DNA from: Chloranthus sessilifolius
Taxonomy: Eukaryota > Streptophyta > Magnoliopsida > Chloranthales > Chloranthaceae
Assembly: GCA_021018995.1 (NCBI GenBank)
Contig: CM037587.1
Coordinates: 89,711,251-89,775,250 of the forward strand
Length of the DNA stretch: 64,000 nt
Direction: 5' to 3'
The notes below the pieces were generated by a model that ran no database searches, was not told where the DNA came from, and saw only the letters and a program-made list of their open reading frames with translations. Position numbers and translations under genes: made by a program. The stretch's first letter is position 1; each line of letters opens with the position of its first letter. Positions 1-64,000 of this stretch are shown here, in pieces.

Positions 1-3000
1 CTGGTATCGGACGCTCTTGTATTGCGAGCTCTGGGGGTGTGGGTAAGACTTGATTTACCTCGATGATAGCTAGTTGGGTGAAAAAATTGGGCCAGATGGG
101 GGTGGTGAAGCTTGTGAGTGGCGGCACCAGGGGAAAAGGGGTAAGGGTAGGCCATTGGTAGCTAATGGGTGCCGGCGGGGATTGGGGTAGGGGCAGGCCA
201 TTGGTAGCTGATGGGTGCCGGCGGGGGATTGGGGGTAAGATGGGCTACTAGGTAATTGACGGGGGTGGTGGTATATGGTTGATATGTATTTATGTGCACA
301 TAATTGACGAGTGTGGGTGATAGAAAATAAGCCTTAAGATCCAAGGGTTCAATTCGCGGAGTCAAGTTGGGGAAATAATCTGACAAATTTAGGGGTTCAA
401 TCACCCCAATATTCCTTTCTTTAATAATTCTCGGCAATGGTGCCACATAGCGCTCCCGATCACTGATGTAGTCAGATGGGTCAAACTTGAACTCCTCACA
501 TTCTATCATCCCGATGGTGGGTTTGGGACCTACTCCTCCAATAGAATGTGAGGGTAATGGCACCTGATGGATATTTGCATGCTGGTTCACTTGCGAAGGT
601 GCTAGTGGAATAATTTTCCTGACATTGATTAAATCTTGGATTGCGTGCTTCAATGGGAAGCAACGATCAGCTGGGTGACCCGGGCCCTGATAAAAATTAC
701 AGTGGGTGTTAGGGTCATAATTCTTCGAGATCGGGTGAGGAGGTTGCGATTGACGAATAGTGACCAATCCCTTTTCTATTAGTAAAGGTAAAAGTATGCT
801 TAGAGATTGTCCCAAGGGTTTAAACACTCGATCATAGCAGTCTCTCCTCTGCTCTGGAGTGATCTGCATTCCTGGCCCATTCCCTGCTCTCTATATCTAC
901 TCAATTCTGACTGGCACTGGCTATGCTGCTAGAAATTGGAACAAGGTTATGTTATTATTGGGCCTGGTATTGGCAACGTTTTGGATGTCGACCCTGGTTC
1001 TCTTTTCATTCCTCTATTTTGAAAACCTTCTAACCCCCACTAGCTCTGTTCGGTACATTTTTATTCAGGCAGCCTTCTCTGATAGCGTCCTCACATCGAT
1101 TAGCATTCCTTATCATATCAACAAAGTTGGATTGTTACTGGTACACCAAAAAGTCTGAGATCACTGGTAGAGTATTCTTGGAAATCATTTCGATCTGCTC
1201 ATCGTTAGATATCCTGTTTCTGACCTGAGCTGCTAGTGCTCTCCATCACCCCAAATAGTCACTGCAAGTCTCATTCGGGTTCTACCTCAGATGGGCCAAG
1301 TCTGACTTACACGACTTGATGTCTATATTATAAACATATTGTTCCTGAAACAGGTGCGTCAAGTCTTTCCACATTTTCATCATAGATGGTTTCAAAGATG
1401 TGAACCACCTCAAGGCCGAACCAGTCAAACTCTTTTGACAGACCTTTGTCAACAGTCTTTCCTCCCCTCCATATTGGCACAAGTCCCCACAGTAGGACTT
1501 AAGGTGTGCAATAGGATTGTCGGTACCATTGTACTTGTCAAAAGCTAATATTTTAAACTTGGGAGGCAAGGAGACCTCAACAAATAAGCATAAATCTGTG
1601 AAGTCTGTGACGTGAATTTCGGCGCCACCCATTTTTATCAACTGCTTTTATATCTTATCCAACTATTCTTTCAGCTGTTCTGACCCCTTAGATATGGGGG
1701 CCACTTTCTTGGTAGTTGGTTAGATTTTACTTTGTGCTACCAGGGGTGAAAAATGATGGGAGGAGGGTTAAGGCTGGTAAATCCCCAGCATAGGCTCCAT
1801 TATTCCTAATCTCATCCTCTTCATACTGCTGGTCGACATAGTGTGCAGCGAGGGTGGGATTCTCATGGTAGTGTTGCATGGACTGGATGAGAATGACATG
1901 AGTGGAGGTTGGGTGAGTCTATTAGGGGTGAGGGAAAGTTTTTTGGGTGATGGGATGAGTGGAAGTTAGATTTTGGAGTAGGGCTTGATGAGGCCATTGA
2001 GCATGGGTGAAGGTTTGAAGCTTACTTTAGGTAAACTGGGATTGATGTAAGGAATGGGTTTGAGTTGGGTATGAGGGTTGTGACTAGGTGAGATTCTGGA
2101 GGAATTGTGAAGGGTATGGGTGTGAGGCTCCAAGGTTTTAGGCTTGGGCCATGAAGCCTTGGGAGGGTTGGGCCACAAAGCCTTGGTCATAATAGGTTTG
2201 GGCCATGGGCCCTTGATGGGTTTGGGCCATGGGCCCTTATTGGGTCTGGGCCATGGGCCATTCTGGGTCTGGCCCATTGGGCCTTGATGGCTTGGGTCAT
2301 GAGCCCGTGATGGGTCTAGGCCATGGGCCCTTGGTGAGTCTGGCCCATTGGGTCTTGATGGGTTTGGGCCATGGGCCCTTGGTGGGTCTAGGCCATGGGA
2401 CCTTGATGGGTATGGGCCATTGATGGTTTTGGCCCATTAGGCCTTGATAGGTCTAGGTCATGGGCCCTTAGTGGGTCTGGTCCATGGGCCCTTGGTGGAT
2501 TTGGCCAATTGGGCCTTGATGGGTCTGGGCCATGGGCCATTAGTGGGTCTGAGCCATGGGCCCTTGATAGGTATGGGTTGTGGGGTTTTGGGCCATGGGG
2601 CCTTAGGACATGTAGGGAATGGGGGTTTGGGGCATTGGGCCTTGGGACATATGGGTAGTGGGAGTTTGGGTAGTGTGGATGATGGGTGGTTGATGGGGGT
2701 CATGGGGGAGTGAGGCATGGAGGCTTGATAAGGTATGAGATGGATCCATGGATGTGTGATGTGGATGAGAGCGGATGTGTTGGGAGGCCTTCCACCAATT
2801 GTAGGTGTGGAACATCTCCTCCATCATAGCCATAGAAGGAGGATCGGATGGAGATGAGCTATTTGATGGTTGGAGGGGTGTGAATAGGGTGTGGGAAGAG
2901 GAAAAATTAGGCATGGCACCAGTAAAATCGGGCATGACCCAGGTGAGGGGTGGGATGTGAGTGGGGTTGAAGGAATGTGGTGGGGCCATGGTGGATGAAA

Positions 3001-3635
3001 TGGCCATATATGGGGAAGATGTATGAGGCATGGATGTGGAAAATGAGAGGAAAAATGGCCATGGATTCGGGAGAGACAGACATGACTTGGGTAAATGGAG
3101 GGATGTGCGGGGGGTTAGATGGGGTATGGATAGATGAGGGTGGATCAGGTTGGGCGGATTAAAAATAGGATATGTGAGTTGAGGTAGAGGGTGGGTTTTG
3201 AATGGGTGTGGAAGGAAGGTAAGATGGGTTAGAGATTGCCATGGATGAAGGCATGGCTTGGAAAAATGACGGGAAATTAGGGTTTTGAATATTTTGGGAA
3301 ATGGTGGAAGGGAAAATGGGGGCACCGAACAGGCCGGTTATGGTGAGGTTTGATTGGGCAAGGGGGATGGAATTGAAGGCCTCTTCGGTATGGGAGTGGG
3401 TTGGAGAATGTGGCGGGGATGAGTCGGGATCGGCGTAAGTCGGGTCAAAGGCCCACGACATGTCTCGGTATCGGGTTGGGTACGGGTGCCTCGGATGGGG
3501 CCTGTAAAGCTTCCTCCTTCTTCCCCTATGGGATGACAAAGGGTACGTTGATGTCGTTGTGCCGACACCAATCAAGATTCTATTTTTAATTTTTATTTTT
3601 AATTTTTTTTTTAATTTTTTATAAGTGAACAAGGA
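1..3635 (-). pseudogene. gag: A1 gag polyprotein, broken
   Basis: Nucleocapsid/capsid gene of a Tat-type element. The segments in coding order are: a Pro/Ser/His-rich N-terminus starting at an ATG at 3461 (MSWAFDPTYADPDSS); an 8-residue repeat tract (about 2650-2140); the capsid domain (1641-900, with PPKFKILAFDKYNGTDNPIAHLK and ALRWFTSLKPS); and a zinc-knuckle-like motif (HCNFYQGPGHPADRCF) near 700-660. A proline/tyrosine-rich linker (INTYQPYTTTPVNYL) follows toward the protease. The frame is broken several times, so no single protein is made. It is also open upstream of 3461, with a peptide (SSHRGRRRK, HPYPTR) shared with A2 and A3, so translation may start earlier. The family call is secure; the exact start is not. 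Confidence 0.82.
2140..2650 (-). repeat. 24-bp coding minisatellite in A1 gag
   Basis: A 24-bp unit repeats about twenty times with decay. On the minus strand it encodes roughly MAQTHQGP; shifted by one base it gives the GPWPKPIK register, which is also largely open. The same tract occurs in A2 (about 41830-42010) and A3 (about 56180-56640) with different copy numbers. Confidence 0.85.
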
Positions 3636-3957
3636 AATGAGGGTTCCGGGGCCTTTTGAATTTCCTTCTCGGGTGGCTCTCGTACCCTAAATAGGTCTCG
3701 TGACAAAGGTTCCGAAGCACTTTGAAAGAATCATAGGGAAACCCCTTTATCTATTGAAGGAATGAAAACCAATGTAAATAACCCGATCCCCTGAAACGAA
3801 TCAAGAAGAAGTCACCTTCTTTTGACCGGCTAGGGCGTATTGGGTGTCAGAAATTGTGGAGCTTAAACAAAGGCACTAAACACCCTGATCGGAGAGTTTG
3901 GGGAGTGTGGAGTGAAATAGGCCACATATTCGAACTGGGACTGCTCAGAACCACACA

Positions 3958-4072
3958 GGCGCAACTAATAGTGGCGCCAGAGCAAAAGGTCTCAGATTAA
4001 AGCTGGCGCAACTAATAGTTGCACCATTGTAATTTTATGATTTTTCGCATTGGCGCAACTATTACTTGCGCC
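3958..4072. repeat. Palindrome array in A1 leader
   Basis: Three 21-bp imperfect palindromes start at 3958, 4005 and 4052, exactly 47 bp apart. The arms are GGCGCAACTA and TAGTTGCGCC or one-base variants. The core fits GCGYANNTAWTANNTRCGC, which is also met in A2 and the solo A LTR with different arms. Confidence 0.9.
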
Positions 4073-4579
4073 AGACTAAAAGTGCTCTCCAGTTTGCTTG
4101 ACAGCAGCAGGCCTAGTCAAAAATGGGTCTCCAAACTAGTTTTTGGTGGAAGCTGGGCTTCGCGGACCGACTGTTTATATGATCCGTTCTCTTTCTCATC
4201 GAACCTAAGAGTTTAAGGCCAAATCGAGTTCACTATCGCTCTCTTTTTTCTCAGGTTTTAAGCTTGGAATGAGAAGGTTACCCACCTGATATACCTCAAG
4301 TGCAAGCACTTTTCTTAGGTAATAGGTGGGCTGGGACTTTTCCGGATCATCACTACTAGGGCTACCCCCGTACTAAGACCCGGGTGGTTGTATGTGTGCC
4401 TAAATAACCCAACACTTTGAAAATCTACCTTGCAAAAATTAATTTAGATCCCCTTTGTCAATTCAATTTTATTTTTCACTCTTTAAGGGAATTTTCTTAA
4501 GTTCAAAGGCCGGGGGTGATGACCCCGTGCCGCCTTTACGGGCCAACGTTTACTGTTGGAATATGATTACGGAATTAAA

Positions 4580-4760
4580 AGTGCAAGTAGGCCCGCCAAA
4601 TGACTAAGGCATTTTAAATGACAAAAATATAAAGAAATTTAAATGCAAGGCACAAGTAGGCCTGCCAATCAGCTAAGGCACTTAAAATCATGGAAATGTA
4701 AAAAAATTAAAGACTGTGCGAAAGTAGGCCCGCCGATCAGCTAAGGCTCGTAAATGACGT
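4580..4760 (-). repeat. 69-bp tandem repeat in A1 leader
   Basis: Three units are marked by AAGTAGG at 4585, 4654 and 4722, each followed by GCCYGCCRA and CTAAGGC. The same unit is found on the plus strand in A3 (GCCTTAGC at 54039, 54108 and 54177) and, degraded, in A2 near 43890-44030. Confidence 0.8.
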
Positions 4761-4896
4761 AAAAGTAGGGGTAAATAAAATGACGTAATTGGAGGGGTGA
4801 GTAAAAAAATAGTAAAAATAAAATAAAAATAGTAATAAAATATTAGTAAAATAAAAAATAAATAGGCCAAGTTCAAAGGGAAGCTCTACCTGCTAC

Positions 4897-4914
4897 TCCC
4901 CAGTAGAGTCGCCA
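4897..4914 (-). other. A1 primer-binding site (Arg tRNA type)
   Basis: On the minus strand the site reads TGGCGACTCTACTGGGGA and starts two bases after the LTR end. From memory of plant Arg(ACG) tRNA this is nearly complementary to its 3' end, the primer reported for Ogre elements. A3 has TGGTGACTCTGCTGGGGA at the same place. Confidence 0.8.
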
Positions 4915-4916
4915 TC

Positions 4917-6441
4917 TGTGCAACCGCGGATTTTCATCAAACTCGTCGCGATGATGCACTCTCTAATAAATGTTTAGAGTCGCCACCCAGAGATTTTGGT
5001 GTCCCGGGAAACCTAGATCATTTTTATAAGAACCAAAGTGCCACAAATATGACTCTGAATCCAGTCTATGCCAAAGTCTCTTGGGTAGGGGCTTCGGTTA
5101 TCGATTGGGAAGGTGTTAGGCACCCAATCAACTAGCTTAATGCGGTCTCTACTAATGGCCAAAAAAAAAATAATATAAAAGAAATAAAAAAGGCTTCCTC
5201 TTGCCCAAATGGGTCTTAAATCCTATTTGTGTCCCTCCGTTCCTACCGAAAATTCGACAGCATAACGGCACAAATGGGAGGATGGAGGAATAATCGAGAA
5301 GGTAGAGGAGTAGAGGGGAGAGCCCGAGCACTCGGGCCCTTATTACACTGCTGTGGAGCCTTACGTTGGCTTGCTTCGGTGAGCTTTTGAAGGCTTGTAT
5401 AACGAAAAATAGGGTTCTAATTCCTAAGGCTTGATGGCTAAGAGGTAGAGAGGGAAGGCTAGGGGGTAACACACCTCTAATGTAGAGCTTATGGGTGAAA
5501 AGCTAAGGTCTAAAGGGACTTTAAAGTTTGAAATTTGTATGGGAATGGTGCACTAGGGGAGAGAGTGAGAGAAGGGATTCCTTAATCTTTTAATTATAAA
5601 TTTTTTCAAGCCATTTGCAAGGGGGGTACCTCTCTATTTATAGGAAAAAGAGAGGTTAGGAGGGTGCTTAGAGGCTACTTGGGATTAGCAATTAGGTAAT
5701 GGGTCATCTAAGGTTTCCTAAGATTTTTGGAGCCTTAAAAAATATGAGAAGATACTCCAATGGTAGATGATTGGGTGAAGCTTTAAACCACTTAAGGGGT
5801 TTCAAATAGGTAGTAAATGGGTGCAACAGAACTAGTAAAACACACCCCAAAGATCATGATGGTCAACAAGTCAAACCCCAATCTCAAAATTCGAGGCCAA
5901 AACCTAAGTTTACTGTTCATATGCCTAGCGCAACTATTAATTGTGTCAAGCATATGCACAATAAAATTGTAATGCACAGTGGTTTTGGGAAGTTGACTTC
6001 CCGCGGGGGGACCCACCTATAACTGGCGCAACTATTAGTTGTGCCAATAAAAAAATATGCATTTCTGCCCAATATTCAAATCACCATAACTTTTGATATA
6101 CAACTCCGATTGAGGTGATTCTTGGCTCGTTGGAAAGCTGAGGAAGTCTTCTTTCTAATGGTATATAACCTAGCTCTAGTAGATTTTATCATAAACTTTG
6201 ACTCTCCTCCTTCCATCCATTGCTCAGGAGAGTTCAGAAACTGGTCTGAGATGGGTTCTAAGGGGTTCTAAATGTCGGGGTTCATTTCTAAAGGTTTATG
6301 GTGAGTTCAAAGGGATCTAGGGTGATTCTTAGGGGTTTGGGGTGATTCCTTAGGGTTCCATACATATCATCAAAAGCTCAAAGATGCGCCTCTCTAGAAA
6401 TATGTTTCGATCGGGCCTTGGCCCAAATTTGGGTGTCTACA
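4917..6441 (-). repeat. A1 5' LTR
   Basis: The LTR is 1525 bp. On the minus strand it begins TGTAGACACCC and ends GGTTGCACA. A TATA box (CTATAAATAG on the minus strand) lies at 5634-5643. Two palindromes (5927-5947 and 6025-6045) lie upstream of it. Edges are set by comparison with the A2, A3 and solo A LTRs. Confidence 0.88.
5911..6045. repeat. Palindromes upstream of the A1 LTR promoter
   Basis: Copies of the 21-bp palindrome lie at 5927-5947 and 6025-6045. The first is the centre of a longer palindrome (5911-5963) with arms TACTGTTCATATGC and GCATATGCACAATA. The cluster is about 270-400 bp upstream of the TATA box, the same distance as in the other A LTRs. Confidence 0.85.
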
Positions 6442-8368
6442 GTTTGTAAACATTCTAGCCTCTAGTGGCTCACATAGCTCAAGAGGAGAGAGAGAGCCCC
6501 AGAAAGATTATTGCACAATCTCGCGCGCTTCAATTCAGCCCCACGACAGCCTCGAAAACCTGCCATTTGATCCTCACGAGCTTGCAAATGAACCTCGCGA
6601 GCCTTAAAGGTTGCACTTCATCCTCGCGAGCAGCTTTGTTCATGCTAAGACCTAGGGGATCACAATGACATTTCAACTATGCGAAGTTAGGGTTCCCAAC
6701 CTTCCCAGCAGCCTATTTCAAACTTCAGGGGCGCTGGGGGGATTTCACAGCTCCTAGGGCACACCTCCTGAGGTGCTCAGCTGTCCCACACATCCTGAGG
6801 CAATCCAAGGGTCACAGATAGACCACGAAATCAACTCCAAAGAATCTTATTCTCGGATTGGCCAATGCACATTTGGGTTTCAAGGATTGTATATATATAT
6901 ATATATATGTTGTTATCACCTTTTGCAAAACTAACCAGGAATAGCTTGAGTTCAAATCTAGGGTTAGGGTTTTAGTTTCCCTTTTCCCTTTTCCCTCTTT
7001 CTTCTTCCTTAGCACAATAGCAATGTTGGGGTAAGATCTTTGTAGCAACTTTGTATATTTTGATTTTGCAATGGGTTTTATAATAAAGAGTGAGCAGTTT
7101 TGGGATTTGCACAGGCTACTGCCTTGAGGGTAGATCATTGTAAGTATCTCTTTAATCAATGAAATGCTATTTTTATTGCTTCATTAAATCTATATTTTCT
7201 CTGTATTTTGCATAGATTTTATAGATCTGATGCTCCCATGTTTTCTTAAGCTTGTAGCCTTATAATCATAGTGGCAGCAACAATTATCATGTTTTGTCTC
7301 ATCATTTGTGAGGAAGATAGCCTCTGTGGATAGCCTATGACCATTTAAGTGAACGGACTATAGCCTTAAGGATTGTCTTAGTATCAAATCTGAGATGGAT
7401 TCTTTCTCTCTGCACTTGAGCTTGTAGCCTTGTGGGAGATTGTGCAGAGCCAAACTCTACTCTATTGTTTATCACCATTATCAGTGTTTAGATCTAGTTT
7501 ACTGTAGAGATTGCAGACTTATGAGCTGGGTCATTGCAGGCCTTTTGTAGCAATGACCAACTGATCAAAGTCCCCATTCAACCTCTGATTATCTGTGGTT
7601 TGCACTAGATTTTTAAGGGTTGTTTGCTCCTATGAATGCATGAGCTTGTAGCCTTACAAGCATAGTGTCTGCAATGATTTTCATGATTGCTTTAATTCAT
7701 TGAATGGAGGAAATCCCTTGATAGTTTGTGACCATTAAAGTGGATAGATTATAGCCTTAAGATCAATCCATTCTTTTGAAATGGGTTAGATTTCTAATTT
7801 AATTAATGTGATTTGACCATCTATCTTGGATAGTCTGTGACCATTTAAGTGGACAGATTATAGCCTTAAGAGCAATCTAAATGACATGAGTTGAGTTGAA
7901 TTCTTCTATATTGCACTTGTGCTTGTAGCTAAGTGAAGGATTGCTGCAGATCCCATTCTACCACTGAGTTACATTGCTGATTTATTCTTAGCTGTCTACT
8001 TCTCCATCATTTTATCCTTATTTTACCACACACATCATCATCCTTCATTACCCCCTTCTTTAGCTATAGTTTTATTTCTATTTTTAGGTTAGTTTCGCTT
8101 TGTGACACCTAAACTTCCTCTCTTTACCTTGCTTTCTAGCTTAGATTTAGAGTTGCCAGATCTGTAGTTAGATCTGGAGTTACTATACAACCCTTGAGGT
8201 TTCAGATCATCACTCCCTGTGGGACAAACTCTTATCAAAACTTACTACAGTAGGCCCTGTATCTTGCAGGCTTACTTTGTGCTGAAATCTATTCCATTTT
8301 ATTTTATTTTCTGCTATATTTTAACCATCCATTTTTCAATAAATTATGATTGCAGAAAGGACCCAACA
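6442..8368 (+). repeat. D1: 5'-truncated LTR of family D
   Basis: It aligns in opposite orientation with the solo LTR D2, for example at GTGACCATTTAAGTGGACAG with ATAGCCTTAAG, and at GGGACAAACTCTTA with CCTGTATCTTGCAGG. It ends with ACCCAACA at 8368, matching GCACAACA of D2. The TGTTAAGACC start is missing because A1 inserted into it, so the rest should lie left of the window. A (TA)n stretch at 6888-6907 sits where D2 has its TATA box. The U3 part (6490-6640) is rich in TCGCGAG-like motifs. D1 lies inside a PMD exon of element C. Confidence 0.75.
7337..7870 (+). repeat. Repeated modules inside D1
   Basis: A module of about 34 bp (GTGACCATTTAAGTGGACAG then ATTATAGCCTTAAG) occurs at 7337-7370, 7728-7760 and 7837-7870. 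A second short module, GCTTGTAGC(CTT), occurs near 7249, 7427, 7646 and 7921 and often precedes it. Copies of the first module are also in D2 on the minus strand (near 24962 and 25262). Confidence 0.75.
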
Positions 8369-10834
8369 GGGGGAGAGGTGTCGCCACCATCGCAGGCTTT
8401 CTCCCTTTCCTCCGGGTGAGTTTTAGGTGATTCTTAGATTCCATAATGTCTTAGGTGTCTTTTCTTCATTTTAGTGATTGTTTCGATGTTTGTTTGTGTT
8501 TAGTTTTGGGCGTATGATCATTTTATGTTCTTACGTCCGTGGGTCCTGACGGAGGTTGATTTCCCATTCCTGTCTATGCACATGTGGCAGAGGGCGATGG
8601 GATGCCGCTACCAGTCTTTGAATATATAGACCGCACGAGGTCTCTTTGAGGACATGCACGCAGGGTAGGTACGTGTGGTCTATGTCGTTAGTGCGTCTTA
8701 GGTTTTAGGCTTTAGATTCTGCTGATGGGTTGTCTTATTTATTTTTTATTATAGGTCATTTGGAGGCCCTATGAGACCTAGGAGGATGTTGAGGAGCTAG
8801 TGATACGATCCGATAAGCCCTTCTTTGATGTGGATATCTGGGTCCACTGCTTCGAGAAGGTGGAGCGCATTCACCTATCTCGGGTGGTCAGGTAGTTAGG
8901 GCTCCCTCAGGGAGTCCCTTCAGAGATTCACCACCAGGTGGCGAAGAGGATGACTGGTCCCTAGTCGTGACTTTGCGTCATGGATGAGGGTTTAGCTTGA
9001 CAACATTAGAGCTGGGGGGACCAGTCTGACAAGGGCACGTGATTAGGCGTATGCCCGAGAGTTTGGGAGGTGGTTCCAGGGGCTCAGCGATGGCCGACAC
9101 ATTATACCTCCCTTCCATGGGAGCGATTGTTTCGTAGTTGGCAGTCCTGAGTCCACCTTGGCATTGAGGGAGAGGCTGGCTACATTAGAGCAGGGTCACC
9201 TAGGTTCAGGTGTCCGTGGAGCGATGGAGGCCCTCCACAGGGCAATGGAGCAAATGGGATGGGCTCCTAGGCCCGATGAGGAGATGCTACGCTCCTTGAC
9301 GGCCTCCGTCTTTCAGGCCCGAGTAGCAGAGGGTGAGTTGAGGGCTCAGTTGGCAGAGACTCGACGATCTCTGGTGAGGTTGTTTATTTTTTATTTAGTC
9401 GTTAGGGCATTCATTTTGCTTCTAGTCAATTTAATATGGTTGTTTTGGTTTTGTATCTTCTTTGTTTGTTAGATCGGGAGAGCAAGGTTAATCAATCGGT
9501 ATTATGTCGAGCTACTCTAAGGTTAGCGAATTTGGGAGGTAGAGGCTGGCCTATGTTCGGAGATAGATAGAATGGTAAGTGTTTTGTGTTTGGCTTTAGT
9601 GTTATCGTCCTTTGTTTATCTCTGCTGGGGGGTCTACTTCAATGTTCGACCCGTCTTCGATTGCCTCATCTAGTCGGGAGGATCCGATCATAGCCCAACT
9701 TCAGGCTGAGCTAGAGCATTGGGTAAGTTTATTCAGTCTTTTGATTTTATATTGTTGGGCTTATTTTAATATTTTTGCTAACACTGTGTGGTGTATTCTC
9801 AGTGTCAGCTTGCTGAGGACTCTAAACAAGGGAGGCGACAACTGCTTCTCTACTCTCGAAGAGTCAGGTATAGTTATTTTTAGTTTATGTGTATGTTGGT
9901 TTGTTATATTTTTTTGGTTGGTTTTCTTTGTGACGTGTTTCGTGTTGGTTTCTCTTTCTTATGCAAGTCGTCCTTGACTCTGCTCCTGAGGCTCCTCCCC
10001 GGGAGTCGACTCCTCCTACTACTCAGGTTTGTTTAGTTAGTGTAGTTTTATTTTTGATATATTTTTTTTAGTCATGCTGTTATCTGATGTGCTTCTTATC
10101 TATGTTGCAGCCGCCTATGTCCGAGATTCCACCTCTACCTCCTGCGATCCGGTGACTACCACGACCGTCGAGTGCCTTCTTCAGGAGAGGGCAAATCTGG
10201 TATGCTTCTCTTTCTCTTCAGCACTTCCTTCCTTCATAGGTCTTCTCGGTTCTTGATCTTGGTTAATTATGCAGGTTCATCAGCTCGAGGAGTCGCGTCT
10301 GGAGGTAGTACTGGCGCACGCCATTCTAGAGGTGATGTGGGTTATCGGAGACACGTACAGTCATGAGGACCTGCTTGTTGATTTGCTCATTACACTGGGG
10401 ACTCAGATTGAGGCGATAGAGGTACCTTGTCGGTCTGTGCGGGATGAGATGCACTCGACGATAGAGAGGTTGTAGTATCGATTAGGGAGGAGTGAGCGAG
10501 GGGTATGTTGGATGGTTGGTTGGCTCACTCGGTCGAAGTCGGTGGCCACTAGCTCTCTTGCTGGCCAGCCCCGTCGTATAACGCTTGAGCCTGTGAGAGA
10601 CTATGTTCACGAGGACTCTGTCATCTAGGAGTTACTTGCTGATGGTCCTTCCCATTTGCGGTCTAGGCTATCGGCCAGTCAGGCAAGTGAGGGAGGTTCT
10701 GTTACGGGGCCCTCCTTTCCGAGGGAATGTCCATCGACTTCGAGTGCAGGGATTGAGTTCTCAGTGGAAAAGGTCTTCTGATCCACAGGCCGATGATACT
10801 GGGGATAGCGGCGACCGACAATCCCAGAGGTAGC
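8369..10834 (+). pseudogene. Antisense plant mobile domain gene of element C
   Basis: A multi-exon gene of the plant mobile domain type (MAIN or PP7-long-form-like), antisense to element C. Exons: 8369-8415, 8504-8668, 8755-9373, 9473-9574, about 9630-9722, 9803-9867, 9968-10026, 10111-10199 and 10275-10834. Most introns keep GT-AG; the acceptor before 9630 appears lost. The first junction restores PFLR-FWAYDHF, then comes LRPWVLTEVDFPF, and exon 3 holds VIWRPYE and FDVDIWVHCFEKVERIHLSRVVR, typical PMD blocks. A coiled-coil tail follows (LRERLATLEQ, LRAQLAETRRSL, IIAQLQAELEHW). In-frame stops, at least one frameshift in exon 3 and the 5' truncation by D1 show decay. Antisense genes between pol and the 3' LTR are known in Tat-lineage elements; assigning this one to C rests on position. 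Confidence 0.75.
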
Positions 10835-11176
10835 GTAGGGAGTAGGGCTGTGTATATATTTTTTGTATTTTTGTTATTAATTTCTGCTCATTGTATGTAC
10901 AAGGGGTATGCCCTCGGTGATAGATGTAAAAGAGGAATTTGATACATATATATATATATATATAATTGTTTTTTAGTTCAGATGTACCTGGTTTTGCTTT
11001 TCCGTTTATGTTACCTTTCGTACTTTAGTTGCTTACTTTTGGTGTCGTCACCTATTATTGGGACTTGGATGCTCCTTGATTTGGCCCAGTAATAGTTGAA
11101 GGTCGCTTTGTACCTGCGCATGAGAATAACTTTATTAGTAATTTTATTTTCCCCCTTCCTGATTGTCAAGCTTGGA
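10835..11176. other. 3' flank of the PMD gene, element C internal
   Basis: AT-rich sequence without a coding frame. It contains a (TA)n run near 10942-10964. It is interrupted by element B and resumes at 22928. I see nothing else in it. Confidence 0.6.
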
Positions 11177-11181
11177 GGTGT

Positions 11182-12627
11182 TGACCAGTCATAGAATATA
11201 CCATTTTACCACCATTAACTTAGTGATGCGAGGACTTAGTTTGCGACTAAAAAGTTAATGGTGTGCAAAAATTAAGAAAAATCAATAAAATAGAGTCAAA
11301 GTGTTAATTTTCGTCAAAATGAACTCAAAAGGCAGTAAAAAAGATGATTGGAAGAAAAAGACGATTGAGTGTTGTTGCTGAAGAAGAGAAATGAGAATTT
11401 ACGATTCTTGAAAAGATGATTCTTCAGGAGACGTTCAAAAAGCTAAGTGATACAAAGAAGACAACAAAGAATCATAAATAGAAATCATCAATAGGAAGCT
11501 GTGTTAAAAGATAGAAAATCATGATTTACGATTTTCCAGAGAAAGCTATAATAGAAGGAAATCGTGATTTATGATTTAACAGAAAGAAAGCCTATTGCTG
11601 CTGCTAATCATGTGACTTACACCGACATGCATATAATTAGAAGATCTTTTAAAGAAGAAGTCTGGTGAATCACAGATCTAAGAAGATTGATGAAGATAAA
11701 CTCTTAGAAGGACTCTGCTGCTGAAAATAAGGAGAACAATCCAGAAGACATCAACTATTAAAGCATGGAAAGATAAAAGTAGAAGTAGAGATATAATAGG
11801 ATACTTTTATTTTTGTAGTTTCTTTTATTAGAATTAGGAGTTTTGTAAATCAACCCCTTATGATCTAAAAATTAAAAGGGCTTGGTATAGGAAAGAAATT
11901 CCCAGTGTCAATTGACAACTGAGGTTGTGTTTTCTTCTGATCATTAGATTAGTTTAGTTTAGATATCCAAGGTTCCTCGATCACAATTGACGACTGGGAT
12001 TGAGAGCTGGAAAATTAGAGTAGATATCTGTAGTTTCTCAAAAGCAATTGACGACTGCGGCTGAGGGGTGAGAGATATATTTTTATTGCTTTCTAGTTTA
12101 GATTTATTTTATTGTAATTTACTACTTTGTAAACATCTTCAGATTTTAATTTGAATTGACGAATTAGGTTGAAATTTGCAGATTAGTGTAATGGTTTTTA
12201 TTTTTCATCTTTTATTTTCTAGAATTTGATTGACGCCAAAATTTTTGGTAGATTAAAGATTAGATTAAATCTATATTGAATGATGCTAGTTTTTCATTGA
12301 CGCCCAAATGCTAGAAGATTGAGATATAGAGAAATGATATTTTAAATTTGTAAGTATCCGATAGCTGAAGATTGTGATTGATGACCACAATTTGAAGGAG
12401 GATTTAGAATTTATTTTCTATAATTTAGTTTAAGTAACCATTCTTTATTCGTATTTCTCAAGTATTTTAGGATCTTAAAAGATAAATATAAGTTTTCAAA
12501 AAATTAACATATATATGTACAATATAAAACATATCTTCGTGGGAACGATCCTATACTAGCTCTACAATTTTCATTGTGCTTTTGCAATAGGTTAAGACTT
12601 AATTAGATACATATAACCAGCGAATCA
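11182..12627 (+). repeat. B 5' LTR
   Basis: A 1446-bp LTR from TGACCAGTCA to AGCGAATCA. It is nearly collinear with the 3' LTR. It contains several copies of an AATTGACGACT-like motif (for example near 11911, 11987, 12050 and 12153), each next to the words CTGAG, TTGAG or GATTG. Confidence 0.93.
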
Positions 12628-12633
12628 AGTTTT

Positions 12634-12651
12634 TGGCATTGTTGCTAAGGA
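12634..12651 (+). other. B primer-binding site (Asp tRNA type, decayed)
   Basis: TGGCATTGTTGCTAAGGA lies six bases after the LTR end. The usual Athila and related site is TGGCGCCGTTGCCGGGGA, complementary to Asp tRNA. The differences are all C-to-T or G-to-A. Confidence 0.8.
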
Positions 12652-13262
12652 TAATGTTTTATATTATATTTATATTAATTTAAGAAAATGAGTATTTGTC
12701 TTTCTCTTTTTATATTTCTTTAAATTTTTTATTTTTTGATCACTTCTTAAGCTTTTATAGGTTTAATCGGAGTAGCGAATCAAAGGTTCAACACTTTTGC
12801 TGGCCACAGAAATTTGAGGCTCAGATTTGTCTCTCTCCCTACCTTCTAAAAACAAATTCTTTTTTTTATATATCATATTTTATTAAAGATGCAAGGCCGT
12901 GATAAAACATCTTGGCCGAATCTTAATAAGACTCATCCCCCAATGGAGTTTCAAACTACTCCTTGGTATCCAGCTATGTTGGAGACAGAGCAGGCCTTTG
13001 CCTCTCAGTGGGGTAGTGTTGAGAATTCTTATAATTTTCAGTGGGACAAACCTTCTGGCTTCCCAAGGGTAACCCAATAAGAATTATCTTATACATACGC
13101 ATAACATTCTCTGAATCCACAGCAGATATAGCCCATACTCATATTTTGCACAACAGCCATATCCTCAGAATGGGAACGATGGTGCTACTATGATCCAAAT
13201 CCTCCAGGACTTGCAACAACATGCGCACCATTGCTCTAGGGAATTAGCGCACCACAACAGTC
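12652..13262 (+). pseudogene. gag: B gag remnant
   Basis: Only about 600 bp separate the primer site from the protease, too little for an Athila gag, which is normally well over a kilobase. A 63-residue open stretch (12889-13080; WYPAMLETEQAFASQWGS) and a tyrosine/proline-rich stretch after it could be the gag C-terminal region. No zinc knuckle or capsid motif is recognisable. The likely explanation is an internal deletion. Confidence 0.5.
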
Positions 13263-13676
13263 TTGCAAGCGAGAACTCCGTCCAAGCTTAAGGATCCTGG
13301 TGTGCCTACAATTCTATATATCATAGGCAATCATGCAATAAATAAAGCACTTATGGATTTGGGAGCCAGCGTAAATCTACTACCATACTCTGTCTACGAA
13401 AATTTGGGACTAGGAGATATGAGGCCTACTTTGGTAACTCTTCAGTTAGTCGATAGATCAGAAAGAAGGCCTGTAGGAATTATTGAAGATGTAATAGTTG
13501 GGGTCGACAAATTTATTTTTCCTGTCGATTTCCTAGTGTTAGATATGGAACCGAATTCAAAATCTCTAACACAAATTTCCGTTATACTTGGTAGACCATT
13601 CTTGGCTACGACCAATGCATGTATAAACTGTAAAACTGGGGTAATGAAAGTTTCTTTTGGAGATATGTCAATTTAA
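13263..13676 (+). pseudogene. pol: B aspartic protease domain
   Basis: A retroviral-type aspartic protease that would cleave the Gag-Pol polyprotein. A 137-residue frame is still open. The flap/active-site block is ALMDLGASVNLLPYSVYENL, with DLGA typical of the Athila group. LQLVDRSERRPVGIIEDVIV follows, then VDFLVLDME and VILGRPFLATT, the usual ILGRPFL block. It ends in a TAA just before the RT linker, so it is not fused in frame to RT in this copy. Confidence 0.88.
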
Positions 13677-15480
13677 TTAAGCCGCAGCCAACCAAATGGC
13701 TTCAATAGATGAGGAATGCTTCAGCATAGATGAAATTGAAGAATTAGAAGAGGAAGCATTACCTCTAGTCTTATCAAAGGATGCGCTTCAGACTGCATTG
13801 TAGTATACGGACTTGGAAGAACCGGACAACCAACTAAAGGAAGTGATTTATCTGGTGGACACTTCTATCTATGAACTTCAATCCAAGACTTGGAAACCAT
13901 GGATAGAGCCTTTGCTCGTTATTTCTAATGAACCATTAGAACCATCTATCCAAAAAGCACCATCCTTGGATTTGAAACTACTTCCTGATATCCTTAAATA
14001 TGCTTTTCTTAGGCCTAACGAAACTTTCTCGGTAATTATTTCATCCGCTCTTAACAAGAAACAAGAGAGTAGGTTGTTAGCCACACTTGTAAAGTATAAG
14101 CGTGCAATAGGATGAATTGTCACTAACCTTAAAGGACATGACCCCCCGACATGTATGCATCGTATTCATTTGGAGGACAATGAAAAAATTGCGCGAGAAT
14201 GCCAGCGATGGTTAAATCCAAATATGAGGGAAGTTGTTCAAAAGGAAATCGTGAAACTAGTAGACGCAGGTATTATTTACCCGATTTCTGACAGTGAGTG
14301 GGTGAGTCCCATCTAGGTAGTCCCAAAGAAATTTGGGATTACTGTGAAAGAAAATGTAGCCGGTAAATTGGTACCATTATGCGAAACCACAGGGTAGCAT
14401 GTATGTATTGACTATCGGAAGCTTAACTTAATGACCCACAAAGACCATTTTCCATTACCCTTCATTTACCAAGTTTTGGAAAAACTTGCTGGCCAGGAGT
14501 ATATTTACTTTCTAGACGGATATTCAGGGTATAATCAAGTTCTGATTTACCTAGAAGACCAAAAGAAGACTACCTTTATGTGTCCTTTTGGAACGTTTGC
14601 TTATTGTCGCATGCCCTTTGGGTTATGTAATGCCCATGCAACATTCTAAAGATGCATGATGGCAATCTTTTCTGACATGATAGACAAGTTTTTGAAGTAT
14701 TCATGAATGACTTTTCGGTATTTGGCTAAACTTTCGATTCTTGTCTTGATCATCTTGCCCTCATCTTAGAAAGATGAGAAGAAACTAATCTAGTATAAGT
14801 TGGGAGAAGAGTCATTTTATGGTTCAAGAAGGCATTGACTTCGGTCATATTGTCTCTAAAAGAGGAATAAAAGTTGGCAAGGCCAAAATCTACGTAATAG
14901 CGAATCTACCTCCACCAACTTCGGTGCGGCAGATTCGATCTTTTCTTGTCCATGCCGGGTTCTATCGTCGGTTCATCAAAGATTTTTCAAAAATCTCGAG
15001 ACCACTATGTCATCTACTAGAGAATGATGTACCCTTCAATTTCAGCCATACCTGTCTTGACGCATTTAACAAGCTTAAGGCACTTCTTTCATCTGTACCA
15101 AGTATTCAGCCTCCTGACTACTTCCTACCATTTGAAATAATGTGTGACGCCTCCGATCATGCAATAGGCGCAGTCCTAAGGCAGCGGAAAGACAAGGTCC
15201 CACATGTAATTTACTATTCGAGCCGCACCTTGATAGAAGCTCAGGTGAACTACACCACCACTGAGAAGGAGCTTCTAGCTATCGTATTTGCACTAGACAA
15301 ATTTTCATAAGTACCTATTGGGATCAAAGATCATCATCTTCTCTTATCACTCCGCAGTAAAATTCTTACTATAAAAAAAGGAGGCCAAGTCGAGACTAAT
15401 TACGTAGATCCTACTTTTACAGGAATTTAACTTCGAAATCAAAGATAAAAAAGGAGTTGAGAATGTGGTGGCTGACCATC
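13677..15480 (+). pseudogene. pol: B reverse transcriptase and RNase H
   Basis: Fragments of RT are recognisable in order: VQKEIVKLVDAGIIYPISDS (about 14235), VCIDYRKLNLMTHKDHFPLP (about 14401), FLDGYSGYNQV, KKTTFMCPFGTFAYCRMPFG, then the catalytic region near 14690, read as EVFMNDFSVFG. The first catalytic Asp of the usual FMDDFS is Asn here. RT thumb and RNase H are in a 163-residue frame at 14819-15310 (FYRRFIKDFSKISRPL, FEIMCDASDHAIGAVL, YTTTEKELLAIVFALDKF). Stops and frameshifts separate the pieces. A tether to integrase (VVADHLSRIE, about 15465) follows. Confidence 0.9.
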
Positions 15481-15715
15481 TGTCTAGAATAGAAATGCCC
15501 GAAACTATCAATAACGAATCTCTGCATGATACTTTTCCAAATGAGAAACTTTTTGCCATCCAAGCAATAATACCATGGTATGTCAACATCATGAACTATC
15601 TGGCGACAGGTAAGATTCCCCCAGCCTGGTCCAAGCAAGAAAAGTATATTTCTTTTCTAATGTCAAATATTATATTTGGGAGGATCCCGACCTATTCAAA
15701 ATATGCCTAGACCTG

Positions 15716-16866
15716 ATAATTAGGAAATGTGTCCCCGACGGTGACACCCATAATACCTTGCAATTCTGCCACACCTATGCTTGTGGGGGCCACTTCGGAG
15801 GAATAAAAATGACTACCAAAGTGCTATAATTAGGGTTTGATTGCCCATCACTATTTAAGGATGCCCATAATTTTTGCTAGGCCTACGATCGGTGTCAGAA
15901 GTCAGGAGCCACGTCCCGAAGGAACATAATGCCCCTCCAACCAATTTTGGTTGCAGAACCTTTTGACGTATGGGGCATAGATTTCATGGGTCATTTTCCA
16001 CCTTCCTTCGGAGTCACATATATACTTGGAGCCGTTTACTATGTATCAAAATGGGTGGAAGTGACGGCCACAAAAATAAATGATCATAAGGTGGTAATCT
16101 CTTTCCTCAGGGAAACTATATTTGCACGATTTGGACCCCACAGGTTAATATAAGTGATGGGGGAAGCCATTTTTGCAACAGGTATTTTGAGAGCTTGCTC
16201 AAGAAATACGGTGTCACTCACAAAATCGCAACTCCCTATCACCCACAAATAAGTGGGCAAGTTGAGGTTTCCAATCGAGAAATAAAGAAGAATTTGGAAA
16301 GAACTGTACGACTCGATAGGAAAGACTGGTCCCTGAGATTACATGATGCCCTGTGGGCATACATAACGGCCTATAAAACACCTATTGGCATGTCTCCTTT
16401 TCGACTAGTGTACCGGAGAGCTTGCCATTTACCTGTGGAACTAGAATATAGAGATCTATGGGCCATCAAAGCATTGAACTTCGAGTTGGAGGCATCCGAC
16501 AAACAACGAAAACTTGAGCTTAACGAACTTGAGGAACTTCGCAATGATGCCTACCATAACACTCGGATTTATAAGGCCAAAACCAAGGCATTCCATGATA
16601 AACATATTCTGAGAAAGAGTTTTGAGCTGACCAACAAGTTTGGCTATATGATTCAAGGTTAAAATTATTCCCAGGAAAATTGCAGAGTTTTTGGGACGAA
16701 CCTTATAATGTTGTAGAAGCATTCCCCCACAGGGTTGTGACCATCTAGGATCCCAATGACAGCCATACGTTTAAGGTTAATGGGCAGAGGCTCAAACAGA
16801 TAGTATCATTGGAAGCAAAAGGGACAGTGGCCATTTTGTCATTAAAAGACCTAAAATATGTCTGAT
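15716..16866 (+). pseudogene. pol: B integrase
   Basis: DDE integrase that would insert the cDNA. The H2C2 zinc finger can be followed across stops (CHTYACGGHFGG and AYDRCQKSG, 15765-15905). The core has the first Asp in FDVWGIDFMGHFP (about 15965), a second in ISDGGSHFC (about 16150, frame broken) and the Glu in [11 protein letters not shown] (about 16258). The C-terminal part reads [20 protein letters not shown], then [10 protein letters not shown] and [13 protein letters not shown] (16660-16740). A 155-residue stretch at 16195-16662 is uninterrupted. Part of the C-terminal region recurs at 19130-19290. Confidence 0.88.
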
Positions 16867-17284
16867 ATTTCCCCGAGCATTGTCAAGCTACCAATTCAGC
16901 TGTAGCAGTATTGTGTATGCTAATTAGGTGTAATCATAGTAAATGTCATAGTAAAATATATTATTAGGATATTAAAATAATTATATTACTAGGTATGATT
17001 TCTTATACCAAATAAGTTCTCCCATTAAAAATCATAGTGATTACGATTGATGAGAGAATAGGTCGTTTGAGCCTGCGTATTTCGTTATAGATAGAGAGCA
17101 ATCGCCGATGACCAAAGCGTCACCTCGATTCCCACTGCGCAGCCATGACTAATCAAGGAGTTAATAACACCACCAACCAATTCACATTCTTCAACACCAG
17201 CCATAATACATATTTATGGTGACTGTTCATATCCCTTGGCTATAAATTTACTTTCCTTTCCATTCCATCTCCAACACTCTTGCC
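16867..17284 (+). other. B region between integrase and the small frame
   Basis: No coding frame. It ends with a good TATA-like box, TATAAATT at 17241-17248, 37 bases before an ATG in a strong context (GCCATGG). Confidence 0.5.
17241..17248 (+). promoter_or_regulatory. TATA-like box before the small B frame
   Basis: TATAAATT, preceded by CTTGGC and followed by a pyrimidine-rich leader (TTTCCTTTCCATTCC) to the ATG at 17285. The layout matches a plant core promoter; activity is inferred only. Confidence 0.45.
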
Positions 17285-17491
17285 ATGGCTAAACCATCAA
17301 GTTGGTCAGAGATTTCTGAGGCATTCGAGAGCCTTCTCCAGCGCGAGGCTAAAGCCATCTCTGCACTCCTAGAAGAAAGGAGACGACTAATTGATGAATT
17401 TATATCCCTCCTTCCCAAACCAGAAATTGCTGACGAAACACCACCTCCTCCCAAATGTCAGAAATCTTCTCCATCAACACCCTCTTCTTGA
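17285..17491 (+). CDS. Small open frame of element B, unknown function
   Basis: A 68-residue frame with an ATG in plant-type context (GCCATGGCT). Residues 5-45 are helical and charged (EAFESLLQREAKAIS, LLEERRRLIDEF), likely a short coiled coil. The rest is Pro/Ser-rich (ETPPPPKCQKSSPSTPSS) and ends in a TGA. A TATA-like box lies upstream. Athila-type elements carry an extra reading frame after integrase, and this could be the start of it. The solo A LTR was inserted 25 bp downstream of its stop. I do not recognise a conserved domain and cannot say if it is expressed. Confidence 0.45.
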   Translation: MAKPSSWSEISEAFESLLQREAKAISALLEERRRLIDEFISLLPKPEIADETPPPPKCQKSSPSTPSS

Positions 17492-17515
17492 CCCCTTTTT
17501 TTCCTTTTCTATTAG

Positions 17516-19105
17516 TGTGCAACCATGGATTCTCTCGTACCCGTCGCGGCAATGCACTCACGATGGAATAAATGTAGAGTCACCACCCGGTGCTTTTGGT
17601 GACCTGAGAAACCTTTAAATCAATATTTTAAGCACCGAAGTACTAAATATGACTCTGATTTACCAATTTTTACCAAAGACTCTAGGGTTGGGGCTTCGGT
17701 TATCGATCAGGAAGGGTTTAGGCACCTGATCAACCAGCACGTAGCGGTCTCTATCTATGGCGAAAATAAAAAATAAATGGGCGGAGCTTCCCCTTGCCCG
17801 AAGGCAATACGGTCTTATCAAGCTTTGAGCCAAACTGAAATTTTGGCGGCGTAACGGCTTCAATCCTTGGACGGAGGAAACATCAAGAAGGTAGAGGAAG
17901 AGAGGGTTGAGCCAGAGCTCATGGGCCCTTGTTGCACCATGGAAGACCTTCGCTTCGACATGCTTCCGATGGCTTTAAATGGCTTAAGAGGTAGGGGAAT
18001 GGGTTCTAATGCTAGGATTCGGTAGATGGGAAGTGTAGGATGAAGCTAGGGACTAATCTTGACTAAAAAGGGGTGATCTAATGGTTGAAATGGATTGAAA
18101 GGGGTGAACTAAACATGCTGGAATTCTGGTTGAAAAATGCAATGTAAAATGGAACTTTCTCTCACTAGGGCTCTCTCTCTTAAGCTCAACTTTCCACCTT
18201 AATTTTTCAACCCTTTGGGAAGAGGGGGGGCCTCTATATTTATAGAGAAGAGGTGGGTTAGATAGTTACTTAAGAGCTAATTGGTTTAGCAATTAGGTAA
18301 TGCTCCATCTATGGTTTTCTAGGTTTTTAGGGTCCTAGGGGTTTGGGGAACCGATTTCAATGACAGATGATGGGGTGAGACCATAGGTGACTTAAGAGTT
18401 GTATATAAGCTCAAAGGGGGTGCAACCAACCTTAAGACACCCACCTCAACCAAGGGGATGGTCAAAAGGTCAAACCTGATGAATGAATTTCAAGTATTTG
18501 ATGACAGTTACTGTAGCTAAGCTGGGCGTATATATTACATACGCCCAGTTTATGTATAGTGATTTTCATGAAAACCAGGGGAGATCTGAGAAGGTGGGTG
18601 TCCGTGGTGGGCCCTACCTATGCTGGGCGTATGTATTATGTACGCCCGGCCAAATTTGGCCCAAAAATGTCAGACATATAAAATATATACGCCTAACCAA
18701 AATGTGGCCAAATTTGTTGGGCGTATCTAATACATACGCCTGAGCAAAAGTTATGATTTTATGTAAAACTTTAATCAGCCATAACTTTCGAACCATAACT
18801 CCAAATTGGGTGATCTTTGGCTTGCTGGAAAGCTGGAGAAGTCCTCCTTCCAATGGTATGTGGCTCATCCTCGGCAGTGGTCTGTGTAAAAGTTTGTAGC
18901 TCTCCTCCCATCAATTGCTCATAAGGGTTCAAGTTGAGTCTGGGATGGGATCCTAGGGTTTAGGGATGATCTCTAAGGGTTTGGGGGATGGTTCTAAAGG
19001 GTTCAGGGTGATTCCTAAAGGTTCGGAGTGCCATCGGAAGCACAAGAGTACATCTCTCTCGGAGTACAGATTGATCGGGTCTTTGGCCGAATTTGGGTGT
19101 CTACA
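17516..19105 (-). mobile_element. Solo LTR of family A inside B
   Basis: A 1590-bp LTR whose minus strand begins TGTAGACACCC and ends GGTTGCACA, like A1. No primer site or internal sequence adjoins it. The flanks ATTAG (17511-17515) and ATTGG (19106-19110) are a target duplication with one transition. A TATA box (minus strand CTATAAATATAG) is at 18233-18244. Confidence 0.92.
18523..18742. repeat. Palindrome array in the solo A LTR
   Basis: Copies start at 18523/18524, 18624, 18671 (degraded) and 18718; the last three are 47 bp apart. The arms are TGGGCGTATG and CATACGCCCA, unlike the GGCGCAAC arms of A1/A3. The first copy sits in a longer imperfect palindrome (ACTGTAGCTAAG on the left, TATGTATAGTGA on the right). 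Confidence 0.88.
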
Positions 19106-19129
19106 ATTGGACGCGGGCAATAAAATTTT

Positions 19130-19290
19130 GGTTAGAAGCTGAGGAGCGATCCTTATCGAAGACAAATTTTTTGCCTCGAACGTTGGGACAAACCATATAA
19201 TGTTGTAGAAGCATTCCCCCACGAGGCTGTGACCATCCAGGATCCCAACGACAGCCATACATTTAAGGTTACTGCCAGTGTCGTAGATAG
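19130..19290 (+). pseudogene. Second copy of the B integrase C-terminus
   Basis: It repeats the end of the B integrase: [20 protein letters not shown] and PNDSHTFKV match 16690-16780 with few changes. It lies on the far side of the small frame and the solo LTR. It may mark a template switch, or an older tandem copy collapsed into this one. Confidence 0.8.
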
Positions 19291-21454
19291 TGTGTCTATA
19301 TTTTTCCTAAGATTATTTCTTTTGATGTAATTAGTTTTTAATTTCTATTTATAGTTTTCTTTCCTTTACGTTGTAAATATTCCATGAATATATGAAGTTT
19401 TCTTTTTTACTAACTTTCTAATGTAGTTAATGTTTCTAATTTTTCTTTCATATTTTTTATTATTGATACTCTGAGAGTAAGCCGAGGGTAATTTCTCTCA
19501 AGTTTGGGGGGAACATATATATTTGGTGATAGATTTTTTTCGGTACATTTCATAGCACAATCGATAATTTGTAAGTAAATTCTTTTTTTTATCCCTTATT
19601 TTTTTTGTGCCAATGAGGGCATTGTCCAATTTAAGTTTGGGGGGATATACATCTAGTGTATATATCAGTTTAAATTTTTGTAAATAATACTTTTATTTTT
19701 GCATAACTTTTAGATTTTATAGAATTTTTGCAGAGAAATTTTTTTTTTTTTTTTCAATTTTTAGTAGTTAGTTTAGAAATATATATGATATCAGAAATTG
19801 AAATTCAAAGAGAAATTATATATATATGATATCAGAAACCTAACGCTCCATCGTAGTAGAAGTTTAACAAATAAGAAATAGAACAGTTACAATTCATTGT
19901 TTAACTCTTTGAACACTGTATGAGATTGAATGTTTGAAACAATAAGTTGATTTAAACTGCAATATTTAGACTATTGTTTCAAGTTGTATAACCAGTGAGC
20001 TTTAGAGACTAATTTTTTCTTTCCTTGAGAGAGAAACTGCTATCTATTCAATTTAAATTCTATGAACTTCTCTACTGATCTATGAAAAATCTCATGTTAC
20101 TGAGCTTAGAATCAACATATTCTATGATTATGTTAACCTGATTTTTTTGTCTAGAACTATCTGTTAGAAACATGAAAACAATAAGGCATCAATGCTAGTA
20201 AATCGTGAAGATGATCAAAGACCATCTTTTGTTAACCAAAGCCAAAAAGCCAAAATCCTAAAAAAATTTACCCTTTGAACCCATATTAGAAGCCTAAATC
20301 GAATTTCTTTATACCAAAATTTATAAGCCCTTAACCATAAGTACTACCTAAAGTTTTCAACCTTTAACCCTTACATTTTCTAAAAGTTTTAGAATGTAAA
20401 AAAAGGGAAGAAAAGGGAGTGGAAGGAGTAAAAGCAAAAACAGAAAAGGGTATAGCTAAAGAAATAAAATAAAGAATATGGGAGACGAGGTGAAAAATCG
20501 TAAAAGACGATCTGGAAAGAAAAGAAAGAAAATTCGTGAAATACGCTTCTGCAAATCAATTGTAGAAATGGGATTTCCAAAATGAGAAAAATAAGAAGAA
20601 AAATGGGAAGAAGTTATCCAAATTAATGGATAGTTGCTGATACTTACAGAAGTAGAAAAGAAGAAAAAGATAAGAGAAAGAAGAACTAAATTCCCAGAAG
20701 TATTTTGAACCCTTTTCTACCTTTCTTTGAAACCTTCTGAAACACAAGGCCCTATTACAAGCCTAATGAATGACCTTTCTGATTTACGATTTGCAAAAGT
20801 ATAAGCCTAGTAGAGATATGAATAATAGATACTATGGATTATACGGGGAATCATATGAATAAAATAGATTATCTTTTCCATGAGATTACAAATTTTTGCA
20901 ATTTTCCACTCGCTGAATTCTTCTAAAATATTACTGTGAGAACCCAAAAATTTTGATATTTTTTTAGAGTATGTCAATAGTGAGAGTTTTTAAATGAAAG
21001 TATTTTCTAAATCTGTAGTTTCGAAAAGTTTATGAAGAATAAACTATTCACTAGTACACACACACTCCACGCTTTACAAAATCGAAATTATTGAGTTTTG
21101 ATCAAGGATAACTGTTAGGATGGAAAGTGATGGTTGAAGGAATCATATCTTTTAAAAATTTATAACAACCACGTGATGACTAATCTAATTAGTGTACAAA
21201 ATTAGTTTAGATTTTTAACCTTTTATTTCTTTTTATTTTGAAATTTTTAAAAAAAATCTAAAAATGTTTGAAGTTTGTAGGTAACTTCACTGAAAACCTA
21301 TAGGAGACTACAACTCCTCAACTAGGGATCACCTAGGGGTTTTTAAAGGCTTGTTGCATCTGCTAAATGCAATCGTGCTCCCTACAAAAGTGACATTTAA
21401 ATTTTTAGGTTAGAATAAGTTATATTTCTTTGTTTGCTAGGGACTAGCAAAGCA
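19291..21454 (+). other. B 3' untranslated region
   Basis: AT-rich with no credible frame. AAGTTTGGGGGG occurs at about 19499 and 19634, as well as in the final purine tract at 21457. A purine-rich stretch (about 20390-20720) has no coding signal. Confidence 0.7.
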
Positions 21455-21456
21455 TA

Positions 21457-21468
21457 AGTTTGGGGGTG
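21457..21468 (+). other. B polypurine tract
   Basis: AAGTTTGGGGGTG abuts the 3' LTR start (TGATCAAT at 21469). This is the usual primer site for plus-strand synthesis. Confidence 0.8.
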
Positions 21469-22922
21469 TGATCAATAACAAAATATACCATTTTACCACC
21501 CTTAACTTACTGATACTCGGACTTAGTTTGCTACTAATAAGTTAATGATGTAAAGAAATTAAGAAAAATCAGTAAATAGAGTCAAAGTATTAATTTTCGT
21601 TAAAATGAACTCAAAAAGTAGTAAAAAATACAATTGGAAGAAAAAAACGAATGAGCATTGTTGCTAAAGAAGAAAAATGAGAATTTACGATTCTTTAAAT
21701 GATGATTCTTCAGGAGACGTTCAAAAAGCTAAGCGATACAAAGAAGACAATAAAGAATCGTAAATAGAAATCGTCAATAGGAATCCGTGTTAAAAGATAG
21801 AAAATCGTGATTTATGATTTTTCAAAGAAAGCTACAATAGAAGAAGGAAATTGTGATTTACGATTTTACATAAGGAAAGCCTATTGTTGTTGATGATCAT
21901 GTGAGAACTTACACCACCATGCATATAATTAGAATATCTCTTAAAGAAGAAGTCTGGTAAATCGCGGATCTGACAAGATTGATGAAGATAAACTCTTAGA
22001 AGGAATCTGCTGTTAAAAATAAGGAGAACAATCTAGAAGGACATCAACTATTAAAGCAAGGAAAGATAAAAGTAGAAGGAGAGTTATATTTAGATACTTT
22101 TATTTTAGTAGTTTCTTTTATTAGAATTAGGGGATTTGTAAACCAACCCCTTATGATCTATAAATAGGAGGGCTTAGTATAGGAAAGAAATTCCCAGCAT
22201 CAATTGACAACTGAGGTTATGTTTTCTTCTTATCCTTAGAGTAGTTTAATATAGATATCTAAGGTTCCTCGATCACAATTGACGATTGGGATTGAGAGCT
22301 GAAAGATTAGAGTAGATATCTGTAGTTTCTCAGAAGCAATTGACGACTATGACTGAGCGGTGAAAGATATATTTTTATTGCTTTCTAATTTAGATTTATT
22401 TTATTACAATTTACTGCTTTATAAACATCTTCAAATTTTAATTTAAATTGATAACTCAGGTTGAAGTTTGCAGATTAGTGTAATAATTTTTATTTTCCAT
22501 CTTTGATTTTCTGAAATTTGATTGCCTCCCAAATTTCTGATAAATTAAAGATTAGATTAAATCTATATTGAATGATGCTAGCTTTTTATTGGCGCCCAAA
22601 TGCTAGAAGACTGAGATATAGTGGAACGGTATTTTAAATTTGTAAACGTCCGATAGCTGAAGATTGGGATTGACGATCAGAATCTGAAGGAGGATTTAGG
22701 ATTTATTTTCTGTAATTTAGTTTAAGTAATCATTCTTTATTCATATTTCTCAAGTAGTTTAGGATCTTAAAAGATAAATATATGTTTTCAGAAAACTAAT
22801 ATATATATATGTACAATATAAAACATATCTTCGTGGGATATGATCCTATACTAGCTCTATAATTTCCATTGTGCGCTTGCAATAGGTTAAGACTTAATTA
22901 AATACATATAACCAGTGAATCA
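21469..22922 (+). repeat. B 3' LTR
   Basis: A 1454-bp LTR from TGATCAATAAC to AGTGAATCA, followed by the target duplication GGTGT. It is collinear with 11182-12627. Confidence 0.93.
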
Positions 22923-22927
22923 GGTGT

Positions 22928-24471
22928 CTCAGACTGAGGTCTGGTAACAAAAGTAGGATTATTATATCATTCTCTTTCTCTCTTTTTTTGTTTTGTCTAC
23001 TATTTTTAGTTACAAGGAAAGAAAAATAATGCAACAGGGAAAGCAAATAACTGAAAGAAAATTCTAAAACTAAAAAAATGCTCCAGTGTAGGAGCATGAT
23101 GGGATAGGCAATGTAGTATCTTTGGCAGTCTTCCTTGAGCAATGACCTTATTGTTTTACGCGTAACTATGAACAAGTAGGGGCCTTAATGTGACTCCTCT
23201 TCCAAAATAAAAATGCCTCAGTGTTGTGTTGCAATAGAGCTTTCTGGGTGAGTACGTAGAGTGATGAGTGTTTTCTAAAGGGCTGGTCTCGAGGAAAGTT
23301 CTCTGATGATACTTTGCCGTGTTGGGAAGAGAGCGTTTAGGTTATATCAGTCATGTACTAGATTTTACCCTTAATAGTGGCTGTCATATCTCATAGTCTT
23401 GGCTGGGTGAGATGAGTGATAGGTAGTGGATGATTGCATCAGTCATCATTCACATGTTTTCAGCTTTATTCCTGTGGATATCCTCGGAAAGGTTCTAACT
23501 CACGGTCCAAAAGTAAAAACTAAGGGTGAGAGAGGGATAAGGCTCAATGACATAGGGACAGTTTTGTACCTAACAACTTTAAAAGAGGTAAGTAACAGTC
23601 TTCTTCTTGGGTGGTATGGGGTGCCATGATTAAGCTCTCCGTCATATTTTACCACCATCAAAGTCTCACATTCTATGGTTAGCAGGGGTTTGTCCTCCTC
23701 CCACCACCTTACGACGATATCTATTAGTGTAGAGGCACCAGGGAGGCCCCCGCAGTTCGCTTATATGCTCCCGGTAGGGCTATCGAAAATGTCCTCACAA
23801 GTTGCTTATGCTTTCCTGAGCTCATTGACTTATTCACCCATCATATTGCTCTCGCTCAAGTATGCTTCCGTTATCTCTCTTTTTTTTTATCTCTCAATTT
23901 TATCTCTCTCAAAGTATGTATATATATATATTTAAAAGCAGCCTGCTAATGTAAGAATAGTGAGTTTTGATTGAGCCTAACATCTTCATTTCCTGTGCTC
24001 TAACATCTCTTCCAATGGCAGGGGAAAGGGGTGAGAATTAGTGTTACCTGTACTTTTAGAAAAGGTTAGGTGTTCTACTAGTCCTTTTGATCAAATAGCT
24101 TGAGTAAGAATGTGGGCCATGGGTTAGAAATATTCAAAGGATATTCAAGAAAATAATGACGTATGACTGGTGAATGGGTCACAATGACTACGAGGGTGGT
24201 AATTATAAGTAACTACGTCTGACTATGGGATGTGGCGATCATGGTACTAAGGGTAGTAGTTTCTGAGGTACATGACAGTCCATGGGTTAGGAAGTTCCTC
24301 CCCGTCCTGGTTTACCATCTTATATGCATTTCTAGGGTATGCGGCTATTATAACATAGGGTCCTTCCCATCTCGGTTTCAGTTTTCCTTTAGGATGAGCA
24401 TTCTTGAAAGGCATGATTTTCTTCAAGATCAACTCTCCAATTTTGAAAGTTCGCTCAAGGACCTTCTTATC
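22928..24471 (-). pseudogene. Element C: integrase C-terminus and 3' region
   Basis: On the minus strand 24471-24220 carries the end of the integrase (AYDKKVLERTFKIGELILKK, then GKLKPRWEGPYVI, the GPY/F module). A stop follows. From there to 22928 I see no frame; this is the 3' untranslated stretch facing the antisense PMD gene. It was separated from 8369-11176 by insertion of B. Confidence 0.8.
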
Positions 24472-24476
24472 GTAAG

Positions 24477-26836
24477 TGTTGTGCTCCTAAGTGTGCTTCG
24501 CTTATTGGTTGGTGGTGAAAGTTATTTAAAAATCAAAAACAGAATAAAACAGGGGATGAATCAGTACAACTCGGAAATCCTAGACCTGCAAGATACAGGG
24601 TCCTTTGTAGCAAGTTTTGGTAAGTAAGAGTTTGTCCCATGTGAAAGCAGGATCTAAGGCTCCAAGGAGCCATCTCTAGTCCCTCCAGATCTGCTACGAT
24701 CATGGCATCTAAAAGGAGGGGAGTTTAAGGTCACTTATTCTAAGTATTCTAATAACTAAATTACAGAAAGGATTGAGAGGATGGATGGAGTGTGGAAAAT
24801 AATTATAAAAAGGTGAGAAATATGTTATTGAGCCAAGGTCAGAGGAGTTTTGTAACTCAGATTTAGATCTGATGTTATAGAAATCCTATCCAGAGGCTAC
24901 ATTATCACCTCTGAGGAGAAAGGATCCAAGCCATCTCTACTGCCATGACTCCACCCTTAGGGCTATAACCTGTCCACTTGAATGGTCACAGACTATCCCA
25001 TAGGGGAGCCACTATTCAGGGATGGGTCAGAACCAGCAAGCGATTGAGTACAACCTTCGATCTAGCTGTCCATTGCTTGAGAGAGGCTACAATGGTCCAG
25101 TCACCAGCCTACAATCTCTATAACCAGATAAGATCCAACATCTGATGGCAGATCTATACAAATATGGGGGAGTCTCGTCAGATAATCCCTCACCAGGCTT
25201 CTACAAGCTCAGGTGAAAAGAAGAAGGATCCATCTTGGATCGGTGGATCAGAATCACCCTAAGGCTATAATCTGTCCACTTAAATGGTCACAGACTATCC
25301 CAGAGGTTATCCTCCTCACGGAGCCCAAAACAAAACAAGATTATCGCTGCTACCACCATGTTCACCAGGCTACCAGCTCAAGCTCCCATGGGGATTTCAG
25401 ATCTAGTAGGTCTTGTGGTGGGGCTAAGGCTGGAAGACCATGATAGCCCAGACACACAGGTCACTTGGATCTGAGTGGCCCTTAAAATTAGTCCTCCATT
25501 GCTTTGAAACACAGCCAAGGCAATGGGGGATCACAAGGCAGCAGCCTTGCACAGAGCATCTCACATATAAACAACAATCCCACAAAGTACAAATCCTATT
25601 GCAAAACTTCCATTAATCTAACTCAAATACATATACAAAGTCATAGCCAGCAATTGCTGGACTATGGAGAGAAGAAAAGAAAAAGAAAAAGAAAAACTAC
25701 TTACTGCTAAAAAGAAAGAGAAAAGAAAAGCGATCTGAGATAGGTTCCCAGATACCTAAACCTAAGCTAGGCCTGGGTATATATAGCAGTGGGGTGGCGG
25801 CGCATTAGGGTTAGGAAACCCTAATTTTAATGATGCCACATGGCCTTATACTGATCCTTGGATGCCTCGGGGCGTGTGCATGAAGATTTGAGCATGGGAG
25901 TGCGTGCCCTAATCACTGGAAATTTCCAGAATGCCCTCTGCTGAAGAGATGGAAGTTTAGGTTCAGAGCCTCGCTAGGTAGCTGTAGTTTCCCAGACTTG
26001 TCACGTGGTAGCTCATTCCTCTTCGCTAGGATGATTTGACACTAAAGCTTTAGCCGTTGCGAGGTTGCCTTGGTTTGCTCTTCAGGCAGTCGCGCAGTAG
26101 AGAGTTGAGCTCTCGTTGGGTTGGAGTTCGTGAGGTTGAATAGAAAACACAGTCTCAAGCGTCGCGAGGTTGCAATTCAAGCAGTCACGCGGTAGATTAG
26201 TCTTCGTTGGGCAGCAGCACGAGAACTGCGCGAGCTCTTCTCTTTACATGGACTTTGTGACTTACCTCGCGAGGTTCTTTTGAGTTCTGAACTGCGCGAG
26301 GTTCTTTGTCTCACTCAATCTTCCCGAGCTTGGCTTTGCCTTCGCCAGGATGCTTTCTTTCTTGAATGGCGCGCGAACTGCGCGAGGCGTTCTTCTTTTG
26401 AGAATTGTACCCCGCGGCGACTGCGCGACAGCTGCGTAAGGAATCTTCTGACGCTCTCTCTCCTCAGCTGTCTTAAGCAAACTTCGTGAGATTGAGAGAG
26501 GTCTGCTTTGAACTACGCGACACTGAGCGATGTGTTCTACTCTTGAGCTTCGCGAGAGCTGCGCGAGGTTGAGTTTCTGAAGCTCCTCAGTCATTCATCT
26601 GCTCGAGAGGTTGTTGTAAAGCCTTGGGAAGCTCAGTTGATCTGCGCGAGGCTTCAAAGTTCATTCTTGCTGAGGGGCATCTGGTGCCAAAGCAGGCTCC
26701 ATAACAGGATTCTTGGCCTTATTTCACTGCTGATTATTTCTTGAACAAAACACTTAAGAAGAGTTTATTAGGTGGCCAAGGGTCTAATCAAAGGTTAAGT
26801 TAAGGGGTGAAAAGTGGTACTTTTCAGGTCTTAACA
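24477..26836 (-). mobile_element. D2: solo LTR of family D in the C integrase
   Basis: A 2360-bp LTR: the minus strand starts TGTTAAGACCTG and ends GAGCACAACA. The duplication GTAAG is perfect (24472-24476 and 26837-26841). Removing it rejoins the integrase frame near ARAY/DKKV. No primer site, purine tract or coding domain is inside. A TATA box (minus strand CTATATATACCC) is near 25777. The superfamily is unknown from an LTR alone. Confidence 0.9.
26040..26680 (-). repeat. CGCGAG-rich cluster in the D2 U3 region
   Basis: About 640 bp with many copies of GCGAGGTT, CTGCGCGAG and related words around a CGCGA core, at irregular spacing. D1 has a shorter version at 6520-6640. The cluster is strikingly CpG-rich beside its depleted surroundings. 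Confidence 0.75.
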
Positions 26837-26841
26837 GTAAG

Positions 26842-27790
26842 CTCTTGCCACTCTCCTCTGGTATACTTGAGCATGAACGACTACCCTTAGGCGCGTCTCA
26901 TCAAGTTATTCTAGCTTAGAGAGTAGAGCAATTCTCCTTTCATCTAGGGATAGCTCATCATCGAGTTAGATTCGTATGGATGGTACCTATATCTCGTAGG
27001 GTAGGATTGCTTTCATCCCATATGTGAGGAGGTAAGGAGTTTGGCCAGTGGTTGTGTGAATAGAAGTCCTATAGGCCCAGAGTGCTTCTGATAGTCGTTC
27101 AGGCCAGTTGACTCCATTGTTTGTCTCCACTATTCATTTTAGAATTTAGATGAGTGTTTTATTCATGGCCTCTACTTGTCCATTTCCCTAGGGATAGAAT
27201 GGTGACTAGTGGTGTAGGTCAATGTCGTATTTCTTGCACAACTTCTTTGTCTTCTCTGCAATGAATTATGGTCCATTTTCAGTGACAAACATCCTAGGTA
27301 CTCCAAACCTGGTGATGATATTCTGAATAATGAACCTCACAAGCATTAAAGCAATGATCCTGACATATGATTCGACTTCTGCCCATTTGGTATAGTATTC
27401 GATCGCAGTAAGTATGAACGCATGCTTGTGAGTGTCCCCAACAGTGTCCGTGAAGGGTCCGATGATATCGAAGGCCCACATTGAGAATGACCAAGGTGAG
27501 ATTATGAGATTCAATGCAATTGATGGGGCTTTAATGAGTGCAACATGTTCTTGGCATTGTTTATAGTATTGGACATAGCGGCTGCAATCCCTTGTCATCG
27601 TCGGCCAGTAGTAGCCTTGCCGTATGATCTGGTCTGTGAGTCTCTATTTGGTAGTGTGGGTGCCGTAGGTACTAACGTGTGCTTCTAGGATGATATATTA
27701 TCCTTCAACTATTGTGACACATCGTAGTAGTACTCCTTTTATGAAGGCTTCTTTATAGTATATCTCTCCCAGGATGCAGAACCTTGCGCA
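26842..27790 (-). pseudogene. pol: Element C integrase, N-terminus and core
   Basis: A decayed zinc finger (AHVSTYGTH and later YYKQCQEH) is followed by the core (WSFSMWAFDIIGPFTDTVGD, TAIEYYTKWAE, FGVPRMFVTENGP). The second catalytic Asp (usually TDNG) is Glu here. The third residue is kept in GNGQVEAMNKT near 27190. The C-terminal part runs to 26842 (RRIALLSKLE, QVYQRRVARAY), where D2 interrupts. A 110-residue frame at 27266-27598 remains open. Confidence 0.88.
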
Positions 27791-28219
27791 TTAGTTCCTA
27801 ATTATCTTTCGTTCGATCTTTATAACATAAGGAGGGACATGGCGATGCTTCAGGAAGTTTCATATGTCAAAGTACCATGGATATCCATCATCAATTGGTG
27901 ATAACTTGAATCTGAAGGTTGTGGCGTCGACTTCTCTCTTTGTGGAGTTGCCTGGGGTAGGTTGCCTTTCTTTCGTGATGGATTTTGGTCTAGTTGGCAG
28001 TTTCAGTTTCACTTGCCAAGTGACTTCATGTGCTGGGGTGGTCAGCTTCTTGATGAAGAATGATTTCATACTTTGCCCAGCTGGTATCTGTATGACTAAG
28101 GCTAACATGGTGAGGGAACCCATTCTCTAGTATTGGAATATGCGTGAAAGAAATTTTTTAAAATTTTTTTATCAAGAACTAAGCTATTTCCAAATATGAC
28201 ATCGGTCTTCTTTCTTTGG
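27791..28219 (-). pseudogene. Element C linker between aRNase H and integrase
   Basis: Broken frame in the expected place. An 87-residue open stretch at 27860-28123 ends in DDGYPWYFDI, typical of this linker in Tat pol (the phrase before the zinc finger). The rest is stops. Confidence 0.6.
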
Positions 28220-28990
28220 TCTTCCATTCCTCAATGACTTGTGATATCACAAGCTTGGAGTCACCAATTATCTTCAACTGCTTGACACCCAACTATAATG
28301 CTGCTCTCGTAGTCTGACAATGAAGGCTTCATATTTTACAATGTTATTGGTAACTGAGAAGTCGAGTTGAAAGGCTTTTAGTATGACAACTCCTTCTGGG
28401 CTTAGTAGGACTATTTCGATGCCTTTCCTTTGTGATTAAGAGCGCCTTCGAAGTAAAGAGTTCATGAAGTCTTGTCGGAATCTTCGTTGTGAATCGAGAG
28501 TAGGTCTTCATCGAGAAATTCTGCACATACAGGCTGGTTGCCTCGGAGTAGAAGGTTAGCGAGGTAATCGACGATCGCCTATCCTTTGATGGACTTTTGA
28601 GTGAAATAGGTGATGTCAAATTCTTGTAGTAGCATATGTCAGCGAGCGATTTTCCCGGATGTAACGGGCTTCTCGAAGATGTACTTCAGAGGGTCCATAC
28701 ATGCTAGTACCAATATCTTATGTGCTCCAAAGTAGTGTCGTAGTTTCGTCTAGGCCCACACTAGTGTGAGGCATGTCTTCTCCATTATTGTATATTTTTG
28801 TTCGTACTCAACCATCATCCTATTGAGGTAGTAGATAGCCTTCTCTCTCTTATCGTCTTCATTATGTTGTCCAAGAATTACTCTCATTACCTTACCGTTT
28901 GCTGATACATAGAGGATCAGGTATCTTGTGGGAATTGGCAGTGATAATATCAGAGGGTTAAGGGGGTACTTCTTGATGTTATCGAAGGCT
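28220..28990 (-). pseudogene. pol: Element C RNase H and second RNase H
   Basis: First RNase H: AIYYLNRMMVEYEQKYTIME, then LVWA and KLRHYF, LACMDPLKYIFEKP (about 28850-28680). After the tether (EFDITYFTQKSIKG) comes a second, archaeal-like RNase H (TLYFEGALN and NNIVKYEAFIV, about 28460-28320). Two RNase H domains place C in the Tat lineage. Several stops interrupt both. Confidence 0.85.
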
Positions 28991-29960
28991 GGCTGACATT
29001 GGTCATCTCATATGTACTCGATTCCTCCTTTATGTAGTTTGTAGAAAGGGTCACATCGATCTAAGTGTTGGGAGATGAATCTTTTGATGAATTGTAGTCT
29101 TCTTATCAGACCTCATAATTCCTTGATGTTGCTGGGAGGTGGCATATCGAGAATGGCTTTGACCTTTATTGAGTCAACCTCGATTCCTCACTTAGTAATG
29201 ATGAATCCTAATAGTTTTTCAAAGGTCACTCCAAATACACATTTCTTTGAATTCATCTTTAGCTGATATTTCTCGGATCTTTATAGTACCAGTCATAGTG
29301 CTTCAGCATGTCCTGCTCGTGTCTGAAACTTTACTAGTATATCATTGACGTAGACTTCCATGCACTAGTGCATCATGTCGTGAAAGATGGCCATCATGGC
29401 ATGTTGATACGTGCCTCCTGCATTCTAGAGCTTGAAAGGCATGACGACGTAGCAGTAGGTTCCCCATGGTGTAGTGAAGGAAGTCTTCTCTTGGTCGAAT
29501 TCCACTAGTTTGATCTGGTTGTATCCAAAGAAGCCATCCATAAAGGATAACATCTCATGCCCGACGGTATTGTCGTTCAGAGTGTCAATGTGAGGTAAAG
29601 GGAAGTCATCTTTCGGGCATGCCCGATTAAGCATCTGAAAGTCTATACATACCCTTACTTCTTGGCGACAGGTACTATGTTTGCAATCCACTTGGGGTAG
29701 AGGACAACTTGAATGAACTTGGCTTTGTATAGTTTGTCAACTTCGTCCTTGACTTGTAGTGTTCTCTGCGAGTGCATTCTTCTAAGTTTCTATGTAACGG
29801 GCTTTGCATCGGGTTCTAGGACCAAGCGATGTTCTACTAAGCTCGGGTCCAAACCAGGCATGTCTTTGTAGGACCATGCGAAAGAGCTAAGGTGATCTTG
29901 AAGGATTTGGATGATCTATTGTCGTTCCATGGGGCTAGGTGTTACCCTGATTAACAGCTT
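28991..29960 (-). pseudogene. pol: Element C reverse transcriptase
   Basis: In coding order: FAWSYKDMPGLDPSLVEHRL, KFIQVVLYPKWIANIVPV, VCIDFQMLNRACPKDDFPLP, MLSFMDGFFGYNQIKLVEFD and TTPWGTYCYVVMPF. The catalytic segment MEVYVNDILVK (about 29340) has Asn for the first Asp of the usual YVDD. VFGVTFEKLLGFII and the thumb follow. Stops are frequent. Confidence 0.88.
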
Positions 29961-31821
29961 CTTGGGCTTCTCCTTAGTGCTGAAATTGATTTCTTCGGTA
30001 GGTTTTGCGACAGTTGGGTTTTCTTGTCGAAGCACTTAATGACCCATTGGAAGTCCTGTGTCTCCTCAGTGACTAATGCTCCTTCTTCATTGTCATCTGC
30101 AAACTCATACACTGTAAAATTGCTACATTAGGGGGTTAGTTTTACGAGAGGTAACCCTTCATCGGTGCAATTGATGACCGCGACTTCCTTAGTGAGGTGT
30201 AGATCGAGTCAATTCATTCTCCTCTCAAAGTCGTGGAGTATCTCGTCAGGTATGATTACAGGCTTGTTATTTTGCTAGGGTGCTCTGCGCATTTGTGAGA
30301 GAGGGAGTAGGGTCATTTTGAATAGAATTGAGGTAGGGCTCCTGGAGTGTGAGAGGATGACATGTGTGATCATGTCGGTTATAACTCCCTCGACTTCGTT
30401 GGCATGACCGCTACTCATAGCCTTATGAGTGGGGTCTCTATGCTAGTCAATAGGCAGGTGTGGGATGAAGGGCTCCCTCTCTCTTTCGATATTTCCCAAG
30501 TTTTTTAGGGTTTTGGGGTTTCTATTTTTTCCATTTTTGATAAGAAATATGCTACAGGGTCAGTTGCCTGAAGAGGAACCGATAGAGTTGCTTCCTCTAG
30601 GTGGGGAAGTGTGACGGCTGCTATAGTCGTTCATGCGAGTGTTCAGGTGACGTGGGTCCATTCTAAATTTGGCATTCTTTTTATGATCCTCACTTGGCGT
30701 GATCCTCCTGATGAAAGACGAAGGTGATGGTCCGGTTGATGATCCAACTTCTTCTATCATATTGATTGCCTCCTCTTCGAAGAGGGTTTGGAGGTTGTAG
30801 CCATGTTAGCTCTTGTCTTCAGAACTAGACTGGAGATGTTCTTCTTATTGAAGCTCATTCTCTTCGAGTGAGTCTAGCTACTCTTCCTTTGGGATCTCAA
30901 GTTCTCTTGCTTGGACTTCATAATATGCCAGGATAAGTATGCACGCCAGACAGTGAGGCTGGTATGGGTGCGAGTTGCAGGGGTGTCAACAAGGGCATTC
31001 CCATCCTTTGATATTGGGGCAAAGGTTGTTGTTGTCGAAGCCGAGCCCATCTTCTTCACTGGGTAACCCTTGAGGGTCTTGATCTAAGTGTTCAACCAAC
31101 TCAAGGGCAGGGAGATTTATCCAGTAATCTTTGTCATCGCTTGGATGCGGTTGCCATTCTTCCTCTAGTGAGTTTCAGAATATTTGAAGTTATGGTGGAT
31201 CTAGAGATTGGGGAGAATCAATCTTTAACTCCTCTTTGACTTCTATGAAGGCAATGCGAGACTCTTCTGCACTAACAATTTGTCATATTTAATCCATGAT
31301 AGCTTTTTGACATCGTAGCATCATAGCCCTGCACAGGCCACAATGTTACTTCGGGTAAGGGCATCGACTCTGGCATCACCAATTGTCTAGTACATGCTGA
31401 TAATCAAAATTTTCATCAAGATTTGAATTCTTATCTCGGGAGTGATTGTCATCTCTGAACCATTCTAGGCGATCAGCTCTTAGGAAATCTTCAAGTTCTA
31501 TGGTGGAGAGGCTTGCCCAATAATCTTCCTCCTACTTGATATTGATGGCAAATCATCCTGTGCCAGCAATTGATGCTGGGGTAGCATAAGAGGGGAGGAA
31601 GTATCCGGTCCCCGCCATCTTTTAACCCCTACAGTCACGATGTGAAAGTCTTCTTCATCAGTTGACTCCCACTCTTCTACCTGTGGTTCAGGTTGTGGAG
31701 GTTCTTTCCTTCCTTCTTCTGAGGATTCCTCAGTGTCGAACAGTGGTTCGATGCCCTCAAGTGGCTTATCGATGTCATCATCTTGATTTAAATTGGTCAG
31801 GTTAGTGAAGGCTCTAGTTAT
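29961..31821 (-). other. Element C spacer between G-patch-like region and RT
   Basis: About 1.85 kb of broken coding sequence of low similarity to anything I recognise. Short open stretches are at 30560-30760 and 30874-31059. The acidic composition resembles the variable linker before RT in Tat polyproteins. Confidence 0.5.
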
Positions 31822-32205
31822 CTACTCGATTTTCGTCTCTTGCATTTTAGGGAAGGAGTCCCTTCTTTTCTTCGACACATCAACCTTCTCGGGGGTTTTG
31901 TAGACAAAGTAGTCATATAGTGACCATTTAGGCGAGGTTGGCAGGAGGTCGGCTTGATTGCCATCTGATTGGTAGCCCAATCCTGTATGTTTTTTAACCT
32001 TCTTAGGGACAACAAGCCCTATGAGCCCTTGATTATTCTTGTCGAGCCCAGTGTGAGGGACGTATCGTAGTTGATACATGAAGTCCCAACCTTTTGTTAC
32101 AGTTGGATTTATGTCACAGAGCCGAGCGAGGTCAAGGCGCACTTCTCTTCTCATTAATCTCAACTGGTATGGCGGAGAAGAGCTGGGATGAGTGATTTTT
32201 ACCAC
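31822..32205 (-). pseudogene. Element C G-patch-like linker
   Basis: A 127-residue open frame. It includes DFMYQLRYVPHTGLDKNNQG and KKVKKHTGLGY, the glycine-containing pattern seen after the protease in Tat polyproteins that resembles a G-patch RNA-binding motif. A lysine/arginine-rich tail follows. The assignment rests on position and the GL.KN.QG pattern. Confidence 0.6.
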
Positions 32206-32320
32206 TACCGTGTCGTCGGGCGATCACACATTTCTGATGTGGCCGTGGATAGGATGGAGTCGTGAGCTATTAGAATACTTGTTATGTAGTCAGTGTTTAT
32301 CTCCTAAAGAGGTGTGTCAG

Positions 32321-32758
32321 CTATATCATGATGATGGAGTCCTCGTGAGGGAATTTGACACACTGATGGTATATAGACGCTACAGCTTTCATGGATTCCA
32401 ACCATATCCTTCCGAAGATTAAATTATAAGAACTAGATGAGTGGGAGACATGAAAGGTGACATATTTTGTTACTGGTACGAGACAAACTGGTAGCTTAAT
32501 GGTTCCTTTGACAACGCGTTGGGAGCCATCATATGCGATCAGGGATAGCGACGACGGTCTTATATCTTGCTCTGTGTACTCAAGAATCTTGAGTGTCGTT
32601 ATGCAAAAAATATTGAGTCTTGCTCCTATGTCAACTAGCACATGAGGGACAGAAAACCCTTTGATTATAACCATTAGATATATGGCGGGTGAGCCCCCTT
32701 GCAAGGATTCTTTCAGCATATTAGAATCTGTGAAAGTAAGGGCTGGTGGTTGCGCCAT
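32321..32758 (-). pseudogene. pol: Element C aspartic protease
   Basis: A 145-residue open frame. The active-site block is VPHVLVDIGARLNIF (usually DTGA or DSGA; here DIGA), followed by VVKGTIKLPVCL and YNLIFGRIWLESMKAVASIY (usually ILGR.WL). The layout is that of a gypsy protease. The Asp is kept, but the Thr/Ser after it is Ile, which would probably inactivate it. Confidence 0.85.
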
Positions 32759-33879
32759 GACAAAAGTGATCTAGTGTAGCTCATCCAAGGTGGCATCCTC
32801 ATCTATTTGGGTCTCTTCCAGTGTCTTCATTAGTATCCGATGGTGGTCCGGGGATTTCTTAATGAGCTTGAGTGTCAATATTTATGCTGGGATCTTCTAG
32901 AGATGCCGTAGAAGGTCATACTCTTGACCTGATTCGAGCGCATGTTCTTTTCTTGGTCGATGCCCTTTATTAGCAGCTGGCAGAAGTGGCTGAGGTGTCG
33001 AAATTGGTGGTGGGTGAATGACGTGAGGCGGGGGAGGCAAGTTGGCTTCCTTCTCTCTCGCTATCCACTCTGGCAGTTGTGCGTCGATAGCTTCTTTATC
33101 CTACGGGAACGGTGGCAGTGAGTAGGTAATTCCTGATTTGAGAACTGGGCACACCAGTTGTCGTTGTTTGAGCCATGTTGTGACTTGATTTGACGAGCTT
33201 GCTGGAGCATTTGTCATGAATGAGGTCAAATTTGAAGAAGGAATACGTACTGAAGCAATGTCATCCCAAGGTGGGAGGTACTGCATGTAGTCTTCTTCGA
33301 TGAAGGCAAAGATTAATGCTTCCTACTTGCCAAATTATTTAGGCTGTTTCTTCTCTCCTGTACTGGGTTGGTGTTCGAGTACGGCGTTGCATTTCTGGCA
33401 TGAGGTATTTTGGGAGAGTTCAACTACCCATGCTGCGATTTGGGCTACAGTTTGGAGGACATTGTCCTCATTCTCTGGTTCAGAGGTAGATGAAAGAGGC
33501 AGTGATGGAGTGGGTCCAGTGTTTGGAGGGGCCGAGGGTTCTGACAAAGGTTCATGGAGGTTTGTATTCAGGTTCTGAATGATTAGACTTGAATCTTGGT
33601 GAAGTTTAGGTAAGGAGGGGGACTTGGAGGTGTGAGCTGAGTGATTGAGGTCGAGGGTTTAGGAGACTCGATTGGACTTACTAATGGACTAGAAGGGTTG
33701 CAGTGGGTGATTAGAGTGAAAGGATGCATGGGGGATTGACTAGGGAGGTCCATCGTAGTGATGTGATCTATCGCTCTCTGGTTATGGTTAGGCATGGGGT
33801 TGTTGATAATCTCGAGATTCTGTGGAGGTTAGTTGTTGTCGGGGTTGGAATTTCTGAGCAATTCCCAGTCGATCTGATT
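32759..33879 (-). other. Element C gag-protease linker
   Basis: Proline/serine/threonine-rich broken coding sequence (for example SEPSAPPNTGPTPSLPLSST at 33547 and SPPPYLNFTK near 33610). No domain is visible. Confidence 0.55.
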
Positions 33880-35436
33880 TTAATCATTCATGTCGTAGAT
33901 CACATCCTGAAGAACCCAACCGTGTTCTAGGTTGTGACCTGCGAATCAGTGGAAAGCACATAATTTATCATAGTCTAGGTTTGCCGGCCAAGGTTAAGGT
34001 CGCTCTGGTGGGAATCTGAGGAGGTTCTAGTTACTGAGGAGGCAAAAGATGTTAGGAATGGTGTTGGGCAGTGGAGGGTAGTGCTTACGCTTCAGCTAGT
34101 AGGGACCTCTGACTTGCTGGTTGAAATTTTTTGGTGGGGCACATTGTTAAAGTTTGGAGGGTTGGTCGTCTAATTTTGTGTCACATTTTTATTCCAGTAG
34201 GTATTTTGATTGGGGTACTGGTTCCTGTTCTAGTATTGCCCATGGTTCTGGTTTTGGTTTGAGTATCGTTGCTAATTTTGACCTTGGTTCTGGTTTGCAT
34301 ACTGCTGTTGGCCTTGGTTTTGTCCAGGATTTCTTAGTTGAAAGTTTTCATTCCTAGAATTCTGCCCTTGGTTGGTGACGGTGTTGATGGGCTCAGATCC
34401 CAAAGCTTTCTTACTGCTCTTCATCTTGGTCTCGTCGGAAGAGGCTCCTTGTGATGCTACTATGGATAAAGTGAGGTCTCTACCCTTGATGTGTTGTGCT
34501 AGACAACAAGTTTGGAGGTGAAGAGTGGTGAAGTCTAGGCAATCGCTTATGATAAGCGTGCAGGGGTTCTCTGGTGTTGTCGATAATGATGTCGATGGAG
34601 TCCTTCTCTTTCATCGAGGTCCCAGTCCTCGCAGCGAGTTTCCTCCATCGTCCGACAAAGTCAGCAAACTCTTCGTCAGGTTCTTATTTTATTGCCACCA
34701 GGTCACTGATGCTAACTGTATCCTGGATCAAATGCTTGTATTTATCAGCAATTGGTAGGCTAAGTCGTCGAATGTGTCAATTTTCTACAATGGCAGCCCG
34801 ATAAACCAATCGAGTGCTTTCCTTCTAGCGACCTTTGAAAATAGTGGATGAGAAGGCCCTGATTGTCGGGTATTGGTCGACAGTCATTGGAGAAGAGGGC
34901 TTGGTGATGATTCAAGTTCCCCGTGCCATTGTACTTATTGAACTTGAGTGGCTTGAACTTTGCAGGAAAGGTGAATTCTAGGTTCCGACAAAATTTGTCG
35001 AACCCGAACGAAGCTCCAGGACGCTCCCTTTTAGCCATGTATTCGTCGAGCATCTTAGGAAGGTCCTCCACTCTTACAGTGGCTTCATTTTTGGTAGCCT
35101 AGAAGTGACCCCTATCTTGTCGATTATTGGTGAGGAGAGCGCGAAGCGTGTGCCTTGGCGGTGGCACGTGTTGCGATATCGTGCTTAGAGTAGGCGGCGA
35201 TTTCTCTTCCCTTGTCATTCTTGCTCTTCTCTGTCTTGTCATTCCTTAATGGTCTCGTATGCGACCACTAGGCCTCAAAGCAATTATTCAGTGTCGTCGC
35301 TTCCTTTTTGTAATTTCTGGACGATGAGTTCCACGAGTTGTCGAAACGTGAAGTTCTGTCTGATGCCACTGTCTCTACATCCATCGTTGTGACTAGATCT
35401 CGGAGGTGTGAAGGGAGTTTCCTCACCACCGGCCAT
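33880..35436 (-). pseudogene. gag: Element C gag
   Basis: It starts at ATG 35436 (MAGGEETPFTPPRSSHN), followed by a helical stretch (FTFRQLVELIVQKLQ). The capsid domain is at 35071-34550 (FPAKFKPLKFNKYNGTGN, HYFQRSLEG). A Gln/Asn-rich low-complexity region (QNQGQQQYANQNQGQ, 34400-34150) follows, then a zinc-knuckle-like block (CAFH.FAGHNLEHGWVLQDV) at 33960-33880. Several stops and frameshifts are present. The second B LTR begins at 35443, only six bases upstream of the ATG, so the leader, primer site and 5' LTR of C lie outside the window to the right. Confidence 0.85.
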
Positions 35437-35442
35437 GTTGAT

Positions 35443-36569
35443 TGATCAGTCACAGAATATATCATTTTATCACCCTTAACTTAATGATGCTAGACCCCAG
35501 TTTGCTACTAACAAGCTAATGATGTGCAGATATTAAGGAAAATCAGTAAAAGGGAACCAAAGTGTTAATCTTTGTGAAAATGAACTCAAAAAGTAATAAG
35601 AAAAATGAATGAACCTGAAAGACGATTCGATGCTGCTGAAAGCCAGAAATCGTGTTTTATGATTGAACATAGCCAAATAAATAAGAAATCGTAATTAATA
35701 TCTTTTAGAAGATGTTCAAAGCAAAAGACGATACAGAAAGAAAGCGATCGATCGTAATATAGAATTGTCCAAAGAGAAAGTTGTAACAGAAGAGAGAAAT
35801 CGTGATTTATGATTTCACAAATAGAAGCTTCTCATTATTGCTGATTACGTGCAAATTTATACCACCATGCACCAAAATAAAAGAACTCTTGAATTAGAAG
35901 TTTGGCAAATCACGAATTTGCGAAGATTGATGAAGAAAGACTCCTAAAGATCTCGGTTGCTAAAATTAAGGAGAAAGTCCAAAGGTGCATCAAACATTGA
36001 AAGCAAGGAAGATAAAATTAGAATTAGAGTTATATTTGGAATCTTTTATTTTTTGTATTTTCTTTTATTAGAATTAGAACACTGTAAACTAACTCCTTAT
36101 GATCTATAAATAAGAGGGCTCGGCATAGGAATAATTTTATCAAAGGAATTCTCAGAATCAATTGACAATTGGGATTGGGTTTTCCTCCGATAAAAAATAG
36201 TTTAGAGTAGTTTAGATATCTAAGGTTCCTTGATCACAATTGACGACTGAGATTGAGAGCTGGAAGATTAGTGTAGATATCTGTAGTTTCTCAGAAGCAA
36301 CTAACGCCTGTGACTGAAGGGTGAAAGATATATTTTTACTTTGCTTTCTAGTTTAGATTTATTTTTATTGTAATTTACTACTTTGTAAACATCTCCAAGT
36401 TTTGATTTGAATTGACGACTCAGATTGAGATTTGCAAATTAGTGTAACGGTATTTTATTTTCCATCTATAATTCTTCAAGATTTGATTGACGCCAAAATT
36501 ATGATTGGTTGCAGATTAGATTAAATCTGTATTGATAGGATTCTAGTTTTGATTGACGACCAACGCTAG
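35443..36569 (+). mobile_element. B3: truncated B-family LTR upstream of the C gag
   Basis: It matches the B LTRs from TGATCAGTCACAG through GATTGACGACCAACGCTAG, about 1.13 of the usual 1.45 kb. It stops at 36569 exactly where the A2 terminus (TGTGCAACC) begins, so A2 inserted into it. The rest should lie right of the window. TTGAT at 35438-35442 is the expected target-duplication half. Confidence 0.88.
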
Positions 36570-36585
36570 TGTGCAACCGTGGGAG
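36570..36585 (-). repeat. 16-bp remnant of the A2 3' LTR
   Basis: TGTGCAACCGTGGGAG (plus strand) equals the outer end of A LTRs (TGTGCAACCATGGGAG at 44217). It is joined directly to the integrase linker (about 36590), without the other 1.5 kb of LTR and without integrase. Confidence 0.8.
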
Positions 36586-37490
36586 CTCTATAATTGGCTG
36601 CTAAACATTGGATGGTCCTCCTGTCCGTCTTGGACGTACCGTCCGAGAAAGCTCAAGTTTCAATGAAATTTTCAATATTTGAGAACAACGGAGGCTCATC
36701 ATCTTACTTTATGGAATTTTGACCATCGATGCCAGCGTTGCTAGTGCATCGGCAAAGCGATTTCTCGCTTGCGGGACATAAGAGAATGTAATATCTTCAA
36801 GGTGCTCATGGAATGGGATCAACTTCTCATCCTTTGTCTTCCAATCTCCATTTGTCAAATATATGATTAACTATGAGTCGCCAAATACCCTAAGATGAGT
36901 TACGTTCAGGTCCAAGGCAGCCTGTAGGCCTACTACGCAAGCCTCATATTCGGCCATATTGTTTATGCACGGGAAGTTGAGCTTGATGGAGACTAGTACA
37001 TGAGATCCTTTTGGCAAAATTAGAATAGCACCGACTCTTTGACCTTCAGCATTTGCTGCCTCGTTAAAGTGCATCACCCAGGATTCCTCTATCTCCACTG
37101 TATCGTCCTCTGTCGTAAACAAGATGTCTTCATCAGAAAATTCTGTCCTTAAAGGCTCGTAATCAGGTAAGGGGTTCTCGGCGAGATGATCAGCGAGTGC
37201 TTGCCCCTTTATCGACTTTTGAGTGATATACGTGATGTCAAATTCTGATAAGAGGAGCTGCCAGCATGTGGTTGGACCCGTGAGAGCTGGCTTTTGAAAC
37301 AAGTACATTAATGGATCCATTCGTGCAAGAAGGAGAACTACCTGAGATAGCAAGTAGTGATGGAGCCTCTGTGCAGCCCATACGAGAGCCAAGCATGCTT
37401 TCTCTAGTTGAGAATAATGCATCTTGTAGTCAGTAAAATTCTTGCTGAGATAGTAGATGGCATGCACTCTTCTTCCTGTTTGATCATGCT
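36586..37490 (-). pseudogene. pol: A2 RNase H and second RNase H
   Basis: A 198-residue stretch (37467-36871) is open through both domains: AIYYLSKNFTDYKMHYSQLE, ACLALVWAAQRLHHYLLS, MDPLMYLFQKPALTG, the tether EFDITYITQKSIKGQALADH, then the second RNase H (MHFNEAANAEGQRVGAILIL, CINNMAEYEACVVGLQAALD, VTHLRVFGDS). The frame then breaks at a stop but continues as similarity (ITFSYVPQARNRFADALATL) to about 36600. The catalytic Asp that should follow the MHF start (usually FDGA) is Asn here (FNEA). The copy is inactive. Confidence 0.9.
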
Positions 37491-38275
37491 ACACTAGGAC
37501 ACATCATCAAGTGATGAATGTCGTTTTCTCTTGGTTCGCTTCTGCCATCTTGATCTAATTATATCCAGAGAATCCATCCATGAATGAAAGCATCCCATGT
37601 CTACCAATTTTATCGACCAAGATGTCGATATGTGGTAACGTGAAGTCAACCTTTGGGCTCGCCTTGTTCAGGTTTCTTAAGTCGATGCACTGCGAACCTT
37701 TCGATCTTTCTTTGGTACCGGGATGATATTGGCTAGCCACTGTGGGTACTTAAAGACCATGAGAAACCAACATCGTACTGCTTGATGATTTCATCCTTTA
37801 ATTTCAACATCCACTCTGGTTGGAGACGTCTTAACTTCTGCTTGACGGGCCTAACATCAAGATATAGCGACAGCTCAAGCTCGACCAAATCGGTGTCCAA
37901 ACCGGGCATATCCTCATATGACCATACGAAGACGTCTTGGTATGACCGAAGAAAATCAATCATGCTTTTTCTTTCCTCGAGAGACAGCGACATTTTGATC
38001 TTGGTGATTATAAGAATTTCCTCGGTCCCTAGATTGACGTCCTCTATTTCTTCAATAATAGGGGTAGGGCCATGCTCAAAATCGGCGTACCGTTCGAGGA
38101 GCTCATTGGGAAGCTCCTTAGTAGGGATCTCCTTGTCCAGACTCGTGACTCCTACCTCTTCTTGTATTTCTATAGGAAAGGGGTCGATTTCACGTGGGAC
38201 AGGTTTTTCTATTAAGGCATCATTTTCTTTGATTTTCTTAGGAATTTTGACAGATAATTTTTTTTTATTTTGCAT
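37491..38275 (-). pseudogene. pol: A2 reverse transcriptase, internally deleted
   Basis: The N-terminal part is open for 180 residues (VTSLDKEIPTKELPNELLER, DVFVWSYEDMPGLDTDLVEL, VRPVKQKLRRLQPEWMLKLK). RT fingers follow (IDLRNLNKASPKVDFTLPHI, MLSFMDGFSGYN). At about 37500 the sequence jumps from AEANQEKTTFIT straight to the RNase H end of the connection (GCVLxxHDQTGRR equivalent). Compared with A3, about 580 bp are missing, including the YVDD-type catalytic motif. Confidence 0.88.
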
Positions 38276-38969
38276 TTTTTCTATTTTTTATGGTTTGGGT
38301 TTTCTTTGGGGATGGGTCTTTGGCAAGGCCAGTCTCTGTATACACATGGTATTGCCTGCCTAGGTTGTTTTTTTGGGAAACTAGTACCGTATTTATGACC
38401 ACTCGATGCTTCCAGAGTTAGGGGCATAGATGCTCAATTCCTTACCTGAGGTGCCACCCCTTTACCTGCTCGAATGGAGGAGGATGATTGATATGGGCTT
38501 TGGGAGTCAGCCTCCATCATGTTTATCTTGGGCTCGTTCGGGACCCTATCCTCAAATGCCAGCATGGTTCTGTGGTGGTTTACCATAGGGGGGATTGTAT
38601 AGGCATGGGAAACTCCTCAAAAAGGGACAGGGAAAATAGGTCTACTTCCAGATTGGGAGGGATGATTTAGGGGTTGATTAGGTGGATCGGGATTACCGGC
38701 TTGTGCGGGGTTATCTGTGTTGGTCAATTCTGATCAATTTTTATGACCCCGACACTTACAAATGTACTCCGGATGTGAGGCCATGGACGGAGTTCATCTT
38801 CCAAGTCTATTCCTTGGGCATTTGCAACAGCAATGGTTCGGGCCTTTTCTTCTTTGGTAGGCCTATAGCTTAGGCCGAATCTAACCCGTTGTCCTCCTCT
38901 GGCTCTAACTCAGTCCTTCCTTCCTTGTAATTGAGGTCCTAATCCTTTACCTCTATGATAGCCCCTTTT
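38276..38969 (-). other. A2 spacer between protease and RT
   Basis: Broken coding sequence. It corresponds to 59862-60720 of A3, where a G-patch-like motif (GKGLRPRLQGRREPV) is readable; here it is eroded. Open frames on the plus strand here are shadows. Confidence 0.6.
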
Positions 38970-39836
38970 CTAGAGCATAGCTACGACTGCGATCATTCTA
39001 CCATCGATTTTTAACATGATCCGTTCGAGGGGCTCCGAGGTTACCATCGATACATCATACTCAAAGCTATCGAGGTCTGTGTCTTCAGTCGTGTGTAGCA
39101 CATCCAATACTTTGGGGTTCTCAATGTTGTGGGTAGCTTTGTCTCTTTCTTCCTGCCCTTCACCCAAAATGGTGACAATCTTCTGTTCTAATATAAATCT
39201 CAGCTTTTGGTGCAGAATTGAAGGTATTGCCATGACCTCATGTAACCAAGGACGCCTTAACAGCATATTGAAAGTAGATTTGAAGTCCATAACTTGGAAG
39301 GGTATGGAAAAGGTCATTGGCTTAATGACGAGCTCAAGGTCAACTTCTCTGATTATCTCTCTTCTTATGTTATCAAATCCTCTGGCACTTGTTCTCGCTG
39401 GCCGGAAAGTAGAGGAATCCACCCTTATCTTGGTCACGGTTCGGAGAGGGCACACATTCAAAGAAGACCAGTTGTTTATTAACACCAATGGAATCACCAG
39501 TTTCCCAGTTTTTACCGTGATATTGAGAGGTTTGGAATGATTATTTCTCTCATTCGATAAATCAGCATCTGAAAAGGAAATGGCATTGGGAGCCAACACC
39601 TGACTGAGGATTTGTCCCACCTCGTCCGGGGTTGCTTGGATAGATACATGTGCATCCTTTAATGCTCCCACCAAAGCTTGGAAATGAAGCGGGGAGGTCA
39701 TTAACAGGTCCCAGACCATGATGTGCGCGGGCATCCTTTTCAATTGTATTTCAAGTATGTGCTCTCTTCTCATATTTTCAAAGGAGTTTACTACTGTAGG
39801 TTCTTTCTTCTCTTCTGGCTGGGTCGGTATTGACAC
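38970..39836 (-). pseudogene. pol: A2 protease region, long open frame
   Basis: A 288-residue uninterrupted frame. An N-terminal linker (ILEIQLKRMPAHIMVWDLLM, SPLHFQALVGALKDAHVS) precedes the protease: IPLVLINNWSSLNVCPLRTV, then RPARTSARGFDNIRREIIRE, MTFSIPFQVMDFKSTFNMLL and RRPWLHEVMAIPS. The active-site Asp of A3 (VLIDNGS) is Asn and the Gly is Trp, so catalysis would be lost although the frame is open. Confidence 0.88.
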
Positions 39837-42800
39837 TTTTGGTTTCCTTGAGATTCTTCCCGATCGAGTGACAAAATCTATTGACCCCTCTCTACTGTTG
39901 CCTGCATCGATATCTGTCTGATTGTAACTGAGCAGGACCTAATGGGGATCATAGCTTAGTCTCGAGATTTGAAATGGAGTGGACATAGGCCTCAAAGGTG
40001 CTTGGACTAGAGGATTGGAATGGGTGGTCAACACTTTGTTAACGTCTATTGGATAGATTGGGGGAGTGGCGAAATGGGGCCATGTGGGGTTAGTGGGGAT
40101 TGTGAATGGCTGTATTGGGGGTGGTGTGATAGGGGTAGGCCATTGGTAATTGACTGGTGCCGGAGGGGAATATGGGATGAAATTAGTCATCGGGTAATTG
40201 GCAGGGGCAGCTGCTGCGTATGGCTGATACGGACCGGCTTGGATATAGTTGACAAGAGCTGGTGATGGAAATCAAATCTAAGGGTTCTACTTGTGGTAGA
40301 GAATTGGGAAAGTAATCAACTACGTTTAAAGGCTCGATCAATCCAATGCCTCTATTCTCCTAATCTCTCTCCCTCGGTGTTATAAAATCTTCTCGGGTGT
40401 TGATATATCTGAAGGGTCAAACTCTTCGTCACTCTCTTCTATCATGCTGATGATTGGCCTGATGCCTACTCCACTGGGTGGGTGTGGTGGTAACGACACT
40501 TGGTGTATATTGGCATGCTCATTGGCCTAGGGAAGTGCTGGAGGAATGATCTTGTCGGCCTCTATTAAGTCTTGTATTGTGTGCTTCAAAGAGAAGCAAT
40601 GATCAGTTGGGTGGCCCGTTCCTTGATGGAAGTTGCAATGGGTATTGGGGTGGTCATAATTCCTTGGGATCAGAATTGGCGGAGGTCTTTGCTGGAGTGC
40701 AGTAACCAAACCTTTCTCAATTAATAAGAGCAACAAGATGTTCAAAGACTACCCTACAGGTGTGAAGAATCGATCAAAATGGGCCCTTCTCTATTCTTAG
40801 GTCATTTGTACTCCTTTCCCATTTTCGGTTCTTTGCATCGGCTTGCTTTTGGTTGGATCTGGCTGTGCTGCCTTAAATTGGAATGGGGCTATTCTGGTAT
40901 TAGGTCGTGTATTTATGACCATTTGTACATCTACCCAGCTCTTTTATCATTCCTCTGTTCAGTGACCCTTCGAACCCCACTAGCCCCACCGGACACATTC
41001 TTACTCAAGCGTCCTTCTTTAATTGCGTCCTCATAACGATTGGCATTCCTTACCAAATTAGCAAAGCTGGACTGCTATTGGTACACCAAGAAATCCAAGA
41101 TGACTGGCAGGGTACTTTTTGAGATCATCTCGATGTCCTCATCATCGAGTATTTTGTTCTTGACCTGAGCTGCTAATGCTCTCCACTGTCTAAGGTAGTC
41201 GTTAAACATCTCATCAGGTTTCTGTTTCAGGCAAGCTAAATCTGATTTGTGTGGTTCAATGTCTATGTTGTAGACATACTATTCTTGGAATATATGAGTC
41301 AGATCCTTCTAAATTTTGATCATGGGAGGTTCCAACGAAGTGAACCACCTCAAAGCTGGACCCGTGAGGCTCTTTTGAAAAACCTTTATGAGCAGACGTT
41401 CATCTCTTCCATACTGGCACATGTCCCCACAGTAAGATTTGAAATGTGTAATGAGGTTGCCCGTGCCGTTGTATTTACCTAAGACTGGCACTTTGAATTT
41501 TGGAGGTAAGGGGATTTATGTAAATAGGCATAGGTCGAATAAGTCTGTGGCATGGATTTCGGCTCCACCCATCATCATCAATTCCTTCTGGATCTTGTAC
41601 TTTTGCACTTTTAATAGCTCGGACTCTTTGGACGGCGAGACCAGTCACTCAACAAGCGGCCTCCATTCGCTTTAGGTTGCCAGTGGGTTAGTGAATATGG
41701 GTGGTGGGGGATAGATGTTGGTGAATGCCCCTGCATAGGCTTTACTATTCTTGATCTCAACCTCCTCATACTGTGGGTCTATATATGGAGGAGGGAGGGT
41801 GAGATTGTCCTATTGGTTCTGAGCAGGCCGGATGGGTGCTTGGTGGGCCCATTATATTTAGGTATGGGTTACGAGTCCTTGGTAGGCTTGGGGTATTAGG
41901 CCCTTGTGGGCTTGGGTTTGGGCCATTGGGCCTTGGTGGGTTTTGGGGTATTGGGCCCTAGTAGGTTTGGGTTTGAGCCATTGGACCTTGATGGGATTGA
42001 GGTATGAGGACCTTAGGCCCACTCAAATGACCCCATGGTTGATAGGGGTCTTGGGTGGTATGGATAATAGGGGGTTGACGGGAGCTTTGGAGGAAAGAGG
42101 GATGGAGATTTGGGAGTGGATGAGATGGGTTGGTGGGGGATGGATAAGGGAGGCTGTTTTGTGAGGCCTTCCATATTGTATTGGCCTTGACCATCTCATC
42201 CATCATGGCCATTGGATTGGGTGATGGAGTGGATGTAAAGGGTACATCTGATGGAGGGGAAATGTGGGTATGGGCGAGATGGGTGTATGGGAAAAATTGG
42301 GCATGGCCTGGGTAGATGAGGGGTTGAAAAAACGGGCATGGTATGTGTGGATGTGGACCAATAGGGAATGGCTTGGGTGGTATTTTGATTTTGGGAAGGT
42401 ATAGTTGGATGGGGTATGGTTTAAAGAGATAGTGGGGAATGAGGTGTTGGATTTAGAGAAAATGTAGGAAAATTGGGTATGTTAGTTGTGGTGGGTAAAT
42501 TTGGAGTGGCTACAGGGGAAAATGGGATGGACTTTGAGGGAATGTGGAAGATGTGGGGGGAAACACCAAAGGGTTTGGTGATGGTAAATGGTGTTTGGGT
42601 GAGAATGGGATGGAGTTAGGAATTTCCTTCGAATGGGAATGGGTTGGAGAGCATGGCAGGGATGAATCAGGATCGGCATAAGCCGGATCAACTGCCCACG
42701 ACATAGTTTGGCGGCGGGTCGGGTATGGATTCCTTGAGTGAGGCTCGAACACTTTCTTCCCCCTTCCCCTATGGGATGATGGTGGGTAAGGCAATGCCGT

Positions 42801-42917
42801 TGTTCCGCACCACAAGTCTTTCTTTTTTGTTTTGACTTTTGGATAAAGCAAATGAACCTTTCTAGGATGAGTTCTGGGGCCTTGGAATTTCCATTTCGGG
42901 CGGCGTTCACACCCCAA
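39837..42917 (-). pseudogene. gag: A2 gag, broken
   Basis: Coding order: conserved upstream peptide (PSSHRGRGKK, RNPYPTR) leading to the ATG at 42704 (MSWAVDPAYADPDSSLPCSP); a Pro/Ser/His-rich region; a short 24-bp repeat tract (about 42010-41830); capsid (41600-41000: LGKYNGTGNLITHFKSYCGD, ALRWFTSLEPP); zinc-knuckle-like NTHCNFHQGTGHPTDHCF (about 40660); and a proline-rich linker (PYSPPAPVNYQWPTPITPPP, about 40180). Frameshifts and stops separate the parts. The frame is open for 78 residues upstream of the ATG. Confidence 0.85.
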
Positions 42918-43173
42918 ATATTTCCCACAGTAGGATCCCGATACACTTCAGAAGAAACAAAAGAGAACCTTTGTTCTATGTGAAGGCACGGGAATCCACG
43001 CGACAACATGATCCCTTAAAAAAATCAATAAGAGGGTGACCTCTTTTGACCGACGAGGGCGTATTGGGTGTTGTAATGGGTGGGATCTATTGGAGGAACT
43101 AAACCACTAAGCGGGGAACTCGGGATCAATGAAAAGAGGCCTCAAATTCGGGATGCCTGAAGCCATAATGGTC

Positions 43174-43384
43174 TAGCGTATGTATTACATACGCTAGGAA
43201 ATTTTTTTGGAAATTTGGCTTAGCGTATGTAATACATATGCTAGGCAACTTTTTGGAATTTTTGGCTTAGCGTATCTATTAGGTAAGCTAGGCCACTTTC
43301 TGGAATTTTTGGCTTAGCGTATCTATTAGGTATGCTAGGCAATTTCTGGAGATTTTTGGCTTAGCGCATGTAATACATAGGCTA
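43174..43384. repeat. Palindrome array in A2 leader
   Basis: Five 23-bp palindromes start at 43174, 43221, 43268, 43315 and 43362, exactly 47 bp apart. The arms are TAGCGTATGTA and TACATACGCTA. Copies three and four have changes in both arms (TATCTATTAGGTA). The spacers are 24 bp and alike (AGGCAA..TTTTGGCT). Confidence 0.93.
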
Positions 43385-44196
43385 CGCAAAAATTTATATA
43401 CTCGATATATTTGACAGCGGCAGTAGGCCCAAAATTAGTCTTTTTTTTTTGGGTTCTTAGAAGCAGTGATTCCGAGGACTAATTTTCTTTATTATCTCGG
43501 GTCCCTCCTCTCCGAACTTAAGGATACAAGGATTGATTTAGGACGACTAACGCTCTCCCCAATGGTTTTAAGCTTTGTACTTGGATCGGTCTACCACCCT
43601 ATATACGTCCGGCGTAAGCGCCTTCTCAGATACTGGATGGGGTGGTACTTTTCTAGATCCTCACTACTAGAGGCTGCCGTCGTACTAAGAACCGGGACGT
43701 TTGTATCACTGCCTAAATTTCCACCCTTTAAAATCTACCCCCACAAAAATGAATTAAGTCCCTTTAAGGTTCAATTTCAAATTCAATTTTAAAAGGGAGT
43801 TTGCTCAGTGTTCAAAAATAGGTTGTGACGATCCTGTGTCGCCTCTACGGGCCAGCATCCACAAATGGTATATATTTGTAATAAAAAAAAAAGCTCAAGT
43901 AAGCCCACCAAATGGCTAAGGTGTGCAAAAGTGCAAGTAAGCCCACCAATTGTCTAAGGCATGTAAATGACCGAAAATAAGTGAAAGTAAAGACAATGTT
44001 CAAGTAGGCCTGCCGATTGGCTAAGGCACATAAATGACTGAAAAGTAGGGGTAAGTATAAAATGACTGAATTGTAGGGGTGAGTAAAATTGATGGAATCG
44101 TTGGGTTGATTATGGAATAAAAATAATAACAAATGGTTAGAAGCAAACAAGAAAAACAAAAAAGGTCAACCTTCATGGGGAAGCTCTACTAGCTAG
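43385..44196 (-). other. A2 leader between primer site and palindrome array
   Basis: No gene. It contains a decayed copy of the 69-bp repeat (CAAGTARGCC at 43895, 43934 and 44001). The plus-strand frame at 43466-43792 is not supported by any family. Confidence 0.6.
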
Positions 44197-44214
44197 TCCT
44201 TACCAAAGTCACCA
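44197..44214 (-). other. A2 primer-binding site, decayed
   Basis: Minus strand TGGTGACTTTGGTAAGGA, versus TGGTGACTCTGCTGGGGA in A3; two bases from the LTR end. Confidence 0.75.
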
Positions 44215-44216
44215 TC

Positions 44217-45780
44217 TGTGCAACCATGGGAGTTCGCGCAAGTCCCGTTGCGACGATGCGCTTGTAAGACAAATTTAGAGTTGCCACCCAGAGCTTTTGG
44301 TATCCTGGGATACCCAAATCGATATAATGAGCACCGAAGTGCTAAAAATATGACTCTGAACCGGTCTACGCCAAAGGCTCTTGGGTAGGGGCTTCAGTTA
44401 TCGATTAGAAAGGTGTTAGGCACCCGATCAACTGACTCGTAAGCGGTCTCTACTTATGGCCAACAAAAATAAAAAAAATAAAAAAATAGAACTGCAATTC
44501 CTCCTGCCAAAAGGCATTCCAATCCTATTTATGCCCCCCATAATCACCGAAATTTCGATGGTGTAACGACGCAAATTCAAGGATAGAGGAAAAGCAAAGA
44601 AGGTAGAGCAATATAGGGGGAGTCAGAGCTCTCGGGCTCTTTGTAGCACAGCTGTGGACCTTAGCGTGGGTGCACTTCCAATGAGCTTCCAATGGCACTT
44701 CAAGGGTAGAGAATGGTTCAAACTTCTAATGCTTGGGAGCTAGGAGGTAGGAGATGGAGGCTAAGACCTAGTTCCTACAAGATCTAAGAGATTTATGATG
44801 AAAGGAATAGGTTAATGGATGAACCTAGGATCTGAAATTTGTGATGTTTTAATGCTAAAAAGGGAGGAAAGGGATCACTAAAGGTTTCTATCTCTTAGGA
44901 AAATTTTCAAGCCTTTGTAAAGGGAGGGGTGCCTCTTGATATATAGAGAAAGGGATGGTTTAAGGGAAAACTTAAGAGCTAATGAGATTAGGAATTCGGT
45001 AATCCTCAATCTAAGGTTTCCTAAGGTTTTGGGATTTTAGATAGGTGGGAATTGGGTTTCAATCGTAGATGATAGGCTAGTCTTCTAAATGGCAAAAGGG
45101 TGAAAAAGAAGGCTAGTGGAGGTGCAACAGTCCTAACAGAATCAACCTCGATGGGTGGGGTGGTCAACAAGTCAAACCCTAGTTTCGAAATCTAGCAAAA
45201 ATCCCAAAAATCACTGTTCCTAAGCCTAGCGTATGTATTACATATGCTAGTTATAGGAACAGTATTCCTGAGAACCCTGAAGGTTTAGAACCCGTTGTAG
45301 GGTCCACAGAAAGGTCAATTTTTCCTATCATATGTATTACATACGCTAGGAAAAATTCTTCCAATATTGGCTTAGCGTATGTAATACATATGCTTGGCAA
45401 AATTTTCGCATTTCTGCCCGAATTTCAAATTGCCGTAACTTATTATCTACAACTCGGATTGATGTGATTCTTAGCTCATTGGAAAGCATGGAAGATCCTC
45501 TTTCTAATGGTATATGTCTCAACTCTAGCAAAGGTCTGTGCAAAGTATGGTATTCCTCTTTTCAAAGACTGCTCGGGAGGGTTTAAAACTAGTTTGAGCG
45601 GGGTTCTATAGGTTAGGGTTGATTCCTAAGGGTCAGGGACAGGCTTCTAAGGGTTTGGACTAAGTTCTAAGGGCTTGGGTTAAGTTCTAACAATTTGAAA
45701 AGTGCTCTCAGAAGCTCGGAGTGTACGCCTTTCTCGAAGTGTAAGTTAATCGGGCCTTGGGCCAAATTTGGGTTTCTACA
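44217..45780 (-). repeat. A LTR shared by A2 and the next A copy
   Basis: A 1564-bp LTR, minus strand TGTAGAAACCC to GGTTGCACA. A TATA box (CTATATATC on the minus strand) is at 44938-44946. Palindromes lie at 45227, 45326 and 45373, the first within a 51-bp palindrome (45213-45263; arms ACTGTTCCTA and TAGGAACAGT). It is the 5' LTR of A2 (primer site at 44197), but AAAGAGGGGCATT abuts its start, as before a 3' LTR. Confidence 0.9.
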
Positions 45781-45793
45781 AATGCCCCTCTTT
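45781..45793 (-). other. Polypurine tract of an upstream A copy
   Basis: On the minus strand AAAGAGGGGCATT directly precedes the LTR start TGTAGAAACCC. A1, A3 and the solo LTR have no such tract outside their starts, which fits true insertion flanks there and an internal 3' end here. Confidence 0.65.
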
Positions 45794-46389
45794 GGTATTC
45801 GATCACTAATGATTGTGTGACAAAGAAAGAGATGTCCAAAGAGGCCCAAGGCACGCTAACGGGTCTACCATATTTAAAACGAACCTCAAACATCAGATGG
45901 TAACATGGTGAGTTTACGGAAGCCCTGCATGTCGGGAAAAACATCCGTTCCTCAAGGCTATCTGTCCCCAAGTGCTTAGCGATATTACTAGACATAACTG
46001 AGATGGTGCGAGTTGCAAAAGCCCAATGTGTTGGGAAAACCATCCACTTCTCAATATGATTTGATGAGGTGTGATGTTTGATTTTCATTCTAAATAAAAC
46101 AGTCCCGTGAGCGGGGGGTGATCGACCTATACTTTCAAGCGGGCGCAAGGCAAAGGCATGAAGATCCGTAGTTTGTGTCCAATCCTATGAGGCATTGATT
46201 GCCCCATTTGATCGGTCACGGGTGCCCCTATGTGAGGTAGGATTCGAGATTCTTGGGTGAACCCATCGATCCCAAGGTTACTTTAGCACAACTACTTGAG
46301 CGGAGCAAATATTGCTGTCGCAACGCTTTTTGAGAGTGTGTGCTCTTTTTCACACTAATCCTAGTGACATTGATCTTGTAAAAAGAACA
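45794..46389 (-). other. 3' region of the tandem A copy
   Basis: No reading frame I trust. Two related stretches occur (CCCTGCATGTCGGGAAAAAC at about 45923 and CCCAATGTGTTGGGAAAACC at about 46021), a direct repeat of about 98 bp. Confidence 0.55.
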
Positions 46390-48160
46390 ACTATGCCTAA
46401 ACATGCATCCATTAGGGGCAGATGAGCTGATTGACCCACTCCAGCCAGATGTGGACATTGTTATAGAGCCTGAGCGCGCCTTAGTGCTGGTCTTTATCTC
46501 TCTTCAATACCTTTTAGGCAAGACTATTCTTGCCAATGCCAGTGGAGGTCGCTTTGCATTGTCCCTCCTCTGTTTGATAGAGAATTGGGGGGACGTGCAT
46601 TGCTTTGATTAGGGCAGTGCTGGTTACGTGGTGCTGATGGAAAGCTTGGACAAAGCATCGGTTGGGGAAGTTACCTCGGTCCTCAGATTTTAACATGTGA
46701 TAGAGGTACCCTTCTTGATCCTGCCCCTCTTAGCTCATTACCTCTGACTTTTATCACTTGATTTGACATGTCCTTTGTTTATCCATCCTTTTCATATTTG
46801 GGGGTACCTCCATTTCCTACCTAGCTATCCTATGCTCTTTTTGGACGAGTACATTTATCCTCTTATGAGTTGTTGGCTCCTAGACTGTCATAGAGAGGCG
46901 AGGATGAAGCACCTAGAATTGGGTCTGAGGGCGCAGTTTGACCTGATGATCCCTGAGCAGGTTCGGCTCTCCTTTTTCTCTGTTAGTTGGACTTTCTAAG
47001 CTATGATCACATTAATTTACTGACGGTCCTTTTTCATTTTATGCAGATTGTTTTTGATCCGTTCATCGGCTCCCCATTTCATGACCGCGCCGCTGTTGGG
47101 CAGTCTCGATTATTTGTAGACCATCAGGTCATCTTTTTCTAAGGTGCCTGGGTCCGAGCCTACTATCTAGGGGAGAGGGTTGTTCATCAGTATCAAGACC
47201 TCTTTGCAGTGTTGTTGGATCTCCCTGAGGATGTCATGGCTCTAGAGGGTCCAGTTGAGGAGCTTACCGGGAGACTGCTCCATCACGGGATTCCAACTGA
47301 TGGCCTGTTTTAGCATGGGGGGTATTACCAGTGGTATGAGTCCCTCCCCTATCGAACTCTCCTTCCACGTTTCATTCCTAGTGCTAGTTTTTTGGCATTT
47401 TGAGGGCCATGGGGCTAGATATTTTTCTTACTCTTCCTTTGCCTGTCAATTCCTCCTTTCGATTTACTAAGATAGTGCGTTATTTGATCAATTTTTTTGA
47501 TACTCTTCCTTTTTCTTTTATCTCAGTTTGTCGAGGTAGCGGGACCTGACGTTGGTGCAGGGGTGGGCCCCTCAGAGGAGACAAATGCAGGACCTTCGAA
47601 TGCTTCTGGTGTCGGGACATCTACTGCAGGGACCTAGAGTACCTTCCGGCTAATGATGATGGATTTCTTTCTGGCTTAGGTGCTGATGTGGCTGAGTGCG
47701 CCTGTCTTTCTACCTAGGCAGCTAGAGCACCTCCCCCTGATCTTATCCCTGGGTGAGTTCTTTTCTGTTGGTAATATGCCCTCTTGGTCTTTCCATGATG
47801 CTGACCTTTATATTCTCTCTTCCTTTATAGATTTATGAGTCAGCAATCCAGCAAGCAGACTAGTATCATCACATTGCAGACCTTGGGGAGGCTGAAGTGG
47901 TGAGTAAGATGTTGTGTTGTCCTTTCTGTATTTTAGTTGGCTTCTGTTATCACACATTGATCCTTCTTATAATGCTTTCAGCATGCCCGGGAGAAGGAGT
48001 GATGTTCACTGCTCAGCTGACTGTCCTAAGCTCGCGTGGGGGAGATCCGAACGTTTCAACGGACCAAACACTAGTGGAAGAGGGACTCACAAGGACCTGG
48101 AGAATGATTGGAAACTGTCTATGCTACTTTTTTCTTTCTTATGAACATTTGAGCTTTTAA
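46390..48160 (+). pseudogene. PMD gene 1, antisense in the A copy
   Basis: Plant mobile domain gene on the plus strand, opposite to the element. Exon 46403-about 46700 has LVFISLQYLLGKTILANAS and NWGDVHCFD.GSAGYVVLME (PMD: long first helix, then W/G-rich). Exon about 46800-46960 has YIYPLMSCWLLDCHREARM. An 86-bp GT-AG intron (46961-47046) follows, then IVFDPFIGSPFHDRA and GAWVRAYYLGERVVHQYQDL, the last PMD block. This intron has the same length and position as 8669-8754 in element C's PMD gene. The 3' part (47530-48160) is less clear. Stops occur in several exons. Confidence 0.68.
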
Positions 48161-48600
48161 ACATTTTTGAATGATTTTGTAATAACAATGCAACTGATTG
48201 GCGTATTATGGATATTCCTTTGAATGGATGCCTTTTAGTTTCCTCTTTAGATTGTTATTTGGATCTGACATATTTGCCTGCAAAAATGAGAAAAAGTAGG
48301 TTAGATGGGTGTGAAAGTGTGTTTATGATATGTACCCTTCTGCATGATGGCCATGAGTTTGGCAAAAAATGGGGGAATAACCCCTGATTTATGTACTAGC
48401 TGAAATGTACAAGGTCCATGCACTTCTCCTTTACCTGGTATGAGCATGGTTCCAGTAAATGAAAAGTGTAAAACATGTTAAATGGTGAAACTAGATGCCC
48501 CTGCTTGTGACCTGAGGAATTACAAAACAGGTTAATTTTGTGCAGGTAAAATGGTCTCAGGAGATGGGACTCTTCTTCATCTTTTTTGTTCCTCTCCACT
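48161..48600. other. Spacer between PMD gene 1 and the palindrome array
   Basis: AT-rich; no gene, repeat or signal that I can support. Confidence 0.5.
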
Positions 48601-48608
48601 TTTTAGTC

Positions 48609-48772
48609 TAGCATATGTATTACATACTCTAGGCATTTCTGGGCTTTTTGTAGCTTAGCGTATGTAATACATACGCTAGGCAAACTTTCAAGATTTTCAG
48701 CCTATCGTATGTAATACATACGCTAGGCAATTTTGGGCAAAATTTGGCTTAGCGTATGTAATACATACGCTA
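48609..48772. repeat. Palindrome array upstream of PMD gene 2
   Basis: Four 23-bp palindromes start at 48609, 48656, 48703 and 48750, exactly 47 bp apart, with TAGCGTATG/CATACGCTA arms identical to the A2 type. The last ends 160 bp before the PMD2 ATG (48932). Confidence 0.93.
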
Positions 48773-48931
48773 GGTACACCTGGGTCGGCAGTGGGTCCTT
48801 TAATGCCCAAGAATGCACTTATTTCATATTATCTTGGGTTGGGTTTCGAATTTTGCTCCCATATTTTCCTTTTTCTTTTTTCGAGGGTGGGTCCATTGCC
48901 CTATATTGATGTGTGATTCTTTTTAACATCT

Positions 48932-49522
48932 TTGTATGACCATGGACCTGCTTTTCGACACCCCTATTCCTTCCTTCGGTGGTCTGGGTCCTTTATACTT
49001 CCCTCTTTGGGTGGGGGTCCTAGTTTTTTAAAGAAATGGCTCGAAGGTTTTAATGAGGGTGAGCTTGCGGGTTTGGATCAACTCGGGCTGGCTCGTCTCC
49101 CATATTTCCTAGATATTCTCCTGCTTTGGGATCTCATTCATGCAGCGGCCTCGCTTTGGGAAGTGGATACCCATGTGTTCCATTTTGGGAACCGTGAGTT
49201 AACTCCTACTCTTGAGGAGCTCTCCAACCTATCGGGTTTGAAACTACATAGAGCCCTTGCCAGGGTATTGCTAAAACCAGGTTATGAAAAAGCCGTCCAT
49301 ATGACTTTGGGCTTGAAGAAAGCCGATTATGAGAAAATACTAGTCGGTGGGCCCACCAGGTGTTTGATGAAATTCCTGAGAAAGCTTTTTGTTGATGAAA
49401 GCTTGCGAAAATTGCCAGTTAGAAACATTCAGAACATAAAAGTTTTCGCTCTCTGCCTTCTCTCAAAGATCCTTTTTTATACTGGGGGGAGAGCTTCTCC
49501 CTTGCACTTTGTGACATGTTGA
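48932..49522 (+). CDS. PMD gene 2: intact N-terminal frame
   Basis: A 196-residue uninterrupted frame with plant mobile domain features: LPYFLDILLLWDLIHAAASL (residues 56-75), WEVDTHVFHFGNRELTPTLE (76-95) and ELSNLSGLKL. The last two are the usual W.P.TH.F and E.TPTLEE blocks that open the domain. Its product is unknown; PMD proteins of this type act in the nucleus in silencing and genome maintenance, by analogy to MAIN. It runs antisense to the A copy. Similarity continues past the stop to about 50436, so the real gene was longer. Confidence 0.75.
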   Translation: MYDHGPAFRHPYSFLRWSGSFILPSLGGGPSFLKKWLEGFNEGELAGLDQLGLARLPYFLDILLLWDLIHAAASLWEVDTHVFHFGNRELTPTLEELSNLSGLKLHRALARVLLKPGYEKAVHMTLGLKKADYEKILVGGPTRCLMKFLRKLFVDESLRKLPVRNIQNIKVFALCLLSKILFYTGGRASPLHFVTC

Positions 49523-50440
49523 CAGAACTTGAAGGAGGCCGTTCTATGATGCATCTAGTTTAGGCGGAGCTTTACCATTGTCTCGATGCTTTTGCCTTGG
49601 GAAAGGTTGAGTGCCTCCAAGGATGCCCTGCTCTGCTCCAAGTTTGGCTTGGGGAGCATATAGGGCTTGTGCCTCGCTTTTATGTGGTTCGTGGGGAGGC
49701 GGTTCGCTACTTTTTGGGTCGATGCCATAAGTTGGCATAGGGGAATATGTGCGAGATGAAGCTTTGGCTGTCTAAGGTTGAGCTGGTATGGAGGCTTCCG
49801 TGGCTTGACAGGACCTTCTCGATAGTTCGATCTAAAGACTACGAGGGTATCACCCTTCTCGGATTGACTGGCAGTACCTATTAATTTCCCTCTTGGGTGT
49901 TGTGCCAATTTGGTTATACTCAGTAGGTGTCTTGTTTGGAGAGACCTCCCCTGTGCGAACTGATCTTTTCTTGGGGGTCTTCGGGTGACTTGGATAGGAT
50001 AGCCACTCTCTGGAAAACACATCAGTTGACGCACATGTGCGGCTTGGAGCAAGGGGTTCTCTTTTGACTTCTCCAAGGTATGAGGCTTGGCTGCTATTTG
50101 AGAGGCCTTCTGCCTGTCGCTTGGAGCAGGTGGAGAGCAGTGGTGTAGAGGGGCCTTGGCCGAGGAAGGAGTCGATACTTCAGACTTGGATTGAGGTACT
50201 AATAGACGAGAAATGAGTCCTACACGAGTGTTTAGAGAAACACAAGGTCAGAGAAGATGTCGCAAAAGCAAGAGCTGGTTTTGCAAAGTGTGAGGTCCTT
50301 TATCTGGAAGGACCCCTGAGTGATGCTCTTGGTGCTACTGATGCTTTTCAAAAGCGGTATAAGAGCCTTCATGGACGCTGGATGACAGATCGGGATGTTC
50401 GAGAGGTTGCCTTAGCTCCGAGATTCATGCTTTGAAGCGC
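49523..50440 (+). pseudogene. PMD gene 2: broken C-terminal half
   Basis: It continues the PMD fold across stops: YHCLDAFALGKVECLQGCPA, LLQVWLGEHIGLVPRF, KLWLSKVELVWRLPWLDRT, then FGYTQ.VSCLERPPLCEL. It corresponds to the second half of the domain, including the RQFG..Q block. A charged tail (LKRELRL) ends near 50440. The minus-strand frames here are shadows. Confidence 0.68.
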
Positions 50441-50635
50441 GAGTTGCGTCTTTGACCTAGACCTACACTTACCTTTTACATAGATCAAATCACCATAGGG
50501 AGGGGCATAAGAAACCCCTGTTAGCTATATATTTTTGGTATATATATTTTCTTAATATTTTTGTTGTTTTTTTCAATTTTTTTAAGAAAAGGGAAGCAAG
50601 GCATCACACCATTTATCTTTTTGAGATGTGGTGTA
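50441..50635. other. T-rich spacer
   Basis: Pyrimidine-rich sequence after PMD gene 2; nothing else visible. Confidence 0.4.
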
Positions 50636-50639
50636 AGCA

Positions 50640-51190
50640 CAGTATAGACATGTAAATGGAAAAAAGGAAAATCTATTATCTTTCATAAATTTTATCTTTC
50701 TTTTCTTTTGTAAATGAGAGAAACTGGGTATTACGCTGATCATCCTTTTGTGATGTGGTGCACACAGTACGGGGATGAAAATGGGATAGGGAAATTTATT
50801 ATCTTTTATAAGTGTGGTCCTCTCCTTTCCCCGTGAAGGAAAACACCGATCATCTAATCGATCATCTTAGGGTGAGGGTGTGCACAGTGTCGGCCTGATA
50901 ATGGGAAAGGGAAATTTATTATCTTTTGCAAAGTGTGGTCCTCTCCTTTCTCCATGAAGGGAGACACCGGTCATCAAAACTAATCATCTCGGGGTGGGGT
51001 GTGCACAGTGCTGGCCTGAAAATGGGAAAGGAAAATTTATTATCTTTTGCAAAGTGTGGTCCTCTCCTTTCTCCGTGAAGGGAGACACCGTTCATCAAAA
51101 TCGATCATCTAGGGGTGGGGTGTGCATAGTGTCGGTCTGAAAATGGGAAAGGAAAATTTATTATCTTTTGCAAAGTGTGGTCCTCTCCAT
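50640..51190. repeat. 121-bp tandem repeat
   Basis: About five units. TGGTCCTCTCCTTT and neighbours recur at 50815, 50936, 51057 and 51178, a period of exactly 121 bp; an older unit starts near 50690. Each unit contains CATC...TGTGCACAGT and AAATTTATTATCTTTT. Tandem repeats between pol and the 3' LTR are known in Ogre/Tat elements. Confidence 0.92.
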
Positions 51191-51194
51191 TCCT

Positions 51195-51490
51195 TTCTTT
51201 GATGCGTCAACTACTAGACGAAGTCACAGGTCTCATTTTGAGCATAGCCAAACCTGTTCATGCGGTCAGACTCGAGTGAGGTTCAACAACTTTTATCAAG
51301 GTCAGAATGTCTATCCCTTCGGGTCAAATTAATCCCTTATCCTTACCTCGGGTCATACATTTGACGGTGAGGTCCGAAGATACGCCTGACCAAGATGTAA
51401 TTTGAGCTAACAAGAGCTGCCCAAATGAATATCAGAGCTTGGAATCATAACCAATGGAGTAACCGACCCCTTCTCTTTCCTTTGAACATT
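51195..51490. other. Spacer between two repeat arrays
   Basis: No gene or signal seen. Confidence 0.5.
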
Positions 51491-51497
51491 TTTTACT

Positions 51498-51690
51498 CAC
51501 AGTGCCGAAGTAAGGTTTTCGCCATGCCTATTGTTGCCCTCTTTTTTACACGTAGCGCCCTTTTGAGTTTCCACTAAGTCCGTGGGTATACATTTTTATC
51601 CCAGGCACCTTTTTAGGTTTTCACCTGGTCTGCACAAGCTCGCTGTTACTTACCCATGGTGCCGTTTCAGGTTTTCATCACGTCCCGTTT
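51498..51690 (+). repeat. About 53-bp repeats, AGGTTTTCRCC type
   Basis: Four related lines start near 51500, 51551, 51604 and 51657. Each has GYGCC, then a spacer with TTT, AGGTTTTCACC or a variant, and GTC. They are more diverged than the 121-bp array. Confidence 0.7.
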
Positions 51691-52298
51691 ACTTTGAGCT
51701 TGTATATTTTTATTTTCTTTTCTCTCTTTTTTTGCTTTCAAGAACACAACATGGACATCGATTCCGTCATAGTCGGCTGGATGAAGTTCGTTTGTCGTCT
51801 CACAGCTTGGCTCGTGTTGACTCAATGGATACTGTGACTGCTCTTAGACCATAAAGAGAACTTTTTCTCAGGATGTATCTTGGCCATGGGTTTGAAAGGG
51901 ATAGGTTAGGAATTTTGAAGGTATTCTGGGGTAAAAAGGTTTCCTTGATTGGGTTCCAGTTGTTGTAATACACTTCTTCCTTGGGGATTTTTGACTGTAC
52001 ATACCCCACTTTTTCTTTCTATTTTTTTTATTCTTCTAGCTTTTTTCAAATATTCTCTTTTTGGGATTTTACTTTTCCAATTTTTTTAGATTTGATGGTA
52101 ACTTTTTTTCTCCTTTTTTGTTTGGCATATACACTTTTCCCATCATCTTTTCTAGGGAGGGGTTGAAAGAAAGGCCAATGACATAAAGGGTGTAGCAAGG
52201 GTATAAGTGTTCAAGACCTTTTTTTTGGCTACTTGGCTTTAAAATAATGGCCTCTTTTATAGGGTCCTTAAGTAGTCACGTACCCATCTTATCAATAC
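51691..52298. other. A-copy sequence up to the A3 insertion
   Basis: T-rich stretches and no credible frame. It ends with ATCAATAC at the start of the A3 LTR; AATAC (52294-52298) is the expected half of the A3 target duplication, the other half lying outside the window. Confidence 0.5.
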
Positions 52299-52721
52299 TG
52301 TGGACACCCAAAGTCGGCCCAAGGCCTGATCAGAATACATTTCGAGAGAAGCGCATCTCTGAGTTATTGATGGCATGCATGAGACCCTTAGGAACCTTAC
52401 CAAAACCTTAGGATCCATCCCTAACCCTTAGGAATTACCCTAGATCCCTTGAAGAACCTTCCCGAACCCTTAGAAACCAATCCCTATCCTTAGAAGCCAT
52501 TTCGAGCCTAACCCTAGCTTTCCCGAGTAGTGGATGAGGTGTGGTGCACCAGGGCTACTTGCAGCCTTCTACTATGACCTAATCTTATACCATTGAAAAG
52601 TAGAAGTCATCAACTTTCCAATAGTCTAAGAATCACCCCAATCGGAGCTATGTATGCAAATATATAGTGGTCCAAACTTGAAGGGCAAAGAGGTAATTTC
52701 ATGTGGCCCCCTTAGGGATTT

Positions 52722-52941
52722 GGTGCAACTAATAGTTGCGCCAGTTATATTTGGAGCTTGGCACAACTATTAGTTGCGCCAAGCCATCATCTCCCAAGAA
52801 ATGGTCTGGCGCAACTAATAGTTGCGCCAGCATTAAGGTGGGTCCCCCCACGGGCAGCCAAATTCCAGGCCACTGTGCAACACTATTTTACTGTGCATAT
52901 GCTTGGCGCAACTAATAGTTGCTCCAGGCATATGAACAGTA
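52722..52941. repeat. Palindromes in the A3 LTR
   Basis: 21-bp copies start at 52722, 52760, 52808 and 52905 with GGCGCAACTA arms. The last is the centre of a 53-bp palindrome (52889-52941; arms TACTGTGCATATGC and GCATATGAACAGTA). Confidence 0.92.
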
Positions 52942-53167
52942 ACCGCTGGTTTTACCCTAAAAATCATGATTGAGGTTTGACATGTTGACCACCTGGGTCT
53001 TTGGGGTGTGTTTTGACAATACTGTTGCACCATTTAAAAGCTTATTTGCAACCCCTAAGTGCCTTAAACCCTTTACCCTATAATTGACCATTAGAGCTTC
53101 GTTTCACAAATCTCCAAGCTCTCAAAACCCAATTAGCAGCTAAACACTCTCCTAATCCACCCTTTTC

Positions 53168-53177
53168 CTATAAATAG
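53168..53177 (+). promoter_or_regulatory. A3 LTR TATA box
   Basis: CTATAAATAG followed by a C-rich stretch. The same box lies at the equivalent place in A1 (5634-5643), the solo LTR (18233-18244) and A2 (44938-44946). Transcription would start about 30 bp downstream. Confidence 0.8.
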
Positions 53178-53903
53178 AGCCCCCCTCCCCTTAGTTTAAG
53201 GATTGAGAATTTTGGCCTAAGAGAGAAAGAGCTTAAGTGACAAGATCTTTCTCACTTTGGTGCATATTTCCCATATAAAAATCAGAATTGAAAACCTTCT
53301 TCCCACCCTTGCCTTTAATCAAAAGCCTCTAGGTTAGATGTGTGTTCTACCCTAGCACCCTCCTTCTATCTCTTAGCTATCACCCTTAAGAGTTAGAACC
53401 CATTCTCAAGTCATTCAAGCCTCCAAGAGCTCATCAAAAAGCAAGCCACGCAAGGCTCCCCTACGGTGCTACAAGGGCCCGAGAGCTCTGGCTCTCGCCT
53501 TTCTTCTCCTATCTCTTTTAGTCTTCCTCCATCCTTGTATTTGTGCTGTTACGCCGCCGACTTTTTGATAGAGACGGAGGGGCACAAATAGGATTTTAAG
53601 GCCCTTTGGGCAAGAGGAAGGCTCCTTTATTTCTTTCATGATATTTGTGTTTTGGCCATAAGTAGAGACCGCATTAAGCAGGGTTGATTAGGTGCCTAAC
53701 ACCTTTCCAATCGATAACCGAAGCCCCTACCCAAGAACCTATGGTGTGGACCGGAATCAGAGTCATATTTTTAGCACTTCTGTGCTCATAAAAATGAACT
53801 AGGTTTCCCGGGACACCAAAAGCTCCGGGTGGCGACTCTATATTTTTCTATTAGAGAGCTCATCGCCGCGATGGGATCGTCACAAATCCCACGGTTGCAC
53901 AGA

Positions 53904-53921
53904 TGGTGACTCTGCTGGGGA
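53904..53921 (+). other. A3 primer-binding site
   Basis: TGGTGACTCTGCTGGGGA, two bases after the LTR end. It fits the 3' end of plant Arg(ACG) tRNA from memory, with one or two mismatches. Confidence 0.85.
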
Positions 53922-55280
53922 TAGCTTTTAGAGCTTCTCCTTGAAATTTGGCCATTTCTTTTTATTTTACTAACCATTTTTTCCATTTTTTTTACTATTT
54001 TTTTTATTTTCTCACCCCTATTTTTCCGTCATTTACATGCCTTAGCCAATCGGCTAGCTTACTTGCGCATAGTCTTTAATTTCCTTTACATTTCTGTCAT
54101 TTTTGGTGCCTTAGCCGATTGGCAGTCCTACTTGTGCATTATAATTTAATTTCTTTACGTTTCTATCATTTAAAGTGCCTTAGCTGATTGGTGTGCCTAC
54201 TTGTACGAACATATTCCGACAGTGGACTCCAGCCCGTAGTGGCAGCATGGGGTCATCACCCCCGACTTTTAGACTAAAGAAAACTTTCATAAAAAAAGAA
54301 TGTTTTGAGAAAAAAAAAGTTAAAATTGAATCAAGAATAGGGAGCTTAATTAACTTATTTTTACGGGATAGATTTTCAAAGGGTTGGGTTTAGGCACACA
54401 TACAACCACCCGGGAATTAGTATGGCGGCAGCCCCTAGTGGTGGTGATCCAGAAAAGTTCCAGCCCACCTAGTATCTGAGAAGGCGCTTGCACCATAGGT
54501 ATATCGGGTGGGTTCTCATTCCCAAAGCTTAAAACCCTCGGGGAGCGCGCTAGCGAGTTATATCAGACTCAAACCTTTAGCTGTGGTAAGGAGAGAATCG
54601 ACCATATAAAAACACAGTTAGTTCTCGTAAGCCCAGCTTCCACAAAAAACTAAAAAAATAGTCCCATTTTCAGGCTGTTGTTCCTTGCTGTCAAGAGTTA
54701 TGGAGCTCCATTTTCGCTTGGCACAAGTATTAGTTGCGCCAGTACAAAAATCACGGAATTATAACTGGCGCAACTAATAGTTGCGCCAACTTTAAATCTG
54801 CCCAATTTTACCTTGGTGCAACTAATAGTTGTGCCAGTGTAAAAAAGAAGCTTGTCTGACTTGGCGCATGTATTAGTTGCGCCAATCTTGCTTGGACAGC
54901 AGCAGCTCGAAATCTGAGGCTTTCTCACCTCCCGAGTGCCCCGATTAGTGTGCTCAGCGCCTTCGTTCAGGCCCCGTCATCTCCAACAACCAATACGCCC
55001 TCGCCGATCAAAAGAAGGTGACTTCTTCTTTACTCATTCCGGGGGATCGGGTTATTTGCCTCAATTTTTGTGCCTTTAATAGATCAAAGGTCTTCCTTTG
55101 ATTCTTCTGAAGCGTGTCGAAATCGTCGCCATGAGTCTCGAGTTAAGGTACGAAAGCCACCCGAGAAAGGAATTCCAAGGCCTTGGAACCTTTGTTTTCA
55201 ATAAAAAATTCTTTCCAAAAAAAAAAATTAATTAAAAGTCAAAAACCTAAAAATAGAATCTTTGTGTTGCTAGCACAACA
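53922..55280 (+). other. A3 leader
   Basis: It holds the 69-bp repeat (GCCTTAGCYRATYGG at 54039, 54108 and 54177) and a palindrome array (54720-54883). Near 54990-55050 a conserved line (CAATACGCCCTCGCCGATCAAAAGAAGG) precedes gag, also found at about 3830 in A1 and 43060 in A2. Confidence 0.75.
54720..54883. repeat. Palindrome array in A3 leader
   Basis: Four 21-bp palindromes start at 54720, 54767, 54815 and 54863, spaced 47, 48 and 48 bp, with GGCGCAACTA/TAGTTGCGCC arms, the A1 type. Confidence 0.93.
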
Positions 55281-58200
55281 ACATCATCTTACCCTCCGTC
55301 GTCCTGTAGGGGAAGGAGGAGGATTTTTGGGCCTTATCGAAGGCACCCTTACCCAACCCGTTCCCGAAGGATGTCGTGGGTAGTGGACCTGGCTTACGCT
55401 GATCCCGACTCATCCCCACCACATTCTCCAACCCACTCCCATTCAGGAGAACCCTTCACATCCATCCCTATCACCCTATCCCCTTTTACCATTACCGGCC
55501 CGTTTGGTGCCCCCATTTTTTCCCCCACCACTTCCCAAAATATCCAAAATCACCCTCCTCATTCCCCATCTTTTTCCCAAGCCACTTTTCCCACCATATC
55601 CATGCCAAACCAACCACCCATTCCATCCACATCCGCACCCATGTCCCATTTTCCATCTTCCCCATATAGACCCAATCCACCATCCCTTACCTATGTCACC
55701 TCCACCCCATCCGACCCCCCACAAGTCCCCCCATCTACCTGGGTCATGCCCATTTTTACTGGGGCCATGCCGGATTTTTCCCAAACACCCACACTTTTAA
55801 CCTTCATCATCCCTAAACATCCCTAATCCTTCCCCATCTTTTGTCCCACCTCAACTCTCCGATCCACCCCATATCCCATCACATACCATGGTCATGCCTG
55901 ATTATGCCAGAGTCATGCCCAATTTTCCTTCCACATCCATCCCATCCATGCCCAATCATCCCCTAAATCCATCATCTACACCTGATCTTCCTTCCATGAC
56001 CATGATGGATGAGATGTTTCAAGCCTACTCCTTATGAAAGGCTTCCCAAAATACCTCCCCTCATCCACACCACACATTCATGAACCCATTCCATACCTTA
56101 GCCAACCTCCATGCTTCACTCTCCCATGACCCCCATCAGCCCCCCATAATTCACACCATCCAAAACCCCATCTCCCACATGCCCCAAGGCCCATTGGCCT
56201 AAAACCCTACATTCACCAAGGCCCATTGGCCCAAAACCATCAAAGGCCCATGGCCCAAACCCACCAATGGTCCATGGCCCATACCCCTCAAAACCCAATG
56301 GGCCAGATCTACATACCCCAAGGGCCTATTGCCCAAACCCATACCCAAGGACCCATGGCCCAAACCCATCTAGGGCCCATGGACCATACCTACCAATGGC
56401 CCATGGCCCATACCCCTCAAAAATCAGTGGGCTAGGCCCACATACCGCAAGGGCCCACAGCCCATACCCACCAATGGCCCATGGCCCAAGCCCTCCAAAG
56501 CCCAATGGGCCCTACCCATCAAAGCCTAATGGGTCAAGATCCTCCAAACCCCATGCCCTTTACCCAAACCCAACCTGATCAAGGCCTTGTGGCCCAAACC
56601 TACCCCGAGCCCATGGCCCAAGCCCAATTCTTATACCCTCCATAATACCCCCGAAACTTCACTCACCCCCAACCTTCACAATCGGGTCAAACCCATGCCA
56701 TACCTCAGACCCAATTTTCCCATAGCCCCACACCCCAAGGTCATATCCAAACCTTCCCCCATATCCAATGGCCCCATTAGGCCTCATCCCTAAACCAAAC
56801 TATCACTCATCCCATCACCCCACAACACTTCCCTTTCATTCAAGGGGCTTACCCAACCCATATCCAATCCAATCCCATCCAGTCTATGCAACAACAGTTT
56901 GAGAATCCCGTCCCCACTGCACCTTACATGGATCAGTAGTATGAGGAGGACGAGATCAAAAATAGTGGTGCCTATGTCAGGGTAGTGACCACTGTTAATC
57001 CTCCACTTATAGTTACCCTACCCCCAATTGCCCAGAGCGAGTCCCGACTAGTTGCTGAAAAAGTGCTCCCCGTGTCCAAAGAATCAGAACAATTAAGGGA
57101 ACATCTAGACAAGATCCAGAAACAGTTGTTGAAGATGGGTAGTGCTGAAATACACGCCACAGATTTCACGGATTCGTGTCTATTTGCCGAGGTCCCCCCG
57201 CCCCCCAAATTTAAAATGCCAGTATTCGACAAGTACAATGGCACGGGCAACCCGATAGCACACCTCAAGTTTTATTGTGGGGATATGTGTTAGTACGGGG
57301 GGACGAGAGACTGCTAATAAAAGTCTTTCAGAAAAGTTTAACTGGCCCAGCTCTGAGATGGTTCACGTCTCTTGAACCATCCATGATAAAGACATGGAAA
57401 GACTTGACGCATTTATTCCAAGAACAGTATGTCTACAATACTGATATTTAACCGCTCAAGTCTGATTTAGCTAGGTTGAAATAGAATCCTAATGAGACCT
57501 TCAACGAATATTTGGGGCATTGGAGAGCACTGGCAGCTCAAGTCAGAAACAGAATACCAGATGATGAGCAGATAGAGATGGTTTCAAAGAACACTGCCAG
57601 TAATTTTTGATTTTCTTGTCTACCAATAGCAGTTCAGTTTTACTGATTTGGTAAGGAATGCCAATCACTGTGAGGATGCCATCAGGGAAGGACGGCTCGG
57701 AAAGAATGCTTCAGGGGGACCTAGTGGGGTTAGAAGGTTTACCGAATAGAGAAACGATAGGAGGGCAGGGGTAGAGGTGCAGAATGTGACCAATACCAGG
57801 CCCAATAACATTGTAGTCCCCTTTCAGTTTAAGGCGGCGCAACCAGCTCCCGTCAGACCGGGGCCAGTGCAGAGAGCAGGGAACAGACACGGGGTACAAA
57901 TGACACCGAAAAGGAGAGCCCATTATGATCGTGTTTTTATGCCCTTAGGGCAATCTTTAAGTGTACTTTTACCTTTATTAATTGAAAAGGGATTAGTAAC
58001 TGCGCTCCAACCACAACCTCCTCCCAATCCGATTCCATATAATTTTAACTCGAATACTCATTGTAATTTCCACCAGGGTTCGAGTCGCCCGACTAATCGC
58101 TGCTTCCCATTGAAGCGCGCGATCTAAGATTTAATCGATGCTGGGAAGATCATTCCCCTTGCACCCACCCAAGCAAACCAGCACGCGAATATTCACCAGG

Positions 58201-58977
58201 TGCCTTTGCCACCACACCCTACCAGAATAGCAGGTCCCAGACCCACCATAGGGATGGTGGAGGAGCATGATGATGAGTATGATTTTAACCCCTCTAATTA
58301 CATCAGCAATAGAGAAAAATTTGTGATCCCAAGGCAGCGAGACCGAGAAGAATGAATTATTGGGGTGATCGAGCCCCTGAATGTGGCAGATTATTTCCCT
58401 ACGCCAGCAATTGAGCCCCTAGATCTTAGGGCCTATTTTCCACCATCGACCCCCATTAACTATGTACAAATAAATACGTATCAACCATATTCCACTACCC
58501 CCATCAATTACCTAATAAACCAACAGGCCTCCAATCCTCCACCATCAATAAACTACAAATGGCCTGCGCCCACCCCCATTACCCCCGGTTCAAACACCAA
58601 CAAACTCAACCACCCCTGTCAATTACCTAATGGCCCATCAAACCTCCGATCCCCTGCTAACACCTATCAGCTATCAATGGCCTACTTTTACCCCCTTTCC
58701 CCTAGTACCACCACCCTCAAGCTTCATCACCCCCATTTGGCCCAATATTTCCACTCAATCAGCTACCACTGAAATAAATCAAGTATTGCCCACACCTCCT
58801 GAGCCATCAGTACATGCACTTCAGGTGTCGACAGCCATACCATTTCAGCTCTCAGGACCAACCTATGATCCACATCAGGTCCCACTGAGCTATGAGCAAA
58901 CCAATGCTAACGCCGGCAGCAGCAGCGGGGAGGGGGCAGTGCACTTCATTACCAGATCGGGAAGAATCTCGAAATAG
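55281..58977 (+). pseudogene. gag: A3 gag, broken
   Basis: The frame is open upstream of the ATG at 55371 (YPPSS, RRHPYPTR) as in A1 and A2. Then: MSWVVDLAYADPDSSPPHSP and a Pro/Ser/His-rich region; the 24-bp repeat tract (56180-56640, MAQTHQGP-type); capsid (57100-57700: PPKFKMPVFDKYNGTGNPIA, LKFYCGD). A frameshift at about 57290 breaks it, and LLPLLIEKGLVTALQPQP lies downstream. The zinc-knuckle-like NTHCNFHQGSSRPTNRCF is at about 58050; its usual His (GHP) is Arg (SRP). A proline-rich linker (INTYQPYSTTPINYL) runs to 58977. Confidence 0.87.
56180..56640 (+). repeat. 24-bp coding minisatellite in A3 gag
   Basis: Tandem, diverged 24-bp units; the coding frame gives MAQTHQGP-like repeats, and a shifted frame (HGPNPSRA) is open for over 100 residues. 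Confidence 0.85.
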
Positions 58978-59061
58978 CCTGAGGCAACAATAGTAACAAC
59001 AGCACCAGCACCAGCACGACCAAAGGGAAAGAAGGACAATGCAATCCACCCGTTTGAGAAG

Positions 59062-59861
59062 ATGAGCCGGGAGCAGATTCTCGAGACTCACTTAAGAAGA
59101 ATGCCAACCCATATCACTATCTGGGATCTTTTGATGGCGTCCCCACTCCATTTCCAAGCTCTAGTGGGGGTGTTAAAGAATGTCCATGTGTCCCAACAGG
59201 TGAGCCCAGACGAGGTCGGGAAAATAATTGGACAAGTGATGGCACCCAATGCCATTTTGTTTTTGGACGCAGATCTACCTGAGGAGGGAAACAATCATGC
59301 TAAATCCCTCAATATTACTATTGAATCCGAGAACATGATAATTCCCTTGGTTTTAATTGATAACGGGTCGGCTCAGAATGTGTGCCCATTGAGGACTGCC
59401 ACCAAGATCGGTGTGGACCCCTGTATGCTAAGACCGATAAGGACTAGCAAAGAAAAGAAATAATGGGAGAGGTTGACCTAGAATTAGTAATTTGGCCCAT
59501 GACCTTCTCTATACCTTTTCAAGTGATGGATATCAAATCTTCTTTTAATTTGCTGATAGAACGCCCGTGGTTGCACGAGGTTGGGGCGATACCTTCTACC
59601 CTCCATCAAAAACTAAAATTCATATTTGGGCAGAAGGTGATCACCATCATTGGTGAAGGGCACGATGAGAAAGATAAGGCCACCCACAACATTGAAAATC
59701 CTAAAGTAGTGGATGTGCCACATACTGAGGAACACACCGACCTCCACAGTTTCGAGTATGAGGTGTCGGTAGTAGGCCCAGAACCCCTTAGAAACATCAC
59801 GTCAACAATCGGTGGCGGAATGGAAGCAGTGTTGGCCATGCTCCAGAAATGGGGCTATTAG
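59062..59861 (+). pseudogene. pol: A3 protease region
   Basis: Two abutting frames separated by a stop at 59461. The first ends with the active site (MIIPLVLIDNGSAQNVCPLR); DNGS replaces the usual DTG/DSG. The second has MTFSIPFQVMDIKSSFNLLI and ERPWLHEVGAIPS, where Glu replaces the usual Gly of ILGRPW. It is the same domain as the 288-residue frame of A2. Confidence 0.87.
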
Positions 59862-60360
59862 AAAGGCAAAGGGCTCAGGCCTAGACTACAAGGCAGAAGA
59901 GAGCCAGTTGTTGCCAAGGGGCAGAAAGTCCGATTCAGGGTAGGTTACAAGTCCACAGAGGAAGAGGTCCGAGAGGCCAAAGAGAATGCCAGGGTCGCTA
60001 CAGCTGCAAGAGCTCGAGGAATCAATATAGAAAAGAAACCTCGCCCTAGCCCGCACATTAAGGAATCCTTTGTCAACACTGGGGTTATAAAGATTGATTG
60101 AAATGGGGTAACCCATTTGACCCCATACAAACCCATATCCCCTGTCCATCCCACCAATCCCCACATCTCCCTTCCCAATCTCAAAATAGATCTGGCTTCC
60201 CTATCCCTATTTGAGGAGCAACATTCCATACCTGAATAAACTCCTCCTGTGGTAAACCACCTCAGGACTTTGCTGATGTTTGAGGATGAAATCTTAGATG
60301 AACCTATGGTCAATATGATGGAGGCTGGTCCAGAAGTGTCACATTCTCCAGCCTCCTACA
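59845..60360 (+). pseudogene. A3 G-patch-like linker
   Basis: LQKWGY, then KGLRPRLQGRREPVVAKGQK and RFRVGYKSTEEEV: a pattern like the G-patch (GLG..LQG) that follows the protease in Tat polyproteins, with a stop after the Tyr. The rest is proline-rich linker. Confidence 0.65.
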
Positions 60361-60719
60361 TCTAAAAAGGTAAAGGGGCAGCAAGTCAGGTATATAATTG
60401 GGCATCTTTACCCCAAACTCTGGAAGCAGGGAGTGGCCTACAATTTGGCACCTGTTTTCTAAAAAAAAAATAACCTATAAAAAGTGAGATAAGCCCTTGA
60501 CAGGCAATACCTTGTATATACACAGACTCGTGCTACCAAGGGTCCGTCTCCTAAGAAATACAAAACCTCAAAAACATTGAAAAAATACAAAACCTCAAAA
60601 ACATTGAAAAAATATAAAGACCAAAAATATTATCATTTAAAATTCTAGATAAAACACGCAAAAAGATGCTTTAATTGAAATATCTGTCTCACATAAAATC
60701 CACCCCTTTTCGCTAGAAA
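60361..60719 (+). other. A3 broken linker before RT
   Basis: It contains a 31-bp direct duplication (AAATACAAAACCTCAAAAAC, at 60553-60613). No domain. Confidence 0.6.
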
Positions 60720-61790
60720 TACAAGAAGAGGTAGGAGTTACGAGTCTGGACAAGGATATCCCCTTGGAGGAGCTCCCCAAGGAGCTCCTTGACCGGTTTG
60801 CCGAATTTGAGCATGGCCCTACCCCCAATTGTTGAAGAGACCAAGGACATTAATCTAGGGACTGAGGAGAGTCCCCACATTACCAAAATTGAAATGTCGC
60901 TATCTCCCGAAGAAAGTAAAAGTATGATCTATTTCCTTCAGTCATACCAAGACGTTTTTGCTTGGTCATATGAAGACATGCCTGGTCTGGACTCCAATTT
61001 GGTCGAGCATGAGTTGCCTCTCTATCCTGATATGAAGCCGGTTAAGCAGAAGCTAAGACGTCTCCGACCCGAGTGGATGTTGAAAGTCAAAGATGAGGTC
61101 ATCAAGCAATATGACGCGGGGTTTCTCATGGTATCCAAATACCCGCAGTGGCTAGCCAATATTGTGCCTGGGCCGAAGAAAGATTGAAAGGTCCGCATGT
61201 GTATCGACTTTCGTAATTTGAATAGGGAGAGCCGAAAAGACGATTTCCCATTGCCGCACATCGACATCTTGGTCGACAATACTGCTAAGCACGGGATGCT
61301 TTCTTTTATGGACGGATTCTCAGGATATAATCAGATTAAGATGGCAGAGGCAAATCGAGAGAAGACTGTATTCATCACTCCTTGGGGAACCTTTTGCTAC
61401 AGAGTCATGTTATTCGGGCTGAAGAATGTCGGTGCAATATACCAGAGAGCTATGACCGCACTGTTTCATGACATGATGCACTGAGAAATTGAAGTGTATG
61501 TCAATGATATGATAGCCAAGTCATTGGAGCGAGGCGATCACTTGGTAAACCTCCAGAAGTTGTTTGACAGACTGAGAAAGTATAGGTTATGTCTGAATCT
61601 ACAGAAGTGTGCTTTTGGCGCTATGTCTGAAAAATTGTTAAGATTCATCGTCAGTAGGAGAGGGATCGAGGTCGACCCAGTCAAAGTTAAAGCTATTACA
61701 GAAATGCCACCACCATCTACTAAGAAGGAAGTTAGAGGGTTCTTGGGTAGAATATAATATATCAGTCGGTTCATTGCACAACTAACTCCA
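60720..61790 (+). pseudogene. pol: A3 reverse transcriptase
   Basis: In order: VTSLDKDIPLEELPKELLDR, a frameshift near 60825, DVFAWSYEDMPGLDSNLVEH, PVKQKLRRLRPEWMLKVKDE, PQWLANIVPGPKKD, VRMCIDFRNLNRESRKDDFP, MLSFMDGFSGYNQIKMAEAN and TPWGTFCYRVM. The catalytic site reads EVYVNDMIAKS: Asn for the first Asp. YRLCLNLQKCAFGAMSEKLL and the thumb follow. Stops at three or four places. Confidence 0.92.
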
Positions 61791-62395
61791 ATCCGCACGT
61801 TGATCTTCAAGATACTTCGAAAGAACTTGCCCATTGAATGGAACGATAATTGTCAGGCAGCATTCGATAAAATCAGAAGCTACCTCCTTAACCCACTTGT
61901 GTGGGTACCACCCGAGCCAGGGAGACCACTCTTAATGTATCTCTCCACGACAGAAGTTTCGATGGGATGTGTCTTAGGAAAACATGACGAGACGGGAAGA
62001 AGAGAACAAGCCATTTACTATCTAAGCAAGAAGTTTATTGATTATGAGATGTGCTATTCTCATCTGGAGAAAGCATGCCTGGCTCTTGTATGGGTTACTC
62101 AGAGGCTCCGCCATTACTTGCTATCTCAGGCCATTTTACTTTTGGCCTGAATGGACCCGTTGAAATACTTGTTCGAAAAGCCAGCCCTCACTGGGTGAAC
62201 TACACGCTAGCAACTCTTGTTATCAGAGTTCGACATCACGTACGTCACTCAAAAGTCAATCAAGGGGCAAGCACTCACTGATCATCTTACCACAATCCTT
62301 TTCTATATTATGAACCCTTGAGAACTGAGTTCCCTGATGAGGACATCCTTTTCATGATAGATGACGATATTGAAGAAGCAGAGGAATCTTAGGTA
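61791..62395 (+). pseudogene. pol: A3 RNase H
   Basis: NDNCQAAFDKIRSYLLNP, GRPLLMYLSTTEVSMGCVLG, EQAIYYLSKKFIDYEMCYSH, LALVWVTQRLRHYLLS, then the tether EFDITYVTQKSIKGQALTDH across frame breaks. The Asp in the usual Y.(D/S) catalytic block is Ser (YLSTTE), as in Tat elements where this first domain is often degenerate. Confidence 0.9.
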
Positions 62396-62818
62396 ATGCA
62401 TTTTGACGGGGCCACAAATGTCAAAGGTCGGGGAGTCGGCACTATCCAAATCTCACCAAAAGGATCACACGTACCAGTTTCTATCAAGCTCAACTTCCCC
62501 TGCACAAACAACATGGCCGAATATGAATCTTGTGCCACTGGACTACAGGCAGCTTTGAACTTAAAAGTGACTCACCTAATCATATGCCAGATGAACGGAG
62601 ATTGGAAGATGAAAGATGAAAAACTGATCCCCTACCATGAGCACCTCGAGGATCTGATAGCTTACTTCCAAGCCGTGACATTCTCATATGTCCCTCGGAT
62701 AAGGAATCACTGTGCCGATGCACTAGCAACTTTGGCGTCAATGGTAGAAATCCCTTATGGAGTTGAGATGAAGCATATCATGATCGAGCAAAGGAATGAG
62801 TCGGCCTTCTGCCTATAG
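62396..62818 (+). pseudogene. pol: A3 second (archaeal-like) RNase H
   Basis: MHFDGATNVKGRGVGTIQIS, CTNNMAEYESCATGLQAALN and VTHLIIC, then HEHLEDLIAYFQAVTFSYVP and CADALATLASMVEIP. The catalytic Asp (FDGA) and Glu (MAEYE) are kept. The block between VTHLI and the next part lacks the usual GDSQL line, so about 20 residues are deleted. Two RNase H domains in a row define the Tat lineage. Confidence 0.9.
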
Positions 62819-64000
62819 ATTGAGGAACCTACAAAGCTTGATGATGAGCCACCTTGGTTCTCAGATATCAAGAATTTCCTCGAGACACTAACTTTCCCTG
62901 AGGGTACGTCCAAGACAGATCGACGAACCATTCAACATTTAGCAACAGGCTACGTCATTTGCAGGGAATGCCTTTACAAGCGATCCTACAATAACATCTT
63001 GCTCAGGTGCCTTACTGAGAGTGAAGTGATCAATATCATGAAGGAGATCCATGAGGGAGTATGCAGAGCCCACATCAACGGTCACATGCTTGCTATGAAA
63101 ATTTTATGCCAGGAATACTTTGGACCACTATGGAATCAGATTGCTGCAAACATGTTCAGAAATGTTACAAGTGTCAGGAACACTCCAGTCTGATACACAC
63201 TCCTACCATCGATCTTCACTGCATGACCACTCCTTGGCCATTTGCTACCTGGGGCCTTGACGTCGTCGAAATGATTAATCCGAAAACATCAAACAGACAT
63301 CGATTCATCCTCGTAGCCATTGAATACTTCACCAAGTGGGTAGAAGCGGCGTCATATGCCAACATTACGACCAATCACGTCGAGAAGTTTCTCAAAATAA
63401 TATTGTGTGTCGATTTGGAGTACCCAAGGATATCATCACGGACAACGGCATAAATTTTACGAATAAGCGCATCTGAGCCTTCTGCGAGTAATACAAAATC
63501 AAGAACCATCGCTCATCACCTTATCAGCCTTAAACTAATAGAGCCGTAGAAGCTACAAACAAGACAGTCATTTGCATCCTCGTGAAGATGGTCGTCACTT
63601 ACCGAGATTGGAGTGAGATGCTGCTGTTTGCTTTATAGGCCTACAGAACGTCAATCCGTACCGCTACAAGGGCAACACCATTCTCCCTTGTGTATGGAAC
63701 CGAGGTCATCCTACCGATAGAGGTTGAGGTACCCTCGCTTTGAATCCTCATGGAATCAAGCTTACCTGAAGCAGAGAGAGAGAGATCTCACTTTGACCAA
63801 TTGAACTTATTGGACGAGGAAAGACTCCTTGTCTTACGCCACACTCAAGTCTACCAGGGGCGAATTGCATGCGCTTACAATAAACGTGTCCGCGGTTGAG
63901 ATCTAAAGGTAGGAGACACTGTGTTGAAGAAGATCTTCCCATCCCTCCATGCCGATCCGAGAGGGAAGTTCAAGCCAAACTGAGAAGGACCTTATGTCGT
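62819..64000 (+). pseudogene. pol: A3 integrase, cut by the window end
   Basis: Zinc finger H...HMLAMKILCQEYFGPLW and CYKCQEHSSL (about 63060-63190); core with ATWGLDVVEMINPKTS, ILVAIEYFTKWVEAASYANI, a frameshift near 63405, ITDNGINFTNK and AVEATNKTV (the three acidic residues are kept). WSEMLLFAL.AYRTSIRTAT, FSLVYGTEVILPIEVEVPSL, DTVLKKIFPSLHADPRGKFK and the GPY module (EGPYVV) at the very end; its Trp is a stop. It supports A being Tat-type. Confidence 0.9.

Follow-up and report, generated by a model that had tools for sequence, protein, structure and literature searches.

Several described elements offer points of comparison for a system of short regulatory motifs carried by a retrotransposon. 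In VANDAL21 and VANDAL6, element-specific short motifs stand in tandem in noncoding regions, diverge between families and change in concert, and are accompanied by VANC anti-silencing proteins (PMC5735166, PMC10398659). Ogre/Tat elements of the Ty3-gypsy type carry a second RNase H between RNase H and integrase, and an extra ORF with a PMD domain is reported in 57% of Ogre elements (PMC6317226, PMC9289625). Retand harbours, in a region rich in tandem arrays between pol and the 3' LTR, an antisense TRP28 gene with a proposed regulatory and DNA-binding role, and an antisense nuclear protein of Grande is cited in the same account (PMC11963269). In addition, the host PMD proteins MAIN and MAIL1 have been tied to a 'DOWN' promoter motif and to transposon silencing, with direct binding not shown in the relevant text of PMC7156037.

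The locus described here resembles each of these in part. As in VANDALs, family-specific short motifs occupy several noncoding parts and an extra protein is encoded by the element, so that an analogy drawn in the initial annotation appears strengthened; unlike VANDALs, which are Mutator-like DNA transposons, the element here is an LTR retrotransposon, and the VANC motifs (YAGTATTAY; AGTTGTCC/AGTTGTAC) are not called palindromes in PMC5735166, where the word does not occur. Motif resemblance to VANC21 and VANC6 is at chance level, no better than that of shuffled motifs (0.47 for VANC21; 0.16 for the VANC6 CC type), and DUF1985, a domain of VANC, gave one weak match here (E 0.076, far below cut-off). 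By analogy, the palindrome system appears to work like VANDAL/VANC, of which it is not a member. The placement of the second RNase H and the PMD extra ORF are shared with Ogre/Tat; operator arrays go unmentioned in the relevant parts of the Ogre/Tat accounts (PMC6317226, PMC9289625), whereas here two antisense PMD-type genes each lie behind a palindrome array. As in Retand, an antisense gene lies between pol and the 3' LTR; unlike in Retand, it has another protein domain (Transposase_28, the TRP28 domain, had no match among the 40 ORFs scanned), and the corresponding text of PMC11963269 does not present the tandem repeats of Retand as shared promoter sites. The combination of a PMD-type protein with a promoter DNA motif recalls MAIN and MAIL1, which differ in being host genes. 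Literature searches returned no match for the motif letters and no paper joining PMD, antisense, promoter, DNA-binding and retrotransposon.

Palindrome arrays and their carrier

The window, a stretch of 64,000 nucleotides from Chloranthus sessilifolius, holds 29 palindrome sites in the arrays listed below; two extra matches, at 4313 and 14264, were discarded as chance.

3959..4071, - strand: A3 leader array, three palindromes with GGCGCAAC arms
4917..6441, - strand: A3 LTR, with a PBS-like site at 4898-4916
5928..6044, - strand: A3 U3 array, two palindromes
17516..19105, - strand: solo LTR, flanks ATTAG / ATTGG, a 4/5 near-match to a 5-bp target duplication
18526..18739, - strand: U3 array of the solo LTR, four palindromes with GGGCGTATG/A arms, a weak one at 18674
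43176..43382, - strand: A2 leader array, five palindromes in 47-bp steps
44217..45780, - strand: A2 LTR, with an imperfect PBS at 44198-44216
45229..45393, - strand: A2 U3 array, three palindromes with TAGCGTATG arms
46418..46708, + strand: remnant of antisense gene 1 (PMD), found by tblastn with 47% identity over 97 aa to the PMD of copy L021, E 2.9e-18
48611..48770, + strand: array IV (the '48.6-kb array'), directly upstream of antisense gene 2, with homologous flanks in L009, L019, L034, L040 and L044
48917..49522, + strand: fragment of antisense gene 2, PMD/DUF7745-like (Pfam PMD E 3.7e-5, DUF7745 E 0.011, both below the curated cut-off)
52299..53901, + strand: A1 LTR, starting TGTGGACACCC and ending TTGCACA, with a TATA box at 53168
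52723..52924, + strand: A1 U3 array, four palindromes with GGCGCAAC arms
53902-53920: A1 PBS-like site, directly after the LTR
54721..54882, + strand: A1 leader array, four palindromes, ahead of gag and some 0.8 kb to the 3' side of the PBS
61758..63450, + strand: A1 coding order by Pfam, RT RNase H 61758-62147, RVT_3 62393-62815, integrase 63055-63450 (integrase matches weak, E 0.02)

Genome-wide, exact palindrome matches number 37,714, against about 16 (15.9) expected from base composition and 0 for the reversed control; the palindromes are real and far above chance. The initial annotation had fitted every family A palindrome to GCGYANNTAWTANNTRCGC, which holds loosely, with up to three mismatches, the exact form being present in 10 of the 29 window sites and the others differing at 1-3 positions. 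The two other arm types that it proposed both recur across the genome far above control, half-site TAGCGTATGTAWTA at 1095 + 991 places (control 31 + 24) and GGGCGTATGTAWTA at 2368 + 2453 (control 2 + 5). The core that it took to be fixed is variable, as gene-2 arrays include GCGTGTG/A half-sites, which break the A of GCGYA. At the level of arrays, four half-site types are well sampled, or six counting those from one or two arrays, and neighbouring palindrome centres within arrays lie mostly 47-48 bp apart.

From its predicted domains and layout, the palindrome carrier is classified as a Tat/Ogre-type LTR retrotransposon. A second, archaeal-type RNase H (RVT_3) lies between RNase H and integrase in A1, and a PMD extra ORF is present, gene 1 in L021 matching PF10536 with E 2.2e-16; LTRs, a PBS-like site, RNase H domains and, in one copy, a 5-bp duplication (CCATT) complete the picture. 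The order of the second RNase H is common to Retand as well. The layout is regular, running from LTR start through array, TATA box and PBS to a second array: arrays occupy the U3, about 300 bp ahead of the TATA box, the leader before gag, and the regions preceding each of two antisense genes, which are situated between integrase and the 3' LTR.

Copies for comparison were sampled in several ways. L005-L024 were taken from the top of the list of motif places on a single chromosome. Half-site was the criterion for L025-L044 and L045-L064, whose array type therefore does not count as independent evidence. Selection by protein match gave L065-L084, L085-L104 and L105-L124, 20 each of 128, 121 and 150 listed, with matches starting at query residue 1 preferred in L085-L104, mostly from the top of the list; the upstream stretches examined were 1.1-2.2 kb, 1.15-2.0 kb and 60-470 bp, respectively. 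The last set includes L105, a close copy of gene 2 in the window.

Arm symmetry within arrays and between families

In aligned U3s, palindromes stand at the same places with arms that differ by family. On a tree of 28 U3 flanks from which the palindromes had been cut out, arm type needs only two changes, and A2 (5 rows) and the solo type (7 rows) each form one clade (support 100/99). What distinguishes the families is symmetric arms that were altered in place at orthologous U3 sites. When the majority arm is taken across copies, symmetry is strict in four U3 slots of A1 (n 7-17) and in three of A2 (n = 8 each), but not in the fourth A2 slot (n = 3). Conserved asymmetric sites are found in the solo-LTR family (at position 9 in 2/4 U3 slots and at position 1 in another), asymmetry also marks a small group of intermediates (L018, L019, L022; n = 3), and asymmetric sites recur in the A1 and A2 leader arrays. 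The earlier observation that both arms changed together is partly confirmed, and covariation proves to link the half-sites across an array rather than a palindrome's own two arms.

In the comparison of compensatory with single-arm changes that the initial annotation had proposed, changes within subfamilies are mostly one-sided: in A1 copies (105 sites), one-sided position-cells number 161 and matching two-sided ones 20, and in A2 copies (72 sites) the figures are 75 and 14. One-sided changes and asymmetric intermediates, the outcomes it had named as counting against its idea, were both observed; yet C>T or G>A make up 100 of the 192 oriented one-sided changes, as expected for decay after insertion, and the A1 and A2 majorities are symmetric in the well-sampled U3 slots.

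Arm pairing was evaluated over 374 sites, with L001-L004 and L065-L084 left out and 18 sites in the reversed control. Arms match at positions 2, 6, 7 and 8 in 313, 333, 343 and 321 sites, compared with 185, 189, 280 and 184 under random pairing and 313.0, 332.6, 341.7 and 321.8 under within-array pairing. Sharing within arrays explains these matches, and pairwise arm compensation is therefore rejected, the exception being a modest excess at the innermost position, 9 (275/374 within-palindrome matches against 258.1 expected; P 0.008, where the copies are related and P values overstate independence). Sites shared by descent contribute part of that excess. The solo type shows no pairwise arm compensation, and the apparent compensation in a pooled test without grouping by element is misleading. 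Symmetry is a property of the whole array rather than of the single palindrome, except modestly at the innermost position, a result compatible alike with selection by a partner and with copying.

Antisense genes and their putative promoters

Both antisense genes have PMD-type sequence, although their ORFs, as read here, are interrupted or incomplete. Palindromes lie 1.3-2.0 kb upstream in 17/20 sampled gene-1 copies, at least two of them in 15/20 (reversed control 1), and 95-301 bp upstream in all 20 sampled gene-2 copies, at least two in 19/20 (reversed control 0). Moreover, in 16/18 gene-1 copies the start of a TATA-like word falls 24-29 bp beyond the last palindrome centre (5.4% of random positions), and in 17/18 gene-2 copies it falls 36-38 bp beyond that centre (14.2% of random positions), figures that refer to words picked after inspection and to copies related by descent. 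Under laxer site calling, one further gene-1 copy (L086) has a site without a TATA-like box.

The association did not extend to the other PMD sequences tested. None of 17 other PMD matches (ranks 5-21 of 128 listed, rank 4 skipped) has an array in the stretch searched, so that PMD as such does not imply palindromes, and PMD in general as the array carrier is rejected for the matches tested. The PMD protein had no homologues in the protein database search and no match among solved structures (single best E 0.74); its predicted structure, with a mean pLDDT of 35, was unusable and was set aside.

Proposed operator sites and alternative readings

A symmetric recognition unit that changes together with its partner is still the best reading of these patterns. 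On balance, the palindromes are probably double-stranded DNA operators for a dimeric sequence-specific regulator, with an antisense PMD-type protein as the most likely partner. On this reading the operators comprise the arrays of the U3, those of the gag-proximal leader and, where a copy carries the two antisense genes, those immediately preceding the putative promoters of these genes; each family has its own half-site, converted in place to a new version, which is what altered partner specificity would select. We infer promoter activity at these places, binding by a protein dimer, a binder of PMD type and an effect that could be activating, anti-silencing or autorepressing, and an antisense PMD-type protein may thereby govern the genomic promoter along with its own gene. 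The initial annotation had offered the element's own PMD product as one candidate, to which the position of the arrays and TATA-like boxes in gene-1 and gene-2 copies lends support.

Alternatively, the palindromes may be operators for a host transcription or silencing factor that the element exploits or suffers, families differing by host paralogue or by drift. One copy, spanning L005 and L006, has both LTRs and a 5-bp duplication and keeps its U3 and leader arrays, although tblastn detected no antisense gene in it and the stretch from integrase to the 3' LTR is free of palindromes, so that the regulator would have to act in trans or be a host protein. The same sites are common to two different genes and the U3, and a promoter motif is linked to host PMD proteins in PMC7156037, where the available text leaves direct recognition untested. 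However, the four well-sampled half-site types, six with rare ones, exceed what one host factor of fixed specificity would give, and three presumed host PMD genes have no array in the stretch searched, which leaves the host-factor account rather unlikely.

The initial annotation had left homodimer and RNA hairpin side by side, and the evidence favours the homodimer on DNA. As hairpins, the arms would form a stem around a UAWUA loop in genomic RNA, serving packaging, dimerisation or stability; every array would fall inside that RNA, the U3 palindrome nearest the TATA box extends into longer outer arms, which in several families pair as well, and one-sided transitions in array III (L095 left out) run 26 to 13 towards keeping wobble pairs in element sense. 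Overall, however, no G-U preference exists among oriented one-sided transitions (145/180 sites orientable; wobble kept in 51 and broken in 63, P 0.30), solo-type position 9 splits 16 to 15, and the sense strand folds better in 9/29 window sites against 20/29 for the antisense strand, including all five A2 leader sites (e.g., sense -4.9 vs antisense -24.4 kcal/mol). Furthermore, a palindrome's own two arms are no better matched than arms taken from different palindromes of its array, position 9 excepted, and arrays III and IV lie just 5' of the TATA-like boxes of the antisense genes. The hairpin reading is therefore disfavoured and very unlikely; array-wide symmetry, one-sided changes, conserved asymmetric sites and the lack of G-U preference together point to double-stranded operators read by a dimer.

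Concerted change by copying with no partner, whether through unequal exchange, RT template switching between arrays or hairpin-templated correction, would fit the position 9 excess and the likeness of A2 leader and A2 array IV spacers (mean identity 0.600; shuffled 0.407), which suggests that copied units may be common to both arrays. It is nevertheless improbable, as spacer identity between A2 U3 and A2 leader (0.496) is not above that between A1 and A2 U3 (0.493), with A2 against solo U3 at 0.564, in a comparison to which the 0.512 between A1 U3 and A2 leader leaves little resolution, and as U3 geometry is kept across families and the placement of arrays beside TATA-like boxes is left unexplained.

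Returning to dimer-bound operators, a wider form of this reading can be put forward tentatively: PMD-type proteins may be dimeric, sequence-specific DNA-binding regulators, which in this Ogre-type element would be matched to operators of their own at the sense promoter and at both antisense promoters, with half-site switching as the trace of repeated specificity changes; such a system would be the equivalent of VANDAL/VANC among LTR retrotransposons. Few extra domains are commoner than PMD in plant Ty3/gypsy elements (PMC9289625), and host PMD proteins affect silencing (PMC7156037). If the family-specific palindromes are PMD targets, PMD DNA specificity would be readable from genomes and directly testable, and natural copies with four or more half-site types could be used to seek the residues responsible for it; control systems specific to their own carrier may then occur in LTR retrotransposons as they do in VANDALs.

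Host elements and their palindrome arrays

The palindromes reside in Ty3/gypsy elements with the domain order RNase H, second RNase H (RVT_3) and integrase (integrase matches being weak), as described for Ogre and Retand, two Tat clades of angiosperms (PMC6317226). Window LTRs measure ~1.5-1.6 kb, begin with TGTAGACACCC or a near-variant and terminate in TTGCACA; the PBS-like GATGGTGACTCTGCTGGGG directly follows the LTR in A1 and A3 (altered in A3), with an imperfect counterpart in A2, and copy C1:2,721,182-2,737,968 is flanked on either side by the 5-bp CCATT. Additionally, an inverted repeat TTTGG..ATCATTAGTGATC..CCAAA immediately precedes the purine-rich tract and LTR start (L006:4315-4375; window 45781-45830), and 24-bp tandem repeats (GGGCCATGGGCCC...) occupy the proline-rich part upstream of gag (window 2195-2577 in A3, 56218-56553 in A1).

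Read in the sense direction, the U3 array has its first palindrome ~310-490 bp inside the LTR; in most copies with an identified CTATAAATAG box, its last palindrome precedes that box by ~300 bp (262 bp in window A1). A leader array follows ~0.8 kb past the PBS, ahead of gag, and integrase and the 3' LTR enclose two further array places, III and IV, which pointed to two antisense genes; in the window, antisense gene 2 has the 48.6-kb array ahead of it. The window features concerned are:

48,917-49,522, antisense: gene 2, a weaker plant mobile domain (PMD)/DUF7745-like protein
46,418-46,708, antisense: gene-1 remnant
52880-52960 and 45218-45270: longer outer arms, A1 CATATGC...GCATATG and A2 TTCCTA...TAGGAA

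Gene 2 with array IV, the gene-1 remnant, the A2 LTR and the A2 leader are directly consecutive across 43000-49550, which suggests that two A2 elements are joined here into a composite sharing a single LTR. The outer arms belong to the TATA-proximal U3 palindrome, are family-specific yet pairing, are framed by ACTGT...ACAGT, and recur in the U3 of L006 and L013. At L019 (~6745-6975), array III is interrupted by what may be a small transposon, an insertion built of CGATACGTATCG-type palindromes.

Exact matches to GCGYANNTAWTANNTRCGC number 37,714 in the 2.17-Gb genome, against 15.9 expected from base composition and none for the reversed pattern, and the half-sites TAGCGTATGTAWTA and GGGCGTATGTAWTA occur at 1095+991 and 2368+2453 genome places (controls, 31+24 and 2+5). 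Scoring half-sites one by one, one caller reported 180 sites over 266,980 bases and a single site after reversal of the sequence; a laxer caller found 374 sites in 128 arrays (reversed control, 18). The 29 window sites are real, but the initial annotation's statement that all family A palindromes fit GCGYANNTAWTANNTRCGC holds exactly for only 10 of them. Nor is there one fixed core: arrays before gene 2 contain the new half-site types TAGCGTGTG/A, TGGCGTGTG and TGGCGCATG, and since TAGCGTGTG/A disrupts GCGYA at its A in either arm (L110, L111, L114, L115, L118, L119, L121, L122, L124), the core is wider than first described.

Covariation of half-sites within arrays

In aligned U3 regions the palindromes occupy identical places with different arms, and a tree of 28 U3 flanks, palindromes removed, requires two arm-type changes, the minimum, with A2 (5) and solo-LTR types (7) each forming one clade (support 100/99). 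Majority U3 arms are strictly symmetric at four slots in A1 (n=17, 17, 12, 7) and at three in A2 (n=8 each), the fourth A2 slot (n=3) being asymmetric; among the four solo-type slots, two are asymmetric at position 9, the innermost of the arm, and one at position 1. Both scored slots are asymmetric in the L018/L019/L022 group (n=3), which mixes AAC, ATG and other half-sites, and leader arrays contain recurrent asymmetric sites. The proposal that both arms changed together is thus borne out between families at shared U3 places, but not fully in the solo type, this group or the leaders; L018, L019 and L022 are intermediates without strict symmetry, of the kind named beforehand as speaking against it.

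Counts of position-cells within copies, given as one-sided, matching two-sided and differing two-sided changes, are 161, 20 and 4 in A1, 75, 14 and 3 in A2, and 106, 28 and 2 in the solo type, so that single-arm changes dominate over the compensatory ones anticipated. About half of the oriented one-sided changes (100/192) are C>T or G>A, as expected for post-insertion decay. Arms agree at positions 2, 6, 7 and 8 in 313, 333, 343 and 321 of 374 sites, against 185, 189, 280 and 184 under random pairing and 313.0, 332.6, 341.7 and 321.8 under within-array pairing. Pairwise arm compensation was accordingly rejected: shuffling arms within an element or array restores the observed symmetry at every position but the innermost, where agreement reaches 275 against 258.1 expected within arrays (P 0.008; 374 sites), an excess absent from the solo type alone (27 vs 29.3). 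Because within-array shuffling reproduces the symmetry with this one exception, the covarying unit is the full half-site set of an array. Furthermore, multiple array places occur in 11 of 20 sampled loci, each of the 11 keeping to one class within the locus; the arrays of each window element (A1, A2, A3) are likewise of one class, A2 being the informative case because A1 is the common class.

Antisense PMD-type genes and upstream sequences

The plant mobile domain PF10536 is recognised in gene 1 (E 2.2e-16, L021), more strongly than in the PMD/DUF7745-like gene 2. Among 20 gene-1 copies taken from 121 matches listed, 17 have palindromes 1.3-2.0 kb upstream, 15 at least two, and 14 three at 47-49-bp steps (reversed control, 1). 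All 20 gene-2 copies taken from 150 matches listed have palindromes 95-301 bp upstream, 19 of them at least two (reversed control, 0). A TATA-like word, picked after sequence inspection and scored in copies that share descent, starts past the last centre at a distance of 24-29 bp for gene 1 (16 of the 18 copies that have a site; 16/16 at first measurement) and of 36-38 bp for gene 2 (17 of the 18 measurable copies). The matching share of random positions is 5.4% in the same gene-1 loci and 14.2% for gene 2.

Many copies of both genes also share an upstream signature, a TTTAAA-like box with GCCCGA within a few bases, extending in gene 1 to the inverted repeat CAGCCCGAACTCGGGCTG:

L021:6000-6560 and L085-L104: signature upstream of gene 1
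L105-L124 and window 48750-48850: signature upstream of gene 2

Among 128 PF10536 matches listed, the 17 at ranks 5-21, taken as other elements, and three full-length presumed host genes have no array in the 1.1-2.2 kb upstream stretch, with two isolated low-scoring sites (L068; host control L084) against 4 in the reversed control; within that stretch, therefore, arrays are not general to PMD genes. Three full-length matches are free of stops (C2:182456779, C6:2320605, C2:182470824) and are probably host genes; most other listed matches contain stops.

Mode of recognition and candidate partners

Of the two recognition units originally considered, a homodimer or an RNA hairpin, the evidence favours the former, acting on double-stranded DNA. 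One-sided transitions show no overall preference for G-U pairs in sense RNA (51 kept, 63 broken; P 0.30), nor does the solo-type asymmetric position (16 kept vs 15 broken, 24 symmetric); the sense strand has the better fold at 9 of the 29 window sites, the antisense strand at the other 20, which include all five A2 leader sites; and sites adjoin TATA-like boxes. Array III alone leans the opposite way (26 vs 13 towards G-U keeping, element sense).

The most likely reader is a homodimer, recognising two half-site copies flanking TAWTA. Since such a dimer would serve several putative promoters of one element, an element-encoded regulator is the most economical choice of partner, the candidates being the two PMD-type genes, the only extra genes recognised in the element; arrays at their own putative promoters suggest feedback. 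The L005/L006 copy, an element with both LTRs and a 5-bp duplication, counts against an element-encoded partner: it keeps U3 and leader arrays although antisense genes were not detected there, and so would need a factor in trans or a host protein. A2 leader and array IV, with a spacer identity of 0.600, may share copied units; plain copying in U3 is disfavoured in that the spacers of A2 U3 and A2 leader (0.496) are no closer than those of A1 and A2 U3 (0.493), although 0.512 for A1 U3 vs A2 leader means that this comparison resolves little.

We found no prior report of such arrays in the open-access literature. PMD in Ogre is already known (PMC6317226, PMC9289625), Retand likewise carries antisense genes, with proposed DNA binding of their proteins (PMC11963269), and MAIN and MAIL1 have been tied to a promoter motif, their binding being putative (PMC7156037). 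The analogy drawn earlier with VANDAL elements, whose family-specific tandem motifs in noncoding regions are bound by VANC (PMC5735166, PMC10398659), survives as a likeness of logic and not as membership: VANDAL is a DNA transposon, the protein differs, and palindrome likeness to VANC motifs is at chance level. With an element-encoded regulator, a change in that regulator would lead the family to switch its half-site everywhere.
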